This document shows, piece after piece, positions 1 through 64,000 of a stretch of DNA of 64,000 bases; the stretch's first letter is position 1, and each line of letters starts with the position of its first letter. Under the pieces are notes generated by a model. That model ran no database searches. It was not told where the DNA came from and was given only the letters and a program-made list of their open reading frames with translations. The stretch covers positions 186,001 to 250,000 of the forward strand of contig NZ_NFKF01000002.1 of assembly GCF_002160255.1 (NCBI RefSeq). The letters are read 5' to 3'. Made by a program: the position numbers and the translations under genes. The stretch comes from Olsenella sp. An188 (GTDB lineage Bacteria; Actinomycetota; Coriobacteriia; Coriobacteriales; Atopobiaceae).

Positions 1-458
1 ACTACGAGACCACCGGCCCGGAGATCTGGGCGGACACCGATGGCGCCGTGGGGGCCGTCGTGGCCGGCGTGGGCACGGGCGGCACCATCTCGGGCGCCGC
101 GCGCTACCTCAAGGAGAGAAACCCCGAGGTCCTGGCCTTTGCCGTCGAGCCCGCGGAGTCGCAGGTGCTCGCCGGGGGCGCCGCCGGCCCCCACAAGATC
201 CAGGGCATCGGCGCCAACTTCGTGCCGGAGAACTTCGACCGCTCGGTGGTCGACGAGGTCGTCCCCGTGAGCTCCGACGACGCCGTCACCACAAAGCTGC
301 GGCTCGGGCGCGAGCTGGGGCTTCTCGTGGGCATCTCCTCGGGGGCGGCCGTGGCCGCGGCGCTCGCACTGGCGGGCCGCCCGGAGCTTGGCGGCCGGAC
401 CGTCGTTGCCGTCCTGCCGGACACCGGGGAGCGCTACCTCTCGATGGGGCTCTCGTGA
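1..458 (+). CDS. cysK: cysteine synthase, 3' part (start outside window)
   Basis: This is the C-terminal part of cysteine synthase (O-acetylserine sulfhydrylase), the cytoplasmic PLP enzyme that makes cysteine from O-acetylserine and sulfide. The frame is open from base 3 and gives 151 residues, about half of the usual ~305. Visible family motifs are TTGPEIW, the glycine loop [14 protein letters not shown] (which contacts the PLP phosphate in this family), and near the end [10 protein letters not shown] and PDTGERY. The stop codon overlaps the GTG start of the serine acetyltransferase gene, so the two genes are translationally coupled and together cover both steps from serine to cysteine. Only the missing 5' end limits the call. 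Confidence 0.95.
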
Positions 459-1084
459 GCGGCGAGAAGGACGGCGCGGCCCGCACGGCCACGCCCACGC
501 TGCGCGAGCTCGTCCGCGAGGACGCCGAGGCCGCCTTCCGGCGCGACCCCTCCGCCGAGTCCGTCTCGGACGTCACGCGCTTCTCCGTGGGGTTTCGCAT
601 CGTGCGGGCCTACCGCCGGCAGCACTGGCTCTACGAGCGCGGGCACCGCACGCTCGCGCTCTGGCTCGCGCGCCGCTCGCGCATCCGCTACGGGGCCGAC
701 ATCCACCCGGCTGCGACGATCGGACGGCGCTTCGTCGTGGACCACGGGATCGGCGTGGTCATCGGCGGGACCGCGATCATCGGGGACGACTGCCTCATGT
801 ACCAGGGGGCCACGCTCGGCATGACCGGAAAGCACGGCGGCAAGCGCCACCCCACCCTCGGCAGCAACGTCATGGTCGGCGCGGGCTCCATCGTGCTCGG
901 CGCCATCACCGTGGGCGACGGGGCGCGCGTGGGCGCGGGGTCGGTCGTGGTGCGCGACGTGCCCGCCAACGTCACCGTGGTGGGAAACCCCGCCCACGTC
1001 GTGCGCACGCGCGCCTGCCCGCTCGTCGGGGACGTGGTCTGCCTCACGGACCGCACCGGTGAGACCTGGATCGAGGAGGGCTAG
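455..1084 (+). CDS. cysE: serine O-acetyltransferase
   Basis: This enzyme acetylates serine with acetyl-CoA to give O-acetylserine, the substrate of the cysteine synthase encoded just upstream. The protein has 209 residues. An N-terminal helical part (residues ~15-75) is followed by a left-handed beta-helix made of hexapeptide repeats (~80-190), with family landmarks DIHPAATIG, the active-site region [29 protein letters not shown] and GAGSVV(V)RDVP. The GTG start lies inside the cysK stop (GTGA overlap), so its translation depends on cysK. The second to sixth residues (SGEKD) are encoded by a copy of the dispersed GGCGAGAAGGAC motif. A shorter N-terminus than E. coli CysE is normal for Gram-positive SATs. 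Confidence 0.95.
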
Positions 1085-1102
1085 GCGCGCCGTGCGGCCG
1101 CG

Positions 1103-1582
1103 CTACAGCACCTGCTCGAGGCAGGTCTTCTGCACGCCCATGCCCATCGCCTCGTAGAAGGCGCGCGCACCGGGGTTGCACTCCCATACGTTGAGCGTCA
1201 CGTTGTGGCAGCCCATCTCGCGCGCGAACGCGATGACGTGTCGGTAGAGCGCGGTAGCCACCCCCTGGTGGCGGCTCTTCTCGTCCACGCAGATGTCGTC
1301 CACGTACAGGCTCACGATCGGCTGCATGTTGTTGGAGCCGCGCAGGTCCTGCACCTCGCAGAACGCGTGGCCGAGCACGCGGCCAGCGCCCGGCGCGTCC
1401 TCCACGGCAACGAAGACCGGCCGCGCGTCGTCGGCAAAGATGGCGAGAAGCTCCTCGTCGGTGTACTTGCGCGTGCCGGGGCGGAACAGGTCCGGCCTCC
1501 CCTGCGCGTGCACCTCGAGCACCTGGGCAAGCAGGCTGCGCACGCCCTCGAGGTCCTTCTCGCCCGCCCTTCTAATCCTCAT
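1103..1582 (-). CDS. GNAT-family N-acetyltransferase
   Basis: A 159-residue GCN5-related acetyltransferase that should transfer an acetyl group from acetyl-CoA to an amine; the substrate is unknown. The start is placed at MRIRRAGEKD because the upstream extension does not resemble this family. The acetyl-CoA binding region is visible as DEKSRHQGVATALYRHVI, followed by a C-terminal NVWECNPGARAFYEAMGM segment typical of motif B. The ATG lies 11 bases inside the end of the ATP-grasp gene, so it is the last member of a coupled three-gene set (esterase-like, ATP-grasp, GNAT). The GEKD near the start is encoded by a copy of the dispersed motif. It ends 18 bases from the convergent cysE. Confidence 0.85.
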   Translation of the reverse strand: MRIRRAGEKDLEGVRSLLAQVLEVHAQGRPDLFRPGTRKYTDEELLAIFADDARPVFVAVEDAPGAGRVLGHAFCEVQDLRGSNNMQPIVSLYVDDICVDEKSRHQGVATALYRHVIAFAREMGCHNVTLNVWECNPGARAFYEAMGMGVQKTCLEQVL

Positions 1583-2798
1583 CGTCCTCACGCTCCCTCT
1601 CCTGCACGAATGCCACGAACCTCTCCGCCCGCTCCGGTGTCTCCACGCGCGCCGTGTACTGGAAGTTGCCCATGTCGTCGGAGAGCGCGTCGGGCACGCG
1701 CCCGCACGAGACGACCGCGTCGCCAAAGCGTGCCATGACCTCCTCGTGGGAGTGCGCGTAGGCGTGGGCGTCGCGCCGGCTCGCGTAGACGCAGAAGGCG
1801 TCCGTGCCGTCCGGCTCCGTGCGACGCTCGTCGAAGCAGACCATGTCCGCCCAGACCTGGTAGACGTTGGTCGAGTGGGCGTAGTTCATCATCTCGGGCG
1901 TGGTGCCCCCCGGCGGTCGCACGTTGACCTCGAGGCCCACGTAGGAGCCGGCCGCCCCGAGGCCGGGGTGGTCGCGGGCGAGCCGGAAGAACTCGAGGTG
2001 GACGAAGCGGCTGACGAGGCCGAACGAGCGCACCGTGGCGCGCCCGAGGCGGGAGAGCTCCGGGTCGACCTCGGGGCACGAGCGGTACGCGAGGTCGAGG
2101 CCGCCGTACACCACGTCGGACATCGACGGCGGGAACTCCTCCTGGTTCTCAAAGAGCACCTCGCCACGGCTGTCGAGGATGGCGTCCCAGGAGCAGATGT
2201 CCCCCTCGACGTACTGCTCCACGACGTAGGGGACGGGGTCGGATCCGTCAGGGCCGTGCTCGGCGAGAAGCGCGCGGAGGTCGGCGTCGTTGCGCAGCAG
2301 GCGCGTCCCGGCGGCGCCCACGCCCACCTCCGGCTTGGCGAAGACCGGGTAGTGGCCCATCTCGCCGATGAACCAGCGGGTCTCGTCGAAGGTGGTGAGG
2401 CAGGTCTGGCGCGGGGCGGGGACGCCCGCGGCGGCGTAGAGCGGCTTCTGCGCCCTCTTGCTCTGCCAGCGGGCGACGTCCGCCGGGCGCGGGCCGCGGG
2501 AGACGTTGAAGTCCTCGCGCAGGCGCGCGTCCTGGGCGAGCCAGTGCTCGTTGTTCGACTCGATCCAGTCCGGTTTGCCCCAGCGGTACGAGAAGTACGC
2601 GACCGCCCGGTAGACCTGGTCGTAGTCGGCGAGGTCGGAGACCAGGTAGTACTCGTCGAGGGAGGCCCTGACCTCCTCGGCCAGGGCCTCCCAGGGCGTG
2701 TCCCCGATGCCGAGCGCGTGGGCGCCGTTGCGGCGCAGGGCCGCGCAGAACTGCCAGTAGACGCTCGGGAACTGCGGCGATACAAAGACGACGTTCAT
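1572..2798 (-). CDS. ATP-grasp domain protein (putative carboxylate-amine ligase)
   Basis: A 408-residue protein of the ATP-grasp superfamily, which joins a carboxylate to an amine or thiol through an acyl-phosphate. The N-terminal ~115 residues form a pre-ATP-grasp domain (MNVVFVSPQFP, later WIESNNEHWLAQDARLR). The ATP-binding region runs from ~115 (KSKRAQKPLYAAAGVPAPR) through the Gly-rich AKPEVGVGAAGTRLL to PYVVEQYVEGD, with the metal-ligand EVNVRPPGGTTPEMMN near residue 305. This resembles the carbamoyl-phosphate-synthase-like ATP-grasps. Its start codon directly follows the stop of the esterase-like gene (TAG-ATG), so the two are strictly coupled. Substrate is unknown; the neighbours suggest an amide or peptide bond-forming modification, which is inference. 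Confidence 0.85.
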   Translation of the reverse strand: MNVVFVSPQFPSVYWQFCAALRRNGAHALGIGDTPWEALAEEVRASLDEYYLVSDLADYDQVYRAVAYFSYRWGKPDWIESNNEHWLAQDARLREDFNVSRGPRPADVARWQSKRAQKPLYAAAGVPAPRQTCLTTFDETRWFIGEMGHYPVFAKPEVGVGAAGTRLLRNDADLRALLAEHGPDGSDPVPYVVEQYVEGDICSWDAILDSRGEVLFENQEEFPPSMSDVVYGGLDLAYRSCPEVDPELSRLGRATVRSFGLVSRFVHLEFFRLARDHPGLGAAGSYVGLEVNVRPPGGTTPEMMNYAHSTNVYQVWADMVCFDERRTEPDGTDAFCVYASRRDAHAYAHSHEEVMARFGDAVVSCGRVPDALSDDMGNFQYTARVETPERAERFVAFVQEREREDDED

Positions 2799-4247
2799 CT
2801 ACTTCGCGCTCGCGCCGCCCTTCGGCGCCGGCTTGGCGGCGGCGGGCTTGGCAGCGGGCTTCTTCTCGGCCGCGGGCTTGGCAGCGGGCTTCGCGGCGGC
2901 CGGCTTGGTGGTCGTGGGCTTCGCGGCCGGCTTCGCGGCGGCCGGCTTGGCGGTCGTGGGCTTCGCGGCCGGCTTCGCGGCGGCCGGCTTGGCGGTCGTG
3001 GGCTTCGCGGCCGGCTTCGCAGCGGCGGTCTTGGCTGCGGCGGGCTTGGCTGCGGGCTTCGCGGCCGGCTTGGCGGCAGCAGTCTTCTTCTCGGCCGCCG
3101 GCTTTGCGGCGGCAGTCTTGGCAGCGGGCCTCTTGGCCTCGGCCTTTGCGGGCTCAGCCTTTGCCGCCGGCTTGGCGGCAGGGGCTGCCTTCTTGGCGGC
3201 GGGGGCGGACTTGGCCGCCGGCTTGGCGGGCTCGGCCTTCTTGGCGGCCGGCTCCTCGGCCTTCGCAACGGCCTTGGCAGCCGTCGGCTTAGCCGCGGTC
3301 TTCGCCGCCGTCTTGGTCGCGGCCTTCTCCGCCGGCTTAGCCGCGGTCTTCACCGCGGGCTCGGCCTTCTTGGCCGCCGGCTTGGCGGCAGCCTTCGCCG
3401 CGGGCTTCTCAGCCTTCGCCTCGGTCTTCTCGGCGGTCACGGCGTCCGCCTTCTTGCGGGTCGCGACACGCTTGCGCGCGGGCTTCTCGGCCGCCGTGGT
3501 CTTCTCGACGTCGTCGAGCACGATCGGGAGGAAGTAGCGCAGCTGCTTCTTCCACCACGGCCAGGTGTGCGTCACGTCGCCGCCCCAGTAGTCGCACCAG
3601 GCGTCAACGCCCAGGCGGCGGAGCTCGCCGTCGATCTCGCGCGTGGTCCGGAGGCTGTCGGCCTCGGAGGCGTCCTGACCGGTGCAGAACAGCAGCTGGC
3701 GCTGGTTGTAGACGGCCACGTAGGGGTGGTCGGGCGCCATGTGCGGCAGAAACGCGCACGGCGCGTTGTCGTAGAGCGTGGCGTCCATCCACTCGCCGAA
3801 GTAGCGGCGCGCGTCGTAGCTGCCCGAGAGGCTCATGCAGCCCTGGAAGAGGTCGGGGCGGCGCAGCAGCGCGATGGCGGCGTGCGTGGCGCCCATGTCA
3901 AAGCCGAGTGCGAGCGGGCGGGCCTTGCGGCGGGTCACCTTGTGCACCAGCGGCACGAGCTCGTCGGCCACGTAGTGGTAGAACTGCTCCTGACGCTGGG
4001 CGCGGTCGGCCGGGTCCCCCTCGGCCGCCCAGGACTCGTCGTCGACGGTCTGCGTGCAGAAGAGCTGGATGGTGCCCGAGTCGAGGTAGTCGGCCAGCTC
4101 GTCGATCACGCCAGCCTCCTCGAGGCTCTCCGGCGCGGCGGCGAGCGTCGGGAACGCGATGACCGGAAGGCCCTTCTTCCCGTACACGTTGACGTGCATG
4201 TCCCTGCCAAGCGCAGAGCTCGCGCACACGACGGTCTTCTTGTCCAT
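2799..4247 (-). CDS. esterase-fold protein with Asp in place of nucleophile Ser and a histone-H1-like tail
   Basis: A 482-residue protein with two parts. Residues 1-250 match the alpha/beta-hydrolase esterase family (Esterase D type): IQLFCTQTVDDESW, a nucleophile elbow, RRPDLFQGCMSLSGSYDARRYFG, APDHPYVAVYNQRQLLFCTGQ, and a plausible catalytic His in VTHTWPWW (H227). At the nucleophile elbow, where the family has GCSMGA, this protein reads GFDMGA, so the catalytic Ser is replaced by Asp117. Residues ~250-482 are a low-complexity tail of AAKP/KPAAK/KPTT units, extremely rich in Lys, Ala and Pro, like histone H1 or bacterial nucleoid tails. The start at 4247 is set by GGGGGAG five bases upstream. 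It is the first gene of the coupled set with ATP-grasp and GNAT. A non-hydrolytic scaffold or DNA/RNA-binding role is inference. Confidence 0.85.
   Translation of the reverse strand: MDKKTVVCASSALGRDMHVNVYGKKGLPVIAFPTLAAAPESLEEAGVIDELADYLDSGTIQLFCTQTVDDESWAAEGDPADRAQRQEQFYHYVADELVPLVHKVTRRKARPLALGFDMGATHAAIALLRRPDLFQGCMSLSGSYDARRYFGEWMDATLYDNAPCAFLPHMAPDHPYVAVYNQRQLLFCTGQDASEADSLRTTREIDGELRRLGVDAWCDYWGGDVTHTWPWWKKQLRYFLPIVLDDVEKTTAAEKPARKRVATRKKADAVTAEKTEAKAEKPAAKAAAKPAAKKAEPAVKTAAKPAEKAATKTAAKTAAKPTAAKAVAKAEEPAAKKAEPAKPAAKSAPAAKKAAPAAKPAAKAEPAKAEAKRPAAKTAAAKPAAEKKTAAAKPAAKPAAKPAAAKTAAAKPAAKPTTAKPAAAKPAAKPTTAKPAAAKPAAKPTTTKPAAAKPAAKPAAEKKPAAKPAAAKPAPKGGASAK
2887..3020. repeat. 42-nt in-frame tandem repeat inside the Lys/Ala/Pro tail
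   Basis: Two full 42-nt units (2917-2958 and 2959-3000) are identical by eye, preceded by a 30-nt near-copy (2887-2916) and followed by a partial unit. Each unit encodes 14 residues of the AKPTTAKPAAAKP type on the minus strand. This is coding low complexity in the tail of the esterase-like protein, and its exact identity suggests recent slippage or recombination, so the tail length may vary between strains. Confidence 0.85.
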
Positions 4248-4421
4248 AAACTCCCCCAAGATTTCCAGGTTCCCCGAATGTGCATCAGCCATCATACCGC
4301 TTATGTCCGGTGCCCGTGTTTTCTCTCCGTAAGGGTGATACAAGGCCGAAACGTCCCCGCCCGCCGCCGGCGCGTTGCGCGCCGCGCGCCGCTGGACCAC
4401 AATGGTGCGGGAGGAGGTTCC

Positions 4422-4820
4422 ATGGACAAACACCGCAACGACGCGACGAGAAGGACCGGCCTGCTCGCGGCGAGCCTCAGGGTGCTGCGCATGGGCGCGG
4501 CGGCCGCGCTGGGACTGGGCGTCGTCACGTTCCTGTTCTCGTTCGTCGCCAACGGGATCAGCTGGCAGGCGGGCCTCGACTGGGCGCGCAAGCTGCTGCT
4601 CGTCGTGGGCGCGCTCATGCTCGTCACGGGCGGGTGCGGCATCTTCGTCTCCGGGCGCGACCGGCCGGACGGCGCCGCGACCCCGCACGAGGACGACACC
4701 TTCCGCGCCTTCTGGCACGAGGTCGGCATGCCGTGGGGCGCCGCCGTGAGCCTGGCGTCGGTGGACTTCCTGGCGCTCGGGACGCTCGCAGACCTCCTGT
4801 ACTTCTCGCTGGCGCTCTAG
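4422..4820 (+). CDS. small membrane protein of unknown function
   Basis: A 132-residue protein that I do not recognise. The ATG at 4422 is preceded by GGGAGGAGG at a good distance. It has a charged N-terminus (MDKHRNDATRRTG), then two hydrophobic segments at about 24-46 and 58-77, a short hydrophilic region with DRPDGAATPHEDD, and a final moderately hydrophobic stretch ending in LADLLYFSLAL. This suggests two or three membrane spans. It is transcribed away from the esterase-like operon and 70 bases ahead of the DUF1846 gene. A possible plus promoter is TTGCGC-17-CACAAT near 4375-4403. No function can be given. Confidence 0.6.
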   Translation: MDKHRNDATRRTGLLAASLRVLRMGAAAALGLGVVTFLFSFVANGISWQAGLDWARKLLLVVGALMLVTGGCGIFVSGRDRPDGAATPHEDDTFRAFWHEVGMPWGAAVSLASVDFLALGTLADLLYFSLAL

Positions 4821-4890
4821 GTTGTGCCCGGGACGCGCGCCGGGGCGTGATACCCTGTCAGGTTGGATTCCACACAGAGAGGACGCCCCC

Positions 4891-6372
4891 ATGCGCATAG
4901 GATTTGACAACGACAAGTACATCTCGCTTCAGGCGGAGAAGATCCGCAAGCGCATCGGGCAGTTCGGAGGCAAGCTCTACCTGGAGTTTGGTGGCAAGCT
5001 CTTTGACGACTACCACGCGAGCCGCGTCCTTCCGGGCTTTGAGCCCGACTCCAAGATCCGCATGCTCGAGAGCCTCAAGGAGGACGTCGAGGCGATCATC
5101 GTCATCAACGCCGACAACATCGAGAACGCCAAGCGCCGCTCCGACATCGGCATCACGTACGAGGAGGACGCGCTGCGCCTCATGGACTCGTTCCGCTCGC
5201 GCGGGCTCATGGTGGGCGGCATCTGCATCACCCACTTCACCGGGCAGCCGCACGCCGAGGCCTTTCAGCGCCGCCTTGAGGGCATGGGCGTCTCGGTGTG
5301 GCGCCACTACCTCATCGACGGCTACCCCTCCGACGTCAACCACATCGTCTCCGACGAGGGCTTCGGCAAGAACGACTACATCGAGACGAGCCGCCCGCTC
5401 GTGGTGGTGACCGCCCCCGGCCCCGGCTCGGGCAAGCTCGCCACCTGCCTCTCGCAGCTCTACCACGAGAACAAGCGCGGGATCGCCGCCGGCTACGCCA
5501 AGTACGAGACGTTCCCCGTCTGGAACCTGCCGCTCAAGCACCCCGTGAACGTCGCCTACGAGGCGGCCACGGCCGACCTCGACGACCGCAACATCATCGA
5601 CCCGTGGCACCTCGAGGCCTACGGCGAGGTCACCGTCAACTACAACCGCGACGTCGAGACCTTCCCCGTCCTCAAGGCCATGATGGAGAAGATCGCCGGC
5701 GAGAGCCCCTACCAGTCTCCCACCGACATGGGCGTCAACATGGTGGGCCTGTGCATCTCCGACGACGAGGCCTGCCGCGAGGCGGCCAAGAACGAGATCG
5801 TGCGCCGCTGGTTCACGGCGGCCGAGGAGCTGCGCCGCACCGGCGAGGGCACCGAGGCGCTCGACAAGATCGAGCTGCTCATGCGCCAGACCGACGTCAC
5901 CTGCGACTACTCCCCCGCCCACCAGGCTGCGCTCGCCAAGGAGGAGGACACGGGCGGCCCCGCCGCAGCCATGGTGCTCCCCGACGGCACGCTCGTGACC
6001 GGGAAGACCTCCGACCTCATGGGCGCCGCAGCGTCGCTTCTGCTCAACGCGGCGAAGCACATGGCGGGCATCCCCAAGCAGACCTACGTCGTGAGCTCCG
6101 AGGCGCTCGCGCCGATCTGCCACCTCAAGACCGAGCACCTGCGCAGCCGCAACCCGCGCCTGCACTCCGACGAGATGCTCATCGCCCTGTCGCTCTCCTC
6201 CGCCACCAACCCCCAGGCCGGGGAGGCCGTCGACGCGCTCGACCAGCTCGCCGGCTGCGACGCCTACTTCTCGGTCATCATCTCGGAGGCAGACAAGAGC
6301 ACCTACCGTAACCTCGGCATCAACGTCTGCTGCGAGCCCAAGTACGAGCGCCACGGCTACTACCACCGCTAG
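4891..6372 (+). CDS. DUF1846 domain-containing protein
   Basis: A 493-residue protein matching the conserved DUF1846 family in length and in its start MRIGFDNDKYISLQAEKI and the following FGGKLYLEFGGKLFDDYHA. Other recognisable parts are VTAPGPGSGKLATCLSQLYHE, which looks like a nucleotide-binding loop (residues ~170-190), and LLNAAKHMAGI in the C-terminal half. Structures are known for the family but its biochemical role is not established to my knowledge. The ATG is preceded by AGAGAGGA. A -10-like GATACCCT lies about 40 bases upstream. The following HAD gene begins only 5 bases after its stop, so the two are probably cotranscribed. Confidence 0.9.
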   Translation: MRIGFDNDKYISLQAEKIRKRIGQFGGKLYLEFGGKLFDDYHASRVLPGFEPDSKIRMLESLKEDVEAIIVINADNIENAKRRSDIGITYEEDALRLMDSFRSRGLMVGGICITHFTGQPHAEAFQRRLEGMGVSVWRHYLIDGYPSDVNHIVSDEGFGKNDYIETSRPLVVVTAPGPGSGKLATCLSQLYHENKRGIAAGYAKYETFPVWNLPLKHPVNVAYEAATADLDDRNIIDPWHLEAYGEVTVNYNRDVETFPVLKAMMEKIAGESPYQSPTDMGVNMVGLCISDDEACREAAKNEIVRRWFTAAEELRRTGEGTEALDKIELLMRQTDVTCDYSPAHQAALAKEEDTGGPAAAMVLPDGTLVTGKTSDLMGAAASLLLNAAKHMAGIPKQTYVVSSEALAPICHLKTEHLRSRNPRLHSDEMLIALSLSSATNPQAGEAVDALDQLAGCDAYFSVIISEADKSTYRNLGINVCCEPKYERHGYYHR

Positions 6373-6377
6373 ACGCC

Positions 6378-6968
6378 ATGGCCTACCAGCTCATTGCCCT
6401 CGACATGGACGGGACGCTGCTCGACGGCGCCAAGCGCGTGCTGCCGTCCTCGACCGAGGCGATCGAGGAGGCGCTCGCCGCCAGGAGGCACGTGGCAATC
6501 TGCTCGGGCCGCTGCCCGGCCATGGTGGAGGTCAGCCGCGACGAGCTCGCCGGCCGTCCCGCCGAGGACATGCGCGCGCTTCTCCGCGACCCGCGGACCC
6601 ACGTCCAGAAGATCAACGTCCACTTCCGCGACGAGGCCACCCGCGAGCGCGTCCGCGCGCTCGTGAGCGACCTGGGGCTCGGCCTCGTGGACTTCGAGAC
6701 GGCGAGCCTCGAGTTCTCCCCCACGGAGGCGAACAAGGGCACCGGCATGCTCGCCCTCGCGGAGCTCCTCGGCGTGCCGCGCGAGGCGACGATGGCCGTG
6801 GGCGACGCCGACAACGACCTGCCGATGCTGCGCGACGCGGGCCTCGGCGTGGCGATGGGCAACGCCAACGAGCGCGTTCGGGCGGCGGCCGACGTCGTGG
6901 TGGCCGACAACGACCACGGCGGCGTCGCCGAGGCGATTCGCACCTACCTGCTGGGTAGCGCCCACTAG
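6378..6968 (+). CDS. HAD phosphatase of the Cof type with deleted cap core
   Basis: A 196-residue HAD-superfamily protein. It has motif I DMDGTLLDG (residues ~9-17), motif II region AICSGR, the Lys of motif III in ANKGTGM, and motif IV GDADNDLPML. These are all the catalytic motifs of Cof-type phosphatases. Compared with the next gene, to which its ends are nearly identical, about 85 residues of the C2 cap are missing: CPAMVEVSRDEL jumps almost directly to the HVQKINVHFR segment. The cap normally selects the substrate, so this copy may act on different or larger substrates, or be inactive. It starts 5 bases after DUF1846 without a clear ribosome binding site. Confidence 0.85.
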   Translation: MAYQLIALDMDGTLLDGAKRVLPSSTEAIEEALAARRHVAICSGRCPAMVEVSRDELAGRPAEDMRALLRDPRTHVQKINVHFRDEATRERVRALVSDLGLGLVDFETASLEFSPTEANKGTGMLALAELLGVPREATMAVGDADNDLPMLRDAGLGVAMGNANERVRAAADVVVADNDHGGVAEAIRTYLLGSAH

Positions 6969-7112
6969 GAGCCCGGATGCCGCACAGGCCCCTCAGGGAG
7001 AGGCGTGCGCGGCAGAATCGGGGAGTTGTGCGGTATCGCGCGACGCGGCCGCCACGACGGCGCGCCACCCGCTATCCTGTTGCCGCAGGCGACGCCACAA
7101 GGAGGAGGACCC

Positions 7113-7961
7113 GTGGAATACCAGCTCATGGCAATAGACATGGACGGGACGCTGCTTGACAGCTCCAAGCGCGTGCTGCCGTCCTCGACCGAGGCGATCG
7201 AGGAGGCGCTCGACGCGGGCCGTCAGATCGCCATCTGCTCGGGGCGCTGCCCGGTCATGATCGAGATGGACCGTGACGACTTCACCCGAGTCCGCTACGC
7301 GATCTGCGGAAGCGGCTCGGCGATCTACGACCTCCACGAGCGGCGCCTCCTGCGCGAGACCACGCTCGACCGCGCCCTTCTCGACCTGGCGCTCGAGGCC
7401 TCCGAGGGCGAGGACTACATCTGCGAGGCGTTCTCCGGCCCCGGCTTCTACTTCGGGCCCGACATGGTCGAGCGCATGCCCGACTACTACATGGGCATCT
7501 ACGTGCCGCTCTACGCAAAGACGGGCACGCCCATGGAGGGCTTCGAGCGGCGCCTGCGCGAGCCGTCGTTCCCCGTCCAGAAGTTCAACCTGCACTTCCG
7601 CACCCCCGAGGCGCGCTCGCGGGTGCGCGAGCGGCTCGAGAGCGCCCCGCTCGAGCTCGCCTACTCCGACGAGGCGAGTCTGGAGCTCTCCCCCATCGGC
7701 GTCAACAAGGGCACGGGCATGATCGAGCTCGCCGAGCTGCTCGGCATCCCGCGCGAGGCGACGATCGCGATCGGCGACGCCGACAACGACCTGTCGATGC
7801 TGCGCGACGCGGGCCTCGGCGTGGCGATGGGCAACGCCAACGAGAACGCGCGCGCCGCGGCGGCCGTGACCGTCGCCGACAACGACCACGGCGGCGTGGC
7901 CGAGGCCATCCGCCGCTTCCTGCTGGGCGCGGGCGACGCCCGGGGAGGCGAGCGCGCGTGA
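7113..7961 (+). CDS. Cof-type HAD-IIB phosphatase
   Basis: A 282-residue Cof-type HAD phosphatase, a family acting on sugar phosphates, phosphorylated cofactors or flavins. Motif I is DMDGTLLDS, motif II lies in AICSGR, motif III is the Lys in VNKGTGM and motif IV is GDADNDLSML. The full C2 cap (residues ~60-190) is present, unlike in the preceding paralogue. The GTG start at 7113 follows AAGGAGGAGG with ideal spacing; an upstream GTG at 7005 has no such site. A -10-like TATCCT lies about 40 bases upstream, so it has its own promoter region. Its stop overlaps the GTG start of the asparaginase gene, so those two are coupled. Confidence 0.9.
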   Translation: MEYQLMAIDMDGTLLDSSKRVLPSSTEAIEEALDAGRQIAICSGRCPVMIEMDRDDFTRVRYAICGSGSAIYDLHERRLLRETTLDRALLDLALEASEGEDYICEAFSGPGFYFGPDMVERMPDYYMGIYVPLYAKTGTPMEGFERRLREPSFPVQKFNLHFRTPEARSRVRERLESAPLELAYSDEASLELSPIGVNKGTGMIELAELLGIPREATIAIGDADNDLSMLRDAGLGVAMGNANENARAAAAVTVADNDHGGVAEAIRRFLLGAGDARGGERA

Positions 7962-8968
7962 GCAAGAGGCGCGTGCTCCTCATCGCGACCGGCGGCACCA
8001 TCGCCTCGACCGAGGACGGCTCCGGGCTCGCCCCCACGATGACCGGGCCCGAGCTCGCCCGGCAGGTCCCCCTGCTCGACACCCTCTGCGAGCTGGACTT
8101 CGTCCAGCCCATGAACATCGACAGCACCAACATGCGTCCGCGCGACTGGCTGTGCATAGCGCGCGAGGTGCGCCGCGCCTACGACGACTACGACGGCTTC
8201 GTCATCCTGCACGGCACGGACACGATGGCCTACACGGCCGCGGCCCTCTCCTACCTCGTCCGAGACAGCGAGAAGCCCATCGTGCTCACGGGCTCCCAGC
8301 AGCCGATGGCCAACCCCTTCACCGACGCCAAGCTCAACCTCTACCAGAGCGTCCTGTACGCCTGCGACGAGGCCAGCCGTGACGTCTCGGTGGTCTTCGG
8401 CGGCAAGGTCATCTGCGGCACGCGCGCCCGCAAGCAGCGCACCATGAGCTTCAACGCCTTCACGAGCATGAACTACCCGTCGCTCGCCTACGTGCGCGGC
8501 AGCCGCATCGTGCGTCCCGCCGGCGCGCCTGGAAGCGAGAAGAGCGGCGCGCGCCCGTGCTTCTACGACTCCCTCGACGAGCGCGTCATCGTCCTCAAGC
8601 TCACGCCCGAGCTGCGGCCGTCGATCTTCGACCTGCTGCGCGCCGACTACGACGCCGTCATCCTCGAGACCTTCGGCATCGGGGGCATCCCCGCCTACGA
8701 CGGCTCCTACCAGCGCGCCATCTTCGACTGGGTGGACTCCGGGCGCACGCTCGTGGTGACCACCCAGGTGCCCGAGGAGGGCCTCGACCTCGGGGTCTAC
8801 GAGGTCGGCCACGCCTATGCCGAGAAGGACGGCATCCTCAAGGGCGACGACATGACCACCGAGGCGCTCGTCGCCAAGACGATGTGGGCGCTCGGGCAGA
8901 CGCGCGACCCCGCCGAGGTGGCCCGCCTCTTCTACGAGCCAATCAACCACGACCGTATGCCGCGGTGA
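7958..8968 (+). CDS. ansA: L-asparaginase, type I
   Basis: This cytoplasmic enzyme hydrolyses asparagine to aspartate and ammonia. The 336-residue protein has both threonine motifs of the family: ATGGTIAS near the start (nucleophile Thr14 by position) and HGTDTMAYTA around residue 85. No signal peptide is present, which fits the type I form. The GTG start sits in a GTGA overlap with the HAD gene upstream. The stop codon is immediately followed by the long inverted repeat at 8969-9080, which probably ends the transcript. The presence of asnS at 61.8-63.2 kb is consistent with asparagine use but gives no direct link. Confidence 0.95.
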   Translation: MSKRRVLLIATGGTIASTEDGSGLAPTMTGPELARQVPLLDTLCELDFVQPMNIDSTNMRPRDWLCIAREVRRAYDDYDGFVILHGTDTMAYTAAALSYLVRDSEKPIVLTGSQQPMANPFTDAKLNLYQSVLYACDEASRDVSVVFGGKVICGTRARKQRTMSFNAFTSMNYPSLAYVRGSRIVRPAGAPGSEKSGARPCFYDSLDERVIVLKLTPELRPSIFDLLRADYDAVILETFGIGGIPAYDGSYQRAIFDWVDSGRTLVVTTQVPEEGLDLGVYEVGHAYAEKDGILKGDDMTTEALVAKTMWALGQTRDPAEVARLFYEPINHDRMPR

Positions 8969-9080
8969 GGGTCCGGGGGCGTGCGTCCCCGTGCTCAAAC
9001 AGTCCTATTCGCACGAGGGCCACGTTAAGTGGCCCTCGGCTCATGCGGAACTGCGCGCGGGAACGCACGCCCCCGGACCC
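8969..9080. repeat. nested inverted-repeat element between convergent genes
   Basis: The outer arms are 8969-8991 and 9058-9080 (22 of 23 positions pair); they begin with GGGTCCGGGGGCGTGCGT and end with its complement. Inside lies a second perfect hairpin, CGAGGGCCAC (9014-9023) and GTGGCCCTCG (9029-9038), with loop GTTAA. The left arm starts at the first base after the ansA stop and the right arm ends 11 bases before the convergent membrane-protein gene. It probably works as a bidirectional terminator, but it is far longer than needed for that and matches the architecture of the other nested elements in the window. Confidence 0.8.
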
Positions 9081-9091
9081 GTCGCGACGCC

Positions 9092-10852
9092 CTATTCGCT
9101 CGGTGCGGGGTCGAGCAGCTCGGTTACCGTGGTCGTGGCGGCGCCCTCGTCCTTCTCGGCGCACCTGAACGAGATCGGGTCGCCGGGAGCGTAGGTCACG
9201 ATCTCGACCATGCCGGGCAGGGCGAAGTCGTAGATCTCGCCCGACGCGTCGCCCTCGAGCGTCACGTAGAAGTGCGAGTTGCCGTCGATGACGGCCTGCG
9301 CGACCGTGGAGACGGTCCCGGAGACCTCGCGCGACCCGGCGGCAGCGGCCGCGTCGTCCTCCGAGAGCAGGCCGTCCGACGCGAGCATGGCGAGGTAGCC
9401 CTCCTGGCACTCCTCGACCGTGGAGCCCGTCGCCACGCTCTGGTACTGCTCCACGTTGATCATCGCGTACATCTTGACGAGGCCGGCGTCGTCCTTGAGC
9501 GCCATGAAGTAGGTGGGCTGCCCCGCCACGTTGAGCAGCAGCGGGTAGGTTGCCTGGTAGCCGAGGTGCTGCACCTGGCCCTCCGCCGAGGCCATCGCCG
9601 AGTCCTCCGTGGCGCCGCCGCGCTCGAGCGCGTAGTAGCGCGAGTCGCCGGTGCGCTGGTTCACGAGGATGAAGCCCACGTTGGAGTTGTCCGCCGTCAC
9701 CGAGCTCACGCCCGTGTAGAGGTAGATGTCCTCGCCCTGAGCGATGTAGTTGTAGCCGAGCTCCCCGTTGGTGCCGCTCGTGGTGCGCACCACGCCCTCC
9801 TGGCCGAGCCACGAGTTGAGCCAGCCGTTGCCGTAGGCGCCGCTCCAGTTGTACTGCTCGATGAGCAGGTCGGCCGGGTAGGCGCGGTCGACCCACGTGG
9901 GGCAGTCCTCCACGGCGTAGTCTGCCGTCTCCCCCGTGCAGGCGTCGACGAGCACCACGCGCTGGATCGTCGTGCCGCCAAACAGGCCGATCGTCTTTCT
10001 CTGGACCGGGTAGACCCACCAGGGGTTGCCCTCGTCGTCCAGCTCGAACGACTTCTGGTCGAACATGTAGGTCGGGTACGAGAGCTGCACGTGGCGGTCG
10101 ACGTTGCGCGCGAGCGGCTCGGAGTCGGAGTAGAGGATCGGCCGCTCCAGGCGCACAACCTCGGCCTCCTGCGTGACCATGTCCACGAGCACGTAGGCCG
10201 GGATGCCGGCGTCGCGGTTGGAGAGCCACTTGAAGAGGTCGGCGTAGGCCAGCGGGCTCACGCGCACCGGACGCCCCTGGTAGTTGATCTGGCTGTAGGT
10301 GTCCGCGATCTCGAACTGGCTCACGTACTCGGGGATGGAGCCCATGGCGCGGTTGCCGAGCAGGATGGCGGAGTCGCGGTCGATCACGGGCACGTCGGCG
10401 TAGTCGACCTCCTGGATGTCGGAGGCGAAGTCGCCGTCCGAGGTCTGGAGCACGCTCGCGTAGCGCTCGGCGTTGCCCGGCACGAAGGGCTGGCTCAGCA
10501 GCAGGCCCACCAGAAACGCCACGATCACGGAGCCGGGGATGACCATGAGCTTCTTGAAGAGCGGAGCGCGGGCGATGCTGCGCGCGGCGGCCACGGCGAG
10601 CGCCAGGATGGCCACGAGCGCGATCGCGCAGACCCACGTCCATACGCGTGGGCTCCCCAGGTTGATCGCCGGGTGGAACCACCAGTACAGCACCACGAGC
10701 GCAACGGCGAGAAGCACCGCGCACACGACGAGCGCCCGACGGCTCCACGCGGCGATTCGGTCGACGAGCGAGGTGGCGGAGCCGCCGCCGGACCGGGCGT
10801 CCCGGCGCATCCGCTCGAAGAGGTCCTTGAGGTCGGGGCCTTGCTGGGGCAT
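9092..10852 (-). CDS. large membrane-anchored protein with extracytoplasmic domain, function unknown
   Basis: A 586-residue protein without a family I can name. A short cytoplasmic N-terminus (MPQQGPDLKDLFERMRR) is followed by three hydrophobic segments at about residues 38-60, 69-90 and 102-122. The remainder (~125-586) is hydrophilic, acidic and rich in Tyr, Trp and Gly (for example NPWWVYPVQRKTIGLFGG), as expected for a domain outside the membrane. The start is set by AAGGAGAG seven bases upstream of the ATG. It stands alone, converging with ansA and divergent from the uptake operon. A -10-like TATCAT lies near 10895 on its strand. Confidence 0.7.
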   Translation of the reverse strand: MPQQGPDLKDLFERMRRDARSGGGSATSLVDRIAAWSRRALVVCAVLLAVALVVLYWWFHPAINLGSPRVWTWVCAIALVAILALAVAAARSIARAPLFKKLMVIPGSVIVAFLVGLLLSQPFVPGNAERYASVLQTSDGDFASDIQEVDYADVPVIDRDSAILLGNRAMGSIPEYVSQFEIADTYSQINYQGRPVRVSPLAYADLFKWLSNRDAGIPAYVLVDMVTQEAEVVRLERPILYSDSEPLARNVDRHVQLSYPTYMFDQKSFELDDEGNPWWVYPVQRKTIGLFGGTTIQRVVLVDACTGETADYAVEDCPTWVDRAYPADLLIEQYNWSGAYGNGWLNSWLGQEGVVRTTSGTNGELGYNYIAQGEDIYLYTGVSSVTADNSNVGFILVNQRTGDSRYYALERGGATEDSAMASAEGQVQHLGYQATYPLLLNVAGQPTYFMALKDDAGLVKMYAMINVEQYQSVATGSTVEECQEGYLAMLASDGLLSEDDAAAAAGSREVSGTVSTVAQAVIDGNSHFYVTLEGDASGEIYDFALPGMVEIVTYAPGDPISFRCAEKDEGAATTTVTELLDPAPSE

Positions 10853-10972
10853 CGTCTCTCCTTCGGAGGGGTCGTCAGGACGTCATACGATGATAGCGGC
10901 GCTCGGGCGGGGCGTGAACCGTCTCGGCCCAACTCCGCGGTCGCGCCGCCAGGCGGCCGCTCGGAACCGGCG

Positions 10973-11004
10973 GGCGAGAAGAACGCGCAGCCGCGGCGTA
11001 TCAT
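10973..11004 (+). promoter_or_regulatory. putative promoter of uptake operon, motif copy 14 nt before -10
   Basis: A copy of the dispersed motif GGCGAGAAGAAC (10973-10984) is followed after 14 nt by TATCAT (10999-11004), a plausible -10 box. The predicted leader to the ATG at 11039 is then only about 30 nt, which leaves no room for a cobalamin or other riboswitch. No good TTGACA-like -35 is seen at the usual spacing; the position is occupied by the motif. The same arrangement occurs before the penicillin-binding protein gene. Confidence 0.4.
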
Positions 11005-11038
11005 GGGTTGCGTCTCGTCACGCAGGAACGGAGCCGCC

Positions 11039-12229
11039 ATGAACACCGCCATCCCGCGCCGCGCCCTCCTGGCCGGCGCACTTCTCGCCGCAGGGGGGCT
11101 CGCCGGGTGCACGTCCCCGTCCGACGGGGCGAGCCAGGCCGAAGGCGGCCCCGAAGCCGAGGGCGCCTCCTTCCGCAACCTCGACCTCGGGTGCGACCTG
11201 GGCGTCGCCGAGGAGGTGAGGCTCTCTTACGCCACGCACCTCACGTTGGACGCGCTCGACGACGGGCTCCTGCTCGTCTGCATGGCGAGCGGCGACCGGC
11301 TGCTCCTCGCCCCCGCGGGGTGGGAGGCGCCCGAGGGGCTCTCCGACGACGTCGCCCTCGTCCGCCTGCCGCTCGACAACGTCTACCTGGTCTCGACCGG
11401 CATGATCTGCCTCGTTGAGGCCGTCGGGGCGCTCGACGCCGTCTCGGTCTCGTCCGTGCGCCCCGCCGACAGCCCCTCCCCGGACTTCGCCGAGCGGCTC
11501 GAGGACGGGCGAGTCGCGTACGGCGGGCTCTACCGAGCCCCCGACTACGAGCTCATCGCGGCACGCGGCTGCCCCCTCGCGATAGAGAACACCAACATCG
11601 ACCACGTCCCCGAGGTGCGCTCCAAGCTCGAGGAGCTCGGCGTGACCGTCCTCATGGAGCAGTCAAGCCGCGAGGAGCACGTGCTCGGCCGCCTTGAGTG
11701 GATCAGGCTCGTGGGGGCGCTCTTCGGGAGGGACGACGAGGCGCGCGCCGTCTTCGACGAGGTGGCCGCACGCGTCGAGGCGGCCTCTCGCGAGGAGCCC
11801 ACGGGAAAGAGCGTCGCGTTCTTCTACCTCAACGAGGACGGCGCCGCGGTCACGCGGCGCGCGGGCGACTACCTCTCGCAGATGATCGAGCTCGCCGGGG
11901 GGAGCTACGTGAGCTTCTCCGAGGACGGGGCGACCGACTCGTCCCCCACCACGGTCACCGTGGAGATGGAGAGCTTCTACGCCTCGGCGCGCGACGCGGA
12001 CGTGATCATCTACAACGCCACCGTGGACGACGGCGTCTCCTCGGTCGAGGAGCTCGTGTCGAGAAACGCCCTGCTCGGCGACTTCCGCGCCGTCCGGGAG
12101 GGCAACGTCTGGACCTGCGACTCGACCATGTACCAGCAGATGACCGCCATGGCAGACATCATCGAGGACATCCACCGCGCGCTCACGGACTCCGCCGAGC
12201 CCACCACCTACGTGTGGAGGCTGAGCTAG
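11039..12229 (+). CDS. ABC transporter substrate-binding lipoprotein (iron/heme/corrinoid type)
   Basis: A 396-residue solute-binding protein of the BtuF/FecB class that would capture an iron complex, heme or corrinoid outside the membrane. The N-terminus carries twin Arg (PRRALLAGALLAAGG) and a lipobox LAGC, so it is likely a lipoprotein, possibly Tat-exported. Class features include YELIAARGCPLAIENTN and the C-terminal helical part ending TMYQQMTAMADIIEDI. The operon continues with permease, ATPase and SDR genes with one-base gaps or overlaps. The exact ligand cannot be read from the sequence. Confidence 0.85.
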   Translation: MNTAIPRRALLAGALLAAGGLAGCTSPSDGASQAEGGPEAEGASFRNLDLGCDLGVAEEVRLSYATHLTLDALDDGLLLVCMASGDRLLLAPAGWEAPEGLSDDVALVRLPLDNVYLVSTGMICLVEAVGALDAVSVSSVRPADSPSPDFAERLEDGRVAYGGLYRAPDYELIAARGCPLAIENTNIDHVPEVRSKLEELGVTVLMEQSSREEHVLGRLEWIRLVGALFGRDDEARAVFDEVAARVEAASREEPTGKSVAFFYLNEDGAAVTRRAGDYLSQMIELAGGSYVSFSEDGATDSSPTTVTVEMESFYASARDADVIIYNATVDDGVSSVEELVSRNALLGDFRAVREGNVWTCDSTMYQQMTAMADIIEDIHRALTDSAEPTTYVWRLS

Positions 12230-12230
12230 C

Positions 12231-13283
12231 GTGGGCGCCGTCGGCGGGGGCGGCGGAACGCCCGGCGGGAGGTCGCGCGCATCACGGGCGCTCGCCTTCG
12301 ACCTGGCCGTCCTTCTCGGCCTCCTGGCGCTGTTCGTGGCGAGCCTGTGCGTGGGCAGCGTCGGGACCTCCCCGGCCGAGACGCTCTCCATCCTCGCCGC
12401 CGGCCCCGGAGACGCCGCGACGGCAAGCCAGGTCGTCTGGCAGATCCGCCTGCCGCGGGCCCTTGAGGCGCTGCTGCTCGGCGGGGCCCTCTCGCTCTCC
12501 GGCCTCCTGCTGCAGACCTTCTTCGCCAACCCCATCGCCGACCCCTTCGTGCTCGGCGTCTCCTCGGGGGCCAAGCTCGTGGTCGCCGTCGTGATGGTCG
12601 CGGTGCTCGGAGCGGGGCAGGTCATGAGCCCGTGGGCCTCCGTGGGCTCGGCGCTCGTCGGCTCGCTCGCGACGATGGGGCTCGTGCTCGCCCTCTCGCG
12701 GCGCGTGCGCAGCCAGGGGACGCTCATCGTGGCGGGCGTGATGGTGGGCTACGTCTGCTCGGCGGCCACCAACTTCCTCGTCGCCTTCGCCGACGACCAG
12801 AGCATCGTGAACCTGGACAACTGGTCGCGCGGGAGCTTCTCGGGCGCGACGTGGCCCGACGTCGCGATCGTCGCGGCCGTGGTCGCGGCCGGCTCGCTGG
12901 CGGTCCTCGCGCTCTCCAAGCCCCTCGGCGCCTACCAGCTCGGCGAGCCCTACGCCCAGAGCGTGGGCGTCGACGTGCGGCGCCTGCGCATGCTCATCGT
13001 GCTCGTCTCAAGCGTGCTGTCCGCCTGCGTGGCCGCCTTCGCCGGGCCCGTCTCGTTCGTCGGCATCGCCGCGCCCCACCTCGCCCGCCGCGGGGTCGGC
13101 TCCTCGCGCCCGCTGCTCGTCACGCCGGCGTGCTTCCTCACCGGAGCCGTCTTCTGCTGTGGGTGCGACCTCGTGGCACGCACGCTCTTCTCGCCGGTCG
13201 AGCTCTCCGTGAGCGCGGTCACCGCCGTCTTTGGCGCCCCCGTCGTGATTGCCCTCATGCTCGGGAGGAGGTCGCCGAGATGA
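12231..13283 (+). CDS. FecCD-family ABC transporter permease
   Basis: A 350-residue integral membrane protein with about nine or ten hydrophobic helices, matching the FecCD/BtuC permeases that import iron complexes, heme or vitamin B12. Recognisable parts are QIRLPRALEALLLGGALSLSG, QTFFANPIADPFVLGVSSGAK, DNWSRGSFSGATW and the cytoplasmic coupling region GPVSFVGIAAPHLARR. The GTG start follows the binding-protein stop after one base, and its TGA overlaps the ATG of the ATPase gene, so stoichiometric coupling is expected. No separate promoter is visible. Confidence 0.93.
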   Translation: MGAVGGGGGTPGGRSRASRALAFDLAVLLGLLALFVASLCVGSVGTSPAETLSILAAGPGDAATASQVVWQIRLPRALEALLLGGALSLSGLLLQTFFANPIADPFVLGVSSGAKLVVAVVMVAVLGAGQVMSPWASVGSALVGSLATMGLVLALSRRVRSQGTLIVAGVMVGYVCSAATNFLVAFADDQSIVNLDNWSRGSFSGATWPDVAIVAAVVAAGSLAVLALSKPLGAYQLGEPYAQSVGVDVRRLRMLIVLVSSVLSACVAAFAGPVSFVGIAAPHLARRGVGSSRPLLVTPACFLTGAVFCCGCDLVARTLFSPVELSVSAVTAVFGAPVVIALMLGRRSPR

Positions 13284-14470
13284 GCGCTCCGGGCGAGAAG
13301 GACGCGCGGCCGGGCACCGCGCTCGAGCTGCGCGGGCTGTCGGTCGGCCACGGGCGCGCCGCGCTCGTGCGCGACGTCTGCCTCTCCGTGCGCCCCGGGC
13401 AGGTCGTGGCGCTCGTCGGACCCAACGGGTCCGGCAAGACCACGATCCTGCGCACGGTAGCGGGCCAGCTGCGCGCGCTCGGCGGGTCCGTCGAGCTCTT
13501 CGGGCGCGACCTCGCCGGCATGCCGGGGGACGACCGGGCGCGCACCATGGCCGTCATGCTCACGGGCCGGCCGTCGACCGAGCTCACCACCTGCCGGGAC
13601 GTGGTGGAGGCGGGACGCTACCCCTACACCGGGCGGCTCGGCGTGCTCGGCGCGGCCGACGACGAGGCCGTGCTCGCGGCCATGGAGGCCACCGGGGTGA
13701 GCGCGCTCGCCGAGCGCGACTTCGCGCACGTGAGCGACGGGCAGCGCCAGCGCGTCCTTCTCGCCCGCGCGCTGTGCCAGGAGCCCCGGGTGCTGCTGCT
13801 CGACGAGCCCACCTCCTACCTCGACGTCCGCTCGCAGCTCGACGTGCTCGACCTGCTGAGGCGTCGGGCCCGCGAGCGCGGGATAGCCGTGGTGGCCTCG
13901 CTGCACGAGATCGGCCTCGCCCAGCGCGCGGCCGACCGCGTGGTCTGCGTCAGGGACGGGCGCGTGCTGTTCCAGGGCACGCCGGACGAGGTCTTCACCG
14001 CGCCGCGCATGCGAGAGCTCTACGACCTCGGCGAGGGGAGCTTCAACCCGCTCTTCGGCAGCGTCGAGCTCGCGCGGCGCGCGGCCGCGCCCGAGATCTT
14101 CGTCGTGGCGGGAGGCGGGTTCGGGGCGGCGTGCATGCGCGCGCTCGCCCGCGAGTACGTCCCCTTCGCCGCCGGCGTCCTCCACGAGCACGACTCGGAC
14201 GGGATGCTCGCGGCGAGCCTCGCGACCGAGGCGGTGCTCGAGCGGGACTTCGAGCCCGTCGGCGAGCGCGCCCTCTCCCGGGCGCGCGAGGTCCTTCTCG
14301 GCTGCCGGGCGCTCGTCTGCTGCGTGGGGGACTTCCGTCCCGGCAACGCCCGCAACGCGGAGCTCGTCGAGGCGGCGCGCGCGGCGGGCATCCCCGTCTT
14401 CCGCGATGCGGGCGCGCTGCTCGCCGCGCGCGGGACGGGTACGGACACCTACGGACAGGAGAGGCCATGA
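13280..14470 (+). CDS. ABC transporter ATP-binding protein with C-terminal extra domain
   Basis: A 396-residue protein that powers the preceding FecCD permease. The first ~260 residues are a normal ATPase: Walker A GPNGSGKTT, signature region HVSDGQRQRVLLARAL (the usual LSGGQ is VSDGQ), Walker B VLLLDEPTS and the H-loop His in SLHEIG. Residues ~270-396 form an extra alpha/beta domain that begins IFVVAGGGFGAACMRALA and contains DSDGMLAASLATEAVLE and GDFRPGNARNAELVEAA. I have seen such extensions on related iron/cobalamin ATPases, with no known role. Start ATGA overlap with the permease; the second to eighth residues include GEKD from the dispersed motif. Confidence 0.9.
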   Translation: MSAPGEKDARPGTALELRGLSVGHGRAALVRDVCLSVRPGQVVALVGPNGSGKTTILRTVAGQLRALGGSVELFGRDLAGMPGDDRARTMAVMLTGRPSTELTTCRDVVEAGRYPYTGRLGVLGAADDEAVLAAMEATGVSALAERDFAHVSDGQRQRVLLARALCQEPRVLLLDEPTSYLDVRSQLDVLDLLRRRARERGIAVVASLHEIGLAQRAADRVVCVRDGRVLFQGTPDEVFTAPRMRELYDLGEGSFNPLFGSVELARRAAAPEIFVVAGGGFGAACMRALAREYVPFAAGVLHEHDSDGMLAASLATEAVLERDFEPVGERALSRAREVLLGCRALVCCVGDFRPGNARNAELVEAARAAGIPVFRDAGALLAARGTGTDTYGQERP

Positions 14471-15270
14471 CCAGCATCGCAATCGTCACGGGAGCGTCGT
14501 CGGGGCTCGGGGAGGAGCTCGTGCGCCGACTTGACGCCGGGGCCTTCGGCCGGCTCGACCAGATCTGGGTGGTTGCGAGAAGCGCGGCGCGGCTGGACGA
14601 GCTCGCGGCGACGTGCGCGACGCCCGTGCGAACGTTCGCGCTCGACCTCACCGAGGCTGCCTCGTTCGACGTCATCGAGCGAGCGCTCGCCGAGCGCGAC
14701 GACGTGCGCGTGGCGCTTCTCGTCAACAACGCCGGCTTTGGCACCTTCGGCGAGTTCGCGGACATGCCGGCGGGTGACAACGCGAGCATGGCGCGCCTGC
14801 TCATGCTGGCGCCCGTGGAGCTCACGTACCGCGCGCTGCCACGCATGGCGGCGGGCTCGCGCGTGCTCAACGTGGCGAGCGTGGCGGCGTTCGTGCCGCA
14901 GCCGGGGCTCGCCACCTACTCGGCGTCAAAGCGCTTCGTGCTGGACTTCTCGCGCGCGCTCGACGAGGAGCTGGGACCGGTCGACATCCACGTCACGGCC
15001 CTCTGCCCCAAGTTCATGCGCACGGCCTTCCTCGACCACGCCGGCGCAGACGACGTGGCGGCCGGCATGGCCCGCCTCACCGGCTTCGAGGACGTGGGGC
15101 GGGTGGCCGAGCGCGGGCTCGCCGCGGCCCGGGCGGGCCGGGCGCTGTGCATCCCCTCGCCGGACATGCGCGCGTTCTACCTGGCCGCCAAGCTGCTCCC
15201 CTACCCACTCGTCGCCCGCGCCGAGCGGGCGCTGCTCTCCGTCCTGGGTCAGCCGCCCCGCAACGCGTAG
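14467..15270 (+). CDS. short-chain dehydrogenase/reductase
   Basis: A 267-residue SDR oxidoreductase using NAD(P)H. It shows the cofactor loop TGASSGLGEE, the NNAG motif in LVNNAGFGTFG, the catalytic Ser region VASVAAF and the YSASK active site. The C-terminal part ends with a hydrophobic patch LAAKLLPYPLVARAERALL, seen in SDRs of the YqjQ/DltE-like group that may associate with membranes. Its ATG overlaps the ATPase stop, so it belongs to the uptake operon; a role in modifying the imported ligand or its chelator is possible but only inferred. Confidence 0.88.
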   Translation: MTSIAIVTGASSGLGEELVRRLDAGAFGRLDQIWVVARSAARLDELAATCATPVRTFALDLTEAASFDVIERALAERDDVRVALLVNNAGFGTFGEFADMPAGDNASMARLLMLAPVELTYRALPRMAAGSRVLNVASVAAFVPQPGLATYSASKRFVLDFSRALDEELGPVDIHVTALCPKFMRTAFLDHAGADDVAAGMARLTGFEDVGRVAERGLAAARAGRALCIPSPDMRAFYLAAKLLPYPLVARAERALLSVLGQPPRNA

Positions 15271-15289
15271 GTTGGGGCCGTGCCCCGAC
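15271..15289. terminator. short GC hairpin between convergent genes
   Basis: GTTGGGGC (15271-15278) pairs with GCCCCGAC (15282-15289) around a CGT loop, directly after the SDR stop and 12 bases before the end of the EamA gene. There is no U-run, so it may be a weak or Rho-assisted bidirectional end. Confidence 0.5.
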
Positions 15290-15300
15290 GTGCGAGCGTG

Positions 15301-16233
15301 CTACTCGCCTCGCGGCGTCACGAGCCACGTGCCCGCCGCCATGAGCGCGAGCGCGACGAGAAACGTCGGGGCCGGCGCGGTCCTGAAGAGCGCGAGCGAG
15401 AGCAGCGCCCCCACGAACGGGTTCACCGCGTAGTAGGCGCTCGTCCGCGCCGCGCCGATGCCGCGCTGCGCGTAGACGTAGAAGAAGATGGAGAGCCCGT
15501 AGGCGACGAAGCCCAGCAGCAGGGCGGCCGCCACGTCCGGGAGCGACGGCACCGCGTCCCCGGCGAGCAGCGCCACCGCCAGCGCGCCGAGCCCGGAGCC
15601 GATCCCCTTCACCACCACGATCTGCATCGGGTCCCTCTCGGAGAGGCGGCTCGTGCAGTTGTTCTCCACGCCCCAGCACACGCAGGCGGCAAGCACCATG
15701 AGCGAGCCGGCCGAGAAGCTCAGCGCCCCGCCGCCCTCAAGGGACAGCAGGAGGCACGCGCAGGTGATGACCGCTATCCCCGCCCACGTGCGCGGCGCGA
15801 CCCGCTCGCGGAAGAACAGGAACGCTATCACCGACGTCGCCGCAATCTCAAAGTTGTTGAGCAGCGTGACGTTCTCCGGCGTCGCGTGGGTGAGCCCTCC
15901 CATGAGCAGGAGCGGCGCCGCCACGTCGAGCAGCACCATGGCCGCCACGTAGGGCGCGTCGGAGCGCTCGAGCGGGGCCTCGCCGGACGCCGAGGACGCC
16001 ACGCGCGCCCGAACCGCGGAGAGGACGGCCATCCCCAGGCCGGCACCCAGGTAGAGCAGGCCCGCCATCATGCTCGACCCCACGCTGGCGAGAAGGACCT
16101 TGGAAAACGGTGTGCTCAGCGCATAGAGGCACGCGGCGAGAAGCGCCGAGGCGACGAACTTGCCAGCACCCGAACGTCCCAAGCGACACCGACCCTCCGC
16201 ACGCCCGCCATGACCCACGGCACCGTTATACAT
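15301..16233 (-). CDS. EamA/DMT-family transporter
   Basis: A ~310-residue drug/metabolite exporter of the EamA (RhaT-like) type with about ten hydrophobic helices in two related halves. Recognisable segments are LYALSTPFSKVLL at the start of the first half, FLFFRERVAPRTWAGIAVI at its end, VCWGVENNCTSRLSERDP opening the second half, and YAVNPFVGALLSLALFRTAP near the C-terminus. The substrate cannot be told. The start is uncertain: ATG at 16233 gives a hydrophilic leader without a clear ribosome binding site, and a GTG at 16218 is an alternative. It is divergent from the YbaK gene across 55 bases. Confidence 0.85.
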   Translation of the reverse strand: MYNGAVGHGGRAEGRCRLGRSGAGKFVASALLAACLYALSTPFSKVLLASVGSSMMAGLLYLGAGLGMAVLSAVRARVASSASGEAPLERSDAPYVAAMVLLDVAAPLLLMGGLTHATPENVTLLNNFEIAATSVIAFLFFRERVAPRTWAGIAVITCACLLLSLEGGGALSFSAGSLMVLAACVCWGVENNCTSRLSERDPMQIVVVKGIGSGLGALAVALLAGDAVPSLPDVAAALLLGFVAYGLSIFFYVYAQRGIGAARTSAYYAVNPFVGALLSLALFRTAPAPTFLVALALMAAGTWLVTPRGE

Positions 16234-16288
16234 CAGACGGCAACGATACAATGAGCCGAAGGGGAAACGATGCCAGGGAGGGTTGCGC

Positions 16289-16777
16289 ATGCTCGACAAG
16301 CGCTCCACGCTTGATTTGCTCGAGCGCGAGGGCGTAGCCTTCGAGCTCGCCGAGCACCCGGCGGTCTTCACCGTCGAGCAGGCCCGGCAGGCAAAGATTC
16401 CGTTTGCCGCATACGGCGCCAAGAACCTCTTCCTGCGCGACGACCGACACCGAGCCCACTACCTCGTCTGCCTCCCGGACGAGAAGCGCGTCTCGCTCCG
16501 CGAGGTCCAGGAGCGCATCGGCTCCCGCAGGCTCTCCTTTGCCTCTGGGACGGACCTCGCCGGGCTTCTCGGGCTCACTCCCGGGTCGGTCACGCCCCTT
16601 GGCGCCCTCAACGACACCTCGCACCGGGTCGAGATCATCCTCGACGAGGGGCTCGTCGATCGCGGGAGCGTCGCCGTGCACCCCTGCGACAACACCGCGA
16701 CCGTCCTTCTCGCCGCGCAAGACCTCATCGACCTGCTTGGGCGTCACGACATCCCGGTTCGCGTTATTCGGTTGTAG
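16289..16777 (+). CDS. YbaK/ProX-type aminoacyl-tRNA deacylase
   Basis: A 162-residue protein of the YbaK/prolyl-tRNA-deacylase family, which frees tRNAs that carry the wrong amino acid (typically Ala- or Cys-tRNA(Pro)). Motifs are FELAEHPAVFTVEQA near the start, the conserved Lys in AKNLFLRD, and C-terminal GSVTPLGALND and VAVHPCDNTATVLL. The PrdX/ProX branch matches better than YbaK proper because of the EHPAV(F)TVE opening. The ATG at 16289 follows GGGAGGG by six bases; the TTG at 16283 is not needed. It is convergent with the DUF1016 remnant. Confidence 0.9.
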   Translation: MLDKRSTLDLLEREGVAFELAEHPAVFTVEQARQAKIPFAAYGAKNLFLRDDRHRAHYLVCLPDEKRVSLREVQERIGSRRLSFASGTDLAGLLGLTPGSVTPLGALNDTSHRVEIILDEGLVDRGSVAVHPCDNTATVLLAAQDLIDLLGRHDIPVRVIRL

Positions 16778-16782
16778 TGACA

Positions 16783-16813
16783 GGTCATGGGCGGCGGCCT
16801 GCCGCCCACGACC
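16783..16813. terminator. hairpin after YbaK-type gene
   Basis: Arms 16783-16795 and 16801-16813 pair with a single mismatch around a GGCCT loop (core TGGGCGGC with GCCGCCCA). The hairpin sits between convergent genes and ends 11 bases before the decayed DUF1016 gene. There is no strong U-run. Confidence 0.55.
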
Positions 16814-16823
16814 CAAGCGGCCT

Positions 16824-17469
16824 CTACTCCTCCCCTCTTTCCGCCCTCGCCTCAATCACTGCCCGACGCGTGGGCTCAAGCGCGTTTGTCAGCTCTTCCT
16901 CGGTGGGCATACAGGTCACTAGGGATCCTTGATGAAGTCGTCCGCTGGCGTAGCCGGCTCGGTACGCTGGATCTCCGCCCTGATCGCATCGCGCTTCTCG
17001 CTCTTGGTGGAGAGCAGGCGCTCCCGGTAGAACGTCGCGATCTGATGGTCAAGCTGCCGCACCGTCCAGCGTTCCTCAGCCGCAGCGTTCATGTAGAACT
17101 CGCGCTGCTCCCTATCGGGGATGCGCATGAGGCGCCGGTAGTGGGACCAGCTCAATTCTTGACGCAGCGTGTCAAGAATTGGGAACGCACGGTAAAACTT
17201 CCTCATGTTGGTCAGATTGGTGTAATCGAACCCCTTCCCATACTCAGCCGTCAGGCGCTCGGCGAGATACTCGACCAGGTGCTTTCCGTACTCGGCGCGC
17301 TCGCCCGTGGCCTCCACTATCTGGCGGCCAATCTCCCAGTACGCCTCGACCATCGCGCTGTTACGGCACGCTCGACCTTGCCGCGAGCCACCTCGAGCGT
17401 CTCGCGCACAGACGAATAGACCTTCTCTTCCCGTTGGGAATCCACGTGCTCAATAGGCTTTTGAGCCAT
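16824..17469 (-). pseudogene. decayed DUF1016 (YhcG-type PDDEXK nuclease) gene
   Basis: The N-terminal domain of a DUF1016 protein is readable in two frames. The first starts at 17469 (MAQKPIEHVDSQREEKVYSS, then VRETLEVARGKVERAV). Loss of one base near 17362 shifts it, and the second frame continues as MVEAYWEIGRQIVEATGERA and on to ADDFIKDP, where a TAG stops it at 16919. Directly after that stop, in another frame, is MPTEEELTNALEPTRRAV ending at 16824, which looks like the extreme C-terminus of the same family (YLPTEEEL). So the PDDEXK nuclease core between them appears deleted. Intact members have ~330-370 residues. The family often travels with restriction or defence genes; none is left here. 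Confidence 0.8.
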
Positions 17470-17641
17470 AACGAAGCCCCCGTTTCACTCACGGTCAAAA
17501 CAACCCTTGCGTGTGAGCTCCGGACTTTGCGGGTGCCGGAAAAGCGGGTGCGCCGCCCGCCCGAGGTCAGCCAGTGTGAGCAGTCCCTGCTACCCCTACC
17601 CACCCGTCGGCACGTACCATTGGGGGCCTCCGTGCCGGCTC

Positions 17642-17670
17642 TTGCTTGACCTTGTACCTTGCGCTACAGT
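17642..17670 (+). promoter_or_regulatory. putative sigma-A-type promoter for the GNAT gene
   Basis: TTGCTT (17642-17647) and TACAGT (17665-17670) are separated by 17 bases, upstream of the GNAT gene at 17725. The surrounding 17470-17724 region is lower in GC than its flanks. Apart from the small hairpin CCGT-N7-ACGG near 17490 and a GC-rich hairpin near 17550, I see nothing else in it. Confidence 0.45.
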
Positions 17671-17724
17671 CTATCACAAACAAGAACATGTGTTTCGATA
17701 AATCCGAACTTTATTGGAGGCCGC

Positions 17725-18210
17725 ATGCCGCACTCCTGCCACGCCCGCACGCTCACGGAGGCAGACCTCCCGTCCACCCTTGCCCTCTGCGAGTCCAACC
17801 CACGCTACTACCAGCACTTTGGCGAGCCTCCCACGCTCGAGAACCTCGCCGACTCCATGCGCGCGCTCCCGCCCGGCTGCACGCCAAACCAGAAGAGCTT
17901 CCTGGGCTTCTTCGACGCCGATGAGCTCGTGGCGATTCTCGACCTCGTGCGCGGCTACCCGGACGAGGGCTGCGCTTACGTCGGCCTCTTCATGGTGGCA
18001 GCCAGCCGGCAGGGCCGCGGCCTCGGCACGGCCCTCGTCGAGCATGTCCTTGACGGCCTCCGGGACCAGGGCTTTTCTCGCGTGCGCCTGGCCTACATCG
18101 AGGGCAACGACCAGGCTCGCTCATTCTGGCTCGCCCGCGGCTTCCATCCCGCGGGAGACCCCGTGACCACCGACCGCTACGTCGCCGTCCCTCTCGAGCG
18201 CGCTCTGTAG
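17725..18210 (+). CDS. GNAT-family N-acetyltransferase
   Basis: A 161-residue acetyltransferase with the acetyl-CoA binding motif RQGRGLGTALVEHVL (residues ~92-106) and a C-terminal IEGNDQARSFWLARGFHP typical of motif B. The start at MPHSCHARTL is supported by GGAGG five bases upstream; the frame extends further upstream but without family similarity. The N-terminal half includes LALCESNPRYYQHF and LPPGCTPNQKSFLGF, which I associate with Firmicute GNATs of unknown substrate. It stands alone after the decayed DUF1016 gene and is convergent with the DUF5655 gene. Confidence 0.87.
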   Translation: MPHSCHARTLTEADLPSTLALCESNPRYYQHFGEPPTLENLADSMRALPPGCTPNQKSFLGFFDADELVAILDLVRGYPDEGCAYVGLFMVAASRQGRGLGTALVEHVLDGLRDQGFSRVRLAYIEGNDQARSFWLARGFHPAGDPVTTDRYVAVPLERAL

Positions 18211-18251
18211 AGTGGGAACGCGCCCCGATTCACATAAAGCCCGAGGTTCCC

Positions 18252-18653
18252 TCAGGAGCAACCGCAGCGACGCTTGGCCGGCGAGAACTGGTGGGACTCC
18301 TCGATCCAGCCCATGAGCTCGCCGTCCACGTCCTCCGGGCGCTCCACCAGCACGTGGTGCGTCCAGCGCGCCGGGTAGGGCTCCGTCGCCACGGCGATGC
18401 GCGGCGACTCCTTGCGATACGCCAGCCCAAACGTCACCACGAGGCAGCGCTCCGGCCAGCCGCGCCGCCGCCTCACCGGAAGCGACGCCCACGCAAAGCC
18501 AAACCGGTCCGTGAACGTCACCTGGGTCCTCTGCACGCGCACGTCGACGTCGCCGCACGTCTCGTTGATGCGGTCCTCCAGCGCGTGATAGACCGGCAGC
18601 ACGTCGGGCATCGCCGAGAAGAGCCGCGCGAGCTCGGCCTCATCCGCGTACAT
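18252..18653 (-). CDS. DUF5655 domain protein
   Basis: A 133-residue protein matching the DUF5655 family: central VTFTDRFGFAWASLP, then ERCLVVTFGLAYRKESPRI, PYPARWTHHVLVE and a C-terminal DGELMGWIEESHQF. The family has no settled function that I know of; DUF5655 domains are found alone or joined to transport/binding domains. The C-terminus here ends in a short Cys-containing tail (KRRCGCS). The start is placed at MYADEAELARL. A perfect 27-bp palindrome of the dispersed motif lies 25 bases upstream and may end the neighbouring transcript. Confidence 0.75.
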   Translation of the reverse strand: MYADEAELARLFSAMPDVLPVYHALEDRINETCGDVDVRVQRTQVTFTDRFGFAWASLPVRRRRGWPERCLVVTFGLAYRKESPRIAVATEPYPARWTHHVLVERPEDVDGELMGWIEESHQFSPAKRRCGCS

Positions 18654-18677
18654 GGCTGCCCCCCGTCCCAGACGCAA

Positions 18678-18704
18678 GGTCCTTCTCGCCAGGCGAGAAG
18701 GACC
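18678..18704. repeat. perfect palindrome of the dispersed motif
   Basis: GGTCCTTCTCGCC (18678-18690) and GGCGAGAAGGACC (18692-18704) are exact complements around a single A. Each arm is one copy of the dispersed motif plus flanking base. It lies in the 123-base gap between prfC and the DUF5655 gene, both on the minus strand, where a terminator for prfC would be expected; a CTTTG follows on the plus side. Confidence 0.85.
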
Positions 18705-18776
18705 CTTTGCTCGTGCATAAGTCGAAGTTCCCGACGCGGCGGCCGGCGCGACGCCCCGGCGCGGCCCGTCGCGCGC

Positions 18777-20390
18777 CTAGAACGTCACGTTGCCGAACTC
18801 GGAGAGGCGCAGCTCCGGGTTGTGCTCGATCGCCCAGTCGAGGTTCCACGGGCTCGTGAACAGCAGCAGGCGCTCGCCACGCATGTTCTCCACGCGCAGC
18901 GTCTCGCGCGTGAGGTTGAGGGTGCGCACGTCGAGCTCGTCGGGCGGGTTCTCCACCCAGCGGACCTCGTTGTAGGGAAGCGCCTGGCGGTAGACCTCCA
19001 CGTGGTACTCGCTCTTGAGCCGCTGCTCGAGCACCTCGAACTGCAGCACGCCCACCACGCCCACGATCACGCTCTCCATGCCGGCGCCGAGCTCGCGGAA
19101 GATCTGCACGGCGCCCTCCTGGGCGAGCTCCTCCATGCCCTTCACGAACTGCTTGCGCTTGAGCGTGTCCACCTGGCTGATACGCGCGAAGTGCTCCGGC
19201 GCGAACGTGGGGATGCCCGCGTAGCGGACGCGCTTGCCCGGCGTGCAGAGCGTGTCGCCGATCGAGAAGATCCCCGGGTCGAAGAGGCCCACGATGTCGC
19301 CGGCAAAGGCCTCGTCGACCGTGGCGCGGTCGTCGGCCATCATCGCCGTGCCCGTGGCGAGCTTGACCTTGCGCTCGCCCTGCACGTGCCAGGCGTCCAT
19401 GCCGCGCTCGAACTTGCCCGAGCAGATGCGCAGAAACGCGATGCGGTCGCGGTGGTTCCTGTCCATGTTGGCCTGGATCTTGAAGACGAAGCCCGAGAAG
19501 ACGTCGCTCGCGGGGTCCACGAGCTCGCCCGTCTCGGCGTCGACGTGCGCGGAGGGCGCCGGAGCCAGGCGCAGGAAGTCGCGCAGGAAGGGCTCCACGC
19601 CGAAGTTGGTGAGCGCCGAGCCAAAGAACACCGGGCTGAGCTTGCCGGTGCGGACGGCCTCGAGGTCGAACTCGTGGTCGGCGCCGTCGAGCAGCTCGAT
19701 GTCGTCCATGAGGTTGCGGTGGTTCTCCTCGCCAACAAGCTCGTCGAGCGCCGGGTCGCCGAGCTCGGCCTCGACCTCCTCCACGCGCTTGGTGGCGTTG
19801 GCGCGGCCGTCCCCCTCGAAGGCGAGCACGTGGCGGCTCGCGCGGTCAAAGACACCGCGGAAGGTGCGACCGTTGCCGATCGGCCAGTTCATGGGGTAGG
19901 TCCCGATGCCGAGCACGCTCTCGATCTCCTCCATGAGGTCGAAGGGGTCGCGCGTCTCGTGGTCGAGCTTGTTGACGAAGGTGAAGATGGGGATGCCGCG
20001 CAGCGCGCACACCTTGAAGAGCTTGACCGTCTGCGCCTCCACGCCCTTGGCACCGTCGATCACCATGACCGCGGCGTCGGCGGCCATGAGCGTGCGGTAG
20101 GTGTCCTCGGAGAAGTCCTGGTGGCCGGGGGTGTCCAGGATGTTCACGCAGTGGCCCTCGTAGGTAAACTGCAGCACCGACGACGTCACGGAGATACCGC
20201 GCTGCTTCTCGATGTCCATCCAGTCGGACACCGCGTGCTTGGCGCTGCTCTTTCCCTTGACCGAGCCGGCCGTCTGGATGCTGCCGGTGTAGAGCAGCAG
20301 CTTCTCGGTGAGCGTGGTCTTGCCCGCGTCCGGGTGCGAGATGATGGCGAACGTTCGCCGAGAGGAGATCTCCTCAGCGAGGCTTGGCAT
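18777..20390 (-). CDS. prfC: peptide chain release factor 3
   Basis: RF3 is a GTPase that recycles class I release factors from the ribosome after peptide release. The 537-residue protein has G1 SHPDAGKTTLTEKLL, G2 region QRGISVTSS, G3 DTPGHQDF, G4 NKLD and the RF3-type insertion KGKSSAKHAVSDW following the P-loop. Elongation-factor-like domains 2 and 3 follow. The length matches the usual ~530. A TACAAT on the minus strand (20426-20431) about 35 bases upstream of the ATG is a likely -10. Downstream is the palindrome at 18678-18704. Confidence 0.97.
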   Translation of the reverse strand: MPSLAEEISSRRTFAIISHPDAGKTTLTEKLLLYTGSIQTAGSVKGKSSAKHAVSDWMDIEKQRGISVTSSVLQFTYEGHCVNILDTPGHQDFSEDTYRTLMAADAAVMVIDGAKGVEAQTVKLFKVCALRGIPIFTFVNKLDHETRDPFDLMEEIESVLGIGTYPMNWPIGNGRTFRGVFDRASRHVLAFEGDGRANATKRVEEVEAELGDPALDELVGEENHRNLMDDIELLDGADHEFDLEAVRTGKLSPVFFGSALTNFGVEPFLRDFLRLAPAPSAHVDAETGELVDPASDVFSGFVFKIQANMDRNHRDRIAFLRICSGKFERGMDAWHVQGERKVKLATGTAMMADDRATVDEAFAGDIVGLFDPGIFSIGDTLCTPGKRVRYAGIPTFAPEHFARISQVDTLKRKQFVKGMEELAQEGAVQIFRELGAGMESVIVGVVGVLQFEVLEQRLKSEYHVEVYRQALPYNEVRWVENPPDELDVRTLNLTRETLRVENMRGERLLLFTSPWNLDWAIEHNPELRLSEFGNVTF

Positions 20391-20478
20391 GGGCTTCCTC
20401 CGTTGCAGACGTCTTGAGCCCAGCCATTGTAGCGAAAAGCCGAGAAGAACCGCGCACTTCTCGCCCGCGCGTGGCTTT

Positions 20479-20590
20479 GATACGCACTCGACTGCGTATC
20501 AACTTCCCTAGGTCGAGGCGGGGCCGCGCACCCACCTGGCCTTTCTTCTCGCTTAGAGGATTTATTACACACTCCACTGCGTACCAACTT
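20479..20590. repeat. pair of imperfect 27-bp direct repeats containing a dyad
   Basis: The first copy (20479-20505) begins with a perfect dyad GATACGCA-CTCGAC-TGCGTATC followed by AACTT. The second (20564-20590) keeps 22 of 27 positions and ends CACTGCGTACCAACTT. Both are preceded by a TTCTCGC half-motif at a similar distance, so the similarity extends over almost 50 bases. They lie between the divergent prfC and lipoprotein genes; the second copy overlaps where the -35 of the lipoprotein promoter (TATACT at 20602-20607) should be. This looks like a two-site operator or a decayed duplicated element. Confidence 0.6.
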
Positions 20591-20647
20591 CTGCCCATGG
20601 ATATACTGAGAAGGACCTCGCGTCCGCGCCAGCCCAAAGGAGCTGCC

Positions 20648-21145
20648 ATGTTTCGTCGGAGCGCCGCCCTTGTCCTCGCCGCCATGCTGTCCCTCTCCCT
20701 GGCGGGCTGCTTTGGGCTGGAACGGATCGGCGACGCCGTGGACGCGGCCACGGACCTCGCCGACCGGGCGACCGAGGCGGCAGACGCGCTCTCGAGCGTC
20801 GAGTGGGGCAAGCTGAGCCGCGCCGTCGTACGCGACGCGGCGTCCAGCGAGAAGATCGCCGAGGTCACGGACCAGTCCGCCATCGGGTCCGCCTTCACGG
20901 GGCTCTCCGGGGAGTGCGGGCTCGCAGCGACGCCCGACGCCGCGGAAGAGTACGTGATCGAGGTCTGGCAGCCCACCACGGCCACGGTCGCAAACGGCGG
21001 CGACACCGAGGAGATCCAGGTGCTCGAGGTCATCACCTACGAGGGCTCGGACGTGGTCACGCTCGAGGTGACGCCCGTCGGCCTCACGCTCACGCTCGAC
21101 GCGCCCGCCGGCGCCGCCGACGACCTGCGCGCGCTCGCGGGCTAG
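20648..21145 (+). CDS. small lipoprotein, function unknown
   Basis: A 165-residue predicted lipoprotein: a short positive N-terminus, hydrophobic segment ALVLAAMLSLSL and lipobox LAGC (Cys ~21). The mature part starts with an amphipathic helical stretch (DAVDAATDLADRATEAADAL) followed by a likely beta-rich region. No family is recognised. AAGGAG precedes the ATG by seven bases. The gene has its own promoter region with TATACT and the 27-bp repeats described separately, and it ends 13 bases from the convergent ABC exporter remnant. Confidence 0.75.
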   Translation: MFRRSAALVLAAMLSLSLAGCFGLERIGDAVDAATDLADRATEAADALSSVEWGKLSRAVVRDAASSEKIAEVTDQSAIGSAFTGLSGECGLAATPDAAEEYVIEVWQPTTATVANGGDTEEIQVLEVITYEGSDVVTLEVTPVGLTLTLDAPAGAADDLRALAG

Positions 21146-21158
21146 CTGCGGCAAGGCG

Positions 21159-22019
21159 CTACGCGCCGGCGGCCAGCAGGACGATGGCCAGGCACCTGCC
21201 CACGCCGACGGCACCCTCGGAGAGCTGCCAGAGCGCGACGCCCATGCCCGCCGCCGCCCCGCCGTACGCCACGAGGTCCATGATCGTGATGGAGTTGAGC
21301 TGCATCGTGAGCACGCGCATGGTGATGCGCCGGAACTTCTCGGCCTGCTCGTTCATCTCGGCCTGCTTGAAGTCGTCGGCCTGGTAGATCTTGAGGGTGG
21401 TGAGGCCCTGGAGGTTCTCGAGGAAGGTGTCGCCGAGCTCGGTGTACTGGCCCCAGTAGCGGCCGAGGAGCCTCTTGGCCCAGGTCTGGACCGCGGCGAT
21501 GGACACCGGGATGAGCGGCACGCACACGAGCAGCACCACCGCGGCCGGCACGCTGACGAAGGCGAGGGCCACGAAGAGGGTGAGCGGCGCGAGCAGGGCG
21601 TAGAAGAGCTGCGGGAGGTAGGCGCCGAAGTAGGTCTCAAGCTGGTCGACGCCCTCAACGGCCACCTGCACCACCTCCGAGGTCATCGCCCGCTCGCGGT
21701 AGCCGGGGCCCAGGCGCAGCAGCTTCTCGTAGATGAGGTGGCGCAGCCGGGCCTTGACGGCGCGGCTCGAGAGGTGGCTCGCGCGGGCGGAGCCGACGGT
21801 GCAGGCCGCGCGGACGACGACCGAGGCAGCCGCCGCGACGGCCGCCGCGACGAGGTCCCCCGCCGTGGCGCGCCCGAGCCAGAGCGCCTCGAGCAGGCGG
21901 CAGAACGCGAGGATCATGGCCATGTTGGCGAGAAGCGCCACCCACTGGCACGCCACGCCCGCCGCGACGTGCCTTCTGCTCTCCGGCACGGTGCCGACGA
22001 GCCGTCTGTCTATCATCAT
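21159..22019 (-). pseudogene. ABC exporter remnant: transmembrane half without ATPase domain
   Basis: The 286-residue product is the membrane domain of a CydC/CydD-like ABC exporter: MMIDRRLVGTVPESRRHVA, several membrane helices, the intracellular-loop segment RAMTSEVVQVAVEGVDQLETYFGAYLPQ, and ENLQGLTTLKIYQADDFKQAEM. A full half-transporter continues for another ~280 residues with Walker A, LSGGQ and Walker B. Here the frame ends at LAIVLLAAGA, in the middle of the last helices, and the convergent lipoprotein gene begins 13 bases later. The missing ATPase suggests a deletion remnant. The start is well supported by GGGAGAGGG, so it may still be translated. Confidence 0.8.
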
Positions 22020-22054
22020 GAACGGTGTCCCTCTCCCGCCGTCCGAACGTCATT

Positions 22055-22093
22055 GGTTAGCCATAGTAAACTATTTTCGGACTTCCGTTAGCC
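22055..22093 (-). promoter_or_regulatory. AT-rich promoter/operator region of exporter remnant
   Basis: This short AT-rich patch carries a perfect dyad ATAGT-AA-ACTAT (22063-22074) flanked by two direct copies of GTTAGCC (within 22055-22062 and 22086-22093). On the minus strand TACTAT (22063-22068) could be the -10 of the exporter remnant. The symmetry suggests a repressor site; the regulator is unknown. Confidence 0.4.
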
Positions 22094-22285
22094 GAGATTA
22101 ACTTTTCCGCACGGGCGGGCGCGGGGACGGTCGGCGCGGGAGGGACAAGGGCGGACGGCGGCGCCGGCGACAAGGACCAGGATGCCGCCCGGCCCTGCGG
22201 TTCTTCTCGCCGAGGACGCGTCGTGACTAGCCGAACACCCCCGGGGGTAGGATAAGAGCCACACCCAAGCCCGTAAGGAGCGGCC

Positions 22286-23512
22286 ATGAACGACGCCCCG
22301 TCCCCCACCGAGTCCTCAGCCAAGACCAGGAAGATCCCCCTGCTGCTCAAGCTCTACGCCGTCTACTGCCTCGTCACGGCGGGCGTCATCCTCGTCCTGA
22401 TGGGGCTCATCCTGGTCCCGCTCGTGCGCTACGGCGTCGACCTCTTCCGCGAGAGCCACGACGTCACCCTCGCGATGTCCCTCACGGTCGTGGAGGTGGT
22501 GAACCTGCTGGTCGGGGCGGTGGGCTACGTCGCCTTCGGCGTGCTCACGCTGCGCGACCGCCGCCGCCACGTCGCCCAGATCGCCTACGGCCTCGTCGCG
22601 GTCAACGTGGTGGGCATCCTGCTCGAGATCATGGTCCACGGCTTTGGCCCCAATCTCATCTACGCCGGGGTGCGCCTCGTCATCCTCCTCGTCATCGCCA
22701 CCACCATAGACCCGACGCTCGTGAGCGAGCGAAGGCTCCAGCGCCGCCTGCGCGACATGGAGACCGAGGAGGAGGCCGAGGCCGGCACCCTCGGGCGCGC
22801 CAAGGGAGACCGCGGGTTCATCGAGCTCGACTTCTTCAACCTGTTCTGGGTGTTCGTGGTCTGCAGCGTGCTCGGCCTCATCATCGAGGTCGTCTTCCAC
22901 ATGGTCGTGGTCGACCCGGGCCACTACCAGGACCGCGCCGGCCTGCTCTTCGGGCCCTTCTCGCCCATCTACGGCTGCGGGGCCGTGCTCATGACCGTCG
23001 CGCTCAACCGCTTCTACAAGGCAAGCCCCGTCGTCATCTTCCTCGTGGCCGCCGTGATCGGGGGGCTCTTCGAGGCGGCGGTCTCCTGGTTCATGCAGGT
23101 GGGCTTTGGCGCCGTGGCCTGGGACTACTCCGGCGCCACGATCTTCGGCCTCTTCCCCGACCCCGTCGCCGAGCTCATGGGCGGCCGCACGAGCACGCAG
23201 TTCATGTGCATGTGGGGCGCGCTCGGGCTCGTGTGGATCAGGCTCTGCCTCCCGTGGCTGCTGCGCCTCATCAACCTCATCCCGTGGAAGGCCCGCTACT
23301 CGTTCACGACCGTCTGCGCCGCGCTCATGCTCGTGAACGCCGTCATGACGATGCAGGCCCTCGAGTGCTGGTACCAGCGCGAGAGCGGCATGCAGCCGAC
23401 CCTGCCGATCGAGCAGTTCTACGCGCGCAACTTCGACGACGCCTACATGGCCAACCGCTTCCAGTCCATGACGATCACGCCCGAGAACTCCGCGCGCGTC
23501 CCCAACTCCTAG
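22286..23512 (+). CDS. putative ABC-transporter permease-like membrane protein (CmpB family)
   Basis: A 408-residue multi-span membrane protein. The N-terminal half has about four hydrophobic helices (for example LYAVYCLVTAGVILVLMGL). After a charged linker (residues ~148-176) the second half has FFNLFWVFVVCSVLGLIIEVV, GLLFGPFSPIYGCGAVLMTVAL and SWFMQVGFGAVAWDYSG, which are hallmarks of the 'putative ABC-transporter type IV' (CmpB) family. The role of that family is not established. The ATG is preceded by AAGGAG and a -10-like TAGGAT near 22248. It is a single gene ending in a zone of stacked inverted repeats. Confidence 0.8.
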   Translation: MNDAPSPTESSAKTRKIPLLLKLYAVYCLVTAGVILVLMGLILVPLVRYGVDLFRESHDVTLAMSLTVVEVVNLLVGAVGYVAFGVLTLRDRRRHVAQIAYGLVAVNVVGILLEIMVHGFGPNLIYAGVRLVILLVIATTIDPTLVSERRLQRRLRDMETEEEAEAGTLGRAKGDRGFIELDFFNLFWVFVVCSVLGLIIEVVFHMVVVDPGHYQDRAGLLFGPFSPIYGCGAVLMTVALNRFYKASPVVIFLVAAVIGGLFEAAVSWFMQVGFGAVAWDYSGATIFGLFPDPVAELMGGRTSTQFMCMWGALGLVWIRLCLPWLLRLINLIPWKARYSFTTVCAALMLVNAVMTMQALECWYQRESGMQPTLPIEQFYARNFDDAYMANRFQSMTITPENSARVPNS

Positions 23513-23524
23513 GCGGGAAGAAGC

Positions 23525-23569
23525 GCCTCTGCTCGCGGCACGGGGCCAGACACGCGCCCGAGCAGAGGC
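23525..23569. terminator. GC-rich inverted repeat after the membrane-protein gene
   Basis: GCCTCTGCTCG (23525-23535) pairs perfectly with CGAGCAGAGGC (23559-23569) around a 23-base loop. It starts 12 bases after the stop of the CmpB-like gene and is a likely transcript end, although no U-run follows. Confidence 0.55.
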
Positions 23570-23590
23570 CCCGCGCGCGCAAACCACGTG

Positions 23591-23744
23591 CGATTGGGTG
23601 GCATCTTTGATGTCACTTCTCGCCCTGCACGCTAATTTGGCCGGATGCTCACCGCCCACCAGCCAAAACGCGTAAAAAAGCCGGCGAGAAGAACGTCCGG
23701 ATGGCGCCCGTTCTTCTCGCCACATCAAACATGCCACCCAATCG
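23591..23744. repeat. 154-bp inverted-repeat element, copy A
   Basis: The 23-base ends, 23591-23613 (starting CGATTGGGTGGCATC) and 23722-23744 (ending GATGCCACCCAATCG-like), pair at all but one position. Inside are a motif copy at 23616-23624 and a perfect motif hairpin with arms 23683-23695 and 23709-23721. The element fills the gap between the convergent CmpB-like and lgt genes. A second element with the same ends but an unrelated interior lies at 44808-44959. The rest of the 23513-23858 gap holds the hairpin at 23525-23569 and otherwise nothing I recognise. Confidence 0.85.
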
Positions 23745-23858
23745 GGGGCGGTTTTGGGCAGATGAGGCCATCTGAAAGACGCGGGACGGCTCCGTGCGCC
23801 GCCCCACGTCCTCGTGACAGATCAGGTTCTTAATCTTGTGAGCCGGAGTGCGCCGCGC

Positions 23859-24680
23859 CTACTCCACGTAGCCGACCTGCGGGCGGCCCAGCCTGTGCGC
23901 GCCCACCAGGAGCGCCACGCCTATCACCACGAGCGGCAGGCTCAGGAGCTGGCCCATCGTGATCGGGCCGAAGAGGTATCCGAGCTGGGCGTCCGGCACG
24001 CGGACGAACTCCACGAGGATGCGGGCCACGCCGTAGAGCGTGAGGAAGGCGCCCATGAAGGTGCCCTGCGGGCGCGGCGGCACGCGGCGCGACATGACGT
24101 AGAGCACCGCGAAGATCACCAGGCCCTCGAGGATGGCCTCGTAGAGCTGGGAGGGGTGGCGATACACGGCGCCGCCCGTCTCGAACATGACGCCCCAGGG
24201 CAGGTCCGTCTCCTTGCCCCAGAGCTCGCCGTTCACGAAGTTGGCGCAGCGGCCGAAGAACAGGCCGATCGGCGCGCCGATCACCCCGAGGTCGCAGATC
24301 GTGGGGATGGAGATGTGGTACATCCGGCACACGATCGCCCCGCCCACGACGGCGCCCACGAGGCCGCCGTGGAAGCTCATGCCGCCCTCCCAGGTGGCGA
24401 AGATCTCGAGCGGGCTGGAGAGGGACTCGCCCGCCCCGTAGATGTAGAAGATCACGTAGAACAGGCGCGCGCCGATGATGATGCCAAAGACCACGCCGAT
24501 CACGATGGAGAAGACGTCGTCCACGCTAAGCCCGAGCTTCCAGCGCTTCTGGGTGCGGTACATCACCACGCCCGCGCAGATGAACCCAAGCAGGTAGGCG
24601 ATGCCGTACCAGCGCACGGTGAGCGGCCCCAGCGTGAAGGCCACCGGGTCGAGCGCGTGGTAGAGGTCGTTCAGGAACAC
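23859..24680 (-). CDS. lgt: prolipoprotein diacylglyceryl transferase
   Basis: Lgt is the membrane enzyme that moves a diacylglyceryl group from phosphatidylglycerol to the lipobox Cys of prolipoproteins; the window contains at least four predicted substrates. The 273-residue protein has about seven membrane helices, the GGMSFHGGLVGA motif and the family signature GRCANFVNGELWG, with HPSQLYEA near the C-terminal third. The GTG start is 16 bases after the NifU-like gene, whose transcript it probably shares. The only ribosome-binding-like sequence is the dispersed motif itself (GGCGAGAAG), so the exact start is less certain than the identity. Confidence 0.96.
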   Translation of the reverse strand: MFLNDLYHALDPVAFTLGPLTVRWYGIAYLLGFICAGVVMYRTQKRWKLGLSVDDVFSIVIGVVFGIIIGARLFYVIFYIYGAGESLSSPLEIFATWEGGMSFHGGLVGAVVGGAIVCRMYHISIPTICDLGVIGAPIGLFFGRCANFVNGELWGKETDLPWGVMFETGGAVYRHPSQLYEAILEGLVIFAVLYVMSRRVPPRPQGTFMGAFLTLYGVARILVEFVRVPDAQLGYLFGPITMGQLLSLPLVVIGVALLVGAHRLGRPQVGYVE

Positions 24681-24696
24681 GTGCTTCTCGCCTGGC

Positions 24697-24933
24697 CTAG
24701 AACGCGGCGGGCTGGACGCGCGTCACGCCCGGCACGTGCTCCTTGAGGATGCGCTCGATGCCCTCGGACATGTCGAGCGAGGAGAGCGGGCAGCCGGCGC
24801 AGGCGCCCTGCATCTCGAGGGTGACCACGCCGTCGTCGGTGCAGTCGATGAGGGCGACGTCGCCGCCGTCGGCCTGGAGGCTCTGGCGGATGACGTCGAG
24901 GGTGGCGTCGAGAAGTGCGCGGTCAACGGCCAT
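24697..24933 (-). CDS. NifU-like Fe-S scaffold protein
   Basis: A 78-residue protein made only of the C-terminal NifU (NFU) domain, which carries or delivers iron-sulfur clusters. The Cys pair appears as GACAGCPLSS, with LQADGGDVALID upstream, as is standard for the domain. AAAGGAA lies upstream of the ATG. It precedes lgt by 16 bases and follows the U32 peptidase gene by 59 bases on the same strand, so an operon U32-nfu-lgt is possible. A link to the cluster-dependent maturation of U32 proteins is conceivable but unproven. Confidence 0.92.
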   Translation of the reverse strand: MAVDRALLDATLDVIRQSLQADGGDVALIDCTDDGVVTLEMQGACAGCPLSSLDMSEGIERILKEHVPGVTRVQPAAF

Positions 24934-24992
24934 GGTGGTTCCTTTCGTCACGCGCGGGTGAAGCCCCGCGCTCGCGGTGTCCGCAGAACATG

Positions 24993-27530
24993 TTACCCAA
25001 TGCCCGCGAAAAGATGCCCGGAAGTGGCACCGGGGAGGCGCTTGGCGGGGCGCCGCCCGTCGCGCGCCGCAGCCACGGCGTCGGCGACGCGCGCGACGGC
25101 CTGGGCGACCTCTTCGGGCTCCATGAGCGTGCCGTCCACGAGCAGCCGAGAGACGCCCGCGGCGAGAAGCTCGGCCACCTGCGGCGTGGCGTCGAGCGGG
25201 CGCGCCGTCCAGATGCGCGAGCGACCGTTGACGTCCGTGCGCACGGGCAGCAGGTTGCCGTCGATGTCGCGCAGCGAGAGGCGCCGGGCGCGCTCGGGGC
25301 AGCGCGCGCAGTCGTGGCGGCAGCGGCCGAGCGCCTGCAGGACGCAGTGCTCGCTCGTCATCACGCGCTCGCGGCCGAGGACGGCGAGGCCCACCGGCAC
25401 GCCGGCCGCGCGGGCGAGCGCGCACACCTCCTCGAGCGTGAGCTCCGGCGAGAGCCACACGCCCGCCGCGCCCGCGCGCTCGAGGGCCGCGAGGCAGCTC
25501 TCGTTGTGCACGGGGACGCAGGAGCGAACCTCGGGGGCGGCCCCACGCTCCACGGCCAGCGCCAGCTCGGAGACGTTGCCCACGGCGCAGGGCTCGCCGG
25601 CGCGCACGTGCGCGTCCAGGCGGGCGTGGTCCGCCTCGCGGCAGACCTCGTCGAGCCAGGGGATGACGCCCCCGGGCCAGTCGCCGCGTGCGAGGTCGTC
25701 CGCCGTGGCGTAGACGCGCGCCGCCCCGGCGTCGAGGGCCACGCGGGCAGCCTCCGGCGTGGTCACAAATGCGCACACCTCGGCGGCGCGCGGTGACGTC
25801 CCCTTCGCGTCCTGCGCGCGCGAGCTGACACGAAGGGACTGTCCCTTCGCGTCCTCTGCGCCCCTCTCCGCGTAGGGGGCGAGAAGCGCCTCCTCGAGAC
25901 GCGCGCAGGCCTCCGCGCGCACCTTGTGGACCGCCGAGAAGCCCATGCCGCAGCCCTCGTCGAGCTCGACCTCCCAGCTCACCGCCTCGAACGGGCTGCC
26001 ACCCATGCGACCGACGTGCTCCACGAGGTCCTCTCCGCTCACGACGCGGGTGCGCGCCGCCTCCACCACGAAGCCCTCGGCGCGCGCCGCGGCCGCCCCG
26101 TCCGCGCACGCGAGCTCGACCGCGAACGGCCGCCCGATCCGCGCGACCACCCGCACGTGCACCGCGCGGCGGCGCACCACGTCCTTGTCGGCGAGGCGCG
26201 CCGCATCGTCGAGGGCACGCTGCGAGCGGATCACGCGCACGACGGAGCCCGTCGGCATCGCCCGCGCTGCGCGGCAGACGATTTCCTCCCCCGCCGCGGC
26301 ATCCGCCGGCGCCGGTGCCGTCAGGAACTGCGTGGGGTCGTCGACCGGGCGGATCTCCAGCAGGTCGCCCGCCTCCACCGGCGCCGAGAGCCGCACGCTC
26401 ACGTCGGCGCGGGTGAGCCGGCGCATGCGCTCGCGCCCGCCGTTGCCTCCGCCGCGCCGCACGAGCGCGTCCTCGAGCTGGCGCGAGCCCGTGACCTCGC
26501 CCACGACCTCGCCGCGGTTGTTGGAGCGCTCGTAGCTCATCATGTCGTTGTCCGAGCGACCCCAGAGGTAGCTGTCGGTGAAGTCGCGGTTGAAGGCGCG
26601 CTTGAGCCGGCGGTGCAGGGCGGCGCCCGCGCGCGCGTCCTTCTCGCCCACGGAGAGCTCGTCGAGCGCGTCACGGTAGGCGCCCACCACGGAGAGCACG
26701 TAGTCCGGGGCCTTCATGCGGCCCTCCACCTTGAGCGAGCCCACGCCGGCGTCGCGCATCGCGGCCAGGTGGTCCACGGTGCAGTAGTCCTTGGGGCACA
26801 AGAGGCGCGTGCCGCCCACCCCGCGGCTCCTCTCGGGGAGGCCGGCCGTGGCCACGCCCGGGATCTCCATGACCTCGCCGCGCTCGTCTACGAGCTCGTA
26901 GGGCAGGCGGCACGGCTGCGCGCAGAGGCCGCGGTTGGCCGAGCGTCCGCCGTTCATCGAGCTCATGAGGCACACGCCGGAATAGCAGAAGCACAGCGCC
27001 CCGTGCCCGAAGCACTCCAGCTCCACGCCCTCCTCGGCGATGCGGGAGATCTCCTCCAGCGAGAGCTCGCGCGAGAGCGTCACGCGGTCCACGCCCCAGA
27101 CGTCGCGGCACCACGCCACGCCGCGCGCGTCCTGCACGTTGGCCTGCGTGGAGACGTGGGTCTCGATCTCGGGCCAGCGCTGCCGGACCTCCGAGAGAAG
27201 CCCCCAGTCCTGGATGATGAAGGCGTCCGCGCCCAGCCCCCACGCGCGGCGCACCAGCTCGAGCACGCGCGGCATCTCGGCGGTGGAGACGGCCACGTTG
27301 ACCGTCACGTAGACGCGCGTGCCCGCCAGGTGCGCCCGCCGGCACGCCGCGGCGAAGGACTCGTCGTCAAAGTTGTCCGCCCCGCGGCGGGCGTTGAAGT
27401 CGTTGCCCAGGCCGCAGTAGATGGCGTCGGCCCCGGCCGCGAGCGCCGCGTTGAACGGCGCGGGACCGCCGGCCGGGGCCAGGAGCTCCGGCACACCGTG
27501 CGTCTCCAGAAACGTGGGTCGTCTCGTCAT
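24993..27530 (-). CDS. U32-family peptidase (RlhA/TrhP-like, long form)
   Basis: An 845-residue U32 protein. Characterised family members (RlhA, TrhP) take part in hydroxylation of rRNA or tRNA pyrimidines rather than proteolysis. The N-terminal barrel shows ELLAPAGGPAPFNAALAAGADAIYCG, and the Cys-rich U32 signature lies at ECFGHGALCFCYSGVCLMSS followed by RGLCAQPCRLPYEL. The C-terminal ~400 residues repeat part of the fold with a second half (YATADDLARG, later CAVGNVSELALAVERG). The long form is common in Gram-positives. The ATG at 27530 follows GGGGAGGT. The 27531-27672 stretch upstream holds an AT-rich inverted repeat (listed separately). Confidence 0.88.
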   Translation of the reverse strand: MTRRPTFLETHGVPELLAPAGGPAPFNAALAAGADAIYCGLGNDFNARRGADNFDDESFAAACRRAHLAGTRVYVTVNVAVSTAEMPRVLELVRRAWGLGADAFIIQDWGLLSEVRQRWPEIETHVSTQANVQDARGVAWCRDVWGVDRVTLSRELSLEEISRIAEEGVELECFGHGALCFCYSGVCLMSSMNGGRSANRGLCAQPCRLPYELVDERGEVMEIPGVATAGLPERSRGVGGTRLLCPKDYCTVDHLAAMRDAGVGSLKVEGRMKAPDYVLSVVGAYRDALDELSVGEKDARAGAALHRRLKRAFNRDFTDSYLWGRSDNDMMSYERSNNRGEVVGEVTGSRQLEDALVRRGGGNGGRERMRRLTRADVSVRLSAPVEAGDLLEIRPVDDPTQFLTAPAPADAAAGEEIVCRAARAMPTGSVVRVIRSQRALDDAARLADKDVVRRRAVHVRVVARIGRPFAVELACADGAAAARAEGFVVEAARTRVVSGEDLVEHVGRMGGSPFEAVSWEVELDEGCGMGFSAVHKVRAEACARLEEALLAPYAERGAEDAKGQSLRVSSRAQDAKGTSPRAAEVCAFVTTPEAARVALDAGAARVYATADDLARGDWPGGVIPWLDEVCREADHARLDAHVRAGEPCAVGNVSELALAVERGAAPEVRSCVPVHNESCLAALERAGAAGVWLSPELTLEEVCALARAAGVPVGLAVLGRERVMTSEHCVLQALGRCRHDCARCPERARRLSLRDIDGNLLPVRTDVNGRSRIWTARPLDATPQVAELLAAGVSRLLVDGTLMEPEEVAQAVARVADAVAAARDGRRPAKRLPGATSGHLFAGIG

Positions 27531-27572
27531 GTGACCTCCCCGCCGCGTCGCAACTCGGCATCCGCTCAAATT

Positions 27573-27644
27573 AATCCACATTTGGATTTGTGAATCGGAC
27601 AAAACCCCAGTTGAGCTTTTCGCGCAGGGCCTGAAATGTGGGTT
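27573..27644. repeat. AT-rich inverted repeat with GACAAAA loop
   Basis: AATCCACATTT (27573-27583) and AAATGTGGGTT (27634-27644) pair at 10 of 11 positions. The loop contains GGACAAAACCCCAGTTGA, closely similar to the loop of the element at 51282-51422 (CGACAAAAGCCCAGTTGG). It lies upstream of the U32 gene and could hold its promoter or operator. Confidence 0.5.
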
Positions 27645-27672
27645 ATTATCCCGACCCTTCGCGCGACCGCCC

Positions 27673-27711
27673 AAAAAAGCGGGCGGAGCCGCACCGCACG
27701 ACCCCGCCCGC
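27673..27711 (-). terminator. Rho-independent terminator of tyrS
   Basis: On the minus strand GCGGGCGG (27711-27704) pairs with CCGCCCGC (27686-27679) and is followed by six T (27678-27673). It begins 22 bases after the tyrS stop. This is one of the few classical stem plus U-run terminators in the window. Confidence 0.85.
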
Positions 27712-27733
27712 ACGTCGCATCCAGGCCCGCGGC

Positions 27734-28966
27734 CTACACCAGGCGCGCCCAGCGCTTCTTGCCGGACTGGACCGTCGTGCCGGCCGAGAAGAGCGACGCC
27801 TCGACGTTGTAGCACTTGGGCGCCACGGCCTCGCCGTTGATCTTGACGCCGCCGCCGTCGACGAGGCGGCGTGCCTCGCCCGCGGACTTGGCGATGCCCA
27901 CCTCCACGAGCAGCTTGCCGAGGTAGACCTTGCCCTCGTCGTTGACCTCGGCCACGGAGAGCGGGAACTCCGGCATGTCCTCGGGGGCCTCGGCGCGCTT
28001 GAACTGCGCGTCAAAGGCCGCGCTCGCGGCCTCGCCGGCGCCCTGGCCGTGATAGAGGTCGCAGATGTTGGCGGCGAGCTCGCGCTTGAGCGCGTAGGGG
28101 TCGGCGGTGCCGTCGGCAAACGCCGCGTCGATCGCGTCGAGCTTGTCCATGTCCGCGGTGGAGCACAGGCGCCAGTAGAGGGGCACGAGCTCGTCGGTGA
28201 TGGACATGACCTTGCCGTACATGTCGGCCGGCTCGTCGGTGAGGCCGACGTAGTTGCCGTAGCTCTTGGACATCTTCTTGTGGCCGTCGGTGCCCACCAG
28301 AAGCGGCATCGTGAGGGCCACCTGCGGCTCCATACCCATGGCGCGCATGAGGTCGCGGCCGGCGAGCAGGTTGAAGATCTGGTCGTTGCCGCCCATCTCA
28401 AGGTCAGCCTTGACGACCACCGAGTCGTAGGCCTGCAGCACCGGGTAGATGAACTCGTGCAGCGCGATGGACTTGCCCTCGGTGTAGCGGTTGTGGAAGT
28501 CCTCGCGCTCGAGGATGCGGGCCACGTTGAACTGGCTCATGAGCTTCAGCATCTCGGCGAGGTTGAGGCCCTTGAGCCAGTCGCCGTTGTGCACGATGGT
28601 GGTGCGCTCGGGGTCGAGCACCTTCATGGCCTGCTCGACGTAGGTCTTGGCGTTGGCCTCCACCTGCTCCTCGGTGAGCGGCGGGCGCGTGGAGTCGCGG
28701 CCGGACGGGTCGCCGATGAGCGCCGTGCCGTTGCCGATGATGAGCGTCACGTTGTGGCCGAGGTCCTGGAACTGGCGCATCTTGCGCAGCGGGACCGCGT
28801 GGCCGAGGTGCAGGTCGGGGCTCGTGGGGTCCACGCCGAGCTTGATGTTCAGGGGCGTGCCCTTCTCGAGCTTCTTCTTCAGCTCGTCGAGCGGCACGAT
28901 CTGCATCGTCCCGGACGTGATGACCTTGAGCTGTTCGTCAACTGGCAGCAATGCTCTGTCCTCCAT
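27734..28966 (-). CDS. tyrS: tyrosyl-tRNA synthetase
   Basis: A 410-residue class I tRNA synthetase that charges tRNA(Tyr). It shows the HIGH-type motif HLGH in DPTSPDLHLGHAVPL, the tyrosine pocket segment GGNDQIFNLLAGRDL, and KMSKS in DGHKKMSKSYGNYVG. The C-terminal S4-like domain appears as GEARRLVDGGGVKINGEAV. Length is normal. No T-box leader is visible in the ~200 bases upstream, unlike pheST. It is divergent from the PBP gene and ends in a clear terminator. Confidence 0.97.
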   Translation of the reverse strand: MEDRALLPVDEQLKVITSGTMQIVPLDELKKKLEKGTPLNIKLGVDPTSPDLHLGHAVPLRKMRQFQDLGHNVTLIIGNGTALIGDPSGRDSTRPPLTEEQVEANAKTYVEQAMKVLDPERTTIVHNGDWLKGLNLAEMLKLMSQFNVARILEREDFHNRYTEGKSIALHEFIYPVLQAYDSVVVKADLEMGGNDQIFNLLAGRDLMRAMGMEPQVALTMPLLVGTDGHKKMSKSYGNYVGLTDEPADMYGKVMSITDELVPLYWRLCSTADMDKLDAIDAAFADGTADPYALKRELAANICDLYHGQGAGEAASAAFDAQFKRAEAPEDMPEFPLSVAEVNDEGKVYLGKLLVEVGIAKSAGEARRLVDGGGVKINGEAVAPKCYNVEASLFSAGTTVQSGKKRWARLV

Positions 28967-29103
28967 AGGCTCTTCGCGTGACCAAGCCGCGCTTAACGCG
29001 GCCGCGTAACTGCTAAGCATACCGCAGGAGCAGGGACAACGCAGCCACGAAATGGGGGCGCGGGAGGACCTCGTCCACGGACTCACCACGCGCTCGCCCC
29101 CTT

Positions 29104-29135
29104 GGCGAGAAGGACGTGCGCGCAGCACCTATAAT
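29104..29135 (+). promoter_or_regulatory. putative PBP promoter, motif copy 14 nt before -10
   Basis: TATAAT (29130-29135) lies 44 bases before the PBP start codon. A copy of the dispersed motif, GGCGAGAAGGAC (29104-29115), ends 14 bases before it, exactly as at 10973-11004. No TTGACA-like -35 stands at the normal spacing. The motif therefore occupies the -35 region of two promoters. Confidence 0.5.
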
Positions 29136-29178
29136 GTTGTCTGACTGTGGACGCATGCTCCCTGGACAGGAGGAGTAC

Positions 29179-31359
29179 ATGGGGATCAGAACCCGCAGGG
29201 CGCGCACGCACTCCAAGACGCACTTCGTCGCCTTCGGCATCGCGGGCGTGTTCGGATTCATAGCGCTTCTGGCCGTGACGCTCGCGCTCTCGCTGGGCGC
29301 CGTCGTCTCGACCTGGCTCGAGGACCTGCCTGACTACACCTCTGCCGACGCCTTCCTCGTGGCCGAGCCCACGCGCGTCTACGACGCGGACGGCAACGAG
29401 CTCGTGGCCTACTACACGCAGAACCGTCGCTCCGTCACCCTCGACGAGATCTCGGACTACGTGAAGAAGGGCGTGGTCGACACCGAGGACGCCCGCTTCT
29501 ACAGCCACAACGGCATCGACGTCGAGGGCATCATGCGCGCCGTGGTCGTGCAGTTCCTCGGCGGCTCCGAGGGCGGCTCCACCATCACCCAGCAGCTGGT
29601 GAGAAACACGGTCCTGTCCGACGAGCAGTTCGAGAACTCGCTGCGCCGCAAGGTCCGCGAGGCCTACATCGCCATCCAGATGGAGAAGACGTACACCAAG
29701 GACCAGATCCTCAACATGTACCTCAACACCATCTTCTACGGCAACGGCGCCTACGGCATCGAGGCGGCGAGCATCACCTACTTCAACAAGCACGCGAGCG
29801 AGCTCACCCTGAACGAGGCCGCGACGCTCGTGGGCATCCCCAACTCGCCGACCTACTATGACCCCTTCACCAACTACGAGAACTGCAAGAGCCGCCGCAA
29901 CGTCGTCCTGCAGCGCATGCTCACGGCGGGCACCATCACGCAGGAGGAGTACGACGCCACCGTGGCCGAGGAGATCCCGCTCAACCCCGGTCAGCTCACC
30001 GACTCCACGAGCACGTACCCCTACTTCACCGACTACGTGCGCGACCTGCTGCTGCAGGACTTCTCGTCCGACATCATCCAGCAGGGCGGCCTCAAGGTCT
30101 ACACCACGCTCGAGCCCGACAAGCAGCAGGTCGCCGAGGAGGCCGCGGCAGACACGGTCAGCTCGATCAACGACCCCGACGTCTGCGGCGTGCTCGTCTC
30201 CATCGACAACTCAAACGGCCACATCGTGGCCATGGTCGGCGGCCAGAACTACGGATACGACGAGGAGGCGGGGCAGAGCGTCATCAACATGGCGGTCGAG
30301 CCGCGCCAGGCAGGCTCGAGCTTCAAGACCTTCACGCTCATCGCCGCCATGCGCGAGGGCATGAGCCCCACCGTCATGCTCGACTGCAGATCGCCCATGC
30401 AGATCACTTCCGAGTGGGCGCCGCACAACTTCAACAACAACCAGTACGGCATCATCACGCTCGCCCGCGCCACCGAGCTCTCCTCCAACACCGCCTACGG
30501 CCAGGTCATCGAGGCCATCGGCGTTGACAAGCTCCAGGAGACCGCGGCGCTCATGGGCATCGACACGCCCATCAACCCCTACCCCGCGTCCTCGCTCGGC
30601 TCCACCGAGGTCACCCCGCTCGAGATGTGCGAGGCCTACTCCACGCTCGCGAGCGGCGGCGTGCACCGCAACGCCGTGGCGATCACCCGCATCGAGGACC
30701 GCAACGGCAACGTGGTCTACGAGCACGAGGACGACGCCGAGCAGGTGCTCGACTCCGCCATCGCCGCGGACGCCATCGAGGTCCTCGAGGGCGTCTTCAA
30801 CGCGGGCTACACCACGAGCTACGTGAACGCCTACTTCAACGCCAACCAGCCCGTCGCCGGCAAGACCGGTACGGCCGACGAGGCCGGCGACCTCTGGTTC
30901 TGCGGCTTCACCCCGCAGTACACCACCGTCACCTGGGTCGGTCGCTACAGCGGCAACAGCGCGGTCTACGTCTGGGGCTCCTACGCCTCCACGGCAAACA
31001 CCGCCCAGCCCATCTGGACCGCGTACATGAACACGATCCTCGAGGGCGTCGAGCGCGGCTCGTGGCCGGAGTCCGACCACGAGGCCGAGTACAAGGACAA
31101 CAGCTCCTGGACCTTCGTGGGCACCTCCTCCGAGGTGAACCAGCCCGGCTGGACGCGCGAGGAGGAGACCGAGGAGGAAGAGGAGCAGACCGAGGAGCAG
31201 ACCGACCAGGCCCAGGACTCCGAGACCACCGAGACCCCGGAGACCCCCACCACGCCCGAGACGCCGACCACCCCCGAGGAGCCCACGACGCCGACCGAGC
31301 CCACAACGCCCACCGAGCCCACGCCAACCCCCAACCCGGAGCCGACGCCCTCGGGCTAG
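29179..31359 (+). CDS. class A penicillin-binding protein (transglycosylase/transpeptidase)
   Basis: A 726-residue bifunctional cell-wall enzyme that polymerises and cross-links peptidoglycan outside the membrane. One N-terminal membrane anchor (residues ~15-45) is followed by a GT51 domain with EDARFYSHNGID (catalytic Glu) and GGSTITQQLVRN, then a transpeptidase domain with SxxK in GSSFKTF, SxN in SSNTAYG and KTG in KTGTADEAG. The C-terminal ~75 residues are an acidic and then Thr/Pro-rich tail (TPETPTTP and TPTEPTTP units), probably reaching into the wall. GGAGG precedes the ATG. Confidence 0.96.
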   Translation: MGIRTRRARTHSKTHFVAFGIAGVFGFIALLAVTLALSLGAVVSTWLEDLPDYTSADAFLVAEPTRVYDADGNELVAYYTQNRRSVTLDEISDYVKKGVVDTEDARFYSHNGIDVEGIMRAVVVQFLGGSEGGSTITQQLVRNTVLSDEQFENSLRRKVREAYIAIQMEKTYTKDQILNMYLNTIFYGNGAYGIEAASITYFNKHASELTLNEAATLVGIPNSPTYYDPFTNYENCKSRRNVVLQRMLTAGTITQEEYDATVAEEIPLNPGQLTDSTSTYPYFTDYVRDLLLQDFSSDIIQQGGLKVYTTLEPDKQQVAEEAAADTVSSINDPDVCGVLVSIDNSNGHIVAMVGGQNYGYDEEAGQSVINMAVEPRQAGSSFKTFTLIAAMREGMSPTVMLDCRSPMQITSEWAPHNFNNNQYGIITLARATELSSNTAYGQVIEAIGVDKLQETAALMGIDTPINPYPASSLGSTEVTPLEMCEAYSTLASGGVHRNAVAITRIEDRNGNVVYEHEDDAEQVLDSAIAADAIEVLEGVFNAGYTTSYVNAYFNANQPVAGKTGTADEAGDLWFCGFTPQYTTVTWVGRYSGNSAVYVWGSYASTANTAQPIWTAYMNTILEGVERGSWPESDHEAEYKDNSSWTFVGTSSEVNQPGWTREEETEEEEEQTEEQTDQAQDSETTETPETPTTPETPTTPEEPTTPTEPTTPTEPTPTPNPEPTPSG

Positions 31360-31396
31360 TCTCCCCACGGGCTGGCGAGAAGAGCCACGGCATGCC

Positions 31397-31433
31397 AGGA
31401 GGCCCCCGGGACGTCCGGGGGCCTCCTCTCTTT
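31397..31433. terminator. bidirectional terminator between PBP and argR
   Basis: AGGAGGCCCCCGG (31397-31409) and CCGGGGGCCTCCT (31415-31427) form a perfect 13-bp stem with loop GACGT, followed by CTCTTT. It serves the PBP transcript and may also end argR. A motif copy lies just before it (31374-31382). Confidence 0.88.
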
Positions 31434-31469
31434 GTGGTCGGGATTGCCGCCGCGGCGCCGCGCGGGGCC

Positions 31470-31901
31470 CTAGCGCGCGTTGGCGAGCTTTGCCACGAGC
31501 GCCTGAAGCGACTCGGCGGCCTGGGAGCTGTCCGCGATCACGAGGACGGTGTCGTTGCCGGCCACGGAGCCGAGCGCGTGGGCGAGGTCGGCGTCGTCGA
31601 TGGCCGCGGCGACGCCCGAGGCCGTGCCGGGCTGGCAGCGCACCACGACGAGGTTCTCGGCCCGCAGCACCCTCACCACGAACTCCGAGAGCATGCGCTG
31701 GAGGTGCAGGTCCTCCGCGAGCACGTAGACGCCCTCGGCGAGCTTGCACAGCCCCATGTCGGCCACGTCGCGCGAGACGGTCGCCTGCGTGCAGGAGAAG
31801 CCGAGCGCGCGCAGCTCGTCGACGAGGGCGCGCTGCGTGCGGATGGACTTGTCGCGCACGATCTCCCTGATCGCGTCCTGCCGGTTGTTCCTGCGCCTCA
31901 T
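31470..31901 (-). CDS. argR: arginine repressor
   Basis: A 143-residue ArgR/AhrC-type regulator that controls arginine genes in response to arginine. The N-terminal winged helix contains ELRALGFSCTQATVSRDVADMGL with the conserved TQATVSRD recognition helix; the C-terminal oligomerisation and arginine-binding part contains VVVRCQPGTASGVAAAIDDAD and GNDTVLVIADS, including the GT/DD residues that contact arginine in the family. No arginine biosynthesis gene lies next to it. It is divergent from the C39-like gene. Confidence 0.95.
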   Translation of the reverse strand: MRRRNNRQDAIREIVRDKSIRTQRALVDELRALGFSCTQATVSRDVADMGLCKLAEGVYVLAEDLHLQRMLSEFVVRVLRAENLVVVRCQPGTASGVAAAIDDADLAHALGSVAGNDTVLVIADSSQAAESLQALVAKLANAR

Positions 31902-32039
31902 GTGGGCCGCCTTTCGGGAGAGCTTTCGTTTTTTCGCATACCGCTCCCCGATTATACCGTCCGGCCGCAAATACCGCGCAGCTGCCCGGGCGTATGATGC
32001 GATAGGTACCATGACCGTGCGGCACACCCTGGAGGAGCC

Positions 32040-33113
32040 ATGACGTACAGCGATCGCAGCGGACGGCCGCGCCCGGGCTCGGGCTCGTCGAGGCAGGGCT
32101 CGCGCCCACCGGTCTCCTCCCAGGGAACCTACCACGGCCCCCGCGGCACCCGCCAGCGGCCGGGGAGCGGAAGGCTCTCGGGGCCGCGCGGCGGCGGATA
32201 CCCGCTGCGCTCCCGCAGCATCAACTTCCAGAGCGGCCGCGCGCGCAGGCTCGCGGGCAACCGCCGGCTCCTCATCCTCGCCGCGCTCGCCCTGGTGCTC
32301 GTCATCCTCCTCGTCGTGGGCATCTCGAGCTGCGTGCGCGGCTGCTCGTCCGACCAGTCCTCCGGCGAGACCAACGCGGTCGACGCGCGCGTGGCCGCCG
32401 GCGTCTCGGAGGACCTCACGCGCCGGTTCTCGACCGAGCTCGACCGCGGCGAGAAGCTCGCGCAGATCGCGGCCAACGCGAGCGCCTACTCCGACCAGGC
32501 CCTCCTCGAGCTCGCGCTCTCCGAGCCCGCCGCGATCGACTTCGTCGCGGCCTACCCCGAGTCCGACAAGACCGCCCAGCCCTACGAGGACGCCGTGAGC
32601 CAGGGCACGGTCCCCCAGCTCTGGTGCTGGGACAGCCGCTGGGGCGGCGTGGACTACGCGGGGCACCCGCTCGCGGTGAGCGGCTCGGGCCCCACCGCGC
32701 TCTCCATGGCCTACATGGCGATCACGGGACAGGGTGACCGCACCCCCGCCGACATGGCGACGCTCGTCTCCGACGCGGGCGCGGCGAGCGGCGACTCCGG
32801 CATGGCAGGGAGCTTCCTCGAGGGCGACCTCAGCAGCCTGGGCCTCTCCTGCACCGCCTACACCTCCAACGCAGACAACCTCACGCAGGTGCTCGACTCC
32901 GGAACCTACCTGCTCATGGAGGTAACGGCCGGCTCGCTCACCGACAGCGCCCACTGGGTGGTCGTGGTCTCGGAGAACGAGGACGGCTCCGTGGTGGTCT
33001 ACGACCCCACCTCCCCCGACGTGAGCTCGCACAGCTGGGACCCCGCAACGGTCGCCTCGGCGTCAACCACCCTCTACGCCCTGAGCGCAGGGGACGCCTC
33101 AGAGGGCGAGTAG
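32040..33113 (+). CDS. membrane-anchored C39-like protein lacking the catalytic Cys
   Basis: A 357-residue protein with a long basic Ser/Gly/Arg/Pro-rich cytoplasmic N-terminus (1-75), one membrane helix (~77-97), a linker, and a C-terminal papain-like C39_2 domain (~195-350). The domain has WDSRWGGVDYAG, GPTALSMAYM and a His in SAHWVVVVSENEDG (H305) followed by VVVYDP. In active family members the residue before GPT is Cys (GCGPT); here it is Ser216 (SGSGPTA). The protein is thus probably a non-catalytic relative, or uses Ser. The region before the start (31902-32039) carries GGAGG-type binding sequence at the ATG. Confidence 0.8.
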   Translation: MTYSDRSGRPRPGSGSSRQGSRPPVSSQGTYHGPRGTRQRPGSGRLSGPRGGGYPLRSRSINFQSGRARRLAGNRRLLILAALALVLVILLVVGISSCVRGCSSDQSSGETNAVDARVAAGVSEDLTRRFSTELDRGEKLAQIAANASAYSDQALLELALSEPAAIDFVAAYPESDKTAQPYEDAVSQGTVPQLWCWDSRWGGVDYAGHPLAVSGSGPTALSMAYMAITGQGDRTPADMATLVSDAGAASGDSGMAGSFLEGDLSSLGLSCTAYTSNADNLTQVLDSGTYLLMEVTAGSLTDSAHWVVVVSENEDGSVVVYDPTSPDVSSHSWDPATVASASTTLYALSAGDASEGE

Positions 33114-33148
33114 CCCGGCCGCAAGGCACCGCAAGCGAAGACCCGCCA

Positions 33149-33186
33149 GCCGCCCCGTCCCGATCGCCCCGGGACGGGGCGGCTTC
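33149..33186 (+). terminator. terminator after the C39-like gene
   Basis: GCCGCCCCGTCCC (33149-33161) pairs with GGGACGGGGCGGC (33171-33183) and is followed by TTCTC. It starts 36 bases after the stop codon. Confidence 0.8.
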
Positions 33187-33229
33187 TCATACCACCACCC
33201 CTCCCCGGTCGAGGAGCCGACCGACAGCC

Positions 33230-33300
33230 GGAGGCCCCGGCAGCTTCCTAAGCGGGACTTTCGCGAAGCACAGTCCCGTGTGGAAGCTGCCGGGGCCTCC
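33230..33300. repeat. nested inverted repeat between convergent genes
   Basis: A perfect 19-base inverted repeat (33230-33248 with 33282-33300; GGAGGCCCCGGCAGCTTCC) encloses a second dyad CGGGACT (33253-33259) with AGTCCCG (33272-33278), itself around TTCGCGAA. It lies between the terminator of the C39-like gene and the convergent pgm gene, ending 18 bases before pgm. This is a strong hairpin with no U-run. Confidence 0.8.
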
Positions 33301-33318
33301 CCAGCGGCTGAGATCGTG

Positions 33319-35040
33319 CTACGAGAGGATCTTCTCGCTTGCCTCCTGGAGCTTGGCGCGCACGGCCGCGGACTCGGCACGCGTGGCGCCCTTGGAGAAG
33401 AGGTACGCCTTGACCTTGGGCTCGGTGCCGGACGGGCGGAAGATGACCTTGTTGTCGTCCTCGAGGCGGAACTCGATGACGTTGGCCGTGGGCAGGACCT
33501 GCGCCTCCTCCTTCTGCAGGCCGGAGACGCGCGGCATCTCGGGGCCGGTGGCGTAATCGGTCATGCCGACGACCTTGTAGCCGGCGATCTCGGCGGGCGG
33601 GTTCTCGCGCAGCCCGGTCATGATGGCGGCCATCTTGTCGGCACCGGCGGCACCCGGGAAGCTCGCGTTGACGGTGCCGTTGAGGTAGTAGCCGTACTTC
33701 TGGTAGAGGGCGTCCATGGCCTCGTAGAGGTCCATGCCCTTCTCGGCGTAGTAGCTTGCCATCTCGACGCAGAGCATCGTGGCGACGATGGCGTCCTTGT
33801 CGCGGGCGTGCGTGCCCACGAGATAGCCGTAGGACTCCTCGAAGCCCATGAGGAAGCGGTCCTCCTCGCCGGCGTCCTTGAGCTGGTCGATCTGGTCGCC
33901 GATGTACTTGAAGCCGGTGAGCACGCGCCTCATCTCGAAGCCCCAGTCACGCGCGAGGGCGTCGGGCATGGAGCTGGAGACGATGGTGGAGACGGCCACC
34001 TTGGAGGCCACGTCCTCGCCGCGGTTGCGCGCCATGGTGGCGAGCCAGTCCATGAGCAGGACGCCCATCTCGTTGCCGGAGAGCAGCACGTAGTCGCCGT
34101 CGTGCGGGATGGCGGTGCCCATGCGGTCGGCGTCGGGGTCGGTGGCCACGAGCAGGTTGGGCTTGACCTCGTCGGCGAGCTTCAGGCCCAGCTCAAGCGC
34201 CTCGCGGAACTCCGGGTTGGGGTAGGTGCAGGTCGGGAAGTTGCCGTCGGGCTCGGCCTGCTCGGGCACCACGGTCACGTTCTCGACGCCGATCTCCTTG
34301 AGGATGCGCGTCACGCACTCCATGCCGGTGCCGTTGAGCGGGGTGTAGACCACGGAGTAGTCGTCGGAGGCCTTGAAGCCGGGGACGGAGACCTTCTTGA
34401 TGTTCTCGATGAAGCTGTCGAGGACCTCCTCGGGGGTCCACTCGATGAGGCCCTTCTCCAGGCCCTCCTCGAAGCTCATCATCTTGACGTTGAACGGGTC
34501 GGCCTTGGCGATGTTGTCAGAGATCTCGGCCGCGGCCTCGTCGGTGATCTGGCCTCCGTTGTCGTTGTAGACCTTGTAGCCGTTGTAGGGCGCGGGGTTG
34601 TGCGAGGCCGTGAGCACGATGCCCGCGGAGGTGCCGAGGTGGCGCACCGCGAAGGACAGCGTGGGGACGGGCTCGATGCGCGGGTACACGTAGACGTGCA
34701 CGCCGTTGGCCGCGAGCACGCCGGCGGCCACGCGCTGGAAGTCCTCGCCCTTGTTGCGCGAGTCGCGCGCGAGGGCCAGCGTGGGGTTCTCGTAGTGGGC
34801 GTTGAGGTAGTCCGCCACGCCCTGGGTGGCCTGGGCGACAACGTAGACGTTCATGCGGTTGGTGCCCACGCCCAGGGTGCCGCGCAGGCCGGCGGTGCCG
34901 AAGGCGAGGTCGCGGTAGAAGGCGTCGAAGAGCTTGTCCTCGTTGCCGGGCTTGACGAGCTCGGCGAGCTCCTCGGCGAGGTCGGCCTCCTTGACGTTGT
35001 CCTGCCACGTCTTGACCGTGGCCTCGATGCTTGCGTCCAT
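33319..35040 (-). CDS. phosphoglucomutase/phosphomannomutase
   Basis: A 573-residue alpha-D-phosphohexomutase that interconverts hexose 1- and 6-phosphates. It has the phosphoserine loop TASHNPAPYNG, the metal loop DPDADRMG, the sugar-binding GFEESYGYL and the C-terminal phosphate-binding RPSGTEPKVKAY. The length and YRDLAFGTAGLRG opening match the PgcA/YhxB type. The ATG at 35040 follows GGGGGAA. It is on the same strand as the upstream RlmKL gene, but a hairpin at 35172-35201 and a -10-like TAGAAT near 35112 suggest its own transcript. Confidence 0.94.
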   Translation of the reverse strand: MDASIEATVKTWQDNVKEADLAEELAELVKPGNEDKLFDAFYRDLAFGTAGLRGTLGVGTNRMNVYVVAQATQGVADYLNAHYENPTLALARDSRNKGEDFQRVAAGVLAANGVHVYVYPRIEPVPTLSFAVRHLGTSAGIVLTASHNPAPYNGYKVYNDNGGQITDEAAAEISDNIAKADPFNVKMMSFEEGLEKGLIEWTPEEVLDSFIENIKKVSVPGFKASDDYSVVYTPLNGTGMECVTRILKEIGVENVTVVPEQAEPDGNFPTCTYPNPEFREALELGLKLADEVKPNLLVATDPDADRMGTAIPHDGDYVLLSGNEMGVLLMDWLATMARNRGEDVASKVAVSTIVSSSMPDALARDWGFEMRRVLTGFKYIGDQIDQLKDAGEEDRFLMGFEESYGYLVGTHARDKDAIVATMLCVEMASYYAEKGMDLYEAMDALYQKYGYYLNGTVNASFPGAAGADKMAAIMTGLRENPPAEIAGYKVVGMTDYATGPEMPRVSGLQKEEAQVLPTANVIEFRLEDDNKVIFRPSGTEPKVKAYLFSKGATRAESAAVRAKLQEASEKILS

Positions 35041-35171
35041 TGACGTTCCCCCACTTTCGACTCGGGGCGCGACGGCCACGCCGCGCCGACAAACACACGT
35101 CAGAGTTGATTCTAGTATCGGGGGCACGCGAGTTAGCCCGACTCTACGCGGACGGATGGGCAGCGGCGGCA

Positions 35172-35201
35172 GACGGGGCGAGAAGAACCTCTCGCCCCGT
35201 C
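35172..35201 (-). terminator. hairpin containing the dispersed motif, after the RlmKL gene
   Basis: GACGGGGCGAGA (35172-35183) and TCTCGCCCCGTC (35190-35201) form a perfect 12-bp stem with loop AGAACC. The motif copy GGCGAGAAGAAC (35177-35188) forms the top of one arm and the loop. It lies 8 bases after the RlmKL stop and probably ends that transcript. Confidence 0.7.
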
Positions 35202-35208
35202 GCGGTCC

Positions 35209-37428
35209 CTAGACGCGGGTCACCACGTAGGCGTGGTGAATCTTCCTGTTGCGCGAGAAGTCCTCGGGGATGGTCTCGTCCGTGATGTCCTCCAAGGCCA
35301 CGCCGGCGCGAGCGAGCTTCTCGACGTCCGGCCTGAAGCTGCGCAGGTTGCACGAGAAGATCGCGGACCCGCCGCGCACGAGCAGCCTCGACACGCCGAT
35401 GATGAGCTCGGCGTGGTCGCGCTGCACGTCGAAGGAGGCCTTGCGCATGCGCGCGGAGTTGGAGAACGTGGGCACGTCGCAGAAGATGAGGTCCCAGCGG
35501 TTGCGCGTGTGGCGCTGCTCGCTCACCCAGGCAAGGACGTCTGCCTGCACGAACTCGTGCTCCGGGCCCGTGAAGCCGTTGCGGGCCATGTTGCGCCGCG
35601 CCCAGTCCAGGCTCGGGCGCGAGAGGTCCACGGTGGTGGTGAACTTGGCGCCGCCGTCTGCCGCGTAGCAGGTGGCCGTGCCGGTGTAGGCAAAGAGGTT
35701 GAGGAAGCGCTTGGAGCCCTGGGTCCGCTTCATCATCTCGCGGATGCGCGAGCGGGTCTCTCGGTGGTCGAGGAAGATGCCGCAGTCGTGGCGCGCGTCG
35801 AAGTTGACCTCGAAGGTGAGGCCGCCCTCGTCCACGAGGTGAGATCCGGCCGGCAGCTCGACGTCCCCCTGCCGGCGAGAAGAGCCTCGGCGTGCGCGCT
35901 CGCTCGTGCGGGCCTCGTCGGCGTACTGGGAGCCGCCGCGGGAGCGCGTGCGCACGCGCACGCTCACGTCGCCCGGGTCGACGCCCAGGACGCGCGGCGC
36001 GATGGCGGCCACGTCGAGCAGGCGCCTTCGGGCGAGCTCGGGGTCCACGCCGCGCGGCGCGGCGTACTCGGAGATCTGCAGCCAGCGCCCCGGCGTCTCG
36101 GAGCCCTCGTAGAGCTCGATCGCCACCGCGTAGTCGGGCAGGTCGGCGTCATAGACGCGATAGCAGCTCACGTCCTCGCGCCGTGCCCACTTGGCGCGCT
36201 GCCTGGCCACCTTGGCGAGGCGGCGCGCAAACTGGTCGGAGGCCGGAACGAGCACGCCCACGCGGGCCGCAGGCCCGCCGCCGGCGACGGGCACCTCGAC
36301 CGAGGCGATGGGCTCCACCTCGTCGCTCGCGGCATAGGAGCGAAGCGTCGCGGCGTCGCGGCCCACGATGAGCTCGGTCACCGCCGAGGGCTCGGCGCGC
36401 AGGGCGGCGTCGGGCGTCGCGTCGCGGGAGAGGACGACGGCCGCCCTCCCCGCGAACGAGCCGAGCGCGGAGAGCGCGGACGCCTGCGTCGCGACGGCGT
36501 CGGCGCCGACCCAGGAGAGGTCGCAGGTCATGAGGTCCGCCTCGACCGGAGCCGACCCCCCGTCGACGAGCAGGTCGGTCGAGAGGCCCGCCGCGCGCAC
36601 GGCCTGGCGGCACGCGGCGAGCGCGCCGGGACGCGGGTCGAAGACGGCAAGCGAGCAGGGGTTCTTCTCGCCAGAGGCCGCACGCTCCCTCGCCTCCCGG
36701 ACCAGGCGGTCCCAGCAGGACGCGTCGTGGCCCGCCCAGCCGGCAAAGCCCCAGCGGGCGCGCAGCAGGCCCGGGGCGCGGTCGAGCGACGCCTGCGCGG
36801 CCTCGACCAGGACGCTGCCCTGGCCCGCGTAGAGCGCCGCGAGCGTGGAGGCGCCCGACCCGGGCCACCCGAGCGCGGTGAGCAGCGCGGCGGCGTAGTC
36901 CGCCCTCAGCGGGGCCACGCGCGCGTCGGTGCGCGAGTCGTAGCCACGGCGGAACAGCGGCTCGCCCGCGAGGTCAAGGGAGACGGTCGCCCTCTGCCCG
37001 GAGAGGCGCACCGAGACGGTCACGTCCGGGTGCGCGGTGTCGGTCAGCGGCCGGGCGCCGCGGGCGCGGACCACGCGGTCGACCACGGCGTCCTTGGTGC
37101 GCAGGGCCAGGAACTGGGTGTTTCTGAGCTGGGCGTTGGTTCCGTGGGCGTCCACGGCGAAGGTCGCGCCGGGCGCGAGGTGGTCCTCCCACGCAAGCGC
37201 GAGGACTCCCTCGTAGAGCGCGTCCGCGTCACGCGCGTCAACACGCCCCAGCACCAGCAGCACGCGAGACGCGAGGCGCGACCACAGGCACGCGCGATAC
37301 GCGTCGGCGAGGTCGGCGCCAAAGGCCACCTGACCCAGGAGCGGCCGGACCTGCGGCACGCCCATCCCGGACAGCTCGTCCGCCAGCAGTCGCTCAAAGC
37401 CCTTGGGGCACGTCGCCACAAACTCCAT
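35209..37428 (-). CDS. RlmKL-like fused methyltransferase with degenerate first half
   Basis: A 739-residue protein laid out like RlmKL, which makes m2G2445 (RlmL half) and m7G2069 (RlmK half) in 23S rRNA. N-terminal THUMP region (MEFVATCPKGFERLLADEL), a first methyltransferase domain (~170-400) and a second (~490-739) with NLFAYTGTATCYAADGGA and FDVQRDH. In the first domain the SAM loop, normally DPxCGSGT, reads LYAGQGSVLVEAA (near 199-210), and the NPPYG motif is replaced by CDLSWVG, so the m2G activity is probably lost. In the second, the usual DPPTFSNS reads DVPTFSNS. The hairpin at 35172-35201 follows. Confidence 0.85.
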   Translation of the reverse strand: MEFVATCPKGFERLLADELSGMGVPQVRPLLGQVAFGADLADAYRACLWSRLASRVLLVLGRVDARDADALYEGVLALAWEDHLAPGATFAVDAHGTNAQLRNTQFLALRTKDAVVDRVVRARGARPLTDTAHPDVTVSVRLSGQRATVSLDLAGEPLFRRGYDSRTDARVAPLRADYAAALLTALGWPGSGASTLAALYAGQGSVLVEAAQASLDRAPGLLRARWGFAGWAGHDASCWDRLVREARERAASGEKNPCSLAVFDPRPGALAACRQAVRAAGLSTDLLVDGGSAPVEADLMTCDLSWVGADAVATQASALSALGSFAGRAAVVLSRDATPDAALRAEPSAVTELIVGRDAATLRSYAASDEVEPIASVEVPVAGGGPAARVGVLVPASDQFARRLAKVARQRAKWARREDVSCYRVYDADLPDYAVAIELYEGSETPGRWLQISEYAAPRGVDPELARRRLLDVAAIAPRVLGVDPGDVSVRVRTRSRGGSQYADEARTSERARRGSSRRQGDVELPAGSHLVDEGGLTFEVNFDARHDCGIFLDHRETRSRIREMMKRTQGSKRFLNLFAYTGTATCYAADGGAKFTTTVDLSRPSLDWARRNMARNGFTGPEHEFVQADVLAWVSEQRHTRNRWDLIFCDVPTFSNSARMRKASFDVQRDHAELIIGVSRLLVRGGSAIFSCNLRSFRPDVEKLARAGVALEDITDETIPEDFSRNRKIHHAYVVTRV

Positions 37429-37539
37429 CGGGTCACCTCTCGCCCGTCAACCTCGCGTGTCGTCCCATTCTCACACGAAACGCCCCGCACCAGGCGAGAA
37501 AAGCGTCCCTCCGCGCGATGTCCGCAGCCTGCCCCGGGC

Positions 37540-38202
37540 CTACCGGAGCGCGGCGCGGCTTCTCAGCCCAGCCGCAATCGCCTCGTGGGCCTCCTCGCGC
37601 GCCGCGGCGAAGAACTCCGCCGTGAGCAGCTGGTAGGACGGCTCGCCGTCCACGTGCTCGGCGCGGTTGCGCTCCACGATGCCGCGCGCCACGTCCACCG
37701 CGGCCCGCACGTCCTTCTCGCCGATCGAGTAGGGCCCAAACGCCGCGCACTGGGCGAGAAGGGCCTCGTCCACGCGCGGGACGAGCGAGATGTCGAGCGT
37801 GCGGCCAAAGAGCGCGAAGTCCGCCTGCTTGCCCACCCTGGCCTCCTCGCCCGGCTCCATCCCGATGCGCTCGAGGTACGCGCGCGTGTGCCGGTTGTAG
37901 ACCTGGTCCGCCACGAGGTGCGCCCAGGCGCCGAGCGTGAGGTCGGTCGTCTCGGGCCCGCCCTCGACGTAGAAGTCCCAGAACTCGTCGGCGCGCGGCA
38001 GGGGGATGTGCTCGCGCATGGCGTGGTGCGTGAGCTTGTAGTCGATGCGGTGGCTGGTGCTCGGGACCATGTAGCCCACGTAGACGTCGGGCGCGAGGTT
38101 GCCGAAGAGGAAGGCGTTGACGTCGGTCACGCCGAGGGCCTCGGCCCCCTCCTCGCGAAGGAGCCTCTCGACGTGCGCGGTATGTATGTTCCAGCTCGGC
38201 AT
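37540..38202 (-). CDS. zinc-dependent phospholipase C-like protein
   Basis: A 220-residue protein resembling the zinc-dependent phospholipase C/S1-P1 nuclease-type family: MPSWNIHTAHVERLL at the N-terminus (Trp and His ligands), FGNLAPDVYVGY, DYKLTHHAMREH and LGAWAHLVADQVYNRH, giving several conserved His and Asp that could bind Zn. No signal peptide is seen, so the protein is probably cytoplasmic, like many uncharacterised family members. Function is unknown. It sits between pheT and the RlmKL gene on the same strand with gaps of ~100 bases, and contains two motif copies (37711-37722, 37753-37761). Confidence 0.75.
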   Translation of the reverse strand: MPSWNIHTAHVERLLREEGAEALGVTDVNAFLFGNLAPDVYVGYMVPSTSHRIDYKLTHHAMREHIPLPRADEFWDFYVEGGPETTDLTLGAWAHLVADQVYNRHTRAYLERIGMEPGEEARVGKQADFALFGRTLDISLVPRVDEALLAQCAAFGPYSIGEKDVRAAVDVARGIVERNRAEHVDGEPSYQLLTAEFFAAAREEAHEAIAAGLRSRAALR

Positions 38203-38222
38203 GTGCGTATCCTAGCACGAAG

Positions 38223-38255
38223 CGGCCCGGGGACGCCTCGTGCGCCCCCGGGCCG
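38223..38255 (-). terminator. terminator after pheT
   Basis: CGGCCCGGGG (38223-38232) pairs with CCCCGGGCCG (38246-38255), followed by AAAA on the plus side. It lies in the 97-base gap between pheT and the PLC-like gene and is the likely end of the pheST transcript. Confidence 0.7.
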
Positions 38256-38299
38256 AAAAGCCGCAGGCGGACTATGTCGTCCCAGTCTCCACGCTAGCG

Positions 38300-40768
38300 C
38301 TAGCTGCGGACCTCGCCGCCGGTGGACTTGCAGACCTTGGTCACGAGCTTGGCGTGCGCCTTCTCGACCTCCTCGGAGGTGAGGGTGCGGTCCGCCGCGC
38401 GGTAGGTGAGCGAGAAGGCCATGGACTTCTTGCCCTCGCCCACGCGCACCGGGTCGCGGTAGACGTCGAAGAGGCGAACGTCGGAGAGCAGCTTGCCGCC
38501 CGCGGAGCCGATGCGCTGCATGAGCGTCTCGCAGGTCACGGACTCGTCGACCACGATGGCAAGGTCCACGTCCACGCCGGGCAGCGTGGGGATGTCCTGG
38601 TAGGAGAGCTGGTCGGCCGCCAGGCGCAGCAGGGCCGCCTGGGAGAGCTCGAAGGCCACCACCGGCGCCTCGACGCCCATGGCGCGCAGGCCGCGCGGGT
38701 GGACGTTGCCCACCCAGCCCACGACCTGGCCTCCGCCGGCCACGACCTCGGCCGCGCGACCGGGCTGGAGCCACGGGTACTGCTCGGGGTCGGCCGCCTT
38801 GAAGCGGACCTTGGTCACGCGCAGGGCGTCGAGCAGCTCCTCGACCACGCCCTTGGCGTCGAAGAAGTCGTACTCGTCGAAGCGCTGGTTCCATGCGTCG
38901 TCGGCGCGCCTGCCGCACAGGACGCCGCAGACGTAGCTCGGCTCGTCGGGCAGGCTCTTGCTCTCGTGGCCAAAGAAGACGCGGCCGATCTCGTAGAGCG
39001 CCACGTTGGAGACGCCGTGGTCGAGGTTGTAGGCCACGGAGCGCAGCAGGCCCGGCAGCAGGTCGCGGCGCATCTCGGACTGCTCGGCCACGAGCGGTCG
39101 GATGATCTTCACGGGCACGCCGCGCCCCGTCTCGGGGATGCCCAGGCGAGCGAGGTCGTCCGTCGCGGCGAAGCAGTACGTGGAGGTCTCGGAGAGGCCG
39201 CAGGAGCGCAGCACCTGGCCGATCCTGCGGACGCGGCGCTGCTCGGGCGTGAGGCCGCCGGCGTGGTTTCTCGCCGCCGGGATGGTCGGCGCGATGTCGC
39301 CCTCGCCCCACAGGCGCACGACCTCCTCGATGAGGTCGACCTCGCGCGTGAGGTCGGGGCGGTTGGTCGGCGCGACGACGGAAAGGGCGTCCTCGCCGGC
39401 GCGCTCGACGGAGCAGCCCAGGCGGCGCAGGCGGGCCACCATGAACTCCTCGGGGATGTCCGCGCCGCCGATGAGGCGGGTGCGGCTCGGGCGCAGGGTG
39501 ATCTGGACGGGGGCGTCGTCGGCCTCGCCGGGGTAGACGTCGACGATGCCGGGGCACACCTCGGCGCCGCAGCACTCCTCGAACAGCGCCGCCGCGATCT
39601 CGGCCACGTTGGCGCAGTTGGTGCCGTCCACCTTGCGCTCGTAGCGGATGGAGGCCTCGCTCATGAGGTCGAGGTTGCGGCTGGTGCGCGAGGTGTGGCC
39701 GGACGAGAAGTTCGCGCTCTCGAGAAGGACGTCGGTCGTGTCCTCGGTGATCTCCGAGTCCAGCCCGCCCATGACGCCGGCGAGCGCGACGGGCGTGTGG
39801 CCGTCGTCGGTGATGACGCACATGTCGGGGGTCAGGGTGCGCTCCTGCCCGTCGAGCGTCACGAGCTTCTCGCCATCCCCCGCGGCGCGCACCACGATGT
39901 GACGCCTGCCGTCGCGCTCGGTGAGCTTGCCCAGGTCGAAGGCGTGGAGCGGCTGCCCGGTGAGGTACATCACGTAGTTGGTCACGTCCACGACGTTGTT
40001 GATCGAGCGCCCGCCCGCGGCGGCGACGCGCCGGGCGAGCCACTCCGGCGAGGGGCCGATCTTGACGCCCCGGACCACGCGGGCGGTGTAGCGGGAGCAC
40101 AGCTCGGGGTCGTCGATCGTCACGTCGACGAGGTCGGCGGCGTCAGGGCCCTTCTCGGCCTTGACGCTCGGCAGCTCGACGTGGGTGTCCTCGTCGAGGA
40201 TGGCGGCGACCTCCACCGCCATGCCGGTCATGGAGAGGCAGTCGGGGCGGTTGGGCGTGATCTCGCAGTCGATCACGGTGTCGGAGGTGCCGAGGTAGTC
40301 GGTGAAGTCCATGCCCACCGGGGCGTCCTCGGGCAGGATCATGATGCCCTCGTGGTCGCTGCCGAGGCCGAGCTCGCGCGCCGAGCAGTTCATGCCGCAG
40401 GACTCCACGCCGCGCAGCTTGCTCTTCTTGATCTTGAAGTCGCCGGGCAGCACCGCGCCGATCATGGCGCACACGATGTGGTCGCCCTCGTTGAAGTTCT
40501 GGGCGCCGCAGACGATCTGCAGCGGCACGGGGTTGCCGTCCGCGTCCACGTTCTTGTCGCCCACGCTTACCTGGCAGAGCCACATGTGGTCGGAGTCGGG
40601 GTGGGGCTTCTTGCTCACGACCTGGGCCGTGACCACGTGCTCCAGGTTGGCGCCGACCTTCTCCACCGCCTCGACCTCGGTGCCGGTGCGGGTGAACTCC
40701 GCCACGAGCTCGGCGGGGTCCTCGGGCACGTCCACCATGGACTTGAGCCACTCGTATGAGATGCGCAT
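38300..40768 (-). CDS. pheT: phenylalanyl-tRNA synthetase beta subunit
   Basis: The 822-residue beta subunit of PheRS, needed with PheS to charge tRNA(Phe) and carrying the editing site. It opens with MRISYEWLKSMVDVPEDP, has the EMAP-like tRNA-binding part (HPDSDHMWLCQVSVG), the B3/B4 editing region (~200-390), B5 (RPSRTRLIGGADIPEE), and ends with the anticodon-binding-like FDX domain (DVRLFDVYRD, KSMAFSLTYRAADRTLT). AAGGAGAAGAAC precedes the ATG. It follows pheS by 48 bases and shares the T-box-controlled transcript. Confidence 0.97.
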   Translation of the reverse strand: MRISYEWLKSMVDVPEDPAELVAEFTRTGTEVEAVEKVGANLEHVVTAQVVSKKPHPDSDHMWLCQVSVGDKNVDADGNPVPLQIVCGAQNFNEGDHIVCAMIGAVLPGDFKIKKSKLRGVESCGMNCSARELGLGSDHEGIMILPEDAPVGMDFTDYLGTSDTVIDCEITPNRPDCLSMTGMAVEVAAILDEDTHVELPSVKAEKGPDAADLVDVTIDDPELCSRYTARVVRGVKIGPSPEWLARRVAAAGGRSINNVVDVTNYVMYLTGQPLHAFDLGKLTERDGRRHIVVRAAGDGEKLVTLDGQERTLTPDMCVITDDGHTPVALAGVMGGLDSEITEDTTDVLLESANFSSGHTSRTSRNLDLMSEASIRYERKVDGTNCANVAEIAAALFEECCGAEVCPGIVDVYPGEADDAPVQITLRPSRTRLIGGADIPEEFMVARLRRLGCSVERAGEDALSVVAPTNRPDLTREVDLIEEVVRLWGEGDIAPTIPAARNHAGGLTPEQRRVRRIGQVLRSCGLSETSTYCFAATDDLARLGIPETGRGVPVKIIRPLVAEQSEMRRDLLPGLLRSVAYNLDHGVSNVALYEIGRVFFGHESKSLPDEPSYVCGVLCGRRADDAWNQRFDEYDFFDAKGVVEELLDALRVTKVRFKAADPEQYPWLQPGRAAEVVAGGGQVVGWVGNVHPRGLRAMGVEAPVVAFELSQAALLRLAADQLSYQDIPTLPGVDVDLAIVVDESVTCETLMQRIGSAGGKLLSDVRLFDVYRDPVRVGEGKKSMAFSLTYRAADRTLTSEEVEKAHAKLVTKVCKSTGGEVRS

Positions 40769-40816
40769 GTTCTTCTCCTTTGTGCGCGATAAAGTCTGAA
40801 ACGTTGGTCCGCCGGT

Positions 40817-41896
40817 CTAGAACTGCGAGAGGAAGCGCATGTCGCCGGTCATGAGCATGCGGAGGTCGGGCAGGTCGTAGCGCAGGCACGCGATGCGCTC
40901 GACGCCCATGCCAAAGGCGAAGCCGGTGTACTTCTCGGAGTCGATGCCGCAGTTGTCCAGGACGTTGGGGTCGACCATGCCGGCGCCGAGGATCTCGAGC
41001 CAGCCGGTGCCCTTGCAGAAGCGGCAGCCCTTGCCGCCGCAGACGCCGCAGGAGACGTCGACCTCGCAGCTGGGCTCGGTGAACGGGAAGAAGTGCGGGC
41101 GGTAGCGCGTGGCGCGGTCCTCGCCGAAGACCTGGCGCAGGAAGTAGTCCATCGTGCCCTTGAAGTCGCCGAAGGTGATGCCCTCGTCCACGACGAGGCC
41201 CTCGATCTGCGTGAACTGGGGCAGGTGGTTGGCGTCGGCCGTGTCCGGGCGGAAGACCGTGCCCGGGCAGATCATGTAGATGGGCGGCTTGCTCCGCTCC
41301 ATGACGTGCACCTGGACGCCGGAGGTCTGGGTGCGCAGCAGGATGTCGGACTCGCCCTGGACGTTGGTCTCCTCGGCGTGCGACACGGTGCCCGGCGCGT
41401 TGTCCACCACGTAGAAGGTGTCCTTGGCCGAGCGGCTGGGGTGGTCCTCCGGGGCGTTGAGGGCGGTGAAGTTGTACCAGGTCGTCTCGATGTAGGGGCC
41501 GTCCTCGACGGTGTAGCCCAGGCCGCAGAAGATGTCCTCCACCTCCTCGCGGATCTGGGAGATGAGGTGCTGCGTGCCGGGCGTGAGGCGGCGTCCCGGC
41601 AGCGTGACGTCGCAGGCGTCGGCGGCCATCTTGCGCTCCATGAGCTCGGCGGCGAGGGTCTCCCTGCGGGCCTTGAGCGCGGCGTCAACGTTGGCGCGCA
41701 CGGTGTTGGCGAGCTGGCCCATGGCCGGGCGCTCCTCGGGCGCGAGCTTGCCCATCGAGCGCATGATGGCCGTGAGCTGGCCCTTCTTGCCAAGGACGCT
41801 CACGCGCAGCGCCTCGAGCTCCTCCATGCTCTGTGCTGCGGCCACGCCCTCGGCCACCTGCGCCTCAATCGCCTTGAGGTCGTCGGACATCGACAT
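40817..41896 (-). CDS. pheS: phenylalanyl-tRNA synthetase alpha subunit
   Basis: The 359-residue catalytic alpha subunit of PheRS. The N-terminal coiled-coil (1-90) is followed by the class II core: motif 1 region HLISQIREEVEDIFCGLGY, DTFYVVDN, motif 2 region FRPDTADANHLPQFTQIEG, and motif 3 region GFAFGMGVERIACLRY. A CxxC...CxxC-like insert, CGVCGGKGCRFCKG, is seen as in many bacterial PheS. The start at 41896 is set by AAGGGGAA five bases upstream. Expression should be controlled by the T-box leader directly upstream. Confidence 0.97.
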   Translation of the reverse strand: MSMSDDLKAIEAQVAEGVAAAQSMEELEALRVSVLGKKGQLTAIMRSMGKLAPEERPAMGQLANTVRANVDAALKARRETLAAELMERKMAADACDVTLPGRRLTPGTQHLISQIREEVEDIFCGLGYTVEDGPYIETTWYNFTALNAPEDHPSRSAKDTFYVVDNAPGTVSHAEETNVQGESDILLRTQTSGVQVHVMERSKPPIYMICPGTVFRPDTADANHLPQFTQIEGLVVDEGITFGDFKGTMDYFLRQVFGEDRATRYRPHFFPFTEPSCEVDVSCGVCGGKGCRFCKGTGWLEILGAGMVDPNVLDNCGIDSEKYTGFAFGMGVERIACLRYDLPDLRMLMTGDMRFLSQF

Positions 41897-41915
41897 GCGA
41901 ATTCCCCTTTCCAAA

Positions 41916-41952
41916 CAAAAACCGTCCCCGGGCGCCAGTTGCCCAAGGACGG
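41916..41952 (-). terminator. T-box terminator before pheS
   Basis: On the minus strand CCGTCCTTGGGC (41952-41941) pairs with GCCCGGGGACGG (41933-41922) and is followed by TTTTTG (41921-41916). This is the off-state hairpin that competes with the T-box antiterminator. Confidence 0.85.
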
Positions 41953-42205
41953 AGTGATCCGCGGTACCACCTCGGTTGACGCGTGGGTTTTCTCTCCCGC
42001 GCGCCCGCTCTTCTCGCCCCGTTCCGTGGGGCCGACGGCTTCCCTACTGGGCTGGCGAGAAGAACCTCGCGCCGTTCAGGTCGCGGCTGGTGGAGTGAAC
42101 TCCGGGCCTCTGCCTTGGAGGGGGCTCTCAGCCGGTGACCCCCATCTCTTGTCCGCTGGCAACGCGACGCCCGAACCTCTCCGTCATCGCCTGTTGGGAC
42201 ATGGT
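41916..42205 (-). promoter_or_regulatory. T-box riboswitch leader of pheST
   Basis: On the minus strand upstream of pheS lies the conserved T-box sequence GAGGTGGTACCGCG (in 41955-41974), followed by an intrinsic terminator, the layout of a tRNA-sensing T-box leader. A candidate Phe specifier UUC occurs in GGAGUUCACUCC (42097-42099 on the plus strand as GAA). The leader should let transcription continue when uncharged tRNA(Phe) accumulates. Two copies of the dispersed motif in opposite orientation (42054-42065 and 42010-42018) could pair to form an internal stem. The specifier assignment is by position and not proven. Confidence 0.88.
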
Positions 42206-42250
42206 AGCACACGCAACGGCGCAGGGCGAGAAGAACGCGCGGCCCGAGCC

Positions 42251-43567
42251 CTACTCGAAGCGCAGGTCGGCGGCATCCGTGGCGTCGAGCCAGGCGATGT
42301 AGGTGTTGGGGTAGTGGCTCGCGAGCAGGCGCCCGAGGTCAAGCCCCATGAGCTCGCCCGCCAGGTCCACGAGCCCGAGCGGCGAGACGAGCTCGTCGAA
42401 GCTGGAGACGCGCGCCCCGAGCGAGGCGGCAAACTCGTCCGCCACGGCGCGGTCGTCCGGGCTCGCCGGGCACTCGGCGCCCATCGTGGCCAGGTAGGAC
42501 GCGCGCATGACGTCCTCGCGCTCGGCAAACGACGCGTCGCCCTCGCCGGGCAGCCACACGTCGCGCCCGTAGCGCTCGTAGCCCCAGGACTCGAGCGGCA
42601 GGCGCGTGACCAGGTCGGACGGATTCAGCACGTTGAAGATGTTGTCGTAGGTGGCGCTGCGCGCGTCGTCCGCGGAGGTGCAGTTGGGCGTCGCGAAGGT
42701 GTAGGCGCGAACGTCCTCGGCCGTGGCGAGCGCGTGGCTGCCGCCCGCCACGTCATCCGCGTAGCTGGCGAGCAGGTTTGCGACCGCGCCCCCGCGGCTG
42801 TGCCCGCAGAACAGGTAGCTGCGCTCCACGCTCGGGTCGAGCTCGGCGGCGCGCTTCTCGAGGTCGGCCACGATCTCGCTCGCCGCGAGGGTGAAGCCGA
42901 GGTGGTCCTCCTCGTCCCCCTCACCCGCCACGCCCGTGGCGCCCTCGATCTTTGCGTTGGAGATCCACTCGGAGCCGTAGCTCCCGCGGACAACGACGAC
43001 CGTGAGCAGCCTCTCCGCGCCCGTAGCCGGGTCGGTGACGCGCTTGGTCGCCAGCGTGTAGGCGACCACGTCGGTGCCGTCCACCACGCCGAGCACCTCG
43101 TCGAGCACCTCGCTGCGATAGCGGTAGGACGCCGTGCACACCTCGTCAAAGCCAAGCTGCGCGAAGGCGTGCTCGGCGTAGGCCGGGGAGGTGGACCCCT
43201 GCTGGTAGTAGGCGCTCTCGGCGTTTGCCACGGCAGAGAGCACCGCGCATGTGTGCGCGAGGTCCTGGTTGTAGGAGCCGGCGTCCTGGAAGAACCACGC
43301 GTCGTCCCAGGAGACCTCCGAGGTGACCTGGTGCCCCCCTGCGGAGAAGAGTGCCCCGTACTCGATCGTGGTGACAAACGATCCCGTGCGGCGTTCGGCG
43401 GCAACGGTCGGCGCCGTGACGGCGTTGGCCCCCGTGACGCGCTCGAGCCGGCGGGCGTGCAGCACGGCGGCCCCGGCGAGCGTGGCGCTGTCGGCCAGCG
43501 CGACGGCAACGAGCAGGGCGAGAAGCACCCCGCGCCTGCGACCCTTTCTACGGAGCCTGCCCCGCAT
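42251..43567 (-). CDS. secreted or membrane-anchored class 3 lipase
   Basis: A 438-residue alpha/beta-hydrolase of the lipase class 3 type. A basic start and a hydrophobic segment (RRRGVLLALLVAVALADS) form a signal peptide or anchor. The nucleophile elbow is CGHSRGGAVANLLASY (GHSRG), followed by TFATPNCTSADD and NVLNPSDLVTRLPL, where family members place the catalytic Asp. Substrate is likely a lipid ester outside the cell. The ATG at 43567 is supported by GGAGGTGG. The gene lies upstream of, and in the same direction as, the T-box leader of pheST, separated by ~45 bases. Confidence 0.87.
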   Translation of the reverse strand: MRGRLRRKGRRRGVLLALLVAVALADSATLAGAAVLHARRLERVTGANAVTAPTVAAERRTGSFVTTIEYGALFSAGGHQVTSEVSWDDAWFFQDAGSYNQDLAHTCAVLSAVANAESAYYQQGSTSPAYAEHAFAQLGFDEVCTASYRYRSEVLDEVLGVVDGTDVVAYTLATKRVTDPATGAERLLTVVVVRGSYGSEWISNAKIEGATGVAGEGDEEDHLGFTLAASEIVADLEKRAAELDPSVERSYLFCGHSRGGAVANLLASYADDVAGGSHALATAEDVRAYTFATPNCTSADDARSATYDNIFNVLNPSDLVTRLPLESWGYERYGRDVWLPGEGDASFAEREDVMRASYLATMGAECPASPDDRAVADEFAASLGARVSSFDELVSPLGLVDLAGELMGLDLGRLLASHYPNTYIAWLDATDAADLRFE

Positions 43568-43669
43568 GACCACCTCCTCTCCGCTTTTCATCATGATACC
43601 GGGCGGGACGCGCCTCCCGGCGCTCGGTGCCGAACGTGACAAAACCCTTAGGGTGGGCGGCGCACGGAC

Positions 43670-43691
43670 GTCCCGGTGCGCACCTCGGGAC
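43670..43691. promoter_or_regulatory. operator-like dyad in the lipase/kinase divergent region
   Basis: GTCCCG (43670-43675) and CGGGAC (43686-43691) flank a perfect GTGCGCAC core with a two-base asymmetry. A palindrome ACCCTTAGGGT lies just upstream near 43647. Likely -10 boxes are TATCAT for the lipase (minus, 43592-43597) and TATGAT for the kinase (43779-43784). Confidence 0.35.
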
Positions 43692-43835
43692 CGCAAAACG
43701 CGCCAAACGCAAGCAAGCGAAAGGCTGCCGCAGGGCGAGTCGCGGGCCCACGCGACCGGGCGGCGCGCACGGGCGGGCTATGATTGCAGTGAGGAGGGGT
43801 CGCGCCCGCGCCCCGCGCGAACAAAGGAGACTCGC

Positions 43836-44771
43836 ATGATCGCCACCGTCACGCTCAACGCTTCAATCGACAAGGCCTACCAGCTGGCGTGCCCGCTCGT
43901 GGACGGCACCGTCATGCGCGTCGAGACCTGCATCGACAACGCGGGCGGCAAGGGCATGAACGCGGCCCGCGCGGTGGCCACCTGCGGCGAGGACGTGCTG
44001 GCCACGGGCTTTGTGGGCGGCAACAACGGCCGGCTGCTCTGCGAGCTTCTGGACGCCGACGGCATCGCGCACGACTTTGTCCACGTGGCGGCCGAGACCC
44101 GCTGCTGCGTGAACGTGCTCGAGCCCGACGGGCGCTCCACCGAGTTCCTGGAGCCGGGCCGCCCCGTGAGCGAGGCCGAGGTGGCCGCCATGCGCGAGAA
44201 GATCGCCGAGGTAGCGGCGCGCGCGGACGTGGTGACCTTCAACGGAAGCGCCCCGGCGGGCGCCGGCGAGGACATCTACCGCGTGCTCGTGGACGTCGTG
44301 CGCGCGGCGGGCAAGCCGGCGATCCTGGACACCTCGGGCAAGCTCCTCGTGGAGAGCCTCGCGGCGCGCCCGACGATGATCAAGCCCAACACCGACGAGA
44401 TCTGCGCGATCCTTGGCAAGAAGCCCGAGTCCATCGACGAGATCGTTGCCGCCGCGCGCGAGGTGCACGAGAGCCGCGGCGTCGAGAAGGTTGTGGTGTC
44501 GCTCGGCGGAGACGGCTCCGTGATGGCCTGCTCCGAGGGCGTCTTCCGCGGTCGTGCGCCCAAGATCGACGTGGTAAACCCGGTTGGCTCCGGAGACACG
44601 ATGGTCGGCGCCTTCGCCGTGGCAATCGCGCGCGGCATGGGCGTGGAGGACCAGCTCGCCTACGCCATGAGCTGCGCCTCCGCCAACTGCCTCACGGCCT
44701 CGACCGGCCACTTCGACATGGCCGTGGCCGAGGAGCTGCGCTCCGGCACGAGCGTGGAGCGCGTGGCGTAG
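43836..44771 (+). CDS. PfkB-family hexose-phosphate kinase (1-phosphofructokinase/tagatose-6-P kinase type)
   Basis: A 311-residue PfkB kinase that phosphorylates a sugar phosphate, by similarity fructose 1-phosphate or tagatose 6-phosphate. It shows TVTLNASIDKAYQL, the substrate motif NAGGKGMNAARA, and the C-terminal signature VNPVGSGDTMVGAFAVAIARG with the catalytic GSGD. AAAGGAGA precedes the ATG. The gene is single, but a class II aldolase, DeoR regulator, PTS EIIA and ROK kinase are 6-9 kb downstream and would complete a tagatose or fructose route; that link is inference. Element B follows the stop. Confidence 0.9.
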   Translation: MIATVTLNASIDKAYQLACPLVDGTVMRVETCIDNAGGKGMNAARAVATCGEDVLATGFVGGNNGRLLCELLDADGIAHDFVHVAAETRCCVNVLEPDGRSTEFLEPGRPVSEAEVAAMREKIAEVAARADVVTFNGSAPAGAGEDIYRVLVDVVRAAGKPAILDTSGKLLVESLAARPTMIKPNTDEICAILGKKPESIDEIVAAAREVHESRGVEKVVVSLGGDGSVMACSEGVFRGRAPKIDVVNPVGSGDTMVGAFAVAIARGMGVEDQLAYAMSCASANCLTASTGHFDMAVAEELRSGTSVERVA

Positions 44772-44807
44772 CGCGCGGCGAGAGGGCCGTACGGCAAGAA
44801 TGCCGTG

Positions 44808-44959
44808 CGATTGGGTGGCAAGCTTGATGTGCCCACGCGCCCAAGACCGCACCAACCGCCCGGCGAGAAGAACGACCTGCCCAAACGTTCTTCTCGCCGG
44901 GCGAATCTGTGCCGGAGGGGGCAAGGGCGCCCCCGGGACATCAAGGATGCCACCCAACG
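44808..44959. repeat. 152-bp inverted-repeat element, copy B
   Basis: The ends (44808-44830, starting CGATTGGGTGGCA and closing CTTGATGT; and 44938-44959, starting ACATCAAGGATGCCACCCAA) are the same as those of element A at 23591-23744. Inside is a perfect 17-base motif hairpin with arms 44858-44874 and 44886-44902. The rest of the interior does not resemble copy A. Like copy A it follows a plus-strand gene and faces a convergent one. The remaining part of the 44772-45101 gap holds a CAAAACGCCC/GGGC..TTTTG dyad near 45010 and the hairpin listed next. Confidence 0.85.
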
Positions 44960-45057
44960 GGAGTGGGTTCCTGACAAAACGACGCTTCCCGGCAACCCGA
45001 GGGGACCAAAACGCCCAATCGGGCCGCTTTTGTGGCAGCGAGATGGACGGGACGGGC

Positions 45058-45085
45058 CCCGGCGCCATGCGGGACTCGCGCCGGG
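45058..45085 (-). terminator. hairpin after the histidine kinase gene
   Basis: CCCGGCGC (45058-45065) pairs perfectly with GCGCCGGG (45078-45085) around a 12-base loop, 16 bases beyond the stop of the kinase gene on the minus strand. It probably ends the five-gene operon; no U-run is seen. Confidence 0.5.
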
Positions 45086-45101
45086 CGACGCGGCACGCGG
45101 G

Positions 45102-46025
45102 CTACGACGCCGCGCGAGCCTCCGACGCCGGCCGCAGCTCAAGACGCGCCGAGAAGCGCGGCGGCTCGCGCGTGACATCAACGGAAAAGCTCGCCCCCAT
45201 CGCCTCGGCGAGCGCGCCCACGACGGCCAGGCCCAGCCCCGAGCCCTGCCCGGTGCGCGAGGGATCGCCCTGGTAGAAGCGGTCGGTCAGGCGCGCGGGG
45301 TCGAGCGCGGCCGCGACGTCGGCGCCCACGGGGTTCTCCACCGCGAGCGTCGCGCCGTCCACGCGCACCGTCGGGGCGCCCGATCCGTGCGCGAGGGCGT
45401 TGTCCAGTAGGTTTGCCACCACGCGGTCGAGCGCGTCCGGCGCGGCGAGCGCGGGCTCGGCGTCGGCGAGAAGCACCTCGGGCTCCCAGCCGCGCGCGGC
45501 GAACTCCTCGTAGCGCGCCGCCAGCGCGTCGGCCACCGCCAGCTGCAGGTCGCAGGGCACGAGCTCGGGCGCCCAGGACGGGTCCGCCGCGCGGGCGTAG
45601 GCAAAGAGGTCGTCCACGAGCACCCGCAAGGCGGCGAGGCGCTCCTCGGCCCCGTCCAGGCAGTGGGCCGCGCGGGCGGCGTCCGGGGTGCGCCGCGCGA
45701 GCTGCAGGTAGCCCTGCGCGCCGGCGAGCGGCGTACGCAGGTCGTGACTGAGCGCGGAGAGCTGCTCGCGGAAGCGCTCGTCGTCCGCGCGACGGGCAAG
45801 CTCGCGGTCGCGCGCGGCGTCGAGCGTGCGGTCGATCGCCGCGGCGAGCGCGGCGACCTCCCGGTCGGCCGACTCCAGGCGCGCACGGGCGATCGGGGCG
45901 GCCTCGTGGTCCTCGAGCATCGCGGTGAGCCGGGCGAGGTCGCGCGTGCGGGCGCGCCCGCGGGCAACGAGCCACGCGAGCGCGCCCAGGGAGGCGAGAA
46001 GCGCTATGGCGAGCAGCGCCGTCAC
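45102..46025 (-). CDS. sensor histidine kinase (short, single N-terminal helix)
   Basis: A 307-residue histidine kinase with one N-terminal hydrophobic helix (MTALLAIALLASLGALAWLV) and almost no extracellular part, then a linker, the H-box ALSHDLRTPLAG, the N-box NLLDNALAHG and the G-box GSGLGLAVVGALAEAMG. With no sensory domain it probably senses through its partner ABC transporter, as in bacteriocin- or antibiotic-resistance modules. The GTG start comes one base after the permease stop region, with the motif copy at 46034-46045 (GAAGGA) as the only ribosome-binding sequence. Last gene of the operon. Confidence 0.93.
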   Translation of the reverse strand: MTALLAIALLASLGALAWLVARGRARTRDLARLTAMLEDHEAAPIARARLESADREVAALAAAIDRTLDAARDRELARRADDERFREQLSALSHDLRTPLAGAQGYLQLARRTPDAARAAHCLDGAEERLAALRVLVDDLFAYARAADPSWAPELVPCDLQLAVADALAARYEEFAARGWEPEVLLADAEPALAAPDALDRVVANLLDNALAHGSGAPTVRVDGATLAVENPVGADVAAALDPARLTDRFYQGDPSRTGQGSGLGLAVVGALAEAMGASFSVDVTREPPRFSARLELRPASEARAAS

Positions 46026-46026
46026 G

Positions 46027-46791
46027 TCACACCGTCCTTCTCGCCAGCAGAAGGCGCGTCAGGCCGAAGAGGGCCGCGAGCCACACGAGCGGGGTCACAA
46101 AGGCCGGCACCAGCTCGAGCGGCATGAGGCGGGCCTCCGGCGCAAAGGAGACGCCCGTCGTGAGGCCCTCGGTGGACACGAGCGCGCCCACGACGTCGAG
46201 GAGCCGGGCCTGCTGGAGCGTGATTTCGCCGTCGGGGACCAGGGCGACGATCGCCATGTGGAAGAGCACGTAGAGCACCGCGAGCAGGGCGACCGTGGCA
46301 AGCGCGCTCGGGCTCCTCACGAGCGCGCCCACGAAGAACGCGAGCTCGCAGGCAACGAGCACCGTGAGGATGCCGGCCGCCAGGCGCAGCGGCTCGTGCA
46401 TCTGCGGCGACGCCAGGATGCGCGACGCCCCCGGCACGAGCGCCCCTCCGAGCAGGTCGAGCGCCGCCGTGGCAGCCACGAGCGCGAGCGCGACCACGGC
46501 GACCATCACAAAGCGCGAGGTGGCGTAGCGGGCGCGTCCACCCTCGGCCTCACAGGAGCTCCGCAGGGCGCGACCGCGTTGGTCGAAGGCGGCGATGCCG
46601 GCGGCGGAGAACACGTAGACGACGAGCGTGACCTTGTCGCGCAGGATGGAGTCCTGCAGGCCAAAGCTCACGCTGCCCTGCGCAACTCCCGCCAGGGTCC
46701 ACGCCCAGCGCGCCACCACGAGCGCGAGCGCCACCCAGACGTAGGGGTTACGGACGAGCAGGTAGAACCCGGAGCGAAGCTGGTTCTTCAT
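46027..46791 (-). CDS. ABC-2-type permease subunit
   Basis: A 254-residue membrane protein with about six hydrophobic helices, the second of two similar permeases in this operon (both open with M-x-NQLR-x(2)-YLL). It contains FMVAVVALALVAATAALDLLGGAL and LLAVLYVLFHMAIVALV. This is the layout of lantibiotic-immunity (LanFEG-like) or BcrB-type exporters: two permeases plus one ATPase next to a two-component system. The sequence itself is poorly conserved, so the call rests on topology and context. Confidence 0.8.
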   Translation of the reverse strand: MKNQLRSGFYLLVRNPYVWVALALVVARWAWTLAGVAQGSVSFGLQDSILRDKVTLVVYVFSAAGIAAFDQRGRALRSSCEAEGGRARYATSRFVMVAVVALALVAATAALDLLGGALVPGASRILASPQMHEPLRLAAGILTVLVACELAFFVGALVRSPSALATVALLAVLYVLFHMAIVALVPDGEITLQQARLLDVVGALVSTEGLTTGVSFAPEARLMPLELVPAFVTPLVWLAALFGLTRLLLARRTV

Positions 46792-46804
46792 GATGACACC
46801 CCTC

Positions 46805-47560
46805 TCAGACGGCCCTTCTCGCCCAGAGGCGACAGGAGAGCGCGGAAGCGGCAACGAGATAGACGAGCGGCAGGGCGACGGAGCGCAGCGGGTCCACCAC
46901 GGCAAAGCTCTCCACGAGCGGGTAGAGCAGCACGAAGCGCAGACCGTCGAGCAGCGCACTTCCCAGCTCCTGCGAGAAGAGCTGGGCGACCATGACGGGA
47001 AGCGTCTGGACGAGAAGCCCCAGGATGCCCGCGGAGACCGCAAGCGAGATGAGAAAGACCCCGCCCATGCCCCGCTCGCGCCTTGAGACCCAAGTGAGCA
47101 GCGTGGCGATCGTCGCATACGCCCAGGCGACGAGCACGCGCGCGCCAACGACGCCCACGAGCTCGCCGAGCGCGTCCGAATATGCCACGTACACGCCGGG
47201 AAAGACGAGCAGCACGGCAGAAAAGACCACCGCCCAGAGCATGAGCGCGACCGAGACCACGCCCGCCAGGACCGCGCGCGAGACAACGTAGCGTTGCCGG
47301 CCGCGCGGGGCGAGGCAGGCCGCGCGCAGGCCCCCGGACGCCAGGTCGTGCGCGACGAGCCCCACCATCGCGAAGCTCGCCCCAAAGTTGGCGGCGCCCA
47401 CGGCACCCGAAAGCACGTACTCGAAGGTGACGGGGTCGACCCCCGGGATGAGGGTCGTCAGCGCGAACACGAGCGGCAGCAGCGCCGTAATGGCCACCGC
47501 ACCCTTGGGGTACGCGTCGTGAAGCAGCAGGTAGAGCGCTGCGCGAAGCTGGTTTCTCAT
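46805..47560 (-). CDS. ABC-2-type permease subunit
   Basis: A 251-residue membrane protein with about six hydrophobic helices, paralogous to the downstream permease. It opens MRNQLRAALYLLLHDAYPKG and includes AVGAANFGASFAMVGLVAHDLASG and APRGRQRYVVSRAVLAG, the latter a feature of ABC-2 permeases of the immunity type. Its start codon overlaps the stop of the ATPase gene (47557-47560), so the ATPase and this permease are coupled. Probably exports or expels an antimicrobial peptide or a similar compound; substrate unknown. Confidence 0.82.
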   Translation of the reverse strand: MRNQLRAALYLLLHDAYPKGAVAITALLPLVFALTTLIPGVDPVTFEYVLSGAVGAANFGASFAMVGLVAHDLASGGLRAACLAPRGRQRYVVSRAVLAGVVSVALMLWAVVFSAVLLVFPGVYVAYSDALGELVGVVGARVLVAWAYATIATLLTWVSRRERGMGGVFLISLAVSAGILGLLVQTLPVMVAQLFSQELGSALLDGLRFVLLYPLVESFAVVDPLRSVALPLVYLVAASALSCRLWARRAV

Positions 47561-48567
47561 GCGGACCGCCCCCTCCCGGGAGCGCTCGCGTCGCCGGCCG
47601 CGCGCGAGGGCTCGCGCGCGTCGATGATGCGCACGAGCTCGGCCTCGAGGTCGGGGACGCTCACCGAGAGCTCGCTCACGGCAACTCCCGCGGACAGGAG
47701 CGCCTGGGACAGCACGCGGCGGTCCGGCTCGCCGCCGCCCGGCGCCGTCACGCGCAGCGCGCCGTCGGGAAGCACCCGCACCGTGAGACCGGGAAGCTCC
47801 TCGGCGAGCGCCGCCACCGCGCGCTCCGGCGCGTCCACCCGCAGCGTGAGGTAGGTGGCGCAGGCGTCGGCGAGCTCGCCCTCCGTGAGCTCGCGCACGA
47901 GGAAGCCTCCGCGCATGATGCCGTAGTGCGTGCAGACGCGCTCCAGATGCGAGAGCACGTGCGAGCTTATGACCACGGTGACGCCGCGCTCGCGGTTGAG
48001 CCGGGCGAGAAGGTCGCGCAGGGCCGCCGCGCCCGTGGGGTCGATGCCGTTCAGCGGCTCGTCGAGCAGCAGGATCTCCGGGTCGCCGAGAAGGGCGAGG
48101 GCCACGCCGAGTCGCTGGCGCTGGCCGGTGGAGAGGTCGTCGACGTAGGTGCCGCGCGGCCAGAGGACGCGCCGGCGGCCGTCGCCGGCGTCACGGGCAC
48201 CGAGCCCCACGAGCTCGAGCACCTCTCGGCACGCCGCCCTGGGGTCGGGCAGGCCAAGGATAAGCGCACGGTTCATGAGGTTCTCGAAGGCGTCGAGGCG
48301 CCCGTAGACGGCCGGGGCCTCCACGAGCACGCCGAGGCGCGGGTCGGACTCGCCGGGGCGCAGCTGGCGCCCGCCCACGCAGACGGTCCCGCGGTCCTGC
48401 GGCGTGAGCCCGGACACGAGCTTGAGCAGGGTGGACTTGCCCGCGCCGTTCTTGCCCACGAGGCCGTAGACGGAGCCTGCAGGCACGTGCATGTCCGCGT
48501 CCAACACGGCCCGCACGCCGCGGAACGACTTGGAAAGACCACTCGTCTCTATGGCGTTGCTGCTCAT
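47557..48567 (-). CDS. ABC transporter ATP-binding protein (immunity/bacitracin type)
   Basis: A 336-residue ATPase for the two downstream permeases. It has Walker A GLVGKNGAGKSTLL, Q-loop region, signature LSTGQRQRLGVALAL, Walker B EILLLDEPLNGIDPTG and H-loop VVISSHVLSHLE. The match to BcrA/LanF ATPases (GLVGKNGAGKST, NGIDP) fits a peptide-antibiotic exporter. The C-terminal ~70 residues extend past the ATPase core. Directly upstream is a direct repeat ACAAG-N6-ACAAG that could bind the response regulator encoded next. Confidence 0.92.
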   Translation of the reverse strand: MSSNAIETSGLSKSFRGVRAVLDADMHVPAGSVYGLVGKNGAGKSTLLKLVSGLTPQDRGTVCVGGRQLRPGESDPRLGVLVEAPAVYGRLDAFENLMNRALILGLPDPRAACREVLELVGLGARDAGDGRRRVLWPRGTYVDDLSTGQRQRLGVALALLGDPEILLLDEPLNGIDPTGAAALRDLLARLNRERGVTVVISSHVLSHLERVCTHYGIMRGGFLVRELTEGELADACATYLTLRVDAPERAVAALAEELPGLTVRVLPDGALRVTAPGGGEPDRRVLSQALLSAGVAVSELSVSVPDLEAELVRIIDAREPSRAAGDASAPGRGRSA

Positions 48568-48634
48568 GGGACCTCCCCTCGCCGTCTTTGTCTCAAGCGT
48601 ACGCGGGGAGTTTCGAGAAAGGCTTCAGAAAGGT

Positions 48635-48650
48635 ACAAGACTTTGACAAG
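48635..48650 (-). promoter_or_regulatory. direct-repeat operator candidate for the response regulator
   Basis: On the minus strand CTTGT-N6-CTTGT (plus: ACAAG at 48635-48639 and 48646-48650) has the 11-base spacing usual for OmpR-family binding sites, about 70 bases before the ATPase gene. TTGTCA (48644-48649) could also be a -35. A motif copy (48668-48679) lies between this site and the regulator gene. Confidence 0.4.
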
Positions 48651-48690
48651 AACGAGCCCGCGCCTGGGTCCTTCTCGCCCGTGCCCGCCC

Positions 48691-49410
48691 CTACGCCTGC
48701 GCGCGGAGCTTGAAGCCGATGCCCCAGACGGTCTGGACGTAGTCGTCCGTGCCGGACTCACGCAGCTTGGCACGCAGGTTGCTCACGTGCGTGGAGATGG
48801 TCCGCTCGTCGGCGAGCGCCTCCTCGTGGCGCACGAGCTCGAAGAGGGCCTGCTTGGTGAAGACGCGGCTCGGCTCGCGCATCAGCGCGGCGAGGATGTC
48901 GAACTCGGTGCGCGTGAGGCGCACGGGCGCGCCGTCCACGGTAAAGGTGCGCGCCGCAGGGTCGAGCTCCCAGCGGCCAAAGCGCAGGGCGGCCGGGGCT
49001 GCGGGCGTCTCGCGGCCGCGCAGCTGGACCTCCACGCGGGCGAGAAGCTCCTCGAGGTCGAAGGGCTTGACCAGGTAGTCGCTCGCCCCCAGGCGGAGCA
49101 CGCCCACGCGGTCGGCAAGCGCTCCCTTTGCCGAGGTCACGATCACCGGCGCGTCAACGCCCGCCGCGCGCAGGCGCCCGATGAGCTCCTCGCCCGGGAC
49201 GCCCGGCAGCATGAGGTCGAGGATCACGAGGTCGAACGGCTGGCCCTTCTCGGCCGCGCGCTCCGAGAGCAGCAGCGCCTCCGTGCCGGAGAAGGCTGGC
49301 GCGCACGCGTACCCCTCGTCCCCGAGGAAGGTGCGGACCACCTCGGAGAGCGCGGCGTCGTCCTCGACCACGAGGACGCGCGGGGCGATGCTGTGGGCGT
49401 GAGGTTCCAT
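48691..49410 (-). CDS. OmpR-family response regulator
   Basis: A 239-residue two-component regulator. The receiver domain has VLVVEDDAALSEVV, the phosphorylation site in DLVILDLMLPG and the Lys in ASDYLVKPF. The DNA-binding winged helix ends with ERTISTHVSNLRAKL and VWGIGFKL. It heads the operon regulator, ATPase, two permeases, kinase, all on the minus strand. The start at MEPHAHSIAP is the most upstream ATG compatible with the receiver fold. The gap to the ATPase gene (123 bases) is large enough for a regulated internal promoter. Confidence 0.94.
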   Translation of the reverse strand: MEPHAHSIAPRVLVVEDDAALSEVVRTFLGDEGYACAPAFSGTEALLLSERAAEKGQPFDLVILDLMLPGVPGEELIGRLRAAGVDAPVIVTSAKGALADRVGVLRLGASDYLVKPFDLEELLARVEVQLRGRETPAAPAALRFGRWELDPAARTFTVDGAPVRLTRTEFDILAALMREPSRVFTKQALFELVRHEEALADERTISTHVSNLRAKLRESGTDDYVQTVWGIGFKLRAQA

Positions 49411-49445
49411 GCAGACAGTGTAGCCCACGGGGCCCGGCGCGCGCC

Positions 49446-50261
49446 TTAGCGCTCGAACGGCCAGTCGCCCGCGGCGAGCGCCTCGATCGCGGCCGCGACC
49501 GCGTCGTCCTCGCATGCGCCGATGTGCCAGCGCGCCGCGGCAGCCGCCTCGGGAAGCGCCCCCGCAACGGCGACGGGGTGCCCCGCCTGCGCGAAGAGCG
49601 CCAGGTCGTTGCCCGCGTCGCCAAAGACGACCGTCTCCTCCCGCGTGACGCCGAGGTGGTCCTGCAGCCACGCGAGCGCGGCGCCCTTGTTCCAGCCAGC
49701 GGGCATCACGTTGGAGAAGCCCGCCTGTGGCACGTCGAAGTCCAGCCCGTCCACCTCGGCGTTGAGGCGCGCGACGAGCTCGCGGGTCTCCTCGAGCGTG
49801 CCGTTGACAAAGACGTTGGCCTTGGGCACGGGGGCGTCGGGCAGCCCCGGCGCGTCGAGGCACTCGCGCGCGTAGCGGGGGAAGGCCTCGGCCAGGTCGT
49901 CGCGCGAGCCCAGGGCCAGCAGGGGCGCGTCGCCCTCGAAGTAGAGCAGGCCCGCGCGGGGCTCGTCGCGCAGCACCTCGGCCGCGCGGCGCAGCGGCCC
50001 CGGCTCGATGGAGCGCGCCATCACCTGCCTGCCGCCGTGGTAGACCTGCAGGCCGTTGGCGGCGATCGCCGTGGCGCAGCACGCCTCGTCACCGCCAAAG
50101 AAGGCGGGAACCCACGAGTAGAAGCGCCCCGACGCCGGACCCACCACGATCCCGGCGTCCAGCGCCGCGTGGAAGGCCGAGCGCGTCCGGGCGGAGACCT
50201 CGTGGCGCCCCCAGGGCAGGATGGTTCCGTCGATGTCCGTGAGAATGAGCCTGACCGCCAT
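49446..50261 (-). CDS. Cof-type HAD-IIB phosphatase
   Basis: A 271-residue Cof-type HAD phosphatase, third of the family in this window. Motif I DIDGTILPWG, motif II region PASGR, motif III Lys in WNKGAALAWL and motif IV GDAGNDLALF are present, with a full cap (~85-185). The substrate is probably a sugar phosphate, which fits the neighbouring sugar genes. GGGGGAGAAGAAC precedes the ATG. It lies 44 bases downstream of the DeoR-type regulator on the same strand and may be in its operon. Confidence 0.9.
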   Translation of the reverse strand: MAVRLILTDIDGTILPWGRHEVSARTRSAFHAALDAGIVVGPASGRFYSWVPAFFGGDEACCATAIAANGLQVYHGGRQVMARSIEPGPLRRAAEVLRDEPRAGLLYFEGDAPLLALGSRDDLAEAFPRYARECLDAPGLPDAPVPKANVFVNGTLEETRELVARLNAEVDGLDFDVPQAGFSNVMPAGWNKGAALAWLQDHLGVTREETVVFGDAGNDLALFAQAGHPVAVAGALPEAAAAARWHIGACEDDAVAAAIEALAAGDWPFER

Positions 50262-50305
50262 GTTCTTCTCCCCCGTCCGTCGCCACGTCCGCGCCAGCGT
50301 CCGCA

Positions 50306-51073
50306 TCAGTATATGACGCGACAGCCCAGCTCCGCGGCGTCGGCGGCCACGAGGTCCCCGGGGTCCGCGTCCATGATCACCGCCTCGGCGCTGGCCAGCG
50401 TGCCAAACCACAGGAGCCCCGGCGCGCTCACCTTGCTGGCGTCCATGAGCACGAAGGTGCGCTCGGCGCAGGCGAGAAACGCGCGCTTGAGCTCGGCCAT
50501 GTCCTGGTTGTTGGTCATGAGGCCGCGCCCGGGAACGTAGGAGGTCGGCGTCACGAAGGCCTTGTCGGGGTGGAGCATCTCGAGCGTGCGCAGCGCGAGC
50601 GGGCCCGCCGTGTAGCGGTGGCCCTTGCGCAGGCTGCCGCCGAGCGTGATGACGTCGAGCGACGGGGCGGAGCGGTCCACGTAGTCCGCGATCGTGAAGT
50701 CGTCCGTGACCACCGTGACGCCCGCACGGCCGGAGATGGCCCGCACGAGCTCGAGCGCCGTGGTTCCGGAGTCCACGAGCACCGAGTCCCCGTCCTCCAC
50801 GAAGGGCGCCGCGAGCCGCGCGATCGAGCGCTTTGCCTCCGCGTTCACGTTGATGCGCCGCTCCTGCACGGAGACGGTGAGCGTTTTGGAGAGCGAGACC
50901 GCGCCGCCGTGCGTGCGCCGCAGCTTGCCGTCACGCGCCAGGGCGTCAAGGTCCGCGCGCACCGTCACGCGACTGACGCCGAACGCCTCGGCGATCTGCG
51001 TGACCTGCACGGACGTCGCGCGGTCGAGCATGGAGAGGATCGCGGCGCGGCGCTCCTCGGGAGACGTTGGCAT
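50306..51073 (-). CDS. DeoR-family transcriptional regulator
   Basis: A 255-residue DeoR-type repressor. The N-terminal winged helix has ERRAAILSMLDRATSVQVTQIAEAFGVSRVTVRADLDAL and THGGAV; the C-terminal DeoRC sensor domain has VLVDSGTTALELVRAI and GGSLRKGHRYTAGPLAL, and it usually binds a sugar phosphate. The aldolase gene is divergent across a 490-base region that contains an A/T-rich TTTCC-repeat tract, a typical place for such a regulator to bind. Target and effector are inferred from context only. Confidence 0.92.
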   Translation of the reverse strand: MPTSPEERRAAILSMLDRATSVQVTQIAEAFGVSRVTVRADLDALARDGKLRRTHGGAVSLSKTLTVSVQERRINVNAEAKRSIARLAAPFVEDGDSVLVDSGTTALELVRAISGRAGVTVVTDDFTIADYVDRSAPSLDVITLGGSLRKGHRYTAGPLALRTLEMLHPDKAFVTPTSYVPGRGLMTNNQDMAELKRAFLACAERTFVLMDASKVSAPGLLWFGTLASAEAVIMDADPGDLVAADAAELGCRVIY

Positions 51074-51146
51074 GTCGGGCGCTCCGTTCCCTCGCCGGCG
51101 GCGACGCTGCGCGAGGTTCTTCTCGCCGGCGAGATGTGGTGGAATT

Positions 51147-51203
51147 GTGTTTCCTTTCCTTTCCTTTAAAGCAAAATATCACATGTTCTTTTCTTTCCTT
51201 TTG
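51147..51203. promoter_or_regulatory. A/T-rich TTTCC-repeat tract, candidate DeoR operator
   Basis: TTTCCTTTCCTTTCCTTTAAAG is followed within 30 bases by TTCTTTTCTTTCCTTTT, by far the most A/T-rich stretch of the window. DeoR-type regulators often bind such direct repeats. The rest of the 51074-51563 gap contains motif copies at 51116, 51212 and 51362, the inverted-repeat element at 51282-51422 and a -10-like TACAAT (51524-51529) for the aldolase gene. Confidence 0.45.
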
Positions 51204-51281
51204 GCAAATTCGGCGAGAAGGACGCCCGCTCCGCGGTCGTGCTTAACAATCTGGGGTTATGGCACGCCGGACCCCAAACGT

Positions 51282-51422
51282 GCTTAGGAATCCGGGGTTG
51301 TGGCAGGGCCGTCCGCACAAAACCCTCTCACCGGCCCGCACTTCTCGACAAAAGCCCAGTTGGCGAGAAGAACCTCCCGCCGCGCCCCCGCGCCTCTCTG
51401 CCACAACCCCCGATTCCTAAGC
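51282..51422. repeat. 141-bp inverted-repeat element, copy C, with extra half copy
   Basis: The 25-base ends (51282-51306, starting GCTTAGGAATCCGGGG; 51398-51422, ending GATTCCTAAGC) pair at 24 positions. Inside, CTTCTCG (51341-51347) pairs with CGAGAAG (51364-51370) around ACAAAAGCCCAGTTGG. A degenerate direct copy of the left end (20 of 25) lies at 51241-51265. The element occupies the divergent region between the DeoR-type and aldolase genes. Confidence 0.8.
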
Positions 51423-51563
51423 GCCGCCCAGCCCGCGGCGCCCAGGGCCCGCACTCCTGCCCTTGCTTTCGCTTCCGCGCGCCGCTCGCCGCTTGCACGC
51501 CCCGCACCGCCCCTCCCACCTCGTACAATGACGGTGTCGATAAGCCCAGCGAAGGGAGACAAG

Positions 51564-52415
51564 ATGCTCGTCACCACCAAGGAGATGCTGCTCGACGCAC
51601 AGGCCGGCCACTACGCCGTCGGCGCGTTCAACGTCGAGAGCCTCGAGTTCGTCATGGCCGTCGTGAAGGCCGCCGAGGAGCTGCGCTCCCCCGTCATCAT
51701 GCAGACCACGCCGGGCACCGTGAAGTACGCCAACCTCGACTACTTCGCCGCCATGTGCAAGGTCGCCGCCGAGCAGGCCAGCGTGCCGGTGGCCATCCAC
51801 CTCGACCACGGCGACGGCTTCGACCGCTGCGTCCAGGCCATGAAGGCCGGCTACACCTCCGTCATGATCGACGGCAGCCACGACACCTTCGAGGACAACA
51901 TCGCGCTGACCGCCTCCGTGACCAAGGTCGCCGCGCCGCTCGGCATCCCCGTCGAGGCCGAGCTCGGCAAGGTCGGCGGCAAGGAGGACGACGGCCCGGC
52001 CGTGGAGGGCGAGAACCCCTACACCGACCCGGACGAGGCCCGCGAGTTCGTCGAGCGCACCGGCTGCACGTCGCTCGCCATCGGCGTGGGCACCGCGCAC
52101 GGCGTCTACACCGAGACCCCGCACATCGAGCAGGACGTGGTCAAGGCCATCCGCTCCGTCGTGGACGTGCCGCTCGTGCTCCACGGCACCTCCGGCGTGC
52201 CCGACGACCAGGTCGCCGAGGCCGTCAAGAACGGCATCTGCAAGGTGAACTACGCCACGGAGCTCCGCCAGGCCTTCATGCGCGGCTTCATGGGCTTCAT
52301 GGGCGAGAACCCGGGCACCTTTGACCCCAAGAAGGCCAACAAGCCCGGCATGGAGGAGATCACCAACCTCGTCAAGGTCCGCATGACCAACCTCGGCTCC
52401 GTCAACAAGGCGTAG
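51564..52415 (+). CDS. class II fructose/tagatose-bisphosphate aldolase
   Basis: A 283-residue zinc-dependent aldolase that splits fructose or tagatose 1,6-bisphosphate into two triose phosphates. The Zn ligands appear in AIHLDHGDGFD (His), EAELGKVGGKEDD (Glu) and GTAHGVY and LHGTSGVPDD (His). The length of ~284 and the VGGKED motif are those of the GatY/KbaY (tagatose) branch, though the short FBP aldolases are similar, so I give no symbol. GAAGGGAG precedes the ATG. Regulation by the divergent DeoR protein is likely. Confidence 0.92.
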   Translation: MLVTTKEMLLDAQAGHYAVGAFNVESLEFVMAVVKAAEELRSPVIMQTTPGTVKYANLDYFAAMCKVAAEQASVPVAIHLDHGDGFDRCVQAMKAGYTSVMIDGSHDTFEDNIALTASVTKVAAPLGIPVEAELGKVGGKEDDGPAVEGENPYTDPDEAREFVERTGCTSLAIGVGTAHGVYTETPHIEQDVVKAIRSVVDVPLVLHGTSGVPDDQVAEAVKNGICKVNYATELRQAFMRGFMGFMGENPGTFDPKKANKPGMEEITNLVKVRMTNLGSVNKA

Positions 52416-52446
52416 CCCCCGGCGAGAGGATCGCGCGGCACGCGGC

Positions 52447-52490
52447 GGCGCCGCCGCACCCAAGGAGGAGGGTGCGGCGGCGCCTTTCTT
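52447..52490 (+). terminator. Rho-independent terminator of the aldolase gene
   Basis: GGCGCCGCCGCACCC (52447-52461) and GGGTGCGGCGGCGCC (52470-52484) form a perfect 15-bp stem followed by TTTCTT. Confidence 0.9.
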
Positions 52491-52503
52491 ACCCACAAAC
52501 GCA

Positions 52504-52538
52504 GGCGGGGCCCGACGCGCACGGCGCCGGGCCCCGCC
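52504..52538 (-). terminator. hairpin after the PTS gene
   Basis: GGCGGGGCCCG (52504-52514) pairs perfectly with CGGGCCCCGCC (52528-52538). It follows the PTS gene on the minus strand by about 20 bases and probably ends its transcript. Confidence 0.65.
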
Positions 52539-52559
52539 ACAGATCCCTCTTCTGGTCGC

Positions 52560-53018
52560 CTACTCCTCGTCGAGGCCCTCGTTGATGAGGGTGGCGATCT
52601 TCTCGGCGTCCGCGGCGTCCTGGACGCTCGAGCGGAAGCCCTCGTTCATGAGCAGCACGGCGGTCTTGGAGAGCAGCTGCAGGTGCGTGGTGCCCGCCTC
52701 GGCGGCCGGCGTCAGGATGGAGATAGCGCAGGTGATCGGGGCGTCGTCCATCGAGGCCCACTCGACGCCCTCGGTGAACTTGACGACGATCATGCCGGCC
52801 TTGGTGATGGCGTCGCTCTTGGCGTGCGGAATCGCGAAGCCGCCCGTCATGCCCGTGGTGCCCTCGGCCTCACGTGCCTTGAAGGCCTCGTAGACGGCGT
52901 CGGCGTCGTTCGCGAGACCCAGCTCGACGGACTTGTCGGCAAGAAGGCGCAGGACGTCGTCGACCGAGGAGGCAGACTGGTCGAGAAGAACGTGGTTGGC
53001 GGGGACAAATTCGCTCAT
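52560..53018 (-). CDS. PTS fructose/mannitol-type EIIA
   Basis: A 152-residue single-domain EIIA protein, which takes phosphate from HPr and passes it to EIIB of a sugar permease, or acts as a regulator. The active His is in GGFAIPHAKSD (H~65), with FKAREAEGTTGMTG before it and VKFTEGVEW after. No EIIB or EIIC gene is nearby, so partner and sugar are unknown. TAGGAG precedes the ATG. A minus-strand TACTAT near 53085-53090 is a likely -10 between this gene and the ROK gene. Confidence 0.93.
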   Translation of the reverse strand: MSEFVPANHVLLDQSASSVDDVLRLLADKSVELGLANDADAVYEAFKAREAEGTTGMTGGFAIPHAKSDAITKAGMIVVKFTEGVEWASMDDAPITCAISILTPAAEAGTTHLQLLSKTAVLLMNEGFRSSVQDAADAEKIATLINEGLDEE

Positions 53019-53132
53019 CGTGACTCCTAACCCGGCGACCCGGCGGCCCGGCGCCGTACCTCGCGAATGCACAACAATGGAAATAGTACCACCGCTTGGC
53101 CTGCCCGTGGTGGACAAGAGCGGGCTTCGGCG

Positions 53133-54089
53133 CTACTTCCCGGCTCCCTCCCGGCGCAGGCGCAGCGCCTCGTAGGCGCAGCCGTACATGGCGGCCTGGT
53201 TCCCGAGGCCGGCCGCCTCGATGCGCGTGTCGCGGCAGGTCTTGAGCGCGTGAGCCTGGAAGCGCTCGCGCAGCTCGGGGGCAAAGGTCGCGAAGGCACC
53301 CGCGACGCCTCCGCCGATGAGGTACATCGCCGGGTCCACGATGCAGGAGACCTGCGCCATCACGCGGGCGAGGTACTCGCACATCTGGTCGATGGCGATC
53401 TTGGCGCACTCGTCGCCCGACGCCAGCGCCCGGAAGACCGAGAGGGTGTCGGTGGCGTGCTCGATCTCCACCGGCTTGACGCCGCGCTTCTCGCAGGCCT
53501 CCAGGTAGAGGCGCACGATGCCCTTGGCGGAGGCGTACTGCTCAAGGCAGCCGCGCCGGCCGCAGCCGCACACGAGCGTCTCGTCGTAGTTGACGGTCAC
53601 GTGGCCGATCTCCCCGCCGGAGCCGAAGGCGCCTGCCACGAGCCGGCCGTTGGCCACCACGCCCGCGCCCACGCCGGTGCCGAGCGCGATGAGCACGTAG
53701 CTCGAGACGCCCTGCGCCACGCCGGCCCACATCTCGCCCAGGGCCGCGGCGTTGGCGTCGTTGACGAATGCCGTGGTGGCGTTGGGGTAGGCGGCCGTGA
53801 GCGCGCCCACCAGGCCGTCCGGGTCAAGCTCGATGTTGGGGAGAAGCCCCACCGTGCCGTCGTCGGCCACCGGCCCGGGGATGTCCAGGCCGCAGGCGAT
53901 GACGTCGTCCGCCCCGGCGTCGTGGGCGGCGAGAATCTTGCCGATGCCGTCCGTGACCACCGCGTAGGCCGTCTCGTCCACCAGCGCGGGCGTGGGGATC
54001 TTGCGCTCCTCGAGCAGCTCGCCGGCCGGGGTGAAGAGGCCGACCTTGATGCTCGTTCCGCCGACGTCGATGCCAAGAACCATGTCCAT
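53133..54089 (-). CDS. ROK-family sugar kinase (glucokinase type)
   Basis: A 318-residue ROK protein that probably phosphorylates glucose or a related sugar with ATP. Motifs: phosphate loop GIDVGGTSIKVGLF, NDANAAALGE with the catalytic Asp, GTGVGAGVV, and the ROK zinc motif GEIGHVTVNYDETLVCGCGRRGCLEQYAS with CxCGxxGC. There is no N-terminal DNA-binding domain, so it is a kinase and not a NagC-type repressor. The start at 54089 is supported by GGGAGG. It is divergent from the M32 peptidase gene. Confidence 0.94.
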   Translation of the reverse strand: MDMVLGIDVGGTSIKVGLFTPAGELLEERKIPTPALVDETAYAVVTDGIGKILAAHDAGADDVIACGLDIPGPVADDGTVGLLPNIELDPDGLVGALTAAYPNATTAFVNDANAAALGEMWAGVAQGVSSYVLIALGTGVGAGVVANGRLVAGAFGSGGEIGHVTVNYDETLVCGCGRRGCLEQYASAKGIVRLYLEACEKRGVKPVEIEHATDTLSVFRALASGDECAKIAIDQMCEYLARVMAQVSCIVDPAMYLIGGGVAGAFATFAPELRERFQAHALKTCRDTRIEAAGLGNQAAMYGCAYEALRLRREGAGK

Positions 54090-54280
54090 GGGGTGCCTCC
54101 CTCGCTTCTCGCCCGCGCCCCGGGCGCCGGCGCACAGTCGTCTGCACGTATGAATGATACGTTGCCGCGCGCGGCGCGTGAACGTCCTTTGCACGGAACG
54201 CCCCATCCGCGTCGCAGGCGGTCGGACGGGTACACTGAGGGGCAGGGAACGGCCCCTTCCGTCGCAACAGAGGAGAACCC

Positions 54281-55831
54281 ATGGCAGAAACGCACCCCAC
54301 CCAGATCAACGCCGCCCTCCCCAACCCTCGCGCAGACATGGAGGCGCTCGACGAGCTCGAGCGCACGCTCTTCTCGCTGGGCTACGCGCTCGGCGAGATC
54401 GGCTCGCTTGGCCCCGTGATCGATCCGCCCAAGGCCACCGCGCAGCGCGGCGAGGCGATGGCGAGCCTCCAGGAGATGGCCGTGCACGCCCTGTGCGACC
54501 CCTCGGTGGGCCCGCTGCTCGACCGCCTCGAGGAGCAGCCCGAGCTGCTGGGGGAGCGCCGCATGGCGCAGGTGCGCGTGCTCAAGCGCGACCGCGCCTC
54601 GCTCGTCGACGTGCCGGCCGAGGAGCAGGCCGCCTTCAGCCGCCTCACGGTGGAGGCCAACGACGTCTGGCGCCGCGCCAAGGCGGCAAACGACTGGGCC
54701 TCCTTCGAGCCCTACCTAGACCGCATCGTCGACTCCCTGCGCCGCATGGCCGCCTTCAAGGACCCCGCGCGCGACCCCTACGACGTCTGGCTCGACGAGT
54801 ACGAGCGCGGTTGCGACCGCGCCTTCTACGACGCGTTCTTCTCGGAGGTCAAGGACACGGTGGTGCCGCTTCTGGCCGACTGCATGGCGAGCCGCCACAA
54901 GCCGAGCCACGCCTGCGTGGACGGGGTCTTTGACGAGGAGCGCCAATGGCGCCTGGCAGAGGACCTCGCGCGCCTCGAGGGCCTCGACATGGACGCGCTC
55001 TGGATCGGGCGCACCGAGCACCCCTTCACGAGCGGCCTCTCCCGCGACTTCGTGATCGTGACCGGGCACGCCTACCCCGACAACGTGCTCTCCAACGTGT
55101 TCTCCGTCCTGCACGAGGGCGGCCACGCCCTCTACGAGCAGGGCGTCTCGGCTGACTACGCGGGAACCTCGCTCGTGGGCGGCACCTCGATGGGCATGCA
55201 CGAGGCGCAGAGCCGCTTCTTCGAGAACCTCGTGGGCCGCTCCGAGGCCTTTGCCGAGCCGCTGCTCGCCGTGCTGCGCCGCCACTTCCCCGGGCAGTTC
55301 GGGCGCGTGACGGCCCACCAGCTCTACCTCGCCGAGAACTGCGCCGAGCCCGGACTCGTGCGCACCGAGGCCGACGAGCTCACCTACCCGCTGCACATCA
55401 TGGTGCGCTACGAGATCGAGCAGCTGCTCTTCTCGGGCGAGGCCACCGCGGCCGACGTCCCCGCCCTCTGGGCCGAGAAGTACGGGAGCTACCTGGGCGT
55501 CACGGTCCCCGACGACGCCCGCGGCGCGCTCCAGGACACCCACTGGTCCGACGGGTCGTTCGGCTACTTCCCCACCTACGCGCTCGGCTCCGCCTTTGGC
55601 GCGCAGCTCAAGGCCGCGATGGTGGCCCAGGGCGTGGACTTCGAGGGCGCCTGCGCGAGCGGCGACCTCGCCCCCGCGCGCGCCTGGCTCGGCGAGAAGA
55701 TCTGGCGCTGGGGACGCGCCAAGGACTCCGGCGAGCTCATCGAGGCGGCGTGCGGCGAGGGCTTCTCGGCACGCTACTTCACGGACTATCTCACCGAGAA
55801 GTTCTCGGCCCTCTACCGGCTGGGGGCCTAG
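54281..55831 (+). CDS. M32-family metallocarboxypeptidase
   Basis: A 516-residue zinc carboxypeptidase of the thermostable carboxypeptidase 1 (Taq) family, which trims C-terminal residues from peptides in the cytoplasm. The HEXXH zinc motif is VLHEGGHALYEQG (~280), followed by GTSMGMHEAQSRFFENLVGRS with the third ligand Glu, and later YEIEQLLFSGE and THWSDGSFGYFPTYALG, all typical of M32. A -10-like TACACT is about 50 bases upstream. The dtd gene starts at the base after its stop, so they form an operon. Confidence 0.96.
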   Translation: MAETHPTQINAALPNPRADMEALDELERTLFSLGYALGEIGSLGPVIDPPKATAQRGEAMASLQEMAVHALCDPSVGPLLDRLEEQPELLGERRMAQVRVLKRDRASLVDVPAEEQAAFSRLTVEANDVWRRAKAANDWASFEPYLDRIVDSLRRMAAFKDPARDPYDVWLDEYERGCDRAFYDAFFSEVKDTVVPLLADCMASRHKPSHACVDGVFDEERQWRLAEDLARLEGLDMDALWIGRTEHPFTSGLSRDFVIVTGHAYPDNVLSNVFSVLHEGGHALYEQGVSADYAGTSLVGGTSMGMHEAQSRFFENLVGRSEAFAEPLLAVLRRHFPGQFGRVTAHQLYLAENCAEPGLVRTEADELTYPLHIMVRYEIEQLLFSGEATAADVPALWAEKYGSYLGVTVPDDARGALQDTHWSDGSFGYFPTYALGSAFGAQLKAAMVAQGVDFEGACASGDLAPARAWLGEKIWRWGRAKDSGELIEAACGEGFSARYFTDYLTEKFSALYRLGA

Positions 55832-56302
55832 GTGCGCGCGCTCATCCAGCGCGTCGAGAGCGCACAAGTTGAGGTCGGCGGCACCGTGGTGGGCAGCTGC
55901 GGCGCCGGCTACCTCGTGCTCCTCGGCGTGGCGCCGACAGACGACGAGGCGCTCGCCGAGCGGCTCTGGCGCAAGGTGGCGGCACTTCGCATCTGCGCGG
56001 ACGACGCCGGCAAGACCAACCGCTCGCTCGTGGACACCGGCGGCGACGTGCTCGTGGTGAGCCAGTTCACCCTCTACGCCGACGCGCGGCGCGGCAACCG
56101 CCCCTCCTTCACCGGCGCCGCGGCGCCCGCGCTCGCCGAGCGGCTCTACGAGCGCTTCTGCGAGCTCGCGGAGGCGGACCTCGGCGCGGGGCGCGTGGGG
56201 CGCGGCGTCTTTGGCGCGGACATGCGCGTGAGCCTGGTCAACGACGGGCCCTTCACCGTGCTTCTCGACACCGACGAGCTCGGCTGGAGCGCGCAGGCCT
56301 AG
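55832..56302 (+). CDS. dtd: D-aminoacyl-tRNA deacylase
   Basis: A 156-residue DTD that removes D-amino acids (and Gly mischarged on tRNA(Ala)) from tRNA. It starts MRALIQRVESAQVEV and has the SQFTLYADARRGNRPSF active-site motif; the second motif, NxGPVT in most members, reads NDGPFTVLLD here, a conservative change. The GTG start directly follows the M32 peptidase stop. The 3' end is 8 bases before the inverted-repeat element at 56311. Confidence 0.95.
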   Translation: MRALIQRVESAQVEVGGTVVGSCGAGYLVLLGVAPTDDEALAERLWRKVAALRICADDAGKTNRSLVDTGGDVLVVSQFTLYADARRGNRPSFTGAAAPALAERLYERFCELAEADLGAGRVGRGVFGADMRVSLVNDGPFTVLLDTDELGWSAQA

Positions 56303-56310
56303 CGCTCGGC

Positions 56311-56437
56311 GAGAAGAACGCGCGGCTTGCGGACGTTTTTCTCGACAAAAGTGACCGGAACCCGCACGCTTCCGTCGAAGGTGCGGGTTCCGGTCGTTTT
56401 GAGGCGGCAAAGCGTCCGCAAGCCGCGCGTCCTTCTC
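56311..56437. repeat. 127-bp nested inverted-repeat element, copy D
   Basis: Outer arms ACGCGCGGCTTGCGGACG (56318-56335) and its exact complement (56413-56430) are extended by GAGAAG (56311-56316) and CTTCTC (56432-56437), so the dispersed motif forms the base of the structure. A second perfect 15-bp dyad, GACCGGAACCCGCAC (56353-56367) with 56381-56395, lies inside. The loop segment TTCTCGACAAAAG is also found in element C. It fills the gap between the convergent dtd and manA genes. Confidence 0.85.
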
Positions 56438-56473
56438 GATAGGTGAGCCCGGGGCAGCCCCGGGGGCGCGGGG

Positions 56474-57439
56474 CTACGGCAGGCGCGAGGTCACGAGCGT
56501 CATGTCGCCGCGGAAGGTCAGGTCGCCGCAGCCGGAGGGCGCCAGGAAGTGCGTGCCCCTGCCGACCTTGTGCTCCACGCCGGCCTCGGCCGCGCGCACG
56601 GTGCCCTCGCCGTCGATGACGCTCACGCACAAAAACGGCCAGGGCTGCCCCAGGACCTTCTCGCCGTCCACGCGCACGCGGTCCACGACGAAGTTGGGGC
56701 ACTCCATGAGCTCGGTCACGCCGTCGACCTCGGGCGCGCTGATCTCGCCGGACGCGGGCGCGACCATGTCGTAGTCCACCACGTCGAGGCTCTGCTGGAT
56801 GTGCAGCTCGCGCGGCTTGCCGTCGTCGCCCACGCGGTCGTAGTCGTAGACGCGGTAGGTGACGTCGGAGGACTGCTGGGTCTCGAGGATCAGCGTGCCG
56901 CCCTGGATGGCGTGCACGCAGCCCGGCTCGATCGGGAAGAAGTCCCCGGCGCTGCAGGGCACGAGGTTGAGCATGTCGTCCCAGCGGCCCTCGTCGATCA
57001 TGGCCGCGAGCTCGGCGCGGTCGTGCGCGTGCTGCCCGATCACGATCTTGGTGTCGGGGTCGGCAGCCAGCACGTACCAGCACTCGCGCTTGCCGAGGCT
57101 GCCGTTCTCGTGCTCGGCGGCGTAGACGTCGTCGGGGTGCACCTGCACGGAGAGGTTGTCCTTGGCGTCGATGATCTTGACCAGCAGCGGGAAGCGGTCG
57201 CCCTCCACGTTGCCAAAGAGCTCGCGGTGCTCGTCCCAGAGCTCGGAGAGGTGCTTGCCAGCCCACGCGCCCTCGGCGACCACGCAGTCACCGTTGGGGT
57301 GGGCGCTTATCGCCCAGCACTCGCCGATCGGCCCGTCGGGAATCTCGTAGCCGAAGTCGTCTGCCAGCTTGCGACCTCCCCAGATCTTCTCGTGAAAGAT
57401 GGGCTCCGGAAAGACAAGGTCGCGCTTCGTGTCGGACAT
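56474..57439 (-). CDS. manA: mannose-6-phosphate isomerase, class I
   Basis: A 321-residue zinc isomerase that interconverts mannose 6-phosphate and fructose 6-phosphate. Motifs: HEKIWGGRKLADDFG at the start, zinc ligands in LSVQVHPDDVYA, KRECWYVL and PGCVHAIQGGTLILE, and QQSSDVTYRVYDYDR, the class I signature. The start at 57439 follows GGGGGAG. It is downstream of the lipoprotein gene on the same strand (110-base gap) and converges with dtd across element D. Confidence 0.95.
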   Translation of the reverse strand: MSDTKRDLVFPEPIFHEKIWGGRKLADDFGYEIPDGPIGECWAISAHPNGDCVVAEGAWAGKHLSELWDEHRELFGNVEGDRFPLLVKIIDAKDNLSVQVHPDDVYAAEHENGSLGKRECWYVLAADPDTKIVIGQHAHDRAELAAMIDEGRWDDMLNLVPCSAGDFFPIEPGCVHAIQGGTLILETQQSSDVTYRVYDYDRVGDDGKPRELHIQQSLDVVDYDMVAPASGEISAPEVDGVTELMECPNFVVDRVRVDGEKVLGQPWPFLCVSVIDGEGTVRAAEAGVEHKVGRGTHFLAPSGCGDLTFRGDMTLVTSRLP

Positions 57440-57549
57440 GACTCCCCCGTTTCGGTCGGACTTCAGGGACGTTTGACGAGAAGGGCGGGGCGCACGAGAC
57501 GCCCCGCCCCACATGATAGCCGCTTTTCAGGCTCCTCGCGCGAGCGCGC

Positions 57550-58497
57550 CTAGAGGGTCGCGGAGTAGACGGCGACCGGCGCGTCGGAGCGGTCGATCGC
57601 CATGATGCTGAACGAGCAGGACGACGCCGAGGTCACCTCGCCCAGGCTCGCGTCGAAGTAGAAGAAGCCCTGGACGGTCTCGCCGGCACGCACGGGGCGG
57701 GCGAGCGTGGCGTCGTAGTAGACGTCCTCGCCCTCGAGCGTGGTCGAGATGTTGGTGAAGACGAGGTCCTGGTCGGTGCGGTTCTCGAAGCTCATGAGGT
57801 AGCCCGTCTCGCCCTCGAAGTCGGCGCCGACGCCCACGATCTTGACGAGCGCGGTGTCGTCGTCGCCCACGGTGACGTCGAGCGGCTCGCTCACGGTCAC
57901 GTCGGCGGCGTAGGTGTCCGCCCAGGCGTACATCTCGTCGGTGAAGAGCTCGTCGGCGAGGCTCGTGTCGCCCTCGTCGAGCGTGTCGTCAATCGGGTCG
58001 TCGTCCGTGTCCTCGACCGGGAGGTCGTCGAACTGGTCGAGGGAGCCGCCGCCGGCGTTCACGGACGGGTCGCGGTCCATGACGGGCTCGTCGGAGACCT
58101 TGGAGAAGACCATGGTCTCGCCGTCGTAGGTGAGCGTGAGGCGCTCGTCCTCATAGGGGACGTCCACGCCCTCGTCGCCCAGGGTGAGCGTCAGGGTGTC
58201 CTCGTCCTTGATCTCCCAGCTTCCCTCCTGCTGGCTGCCGAAGGCGTCGACCAGGAGCTCGCCCTCGTCGGAGAGGTCGAGCGTCACGTGCATGTCGAGC
58301 GTCTCGGACATCGAGTCGTAGTCCTCCTCGGAGATCGACTGGTCGTCGAACTCCGCGGACTCGAGCTCCCAGCTCCCCACGAACTCCGTCCTCAGCTTCT
58401 CCAGGTCGGGACCGGCCGGCGTTCCCCCGCAGGCGGCCAGCGTCACGGCAAGGGCAAGCGCGCCGGCAAGCGCGACCGCGTTTCTCGTAGCTCTCAT
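57550..58497 (-). CDS. acidic lipoprotein, function unknown
   Basis: A 315-residue predicted lipoprotein: signal RNAVALAGALALAVTLAAC with lipobox LAAC (Cys ~23). The first mature half contains FVGSWELESAEFDD, which looks like lipocalin-like stress or META-type small domains (GxW). A very acidic linker follows (for example DTDDDPIDDTLDEGD), then an immunoglobulin-like C-terminal half (DVTVGDDDTALVKIVGVGADF, NRTDQDLVF), resembling DUF4352/DUF5105-type lipoproteins. No firm family is claimed. GGAGGAGAAG precedes the ATG. Confidence 0.75.
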   Translation of the reverse strand: MRATRNAVALAGALALAVTLAACGGTPAGPDLEKLRTEFVGSWELESAEFDDQSISEEDYDSMSETLDMHVTLDLSDEGELLVDAFGSQQEGSWEIKDEDTLTLTLGDEGVDVPYEDERLTLTYDGETMVFSKVSDEPVMDRDPSVNAGGGSLDQFDDLPVEDTDDDPIDDTLDEGDTSLADELFTDEMYAWADTYAADVTVSEPLDVTVGDDDTALVKIVGVGADFEGETGYLMSFENRTDQDLVFTNISTTLEGEDVYYDATLARPVRAGETVQGFFYFDASLGEVTSASSCSFSIMAIDRSDAPVAVYSATL

Positions 58498-58618
58498 GCT
58501 TCTCCTCCTCTTCTCGGGGCAGGAGCAGCGTAGCTTAAAACTTCCTTGAATTTGCTACGGCGGGGTCAATTTCGGCAGATGGCGTCGAGGGGCTCGGCGG
58601 GCGAGAAGAACCGCGCGC

Positions 58619-58876
58619 TCACACCCTCCTGTCGTGCGAGACGTCGTGCGGACGGCGGAACTCCCCGCAGACGTTGGAGGTGCGCAGGTACTCGGCGCCA
58701 TACGGGTCGACGGCCGGCACCAGGTCCTCGGGGCGCTCGGCGAAGTGGCTCTCGGGGCTCACGTGCACGTGGGGGTTGGCAAGCGTGTAGCCACGGCTGC
58801 ACGCGCCCTGGTAGAGGCCGGACTCCTCGTTCAGGGCGAACGCGGAGTACAGACAGTCGGTGCAGTGAAAGCCCAT
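58619..58876 (-). CDS. small Cys/His protein, function unknown
   Basis: An 85-residue protein with strong start support (GAGGAGGT before the ATG at 58876). It contains CTDCLYSAF near the start and two more Cys (GACSRGY, SNVCGEF) plus several His in the middle (ANPHVHVSPESH), which could bind a metal. I do not know a family for it. It lies between glpK (divergent) and the lipoprotein gene (downstream, same strand). Confidence 0.6.
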   Translation of the reverse strand: MGFHCTDCLYSAFALNEESGLYQGACSRGYTLANPHVHVSPESHFAERPEDLVPAVDPYGAEYLRTSNVCGEFRRPHDVSHDRRV

Positions 58877-59023
58877 GCGAGACCTCCTCGGGGATTGACA
58901 CAGCAGATGGTACCCCAACGCGAGCGGCCGCAACGCGTCGGCGGACGGGCGGGCGTGGCGGCGACGGGGCGGGACGGAGATACTGTCATGTAAGCGGGAC
59001 GTAAGCGCGGCGGGGAGGGACGC

Positions 59024-60514
59024 ATGGCTGGCAAGAGGTACGTAATCGCGCTCGACCAGGGGACCACGTCCTCGCGCGCGGCACTCGTCGACCGCTCCGG
59101 GCGCATGGTCGACGTGGTCCAGAGGCCGTTCCAGCAGATCTTCCCCAAGCCCGGGTGGGTCGAGCACAACCCCCAGGAGATCCTCTTCTCGCAGCTGGGG
59201 TGCTGCTCCGAGCTCGTGGCGCGCCACGGACTCGGCGCCGACGACGTGGCGGCCATCGGCATCGACAACCAGCGCGAGACCGTGGTCGTCTGGGACCCCG
59301 CGACGGGCGTGCCCGTGTGCAACGCGATCGTCTGGCAGTGCCGCCGGACCGCGGAGATGGTCGAGCGCGTCTGCGGCGCGCCCGAGGTGCGCGAGCTGGT
59401 GCGCTCCAGGACGGGCCTTCTGCCCGACGCGTACTTCTCGGCAAGCAAGATCGCGTGGGTGCTCGACAACGTGGCGGGCGCGCGCGAGCGCGCCGAGGCG
59501 GGCGAGCTGCTGTTTGGTACCGTGGACACGTGGCTCGTGTGGGTCCTCACCGGCGGGCTCGTGCACGCCACCGACCCCACCAACGCGAGCCGCACGATGC
59601 TCTACGACATCCACCGCGGGTGCTGGGACGATGAGCTGATGGCGCTCTTCGGCATCCCTGCGGCCATGATGCCCGAGGTCCGCCCGAGCTCGGGCTTCTT
59701 CGGCGAGACGAGCTACCCGGGGCTTCCGGCCGGCATCCCCGTCACGGGCGTGGCCGGGGACCAGCAGGCCGCCCTCTTCGGCCAGTGCTGCTTTGAGCCG
59801 GGGCAGGCCAAGAACACCTACGGGACCGGGTGCTTCATGCTCATGAGCACGGGGCTCGAGGCGCGCGCGAGCGAGCACGGGCTCGTGACCACGGTGGCGG
59901 CGACGCCCCCGGGCGAGCCCGCGCACTACGCGCTCGAGGGCTCGGTCTTCGTCGCCGGGGCGCTCATACAGTGGCTCCGCGACGAGCTGGGCGTCATCCG
60001 CACCGCGGCGGAGACCGAGGCGCTCGCGCTGAGCGTGCCGGATGCCGGAGGGGTCACGATCGTGCCCGCCTTCACGGGGCTCGGGGCGCCCTGGTGGGAG
60101 CCGGACGCGCGCGGGGCGATCCTCGGGCTCACGCGCGGGACCACCCGGGCGCACCTCGCCCGGGCCGCGCTCGAGGCGCTCGCCTTCCAGGTCGCCGACC
60201 TCGCCGATGCCATGGCCGCAGACGCCGGGGCGCCGCTCAGCGTCCTCAACGCCGACGGGGGCGCCGCCGCGAACGGGTTTCTCATGCAGTTCCAGGCGGA
60301 CCTCCTCGACTGCGAGCTGCGCCGCCCCGCCAACACCGAGACCACCGCGCTCGGCGCGGCGTTTCTCGCCGGTCTTGCCGCGGGATTCTGGTCCGGCACC
60401 GACGAGCTCGTGGCGCTGCGGTCGGGAGACGACGTGTTCCGCCGCCAGATGGGGCCCGCGCAGGCCGAGGCGCTTCTCGCCGGCTGGCACGACGCCGTGC
60501 GCCGCGTGCTGTAG
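59024..60514 (+). CDS. glpK: glycerol kinase
   Basis: A 496-residue FGGY kinase that phosphorylates glycerol to glycerol 3-phosphate. Motifs: ALDQGTTSSRAALVD, GWVEHNPQEI, IGIDNQRETVVVWD (the NQRET glycerol-binding segment), GDQQAALFGQCCFEPGQAKNTYGTG and LNADGGAAANGFLMQFQADLL. This exact set separates GlpK from other FGGY kinases. GGGGAGGG precedes the ATG, with a -10-like TACTGT about 50 bases upstream. No glycerol facilitator or GlpD is next to it. Confidence 0.96.
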   Translation: MAGKRYVIALDQGTTSSRAALVDRSGRMVDVVQRPFQQIFPKPGWVEHNPQEILFSQLGCCSELVARHGLGADDVAAIGIDNQRETVVVWDPATGVPVCNAIVWQCRRTAEMVERVCGAPEVRELVRSRTGLLPDAYFSASKIAWVLDNVAGARERAEAGELLFGTVDTWLVWVLTGGLVHATDPTNASRTMLYDIHRGCWDDELMALFGIPAAMMPEVRPSSGFFGETSYPGLPAGIPVTGVAGDQQAALFGQCCFEPGQAKNTYGTGCFMLMSTGLEARASEHGLVTTVAATPPGEPAHYALEGSVFVAGALIQWLRDELGVIRTAAETEALALSVPDAGGVTIVPAFTGLGAPWWEPDARGAILGLTRGTTRAHLARAALEALAFQVADLADAMAADAGAPLSVLNADGGAAANGFLMQFQADLLDCELRRPANTETTALGAAFLAGLAAGFWSGTDELVALRSGDDVFRRQMGPAQAEALLAGWHDAVRRVL

Positions 60515-60523
60515 CGGACGGCC

Positions 60524-61729
60524 CTAGGCCTGCCAGACGAGCTCGCAGGACGCGGGGTCGAAGGCCTCCCCGAGGCGCTCGGAGCAGAAGTCGACGCACC
60601 ACTGGCGCGAGAAGTCCGAGCAGCCCTCAAAGCCGCGGATCCCGTTGCCCGCCGCGAGCTCCTCGGTGTAGTCGGCCAGCTTGTAGGTGGTGAGGCTGGT
60701 CTGGCCCGCCCTGTTGGTCACGAGGGGCGTGAGGCCGCACGAGCTCACCGAGCACCCGTCCGCCGAGAAGGACAGCGTCAGGCGCGCCATGCCGCCCACC
60801 ATGGAGTCCTTGCGGTCCTGGCCCGAGACGAAGTTGCCCGTGGACCAGAAAACCGGCACCGAGCGCCCGTCGGACGACCCGATCACCTCGAAGGGCTGCA
60901 TGACGTGCGGGTGGTTGCCTATGATCGCGTCGACCCCGGCGTCGGCGAGGACGGCCGCCCAGCGAAGCTGCTCGGAGTCAGGCGCGGGAGCGTACTCGGT
61001 GCCCCAGTGCGGGCAGGCGACGATCGCCTCGGCGCCGGCCGCCCGCGCGGCCTCGACGTCGGACGCGATCTGGGCCTCGTCGAGCATGCGCACGGCCCAG
61101 GGCTCGGGCAGGGGTATGCCGTTGGTGTTGGCCGCGTAGTTGAGGATCGCCACCTTGTGGCCTGCGCGCGCGAGCACCGGCACGACGGCGGCCGCGTCCT
61201 GGCTGTCGGCCATCCCCGTGACCGTCACGTCCGGGTGGTTGGCGCGCCAGTAGCCCAGCTCCCGCTCGATGCCCGCCATGCCCTTGTCGAGCACGTGGTT
61301 GTTGGCGTGGAGGATCACGTCAAAGCCCGCGGCGGCCTCGGCGTCGGCGAACTCCTGGGGGCTGTTGAAGACCGGGTAGCCGGAAAGGCCCAGCTCGTCG
61401 CCCCCGAGGATGGTCTCCTGGTCGAGCATCGCAATGTCGGCGGCGGCCACGTCCTCCAGGACGTGCTCGAAGAGGTGGTCATAGCTGCGCGTCCCGTCGG
61501 CGCGCTCGCCGCTCTTCCAGACGCTCGGGTGCACGAGGACGTCGCCGACCATGAGGACGGTGACGTCGGCGGGCTGAACGGGGGCAGCGGGGTCGTAGAG
61601 CGTGGCCGTCCCCGCCCCGGGGCCGCCGGCCGGAGAGGAGTCCCTCCCCGAGCAGCCTGCGAGCACCCACAGGCCCGCGGTCGCCGCAGCCGAGAAGAAC
61701 GCGCGTCGCGTGAGGCAGGCGGGGGACAT
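60524..61729 (-). CDS. CapA-family lipoprotein (PGA_cap metallophosphatase fold)
   Basis: A 401-residue protein of the CapA/PgsA family, which has a metallophosphoesterase-like fold and is linked in some bacteria to poly-gamma-glutamate capsule. The N-terminus has TRRAFF followed by a hydrophobic stretch and LAGC, so it may be a Tat-exported lipoprotein. Family motifs: MVGDVLVHPS, LHANNHVLDKGM, CPHWGTEYAP and DAIIGNHPHVMQPFE, and STGNFVSGQ. No capB/capC genes are nearby, so the capsule role is doubtful. It ends 9 bases from glpK. Confidence 0.88.
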   Translation of the reverse strand: MSPACLTRRAFFSAAATAGLWVLAGCSGRDSSPAGGPGAGTATLYDPAAPVQPADVTVLMVGDVLVHPSVWKSGERADGTRSYDHLFEHVLEDVAAADIAMLDQETILGGDELGLSGYPVFNSPQEFADAEAAAGFDVILHANNHVLDKGMAGIERELGYWRANHPDVTVTGMADSQDAAAVVPVLARAGHKVAILNYAANTNGIPLPEPWAVRMLDEAQIASDVEAARAAGAEAIVACPHWGTEYAPAPDSEQLRWAAVLADAGVDAIIGNHPHVMQPFEVIGSSDGRSVPVFWSTGNFVSGQDRKDSMVGGMARLTLSFSADGCSVSSCGLTPLVTNRAGQTSLTTYKLADYTEELAAGNGIRGFEGCSDFSRQWCVDFCSERLGEAFDPASCELVWQA

Positions 61730-61795
61730 GTACGCTCCTCTCTCGGGCGGGCGAAGCGGCCCCGGAGGCGAGGCGCCCCCGGGGCCGCGGAGGTC

Positions 61796-63199
61796 CTAGA
61801 AGTCCGCGTTGCCCACGGTGCGCGGGTGCGGGATGACGTCGCGGATGTTGTCCACGCCCGTGAGGTACATGACCAGGCGCTCGAAGCCCAGGCCAAACCC
61901 GGCGTGGTGGCATCCGCCGTAGCGGCGCAGGTCGAGGTAGTACTTGTACTGCTCGGGGTCCATGCCGAGCTCGCGAATGCGGCCCTCGAGCACGTCGAGG
62001 CGCTCCTCGCGCTGGGAGCCGCCGATGATCTCGCCGATTCCGGGCACGAGGCAGTCGGCGGCGGCGACGGTCCTGCCGTCGTCGTTCATGCGCATGTAGA
62101 ACGCCTTGATCGCGGCAGGGTAGTCCGTGACGAAGACCGGACGGCGGAAGTGCTCCTCAGTGAGGTAGCGCTCGTGCTCGGTCTGCAGGTCGCTCCCCCA
62201 GTCGACGGGGAACTCGAAGACGTGACCCGCCGCCTGGGCGTCCTGCAGGATCTTGATGGCGTCGGTGTAGCTCACGCGCCCAAAGTCCGAGGTGGCCACG
62301 TGAGTGAGGCGCTCCACGAGGCCCTTGTCCACGAACTTGTTGAAGAACTCCATCTCGTCGGGGCAGTGCTCCATCACGTAGTTGATCACGTGCTTGAGCA
62401 TGGCCTCGGCGCAGTCCATGTCGCCCGCGAGGTCGCAGAAGGCCATCTCGGGCTCGACCATCCAGAACTCGGCGGCGTGACGGCGCGTGTTGGAGTTCTC
62501 GGCGCGGAAGGTGGGGCCGAAGGTGTAGACGTCGCCAAAGGCGAGCGCGAAGTTCTCGGCCTGGAGCTGGCCGGAGACGGTGAGGTTGGCTGCGTGGCCG
62601 AAGAAGTCCTGGCTCCAGTCCACGTGGCCGTCGTCGGTGCGCGGCGGGTTCTCCACGTCGAGCGTGGTCACGCGGAACATCTCGCCGGCGCCCTCGGCGT
62701 CGGAGGTGGTGATGATCGGCGTGTTCACGTAGACGAAGCCGCGCTCCTGGAAGAAGCTGTGGATAGCGTAGGCGGCCACGCTGCGCACGCGGAAGACCGC
62801 GCGGAACAGGTTGGTGCGGCTGCGCAGGTGCTGCTGGGTGCGCAGGAACTCGCGAGTCTGGCGCTTCTTCTGCATGGGGTAGTCCGGGGCAGAGGCGCCC
62901 TCCACCACGATCTGCGCCGCCTGGAGCTCGAAGGGCTGCGGGCGCTCGGGCGTGAGCACGAGCTCGCCGGTCACGACGAGCGCAGAGCCCACCCCGGTGG
63001 CGGCTATCTCGTCGTAGTTCTCGAGCTTCTCGCGGTTCATGACCACCTGCAGGTCCTTGAAGCAGGAGCCGTCGTTGAGCATGACGAAGCCGAAGTTCTT
63101 CATGTCGCGGACCGAGCGGACCCAGCCCGCCACGGTCACGGTGGTGCCGCCGAGCGCGTCGGCGTCGGCGAAGAGCTGCGAGATGTGGGTGCGTTCCAC
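61796..63199 (-). CDS. asnS: asparaginyl-tRNA synthetase
   Basis: A 467-residue class IIb tRNA synthetase that charges tRNA(Asn). An OB-fold anticodon domain (1-105; [21 protein letters not shown]) is followed by the catalytic core with motif 2 region [21 protein letters not shown] and motif 3 [15 protein letters not shown]. The [13 protein letters not shown] segment is typical. The GTG start is supported by AAAGGAGAA upstream. No T-box leader is visible. A motif copy lies in the leader (63224-63235). Confidence 0.97.
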
Positions 63200-63319
63200 G
63201 GGGTTCTCCTTTGGTGCGTCGAGGTTCTTCTCGCCTGGTTTGCGCGTCTAACTCTAGCGCAACGGACGGCGCGCCGGAGCGGACACCCCCAGCCGCGGCG
63301 AGAAGCGCCCACACACAGA

Positions 63320-63408
63320 ACTGGTCACCTGATATTGCCAGTTTTGAGTAAGACTGGTCACATTAGGTGCCCGGTTTGATAGAGTATTGGTAATTTCATA
63401 TGACCAGT
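63320..63408 (+). promoter_or_regulatory. promoter with three ACTGGTCA operator-like sites
   Basis: TTGATA (63376-63381) and TATGAC (63399-63404) are spaced by 17 bases, just before the ATG at 63420. ACTGGTCA occurs at 63320-63327 and 63353-63360, and its complement TGACCAGT at 63401-63408 overlaps the -10. The third site with either of the others makes an inverted repeat that would let a repressor close the promoter, possibly the gene product itself or a partner outside the window. Confidence 0.55.
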
Positions 63409-63419
63409 TTGGGAGAAGC

Positions 63420-64000
63420 ATGAACCATACCGTTGTTGCCATCCTCCAAGAGTTCTCGCTCGATGCATACCGCCCCATCTTCCACCGCGACCTAGACCTT
63501 GGCGAGCCTCTACCCCCGCGTGCAGGAAACCTCGTCAAAGTCGTGACGGGCATGCGTCGCTCGGGCAAGTCCTACCGCCTCTTTCAGGAAATGGATGCGC
63601 TCCTAGCGGCCGGAGTCCCCGAGAGTCGCATCTGTTACTTCAATTTTGAGGACGATCGCATAAGTCCCGCCACACACCAGACCGGCGACGACGTAATCGA
63701 GGCCTTCCGCTACCTCCACCCAGACGTGGCTCCAGAGGACGGACTCTATCTCTTCTTTGACGAGCTTCAGGAAATGGAGGAATGGGGCTCCTGGCTGCGC
63801 CGCGTCGTGGACACAACGCGGGCAACCATCTACGTAAGCGGCTCATCGTCCAAGATGCTCACAAGCGAGATAGCGACCGAGTTTCGCGGCAGGGCTCTTG
63901 ACTTTGAGCTGCTCCCCTACTCCCTGCGCGAACTTGCCCTGCAAGACGTCGAGCTTGCGGCACACATAGATGATGTCGTCCAGAGCCCGGCACGGCAAAC
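63420..64000 (+). CDS. AAA ATPase of the DUF4143 type, 5' part (runs off window)
   Basis: The frame is open from ATG 63420 to the window end, giving 193 residues. It begins MNHTVVAILQEFSLDAYRP, has a Walker A VVTGMRRSGKSYRLF (residues ~44-58), the sensor-like ICYFNFEDDR, Walker B LYLFFDELQEMEEW and SGSSSKMLTSEIAT, the usual order in the AAA_14/DUF4143 family. These ATPases are common and of poorly known function; some are discussed as toxin or transposition-like accessory proteins. GGGAGAAG precedes the ATG. Codons such as CTA, ATA and TTT are more frequent than in neighbours, which suggests later acquisition. Confidence 0.82.
   Translation, partial: MNHTVVAILQEFSLDAYRPIFHRDLDLGEPLPPRAGNLVKVVTGMRRSGKSYRLFQEMDALLAAGVPESRICYFNFEDDRISPATHQTGDDVIEAFRYLHPDVAPEDGLYLFFDELQEMEEWGSWLRRVVDTTRATIYVSGSSSKMLTSEIATEFRGRALDFELLPYSLRELALQDVELAAHIDDVVQSPARQ

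What the first reader, a model, noticed from the sequence alone, without database searches (positions are those of the whole stretch)
461..63305. Massively over-represented 9-mer GGCGAGAAG, a candidate DNA-uptake-like sequence in an actinobacterium
By eye there are about 57 copies of GGCGAGAAG in 64 kb (33 plus, 24 minus), about 29 of them as GGCGAGAAG(A/G)AC. Assuming 70% GC and random order, about one 9-mer copy would be expected on both strands together. Codon bias (Gly-Glu-Lys) explains only part, since many copies are intergenic. The density of roughly one per 1.1 kb, near strand symmetry, and frequent inverted pairs between genes are what is known for the uptake sequences of Haemophilus and Neisseria. 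Chi or KOPS-type motifs would be expected to be strand-biased and less common. No such uptake sequence is established for this group to my knowledge. Alternative roles: a nucleoid-protein site, an RNA-processing or termination element, or a mobile palindromic repeat.
Basis: partly seen in the sequence, partly recalled or inferred. Interest (0 to 1): 0.88.

Follow-up and report, generated by a model that had tools for sequence, protein, structure and literature searches.

The report
Actinobacterial DNA-uptake-like genome-wide sequence tag
A gut actinobacterium of the Olsenella/Thermophilibacter group carries about 1,400 copies of one short DNA word, GGCGAGAAGNNC, spread evenly over its chromosome and conserved letter by letter in its relatives, which looks like the 'take me up' address labels so far known only from two Gram-negative families.

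Summary
The genome (2.14 Mb) has 1,393 copies (733/660) against 27 for the reversed control. In sampled intergenic DNA 162 copies stand against 2.0 expected, and +12 is C in 162 of 168. In coding DNA 290 stand against 74 in synonymous shuffles; antisense frame 0 alone has 138 against 6. There is no strand polarity along the chromosome and no preference for transcription direction. Over-representation falls with mismatches as in Haemophilus and Neisseria. Between two sister species the ten specified bases diverge 2.2%, the inner NN 11.9%, the flanks 8.4%. The motif is abundant in 30 of 31 species of the genus, recurs with altered flanks in related genera and in one genus of a second family, and is at background elsewhere in Actinomycetota. 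The genome has comEA-comEC, dprA, a Tad/Flp pilus and a PilT/ComG-like operon, but none of these tracks the motif, and no receptor was found. Best reading: a functional uptake-sequence analogue, apparently the first in Gram-positive bacteria. Uptake itself is untested.

The parts
461..472 (+). motif GGCGAGAAGGAC, CDS sense f0
1442..1453 (+). motif GGCGAGAAGCTC, CDS antisense f0
1553..1564 (-). motif GGCGAGAAGGAC, CDS sense f0
2262..2273 (+). motif GGCGAGAAGCGC, CDS antisense f0
10706..10717 (+). motif GGCGAGAAGCAC, CDS antisense f0
10973..10984 (+). motif GGCGAGAAGAAC, intergenic
11078..11089 (-). motif GGCGAGAAGTGC, CDS antisense f0
13184..13195 (-). motif GGCGAGAAGAGC, CDS antisense f2
13292..13303 (+). 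motif GGCGAGAAGGAC, CDS sense f0
13754..13765 (-). motif GGCGAGAAGGAC, CDS antisense f0
16087..16098 (+). motif GGCGAGAAGGAC, intergenic
16135..16146 (+). motif GGCGAGAAGCGC, intergenic
16703..16714 (-). motif GGCGAGAAGGAC, CDS antisense f0
18679..18690 (-). motif GGCGAGAAGGAC, intergenic, left arm of inverted pair
   Evidence: perfect hairpin, z -6.6
18692..18703 (+). motif GGCGAGAAGGAC, intergenic, right arm of inverted pair
20454..20465 (-). motif GGCGAGAAGTGC, intergenic
21927..21938 (+). motif GGCGAGAAGCGC, CDS antisense f0
22200..22211 (-). motif GGCGAGAAGAAC, intergenic
22954..22965 (-). motif GGCGAGAAGGGC, CDS antisense f2
23613..23624 (-). 9-mer with non-C at +12 (GGCGAGAAGTGA), intergenic
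23683..23694 (+). motif GGCGAGAAGAAC, intergenic, inverted pair
23710..23721 (-). motif GGCGAGAAGAAC, intergenic, inverted pair
24681..24692 (-). motif GGCGAGAAGCAC, intergenic
25161..25172 (+). motif GGCGAGAAGCTC, CDS antisense f0
25878..25889 (+). motif GGCGAGAAGCGC, CDS antisense f0
26637..26648 (-). motif GGCGAGAAGGAC, CDS sense f0
29104..29115 (+). motif GGCGAGAAGGAC, intergenic
31374..31385 (+). motif GGCGAGAAGAGC, intergenic
32448..32459 (+). motif GGCGAGAAGCTC, CDS sense f0
35177..35188 (+). motif GGCGAGAAGAAC, intergenic
35874..35885 (+). motif GGCGAGAAGAGC, CDS antisense f1
36661..36672 (-). motif GGCGAGAAGAAC, CDS sense f0
37711..37722 (-). motif GGCGAGAAGGAC, CDS sense f0
37753..37764 (+). 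motif GGCGAGAAGGGC, CDS antisense f0
39863..39874 (-). motif GGCGAGAAGCTC, CDS sense f0
42007..42018 (-). motif GGCGAGAAGAGC, intergenic, inverted pair
42054..42065 (+). motif GGCGAGAAGAAC, intergenic, inverted pair
42225..42236 (+). motif GGCGAGAAGAAC, intergenic
43517..43528 (+). motif GGCGAGAAGCAC, CDS antisense f0
44862..44873 (+). motif GGCGAGAAGAAC, intergenic, inverted pair
   Evidence: hairpin z -9.1
44887..44898 (-). motif GGCGAGAAGAAC, intergenic, inverted pair
45465..45476 (+). motif GGCGAGAAGCAC, CDS antisense f0
45993..46004 (+). motif GGCGAGAAGCGC, CDS antisense f0
46034..46045 (-). motif GGCGAGAAGGAC, CDS sense f2
46812..46823 (-). motif GGCGAGAAGGGC, CDS sense f2
48004..48015 (+). 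motif GGCGAGAAGGTC, CDS antisense f0
48668..48679 (-). motif GGCGAGAAGGAC, intergenic
49039..49050 (+). motif GGCGAGAAGCTC, CDS antisense f0
51116..51127 (-). motif GGCGAGAAGAAC, intergenic
51212..51223 (+). motif GGCGAGAAGGAC, intergenic
51362..51373 (+). motif GGCGAGAAGAAC, intergenic
54102..54113 (-). 9-mer with non-C at +12 (GGCGAGAAGCGA), intergenic
55691..55702 (+). motif GGCGAGAAGATC, CDS sense f0
56308..56319 (+). motif GGCGAGAAGAAC, intergenic
56654..56665 (-). motif GGCGAGAAGGTC, CDS sense f0
58600..58611 (+). motif GGCGAGAAGAAC, intergenic
60470..60481 (-). motif GGCGAGAAGCGC, CDS antisense f0
63224..63235 (-). motif GGCGAGAAGAAC, intergenic
63297..63308 (+). motif GGCGAGAAGCGC, intergenic

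Best explanation
GGCGAGAAGNNC (in intergenic DNA GGCGAGAAG-D-R-C-S) is the uptake tag of a natural-transformation system in the Olsenella/Thermophilibacter group. A surface DNA receptor, probably a minor subunit of a type IV filament (the universal Tad/Flp pilus is my first candidate, as in Micrococcus luteus), binds DNA that carries the tag. DNA passes to ComEA and ComEC; DprA and RecA recombine it into the chromosome. Because tagged fragments enter more often, alleles that carry the tag replace alleles that lack it. The tag then accumulates wherever the sequence can bear it: between genes, at gene 3' ends, and in both strands and tolerant frames of genes. SHOWN: the motif, its genome-wide excess, its indifference to strand and frame, its mismatch gradient, its between-species conservation, its lineage distribution with variants, and the presence of comEA, comEC, dprA and pilus genes. 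INFERRED: uptake bias, the receptor, the Tad route, and drive as the cause of accumulation.
For: 1,393 copies, 733/660, against 27 for the reversed control. Intergenic 162 observed against 2.0 expected; coding 290 against 74 +/- 6, antisense f0 138 against 6.2; +12 is C in every class. Over-representation 141x, 9x, 2.5x, 1.6x at 0-3 mismatches, intergenic 443x, 12x, 1.7x, the pattern described for Haemophilus and Neisseria (PMC1939737). No replication or transcription polarity. Inverted pairs 17:4 over direct pairs; density highest between convergent genes, 3.5/kb. In a sister pair, specified bases diverge 2.2% against NN 11.9% and flanks 8.4%, p = 3e-8 and 2e-14. Lineage-confined with flank variants. 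Depleted in low-GC DNA, 0.17/kb against 0.65/kb, including a surface-polysaccharide island. comEA-comEC, dprA, Tad pilus and PilT/GspF operon present. M. luteus, an actinobacterium, transforms through Flp/Tad pili with ComEA/ComEC (PMC6370729).
Against: No uptake or transformation data exist for this group in the library searched. ComEC, ComEA and the Tad ATPase are equally present in motif-poor genera, so machinery does not predict the motif. The PilT/DUF4860 operon is present in own and a few congeners, absent from motif-rich ones such as G089, and present in motif-free g31. No ComP-like receptor was identified. In three pairs from the genus itself conservation was weaker (13.6% against 20.5% NN, p = 0.12; against flanks 19.0%, p = 0.01). 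One congener (G087) has few copies and no visible reason.
Confidence: 0.62

Rival explanations
1. The motif is the binding site of a chromosome-organising or other genome-wide DNA-binding protein (nucleoid, segregation or cell-division factor), kept by selection at each site.
For: Even spread over the chromosome, both orientations, base-specific conservation between species. No receptor gene tracks the motif.
Against: Perfect copies outnumber single-mismatch copies in intergenic DNA (164 against 131 over 30 possible variants), whereas protein-site collections are usually degenerate. No known factor of this kind uses about 1,000 near-exact 10-base sites. Depletion in the low-GC island, and patchy presence with variants in neighbouring genera, are not predicted.
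Confidence: 0.2
2. Chi-like recombination hotspot read by the host RecBCD/AddAB-type nuclease.
For: Short asymmetric word, over-represented, lineage-specific variants; homologous recombination would benefit.
Against: Known Chi sites are strand-polarised and mainly coding. Here C1 and the single-contig congener G111 show no polarity, and intergenic density is 3.8 times coding density. Ten specified bases is longer than any Chi I know of.
Confidence: 0.09
3. RNA-level element or mobile palindromic repeat (terminator, processing site, REP/MITE).
For: Some inverted pairs fold into strong hairpins; density is highest between convergent genes.
Against: Most copies are solitary. In tandem gene gaps 38 lie with and 42 against transcription. 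165 of 290 coding copies are antisense. Flanks are unrelated beyond about position 16, so no longer unit is copied.
Confidence: 0.03
4. By-product of GC content and Gly-Glu-Lys codon usage.
For: Sense in-frame copies: 64 of 111 expected from synonymous shuffles.
Against: Intergenic 162 against 2.0; antisense f0 138 against 6.2. Other high-GC actinobacteria have 24 or fewer GGCGAGAAGRAC per genome, most 10 or fewer. The motif persists in genus g15 at 51% GC.
Confidence: 0.01

Closest known systems
DNA uptake sequence (DUS) of Neisseriaceae, receptor ComP
   Same: About 10-12 bases, roughly one per kb, both strands, inverted pairs, related variants with a shared core in sister genera (here CGAGAAG; there CTG, PMC3630211).
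   Different: Unrelated sequence, a Gram-positive actinobacterial host, no ComP-type receptor found, uptake not shown, internal NN in the motif, lower copy number than the richest Neisseriaceae.
Uptake signal sequence (USS) of Pasteurellaceae, proposed receptor PpdA/ComN (PMC12616744)
   Same: Copy number (1,393 here; about 1,300 USS in H. influenzae, PMC5217627), mismatch gradient, paired copies forming hairpins.
   Different: Sequence, host, machinery; no flanking AT tracts seen.
Flp/Tad-pilus transformation of Micrococcus luteus (PMC6370729)
   Same: Actinobacterium with comEA/comEC plus a Tad/Flp pilus.
   Different: No uptake sequence is mentioned for M. luteus in the text read; role of Tad in DNA uptake untested here.
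HIP1 of cyanobacteria (from memory)
   Same: Very abundant short genomic word of debated function.
   Different: HIP1 is an 8-base palindrome; this motif is asymmetric, spaced and intergenic-enriched.
Chi, KOPS
   Same: Short over-represented asymmetric words.
   Different: Both are strand-polarised; this is not.

Membership tests
USS/DUS uptake sequences | Short exact word in hundreds to thousands of copies, both strands, genome-wide | tested here: met
   1,393 copies, 733/660
USS/DUS uptake sequences | Excess not explained by codons or composition, with an intergenic excess | tested here: met
USS/DUS uptake sequences | Over-representation falls steeply with mismatch number | tested here: met
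   141x, 9x, 2.5x, 1.6x; published pattern in PMC1939737
USS/DUS uptake sequences | Inverted pairs near gene ends | tested here: met
   17 inverted against 4 direct within 50 bp; convergent gaps 3.5/kb
USS/DUS uptake sequences | Lineage-specific variants (dialects) with a shared core | tested here: met
   g27, g24, g34, g28 and g15 variants around CGAGAAG; g34 and g24 rest on 40-60 kb samples
USS/DUS uptake sequences | Competence machinery (ComEA, ComEC, DprA, type IV filament) | tested here: met
   the same genes are also present in motif-poor genera
USS/DUS uptake sequences | Dedicated motif-binding receptor pilin | tested here: inconclusive
   The PilT/DUF4860 operon does not follow the motif; the Tad locus is the same in rich and poor genera
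USS/DUS uptake sequences | Motif enhances DNA uptake or transformation | not testable with these tools
   Needs an experiment
Chi / KOPS | Strand polarity relative to replication | tested here: not met
   C1; G111 single contig, 84 plus and 71 minus in 22 spaced samples with no switch
Terminator or RNA element | Fixed orientation relative to transcription | tested here: not met
   38 same, 42 opposite
REP/MITE | Copies share a longer repeated unit | tested here: not met
   Flank composition returns to background within a few bases

The most novel reading that the evidence does not exclude
A third, independent origin of DNA uptake sequences, the first in Gram-positive bacteria, in gut and oral Coriobacteriia, read by a receptor on a Tad/Flp-type pilus or another unrecognised receptor, with genus-level dialects that gate gene exchange.
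Probability: 0.55. Interest if true: 0.92.

Novelty: new variant of a known kind. Interest (0 to 1): 0.82.

Why it matters
Sequence-tagged transformation has been described in two Gram-negative families only (Neisseriaceae and Pasteurellaceae, PMC12616744), and why it evolved is an old question. An independent case in a monoderm actinobacterial lineage would separate what is essential (receptor bias plus recombination) from what is historical (outer membrane, ComP). It would also offer a practical key: putting GGCGAGAAGAAC or GGCGAGAAGGAC on donor DNA could make these hard-to-manipulate gut commensals transformable in the laboratory, a direct and cheap test.

Tried and rejected
(a) The place list seemed to show a run of plus-strand sites on C1 after 366 kb; this was the listing order, and counting on the sequence shows balance. 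(b) My first gene model learned antisense frames; retrained with a GC3 criterion. (c) PilM (PF11104) scatters over the family and is absent from the own genome and nearly all its genus. (d) The PilT/GspF/DUF4860 operon was my first receptor candidate; its distribution rejects it as a requirement. (e) A second HHH_3 protein (about 780 aa) looked correlated with the motif but is probably Tex (inference from size and domain), and two motif-rich genomes lack the hit. (f) Rfam and tRNA scans of the window: nothing. (g) A literature search for the word itself gave only primers and unrelated constructs in the rows listed; no held paper joins 'DNA uptake sequence' with Olsenella. (i) Structure prediction was not used: no protein was singled out as receptor.


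Full report
WHAT IS THERE. The window is C9:186001-250000 of a 2.14 Mb, 16-contig genome. ComEC relatives and a contig-length match (G091 contig of 286,633 bases = NZ_JAUDEA010000002.1, Thermophilibacter provencensis) place the genus (g1) as Thermophilibacter and 'Olsenella' relatives, Atopobiaceae, Coriobacteriia; this naming is inference. GGCGAGAAG occurs 59 times in the window (33+/26-), 29 times followed by RAC. It is the commonest 9-mer of the window.

THE TRUE MOTIF. In 464 kb of the genome, position 12 is C in 97% of copies while positions 10-11 vary; this holds in intergenic DNA (162 of 168) and in every coding frame class. Intergenic copies read GGCGAGAAG, then A/G/T, R (98%), C, S (98%). 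The tolerated single changes are G2C, G9A and A8G (22, 19 and 15 intergenic copies against about 1.5 expected); most other changes are at or modestly above expectation. The whole genome has 1,393 GGCGAGAAGNNC, 733 forward and 660 reverse, against 27 for the reversed pattern.

NOT CODONS, NOT COMPOSITION. With my own gene calls intergenic density is 1.73/kb and coding density 0.46/kb. Synonymous codon shuffling within genes gives 74 +/- 6 copies; 290 are seen. Sense frame 0 (Gly-Glu-Lys-X) explains 64 of 111, but antisense frame 0 has 138 against 6.2, sense frame 2 has 13 against 0.1 and antisense frame 2 has 26 against 3.8. A third-order Markov model of intergenic DNA predicts 2.0; 162 are seen. 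High-GC actinobacteria of other classes carry background numbers of GGCGAGAAGRAC (24 or fewer even in 8-10 Mb genomes), and genus g15 keeps the motif at 51% GC.

GEOMETRY. No polarity along the 560 kb contig, nor along a congener's single-contig chromosome sampled every 100 kb. In tandem gene gaps 38 copies lie with and 42 against transcription. Density is 3.5/kb between convergent, 1.8 in tandem and 1.6 between divergent genes, and tandem gaps favour the third next to the upstream gene's end (40:27:13). Neighbours within 50 bp in intergenic DNA are inverted 17 times and direct 4 times; such pairs fold as hairpins. Spacing is near random (CV 1.1). Windows below 58% GC have 0.17/kb against about 0.65/kb elsewhere; the largest such island carries glycosyltransferase, CDP-glycerol transferase and ABC-export genes, typical of acquired surface-polysaccharide loci.

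MISMATCH GRADIENT. Observed over expected is 141 at 0 mismatches, 9.0 at 1, 2.5 at 2, 1.6 at 3 and 1.2 at 4; intergenic 443, 12.5, 1.7 and 1.2. In motif-poor genera it starts at 9.9. A steep fall with mismatch load is what was reported for H. influenzae and N. gonorrhoeae (PMC1939737).

CONSERVATION. Two g27 species about 91-94% identical were aligned over 263 kb. At 97 sites present in at least one species, the ten specified bases differ in 2.2%, the two N positions inside the motif in 11.9% and the flanks in 8.4% (p = 3e-8 and 2e-14). In the main frame the N positions are codon positions 1 and 2, so coding constraint would predict the opposite. Among three pairs of own-genus species (80-88% identical) the direction is the same but weaker (13.6, 20.5 and 19.0%; p = 0.12 and 0.01).

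DISTRIBUTION AND DIALECTS. All but one of the 31 species of the genus carry 227-855 copies of GGCGAGAAGRAC; G087 has 40. Genera g27, g15, g28, g34 and parts of g24, g25, g20, g5 and g22 carry intermediate numbers, as does one genus (g51) of a second family; all other sampled genera of the class and phylum are near control. Flank preferences differ: g27 prefers C/G before the core and G at 13, g24 prefers CGAGAAGAGC, g34 leans to GCCGAGAAGC; CGAGAAG is common to all. The g24 and g34 readings rest on 40-60 kb samples.

MACHINERY. comEA-comEC lie together at C1:190991-193988, dprA at C1:87298-88170. C10 carries a Tad/Flp pilus operon; C13:123631-127514 carries a PilT-family ATPase, a GspF/ComGB-like protein and four small membrane proteins of pseudopilin size, one matching DUF4860. 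ComEC, ComEA and the Tad ATPase are nearly universal in the family. The PilT/DUF4860 operon is present in only about six of the 31 species of the genus and in motif-free g31, so it is not the motif's reader in general. The Tad gene order is alike in motif-rich and motif-poor genera. The receptor is therefore unknown; the Tad pilus remains a candidate because M. luteus transforms through Flp pili (PMC6370729).

JUDGEMENT. Nearly everything sequence can show agrees with an uptake sequence, and each named alternative except an unknown genome-wide DNA-binding protein fails at least one test. I file it as 'works like a USS/DUS' at 0.62, not as a proven member: the defining biochemical feature is untested and no receptor is known. 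In the open-access library searched I found no report of an uptake sequence in this group or of this motif; subscription papers and preprints could hold one.

Noticed in passing
G000 C1 (outside the window), e.g. 444455/444559, 483649/483753, 500665/500769, 109183/109286: A 20-base palindrome GCACAATTCCGGAATTGTGC recurs, mostly as pairs about 103 bp apart: a small repeated element of unknown kind.
   Followed up: partly
window 23591-23743: ATTGGGTGGCATC in inverted orientation at both ends of a roughly 150 bp unit that also holds three copies of the 9-mer; the same 12-mer recurs on C1, L051 and L086, often in pairs.
   Followed up: partly
G000 C13:123631-127514 (L086 9631-13514): A compact operon with a PilT-family ATPase, GspF-like protein, DUF4860 and three unannotated small membrane proteins, patchily distributed in the family: a possible minimal ComG-like filament.
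   Followed up: partly
L119-L121 (genus g51, second family): Samples dominated by a repeat containing GTCAGCGGGGATGAT, which looks like a CRISPR array.
   Followed up: no
G087 (same genus): Single congener with about a tenth of the motif copies and lower GC; whether it lost the system or branched before it is not known.
   Followed up: partly
L067-L069 (genus g27): A second over-represented word, CTGACAGAAG with CTATCTGACAG, 9-11 copies in 60 kb.
   Followed up: no

Follow-up and report, generated by a model that had tools for sequence, protein, structure and literature searches.

Element D, an intergenic palindrome of Thermophilibacter, is built on a short dispersed DNA word that may act in DNA uptake

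The convergent genes dtd (D-aminoacyl-tRNA deacylase; 55832-56302, plus strand; TIGR00256, PF02580) and manA (mannose-6-phosphate isomerase; 57514-56474, minus strand; TIGR00218) of a Thermophilibacter genome (Atopobiaceae, Coriobacteriia) enclose a palindromic intergenic element, here called element D. Within the window, i.e. the whole stretch of 64,000 nucleotides that was analysed, element D occupies positions 56308-56440 (no strand assigned); it starts 5 nt past one stop codon and ends 33 nt short of the other.

An earlier note on this DNA had described a nested dyad at 56311-56437 with a perfect 18-bp outer and a perfect 15-bp inner stem, and both pairing and fold confirm it. The arms of the outer stem (56318-56335 and 56413-56430, read on the plus strand) are complementary at 18 of 18 positions and, past one mismatch, run on into CGAGAAG/CTTCTCG, as the note had said for the motif GAGAAG/CTTCTC. 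Those of the inner stem (56353-56367 and 56381-56395, plus strand) match at 15 of 15 positions around a 13-nt loop, with AAAAGT preceding the 5' arm and GTTTTG following the 3' arm. The note's view that D goes beyond an ordinary terminator with a single stem is supported. Taken as a single inverted repeat, D has 58-nt arms that are 81% complementary, and its minimum free energy (-105 kcal/mol on the plus and -102.9 kcal/mol on the minus strand; shuffle means -58 and -54) was reached by none of 200 shuffles on either strand (z about -12 on both). A search for the motif at its base revealed three copies of the core of one short word, one forward and two inverted: the exact word GGCGAGAAGAAC at 56308-56319 (plus strand), CGAGAAAAAC at 56335-56346 (minus strand; core CGAGAARNNC intact) and CGAGAAGGAC at 56429-56440 (minus strand; core intact), so that D carries the word at both ends. 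A further copy (core CGAGAAGCAC; 56258-56269, minus strand) lies within the dtd coding sequence.

The 13-mer TTCTCGACAAAAG in the loop (56339-56351, plus strand) does recur in element C, at 51342-51354; it consists of the inverted word copy at 56335-56346 continuing into AAAAG. The proposal that conservation rests in the loop rather than in the stem did not hold up: in the BLASTN relatives of D the stem arms are conserved and the loops vary, and the 13-mer is found only twice in the 2.14-Mb genome. The 38 noncoding TTCTCG sites of the window (a count that rests on our home-made gene calls) include five pairs whose 7-nt extensions are identical (ACAAAAG is one such extension), and a single shared 13-mer is therefore unremarkable. 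We thus rejected the 13-mer as a conserved unit. Element C (51240-51450) itself represents another family of dispersed palindromes, made up of GTGCTTAGGAATCCGGGGTTGTGGCA and its inverse, which again adjoins copies of the word; among the matches listed, similar stretches lie at 171.7 kb of contig C9 and 87.9 kb of contig C15, and other repeated stretches, e.g. with TTGTGCG or GATGCCACCCAATCGC, also adjoin word copies.

The motif at the base of D is truly dispersed, as the note had supposed. In the 2.14-Mb genome GGCGAGAAGRAC occurs 638 times (323 + 315 on the two strands), the reversed word 0 times. Single-base variants of the 12-mer define the word as GGCGAGAA[G/A]NNC, with CGAGAA and the final C strict and positions 1-2 and 9-11 tolerant. 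In a sample of 563 kb (all of contigs C9 and C15 plus 60 kb of C10) the 9-mer GGCGAGAAG ranks first of all 9-mers by z under an order-3 Markov model, with 445 copies against 49 expected, a strong over-representation near one per kb. Both strands carry the word, at one copy per 1.1 to 1.3 kb; its density between genes is 4.1-fold higher than within them for GGCGAGAAG and 18.5-fold higher for GGCGAGAAGAAC.

Inside genes the word is kept at the DNA level and in several reading frames. Compared with synonymous-codon shuffles of the coding sequences from our home-made gene caller, GGCGAGAAG ranks first of 57,896 coding 9-mers (242 versus 78.5), and the second-ranked TGGCGAGAA overlaps it. In a frame test on 428 of 466 coding sequences, from which those shorter than 300 nt or scoring low had been dropped, the excess is found in the antisense phase CTT-CTC-GCC (116 versus 6.5), in antisense phase -2 (28 versus 5.3) and in sense phase 0 (87 versus 64); a control word, GGCGAGGAG, has 7 copies versus 54 in the phase CTT-CTC-GCC. 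The rare codon CTT accounts for 116 of 175 leucine codons in Leu-CTC-GCC contexts and for 884 of 14,812 leucine codons overall (p about 1e-99). In sequence logos, coding and noncoding word sites show the same flanks.

Known DNA uptake sequences are described, in the available excerpts of PMC3630211 and PMC12616744, as the most abundant word of a genome, with hundreds to thousands of copies within and between genes, inverted pairs at terminators and dialects around a fixed core. Those of these traits that sequence alone can test are found in Thermophilibacter, and we give about an even chance to the reading that the word works as a DNA uptake sequence in this genus, element D being an intergenic palindromic repeat built on it. 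Close noncoding word pairs are inverted in 50 cases and direct in 13; outside the regions occupied by D's own repeat family (family 1, see below) the preference persists (38 versus 11, p 1.4e-4). Among the matches listed, both orientations of the word occur in 11 of 18 word-bearing convergent regions versus 7 of 32 divergent ones (p 0.013).

The main rival, which predicts much of the same pattern, is a Chi-like role: the word would be a recombination signal read by a nuclease-helicase of the AddAB, RecBCD or AdnAB type, kept for break repair and hence scarce in foreign DNA. An over-represented short word, dense in resident DNA and kept in coding frames, would suit such a role, as would its scarcity in one island: the zone at 30-40 kb of C9 (G+C 0.573) holds a single GGCGAGAAG, and it has the appearance of a foreign island, with genes for an AAA ATPase, a subtilase and polysaccharide functions in and just before it. 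Chi-like words likewise differ between taxa, according to the portion of PMC8022716 available to us, where the Chi of E. coli is also described as leading-strand polarised. In this genome the strands are mixed, with counts of 323:315. Every 25-kb bin of the sampled contigs contains both strands. The sample as a whole is slightly skewed (246:199, p 0.03), in our view because antisense coding phases are better tolerated; noncoding copies number 61:49, 11:10 and 29:37 on the three pieces. For the 22 listed sites on the chromosome of T. provencensis the best two-arc split is 15 of 22. On these strand counts, an incomplete test of leading-strand polarity, none was seen in the genome counts and bins, the noncoding copies or the T. 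provencensis sites. A Chi-like role also leaves the inverted pairs unexplained, and we consider it rather unlikely.

As an observation on the island itself, an AAA ATPase gene is directly followed by a subtilase gene at 27.9-31.1 kb of C9 (L144:7858-11129), in low-G+C, word-poor DNA beside the polysaccharide genes; we take this gene pair to be reminiscent of defence systems.

The word and its relatives are spread widely over the genus and differ beyond it. All 25 genus genomes have GGCGAGAAGAACGT, at 11 to 57 copies apiece; of 15 others, 3 have it, at 1 or 2 copies. Across 149 genomes drawn from the whole order, copies of GGCGAGAAGRAC number 40 to 673 in all 10 genus genomes, 45-86 in all five of g18, 291 in the sole g23 genome, 59 and 79 in g27, and 54 and 18 in g25. 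One g26 genome has 19 and one g24 genome 18, a single genome from another family has 44, and the rest have at most 15. The form TGCCGAGAARC, counted in 121 genomes, reaches 362 and 360 copies in two g17 genomes, 69-91 in eight of g27 and 12-65 in sixteen of Thermophilibacter. Samples of 200 kb from each of six other genomes revealed dialects. The top 9-mer is GGCGAGAAG in both sampled genus members (and so in three Thermophilibacter genomes including this one); the top word is TGGCGAGAAG in g18 and TGCCGAGAA in g17 (81 versus 3.1, with GGCGAGAAG at just 4 copies), and no such word was found in the samples of g26 and g22. Synonymous shuffles agree, the word being the first coding 9-mer in the two genus members, g18 and g17 and not in g26 and g22. 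Counting this genome, there are three word types in seven sampled genomes, two of the seven being without a word; sister genera bear different words around the common core CGAGAA, and some bear none.

Two other words were observed in these samples. GTGCAAAAG is over-represented in that of T. provencensis (20 versus 0.6; L189-L198), as a second word. GGACGCTTCGG has 27 copies in the g22 genome G097 (L239-L248), often as close direct pairs, all of them noncoding and 0 in coding DNA, where the noncoding count is an upper bound, as our caller gave just 75-88% coding in the other genomes; it looks like another intergenic repeat family.

A word that is genome-wide, on both strands, at one copy per 1.1 to 1.3 kb and denser between genes could also be bound by some abundant protein of the chromosome, such as a nucleoid or segregation factor, unrelated to uptake. 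This would not account for the inverted pairing at gene ends or for differing words in sister genera, and we judge it distinctly unlikely.

A BLASTN search of the genome with element D yielded 71 matches at E <=10, including both strands of some single places, D being palindromic. The relatives are built from a single arm of about 20 nt, related to ACGTGCAGGTTGCGGACG, whose copies alternate between direct and inverted orientation, and they frequently open with GGCGAGAAGAACGTGC or close with GCACGTTCTTCTCGCC. Short 39-nt forms (L055, L056, L062) consist of two inverted terminal words flanking a small centre. The arms of this family (family 1) are noncoding in 62 cases and coding in 2 in the sampled genome, and they occupy 17 intergenic regions: 10 tandem, 6 convergent and 1 divergent (of 232, 62 and 72, respectively; convergent versus divergent, p 0.049). 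The word core lies near the arms in 16 of the 17. D is an ordinary member of this intergenic palindromic family.

The structure-aware comparison proposed in the note found no compensatory stem changes across members. In 14 members, picked from the BLASTN loci as near full-length relatives (short and partial ones being left out), 85.1% of cells are paired versus 86.3% after shuffling, and there is no covariation; pairing within members is no better than randomly dealt pairing, and adjacent pairing is worse. The complementarity of the stems therefore stems from inverted copies, with no sign of selection on the fold. A structured RNA was rejected, as the consensus fold and pair counts of the 14 members lack covariation and an Rfam gathering search of the window matched no family; a tRNA/tmRNA search of the window found none.

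REP/BIME and BOX elements are modular, dispersed, intergenic palindromes that are patchy between species. D resembles them in each of these respects, a comparison that covers element D and family 1. It differs from them in being built on a genome-wide word, and in that no Rfam family matched in the window. The family is patchy as well: at E 1e-6 it was found in 8 of 25 genus genomes (this one included) and in 0 of 15 others, at most 22 candidates being scored per genome. One might thus regard the word as the mere end of REP- or MITE-like mobile repeats, family 1 and others, that have copied themselves around the genome, and the word cores in nearly all family-1 regions would fit. Yet the word is present in every one of the 25 genus genomes and family 1 in only 8, and thousands of bare, in-frame genic copies have no flanking repeat and have synonymous codons adjusted to the word. 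The coding-frame data are already hard to reconcile with such an origin, which we hold to be improbable.

Concerning the site itself, element D lies at a break in gene order (55832-57514): in the 24 nearest loci (L063-L086) dtd is followed, in place of D and manA, by an apparent mscL, borne out by a profile match for L070 only. An insertion test at the dtd locus gave no clean empty site, as the gene order differs.

That D is solely a bidirectional transcription terminator in which the motif is incidental is highly improbable, for although the convergent genes, the strong inner stem between AAAAGT and GTTTTG and the placement of family 1 (a single divergent region) would suit it, the terminator scan does not call D, and a motif that is the top 9-mer of both the genome sample and its coding DNA is not incidental. 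A terminator function as such is compatible with the reading of the word as an uptake sequence. Judging from its position and stems, D probably ends transcription of both dtd and manA; it may be a composite in which a word pair doubles as terminator, with A-tract, stem and T-tract in both directions between convergent genes.

If the word is an uptake sequence, the competence machinery would prefer word-bearing DNA, and word-bearing alleles would be imported and recombined more often. The word would then build up genome-wide in each reading frame that tolerates it, and intergenic copies would settle as inverted pairs able to double as transcription terminators. Genes for DNA import are present: comEC adjoins comEA in this genome, which also has dprA, a Tad locus at 74-83 kb of C10 (genes for CpaB-like, ParA-like, TadA, T2SSF and TadE proteins) and, on contig C13, genes for a comGA-like ATPase and a two-domain T2SSF protein. 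Among relatives, ComEC was detected in 39 of 40, and DprA and a T2SSE-type ATPase in 25 of 25 each. We infer that the organism may be transformable and that the word may be read during uptake. The T2SSE-type ATPase also occurs in 60 of 61 family genomes, and we therefore rejected the machinery as a discriminator of word-bearing and word-free genera; being present also where the word is absent (g26 and g22), it permits the uptake reading and is no proof of it.

Several observations count against the uptake reading. The intergenic skew (4.1-fold, and 18.5-fold for the 12-mer) exceeds purely neutral placement, in part because palindromic repeat families contribute. A receptor of the known kind could not be recognised: none of the 25 genus genomes gave a match for classical type IV pilins (PF07963), a 27-position profile that could miss divergent pilins, although Tad and comG-like parts are present. 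Finally, two of the six sampled relatives (g26 and g22) have no word despite their machinery genes.

The closest parallel is the DNA uptake sequence (DUS) of the Neisseriaceae, in the available part of PMC3630211 likewise a top over-represented word at about one per kb; it lies on either strand, within coding frames as well as in intergenic DNA, forms inverted pairs near gene ends and varies from genus to genus about a short invariant core. Here, in contrast, the core is CGAGAA and not CTG, the phylum is another and no classical type IV pilin was found; also, the DUS is known for uptake, whereas the Thermophilibacter word is known from its sequence. The uptake signal sequence (USS) of the Pasteurellaceae, of which two types are known, shares a 9-mer core, hundreds to thousands of copies and inverted pairs (PMC12616744, as far as its text was available); it differs in sequence and phylum, and our logo has no AT-rich flank. 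Micrococcus luteus, an actinobacterium with comEA/comEC and a tad locus, undergoes Tad-dependent transformation (PMC4322843); the available excerpt of that paper mentions no uptake sequence, and for Thermophilibacter the system is known from genes.

According to the accessible part of PMC3630211, a requirement of transformation for uptake sequences is unique to Neisseria and Pasteurellaceae. In the open-access literature, most subscription journals being outside its scope, we found no report of uptake sequences in Atopobiaceae or of this word. Somewhat below an even chance we place the further proposal that the Atopobiaceae have a third, independent uptake-sequence system, with CGAGAA dialects read by a Tad- or ComG-type filament or by ComEA and not by a classical type IV pilus. 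If confirmed by experiment, uptake sequences would be new for this bacterial branch, and their rise in a Gram-positive lineage, the third such origin, would mean that self-preferring genetic exchange evolves repeatedly. It would also open to direct test the way in which a machine lacking a classical type IV pilin can read DNA sequence, and would offer a route for DNA into a gut group that is hard to manipulate; the dialects would predict which genera can exchange DNA.
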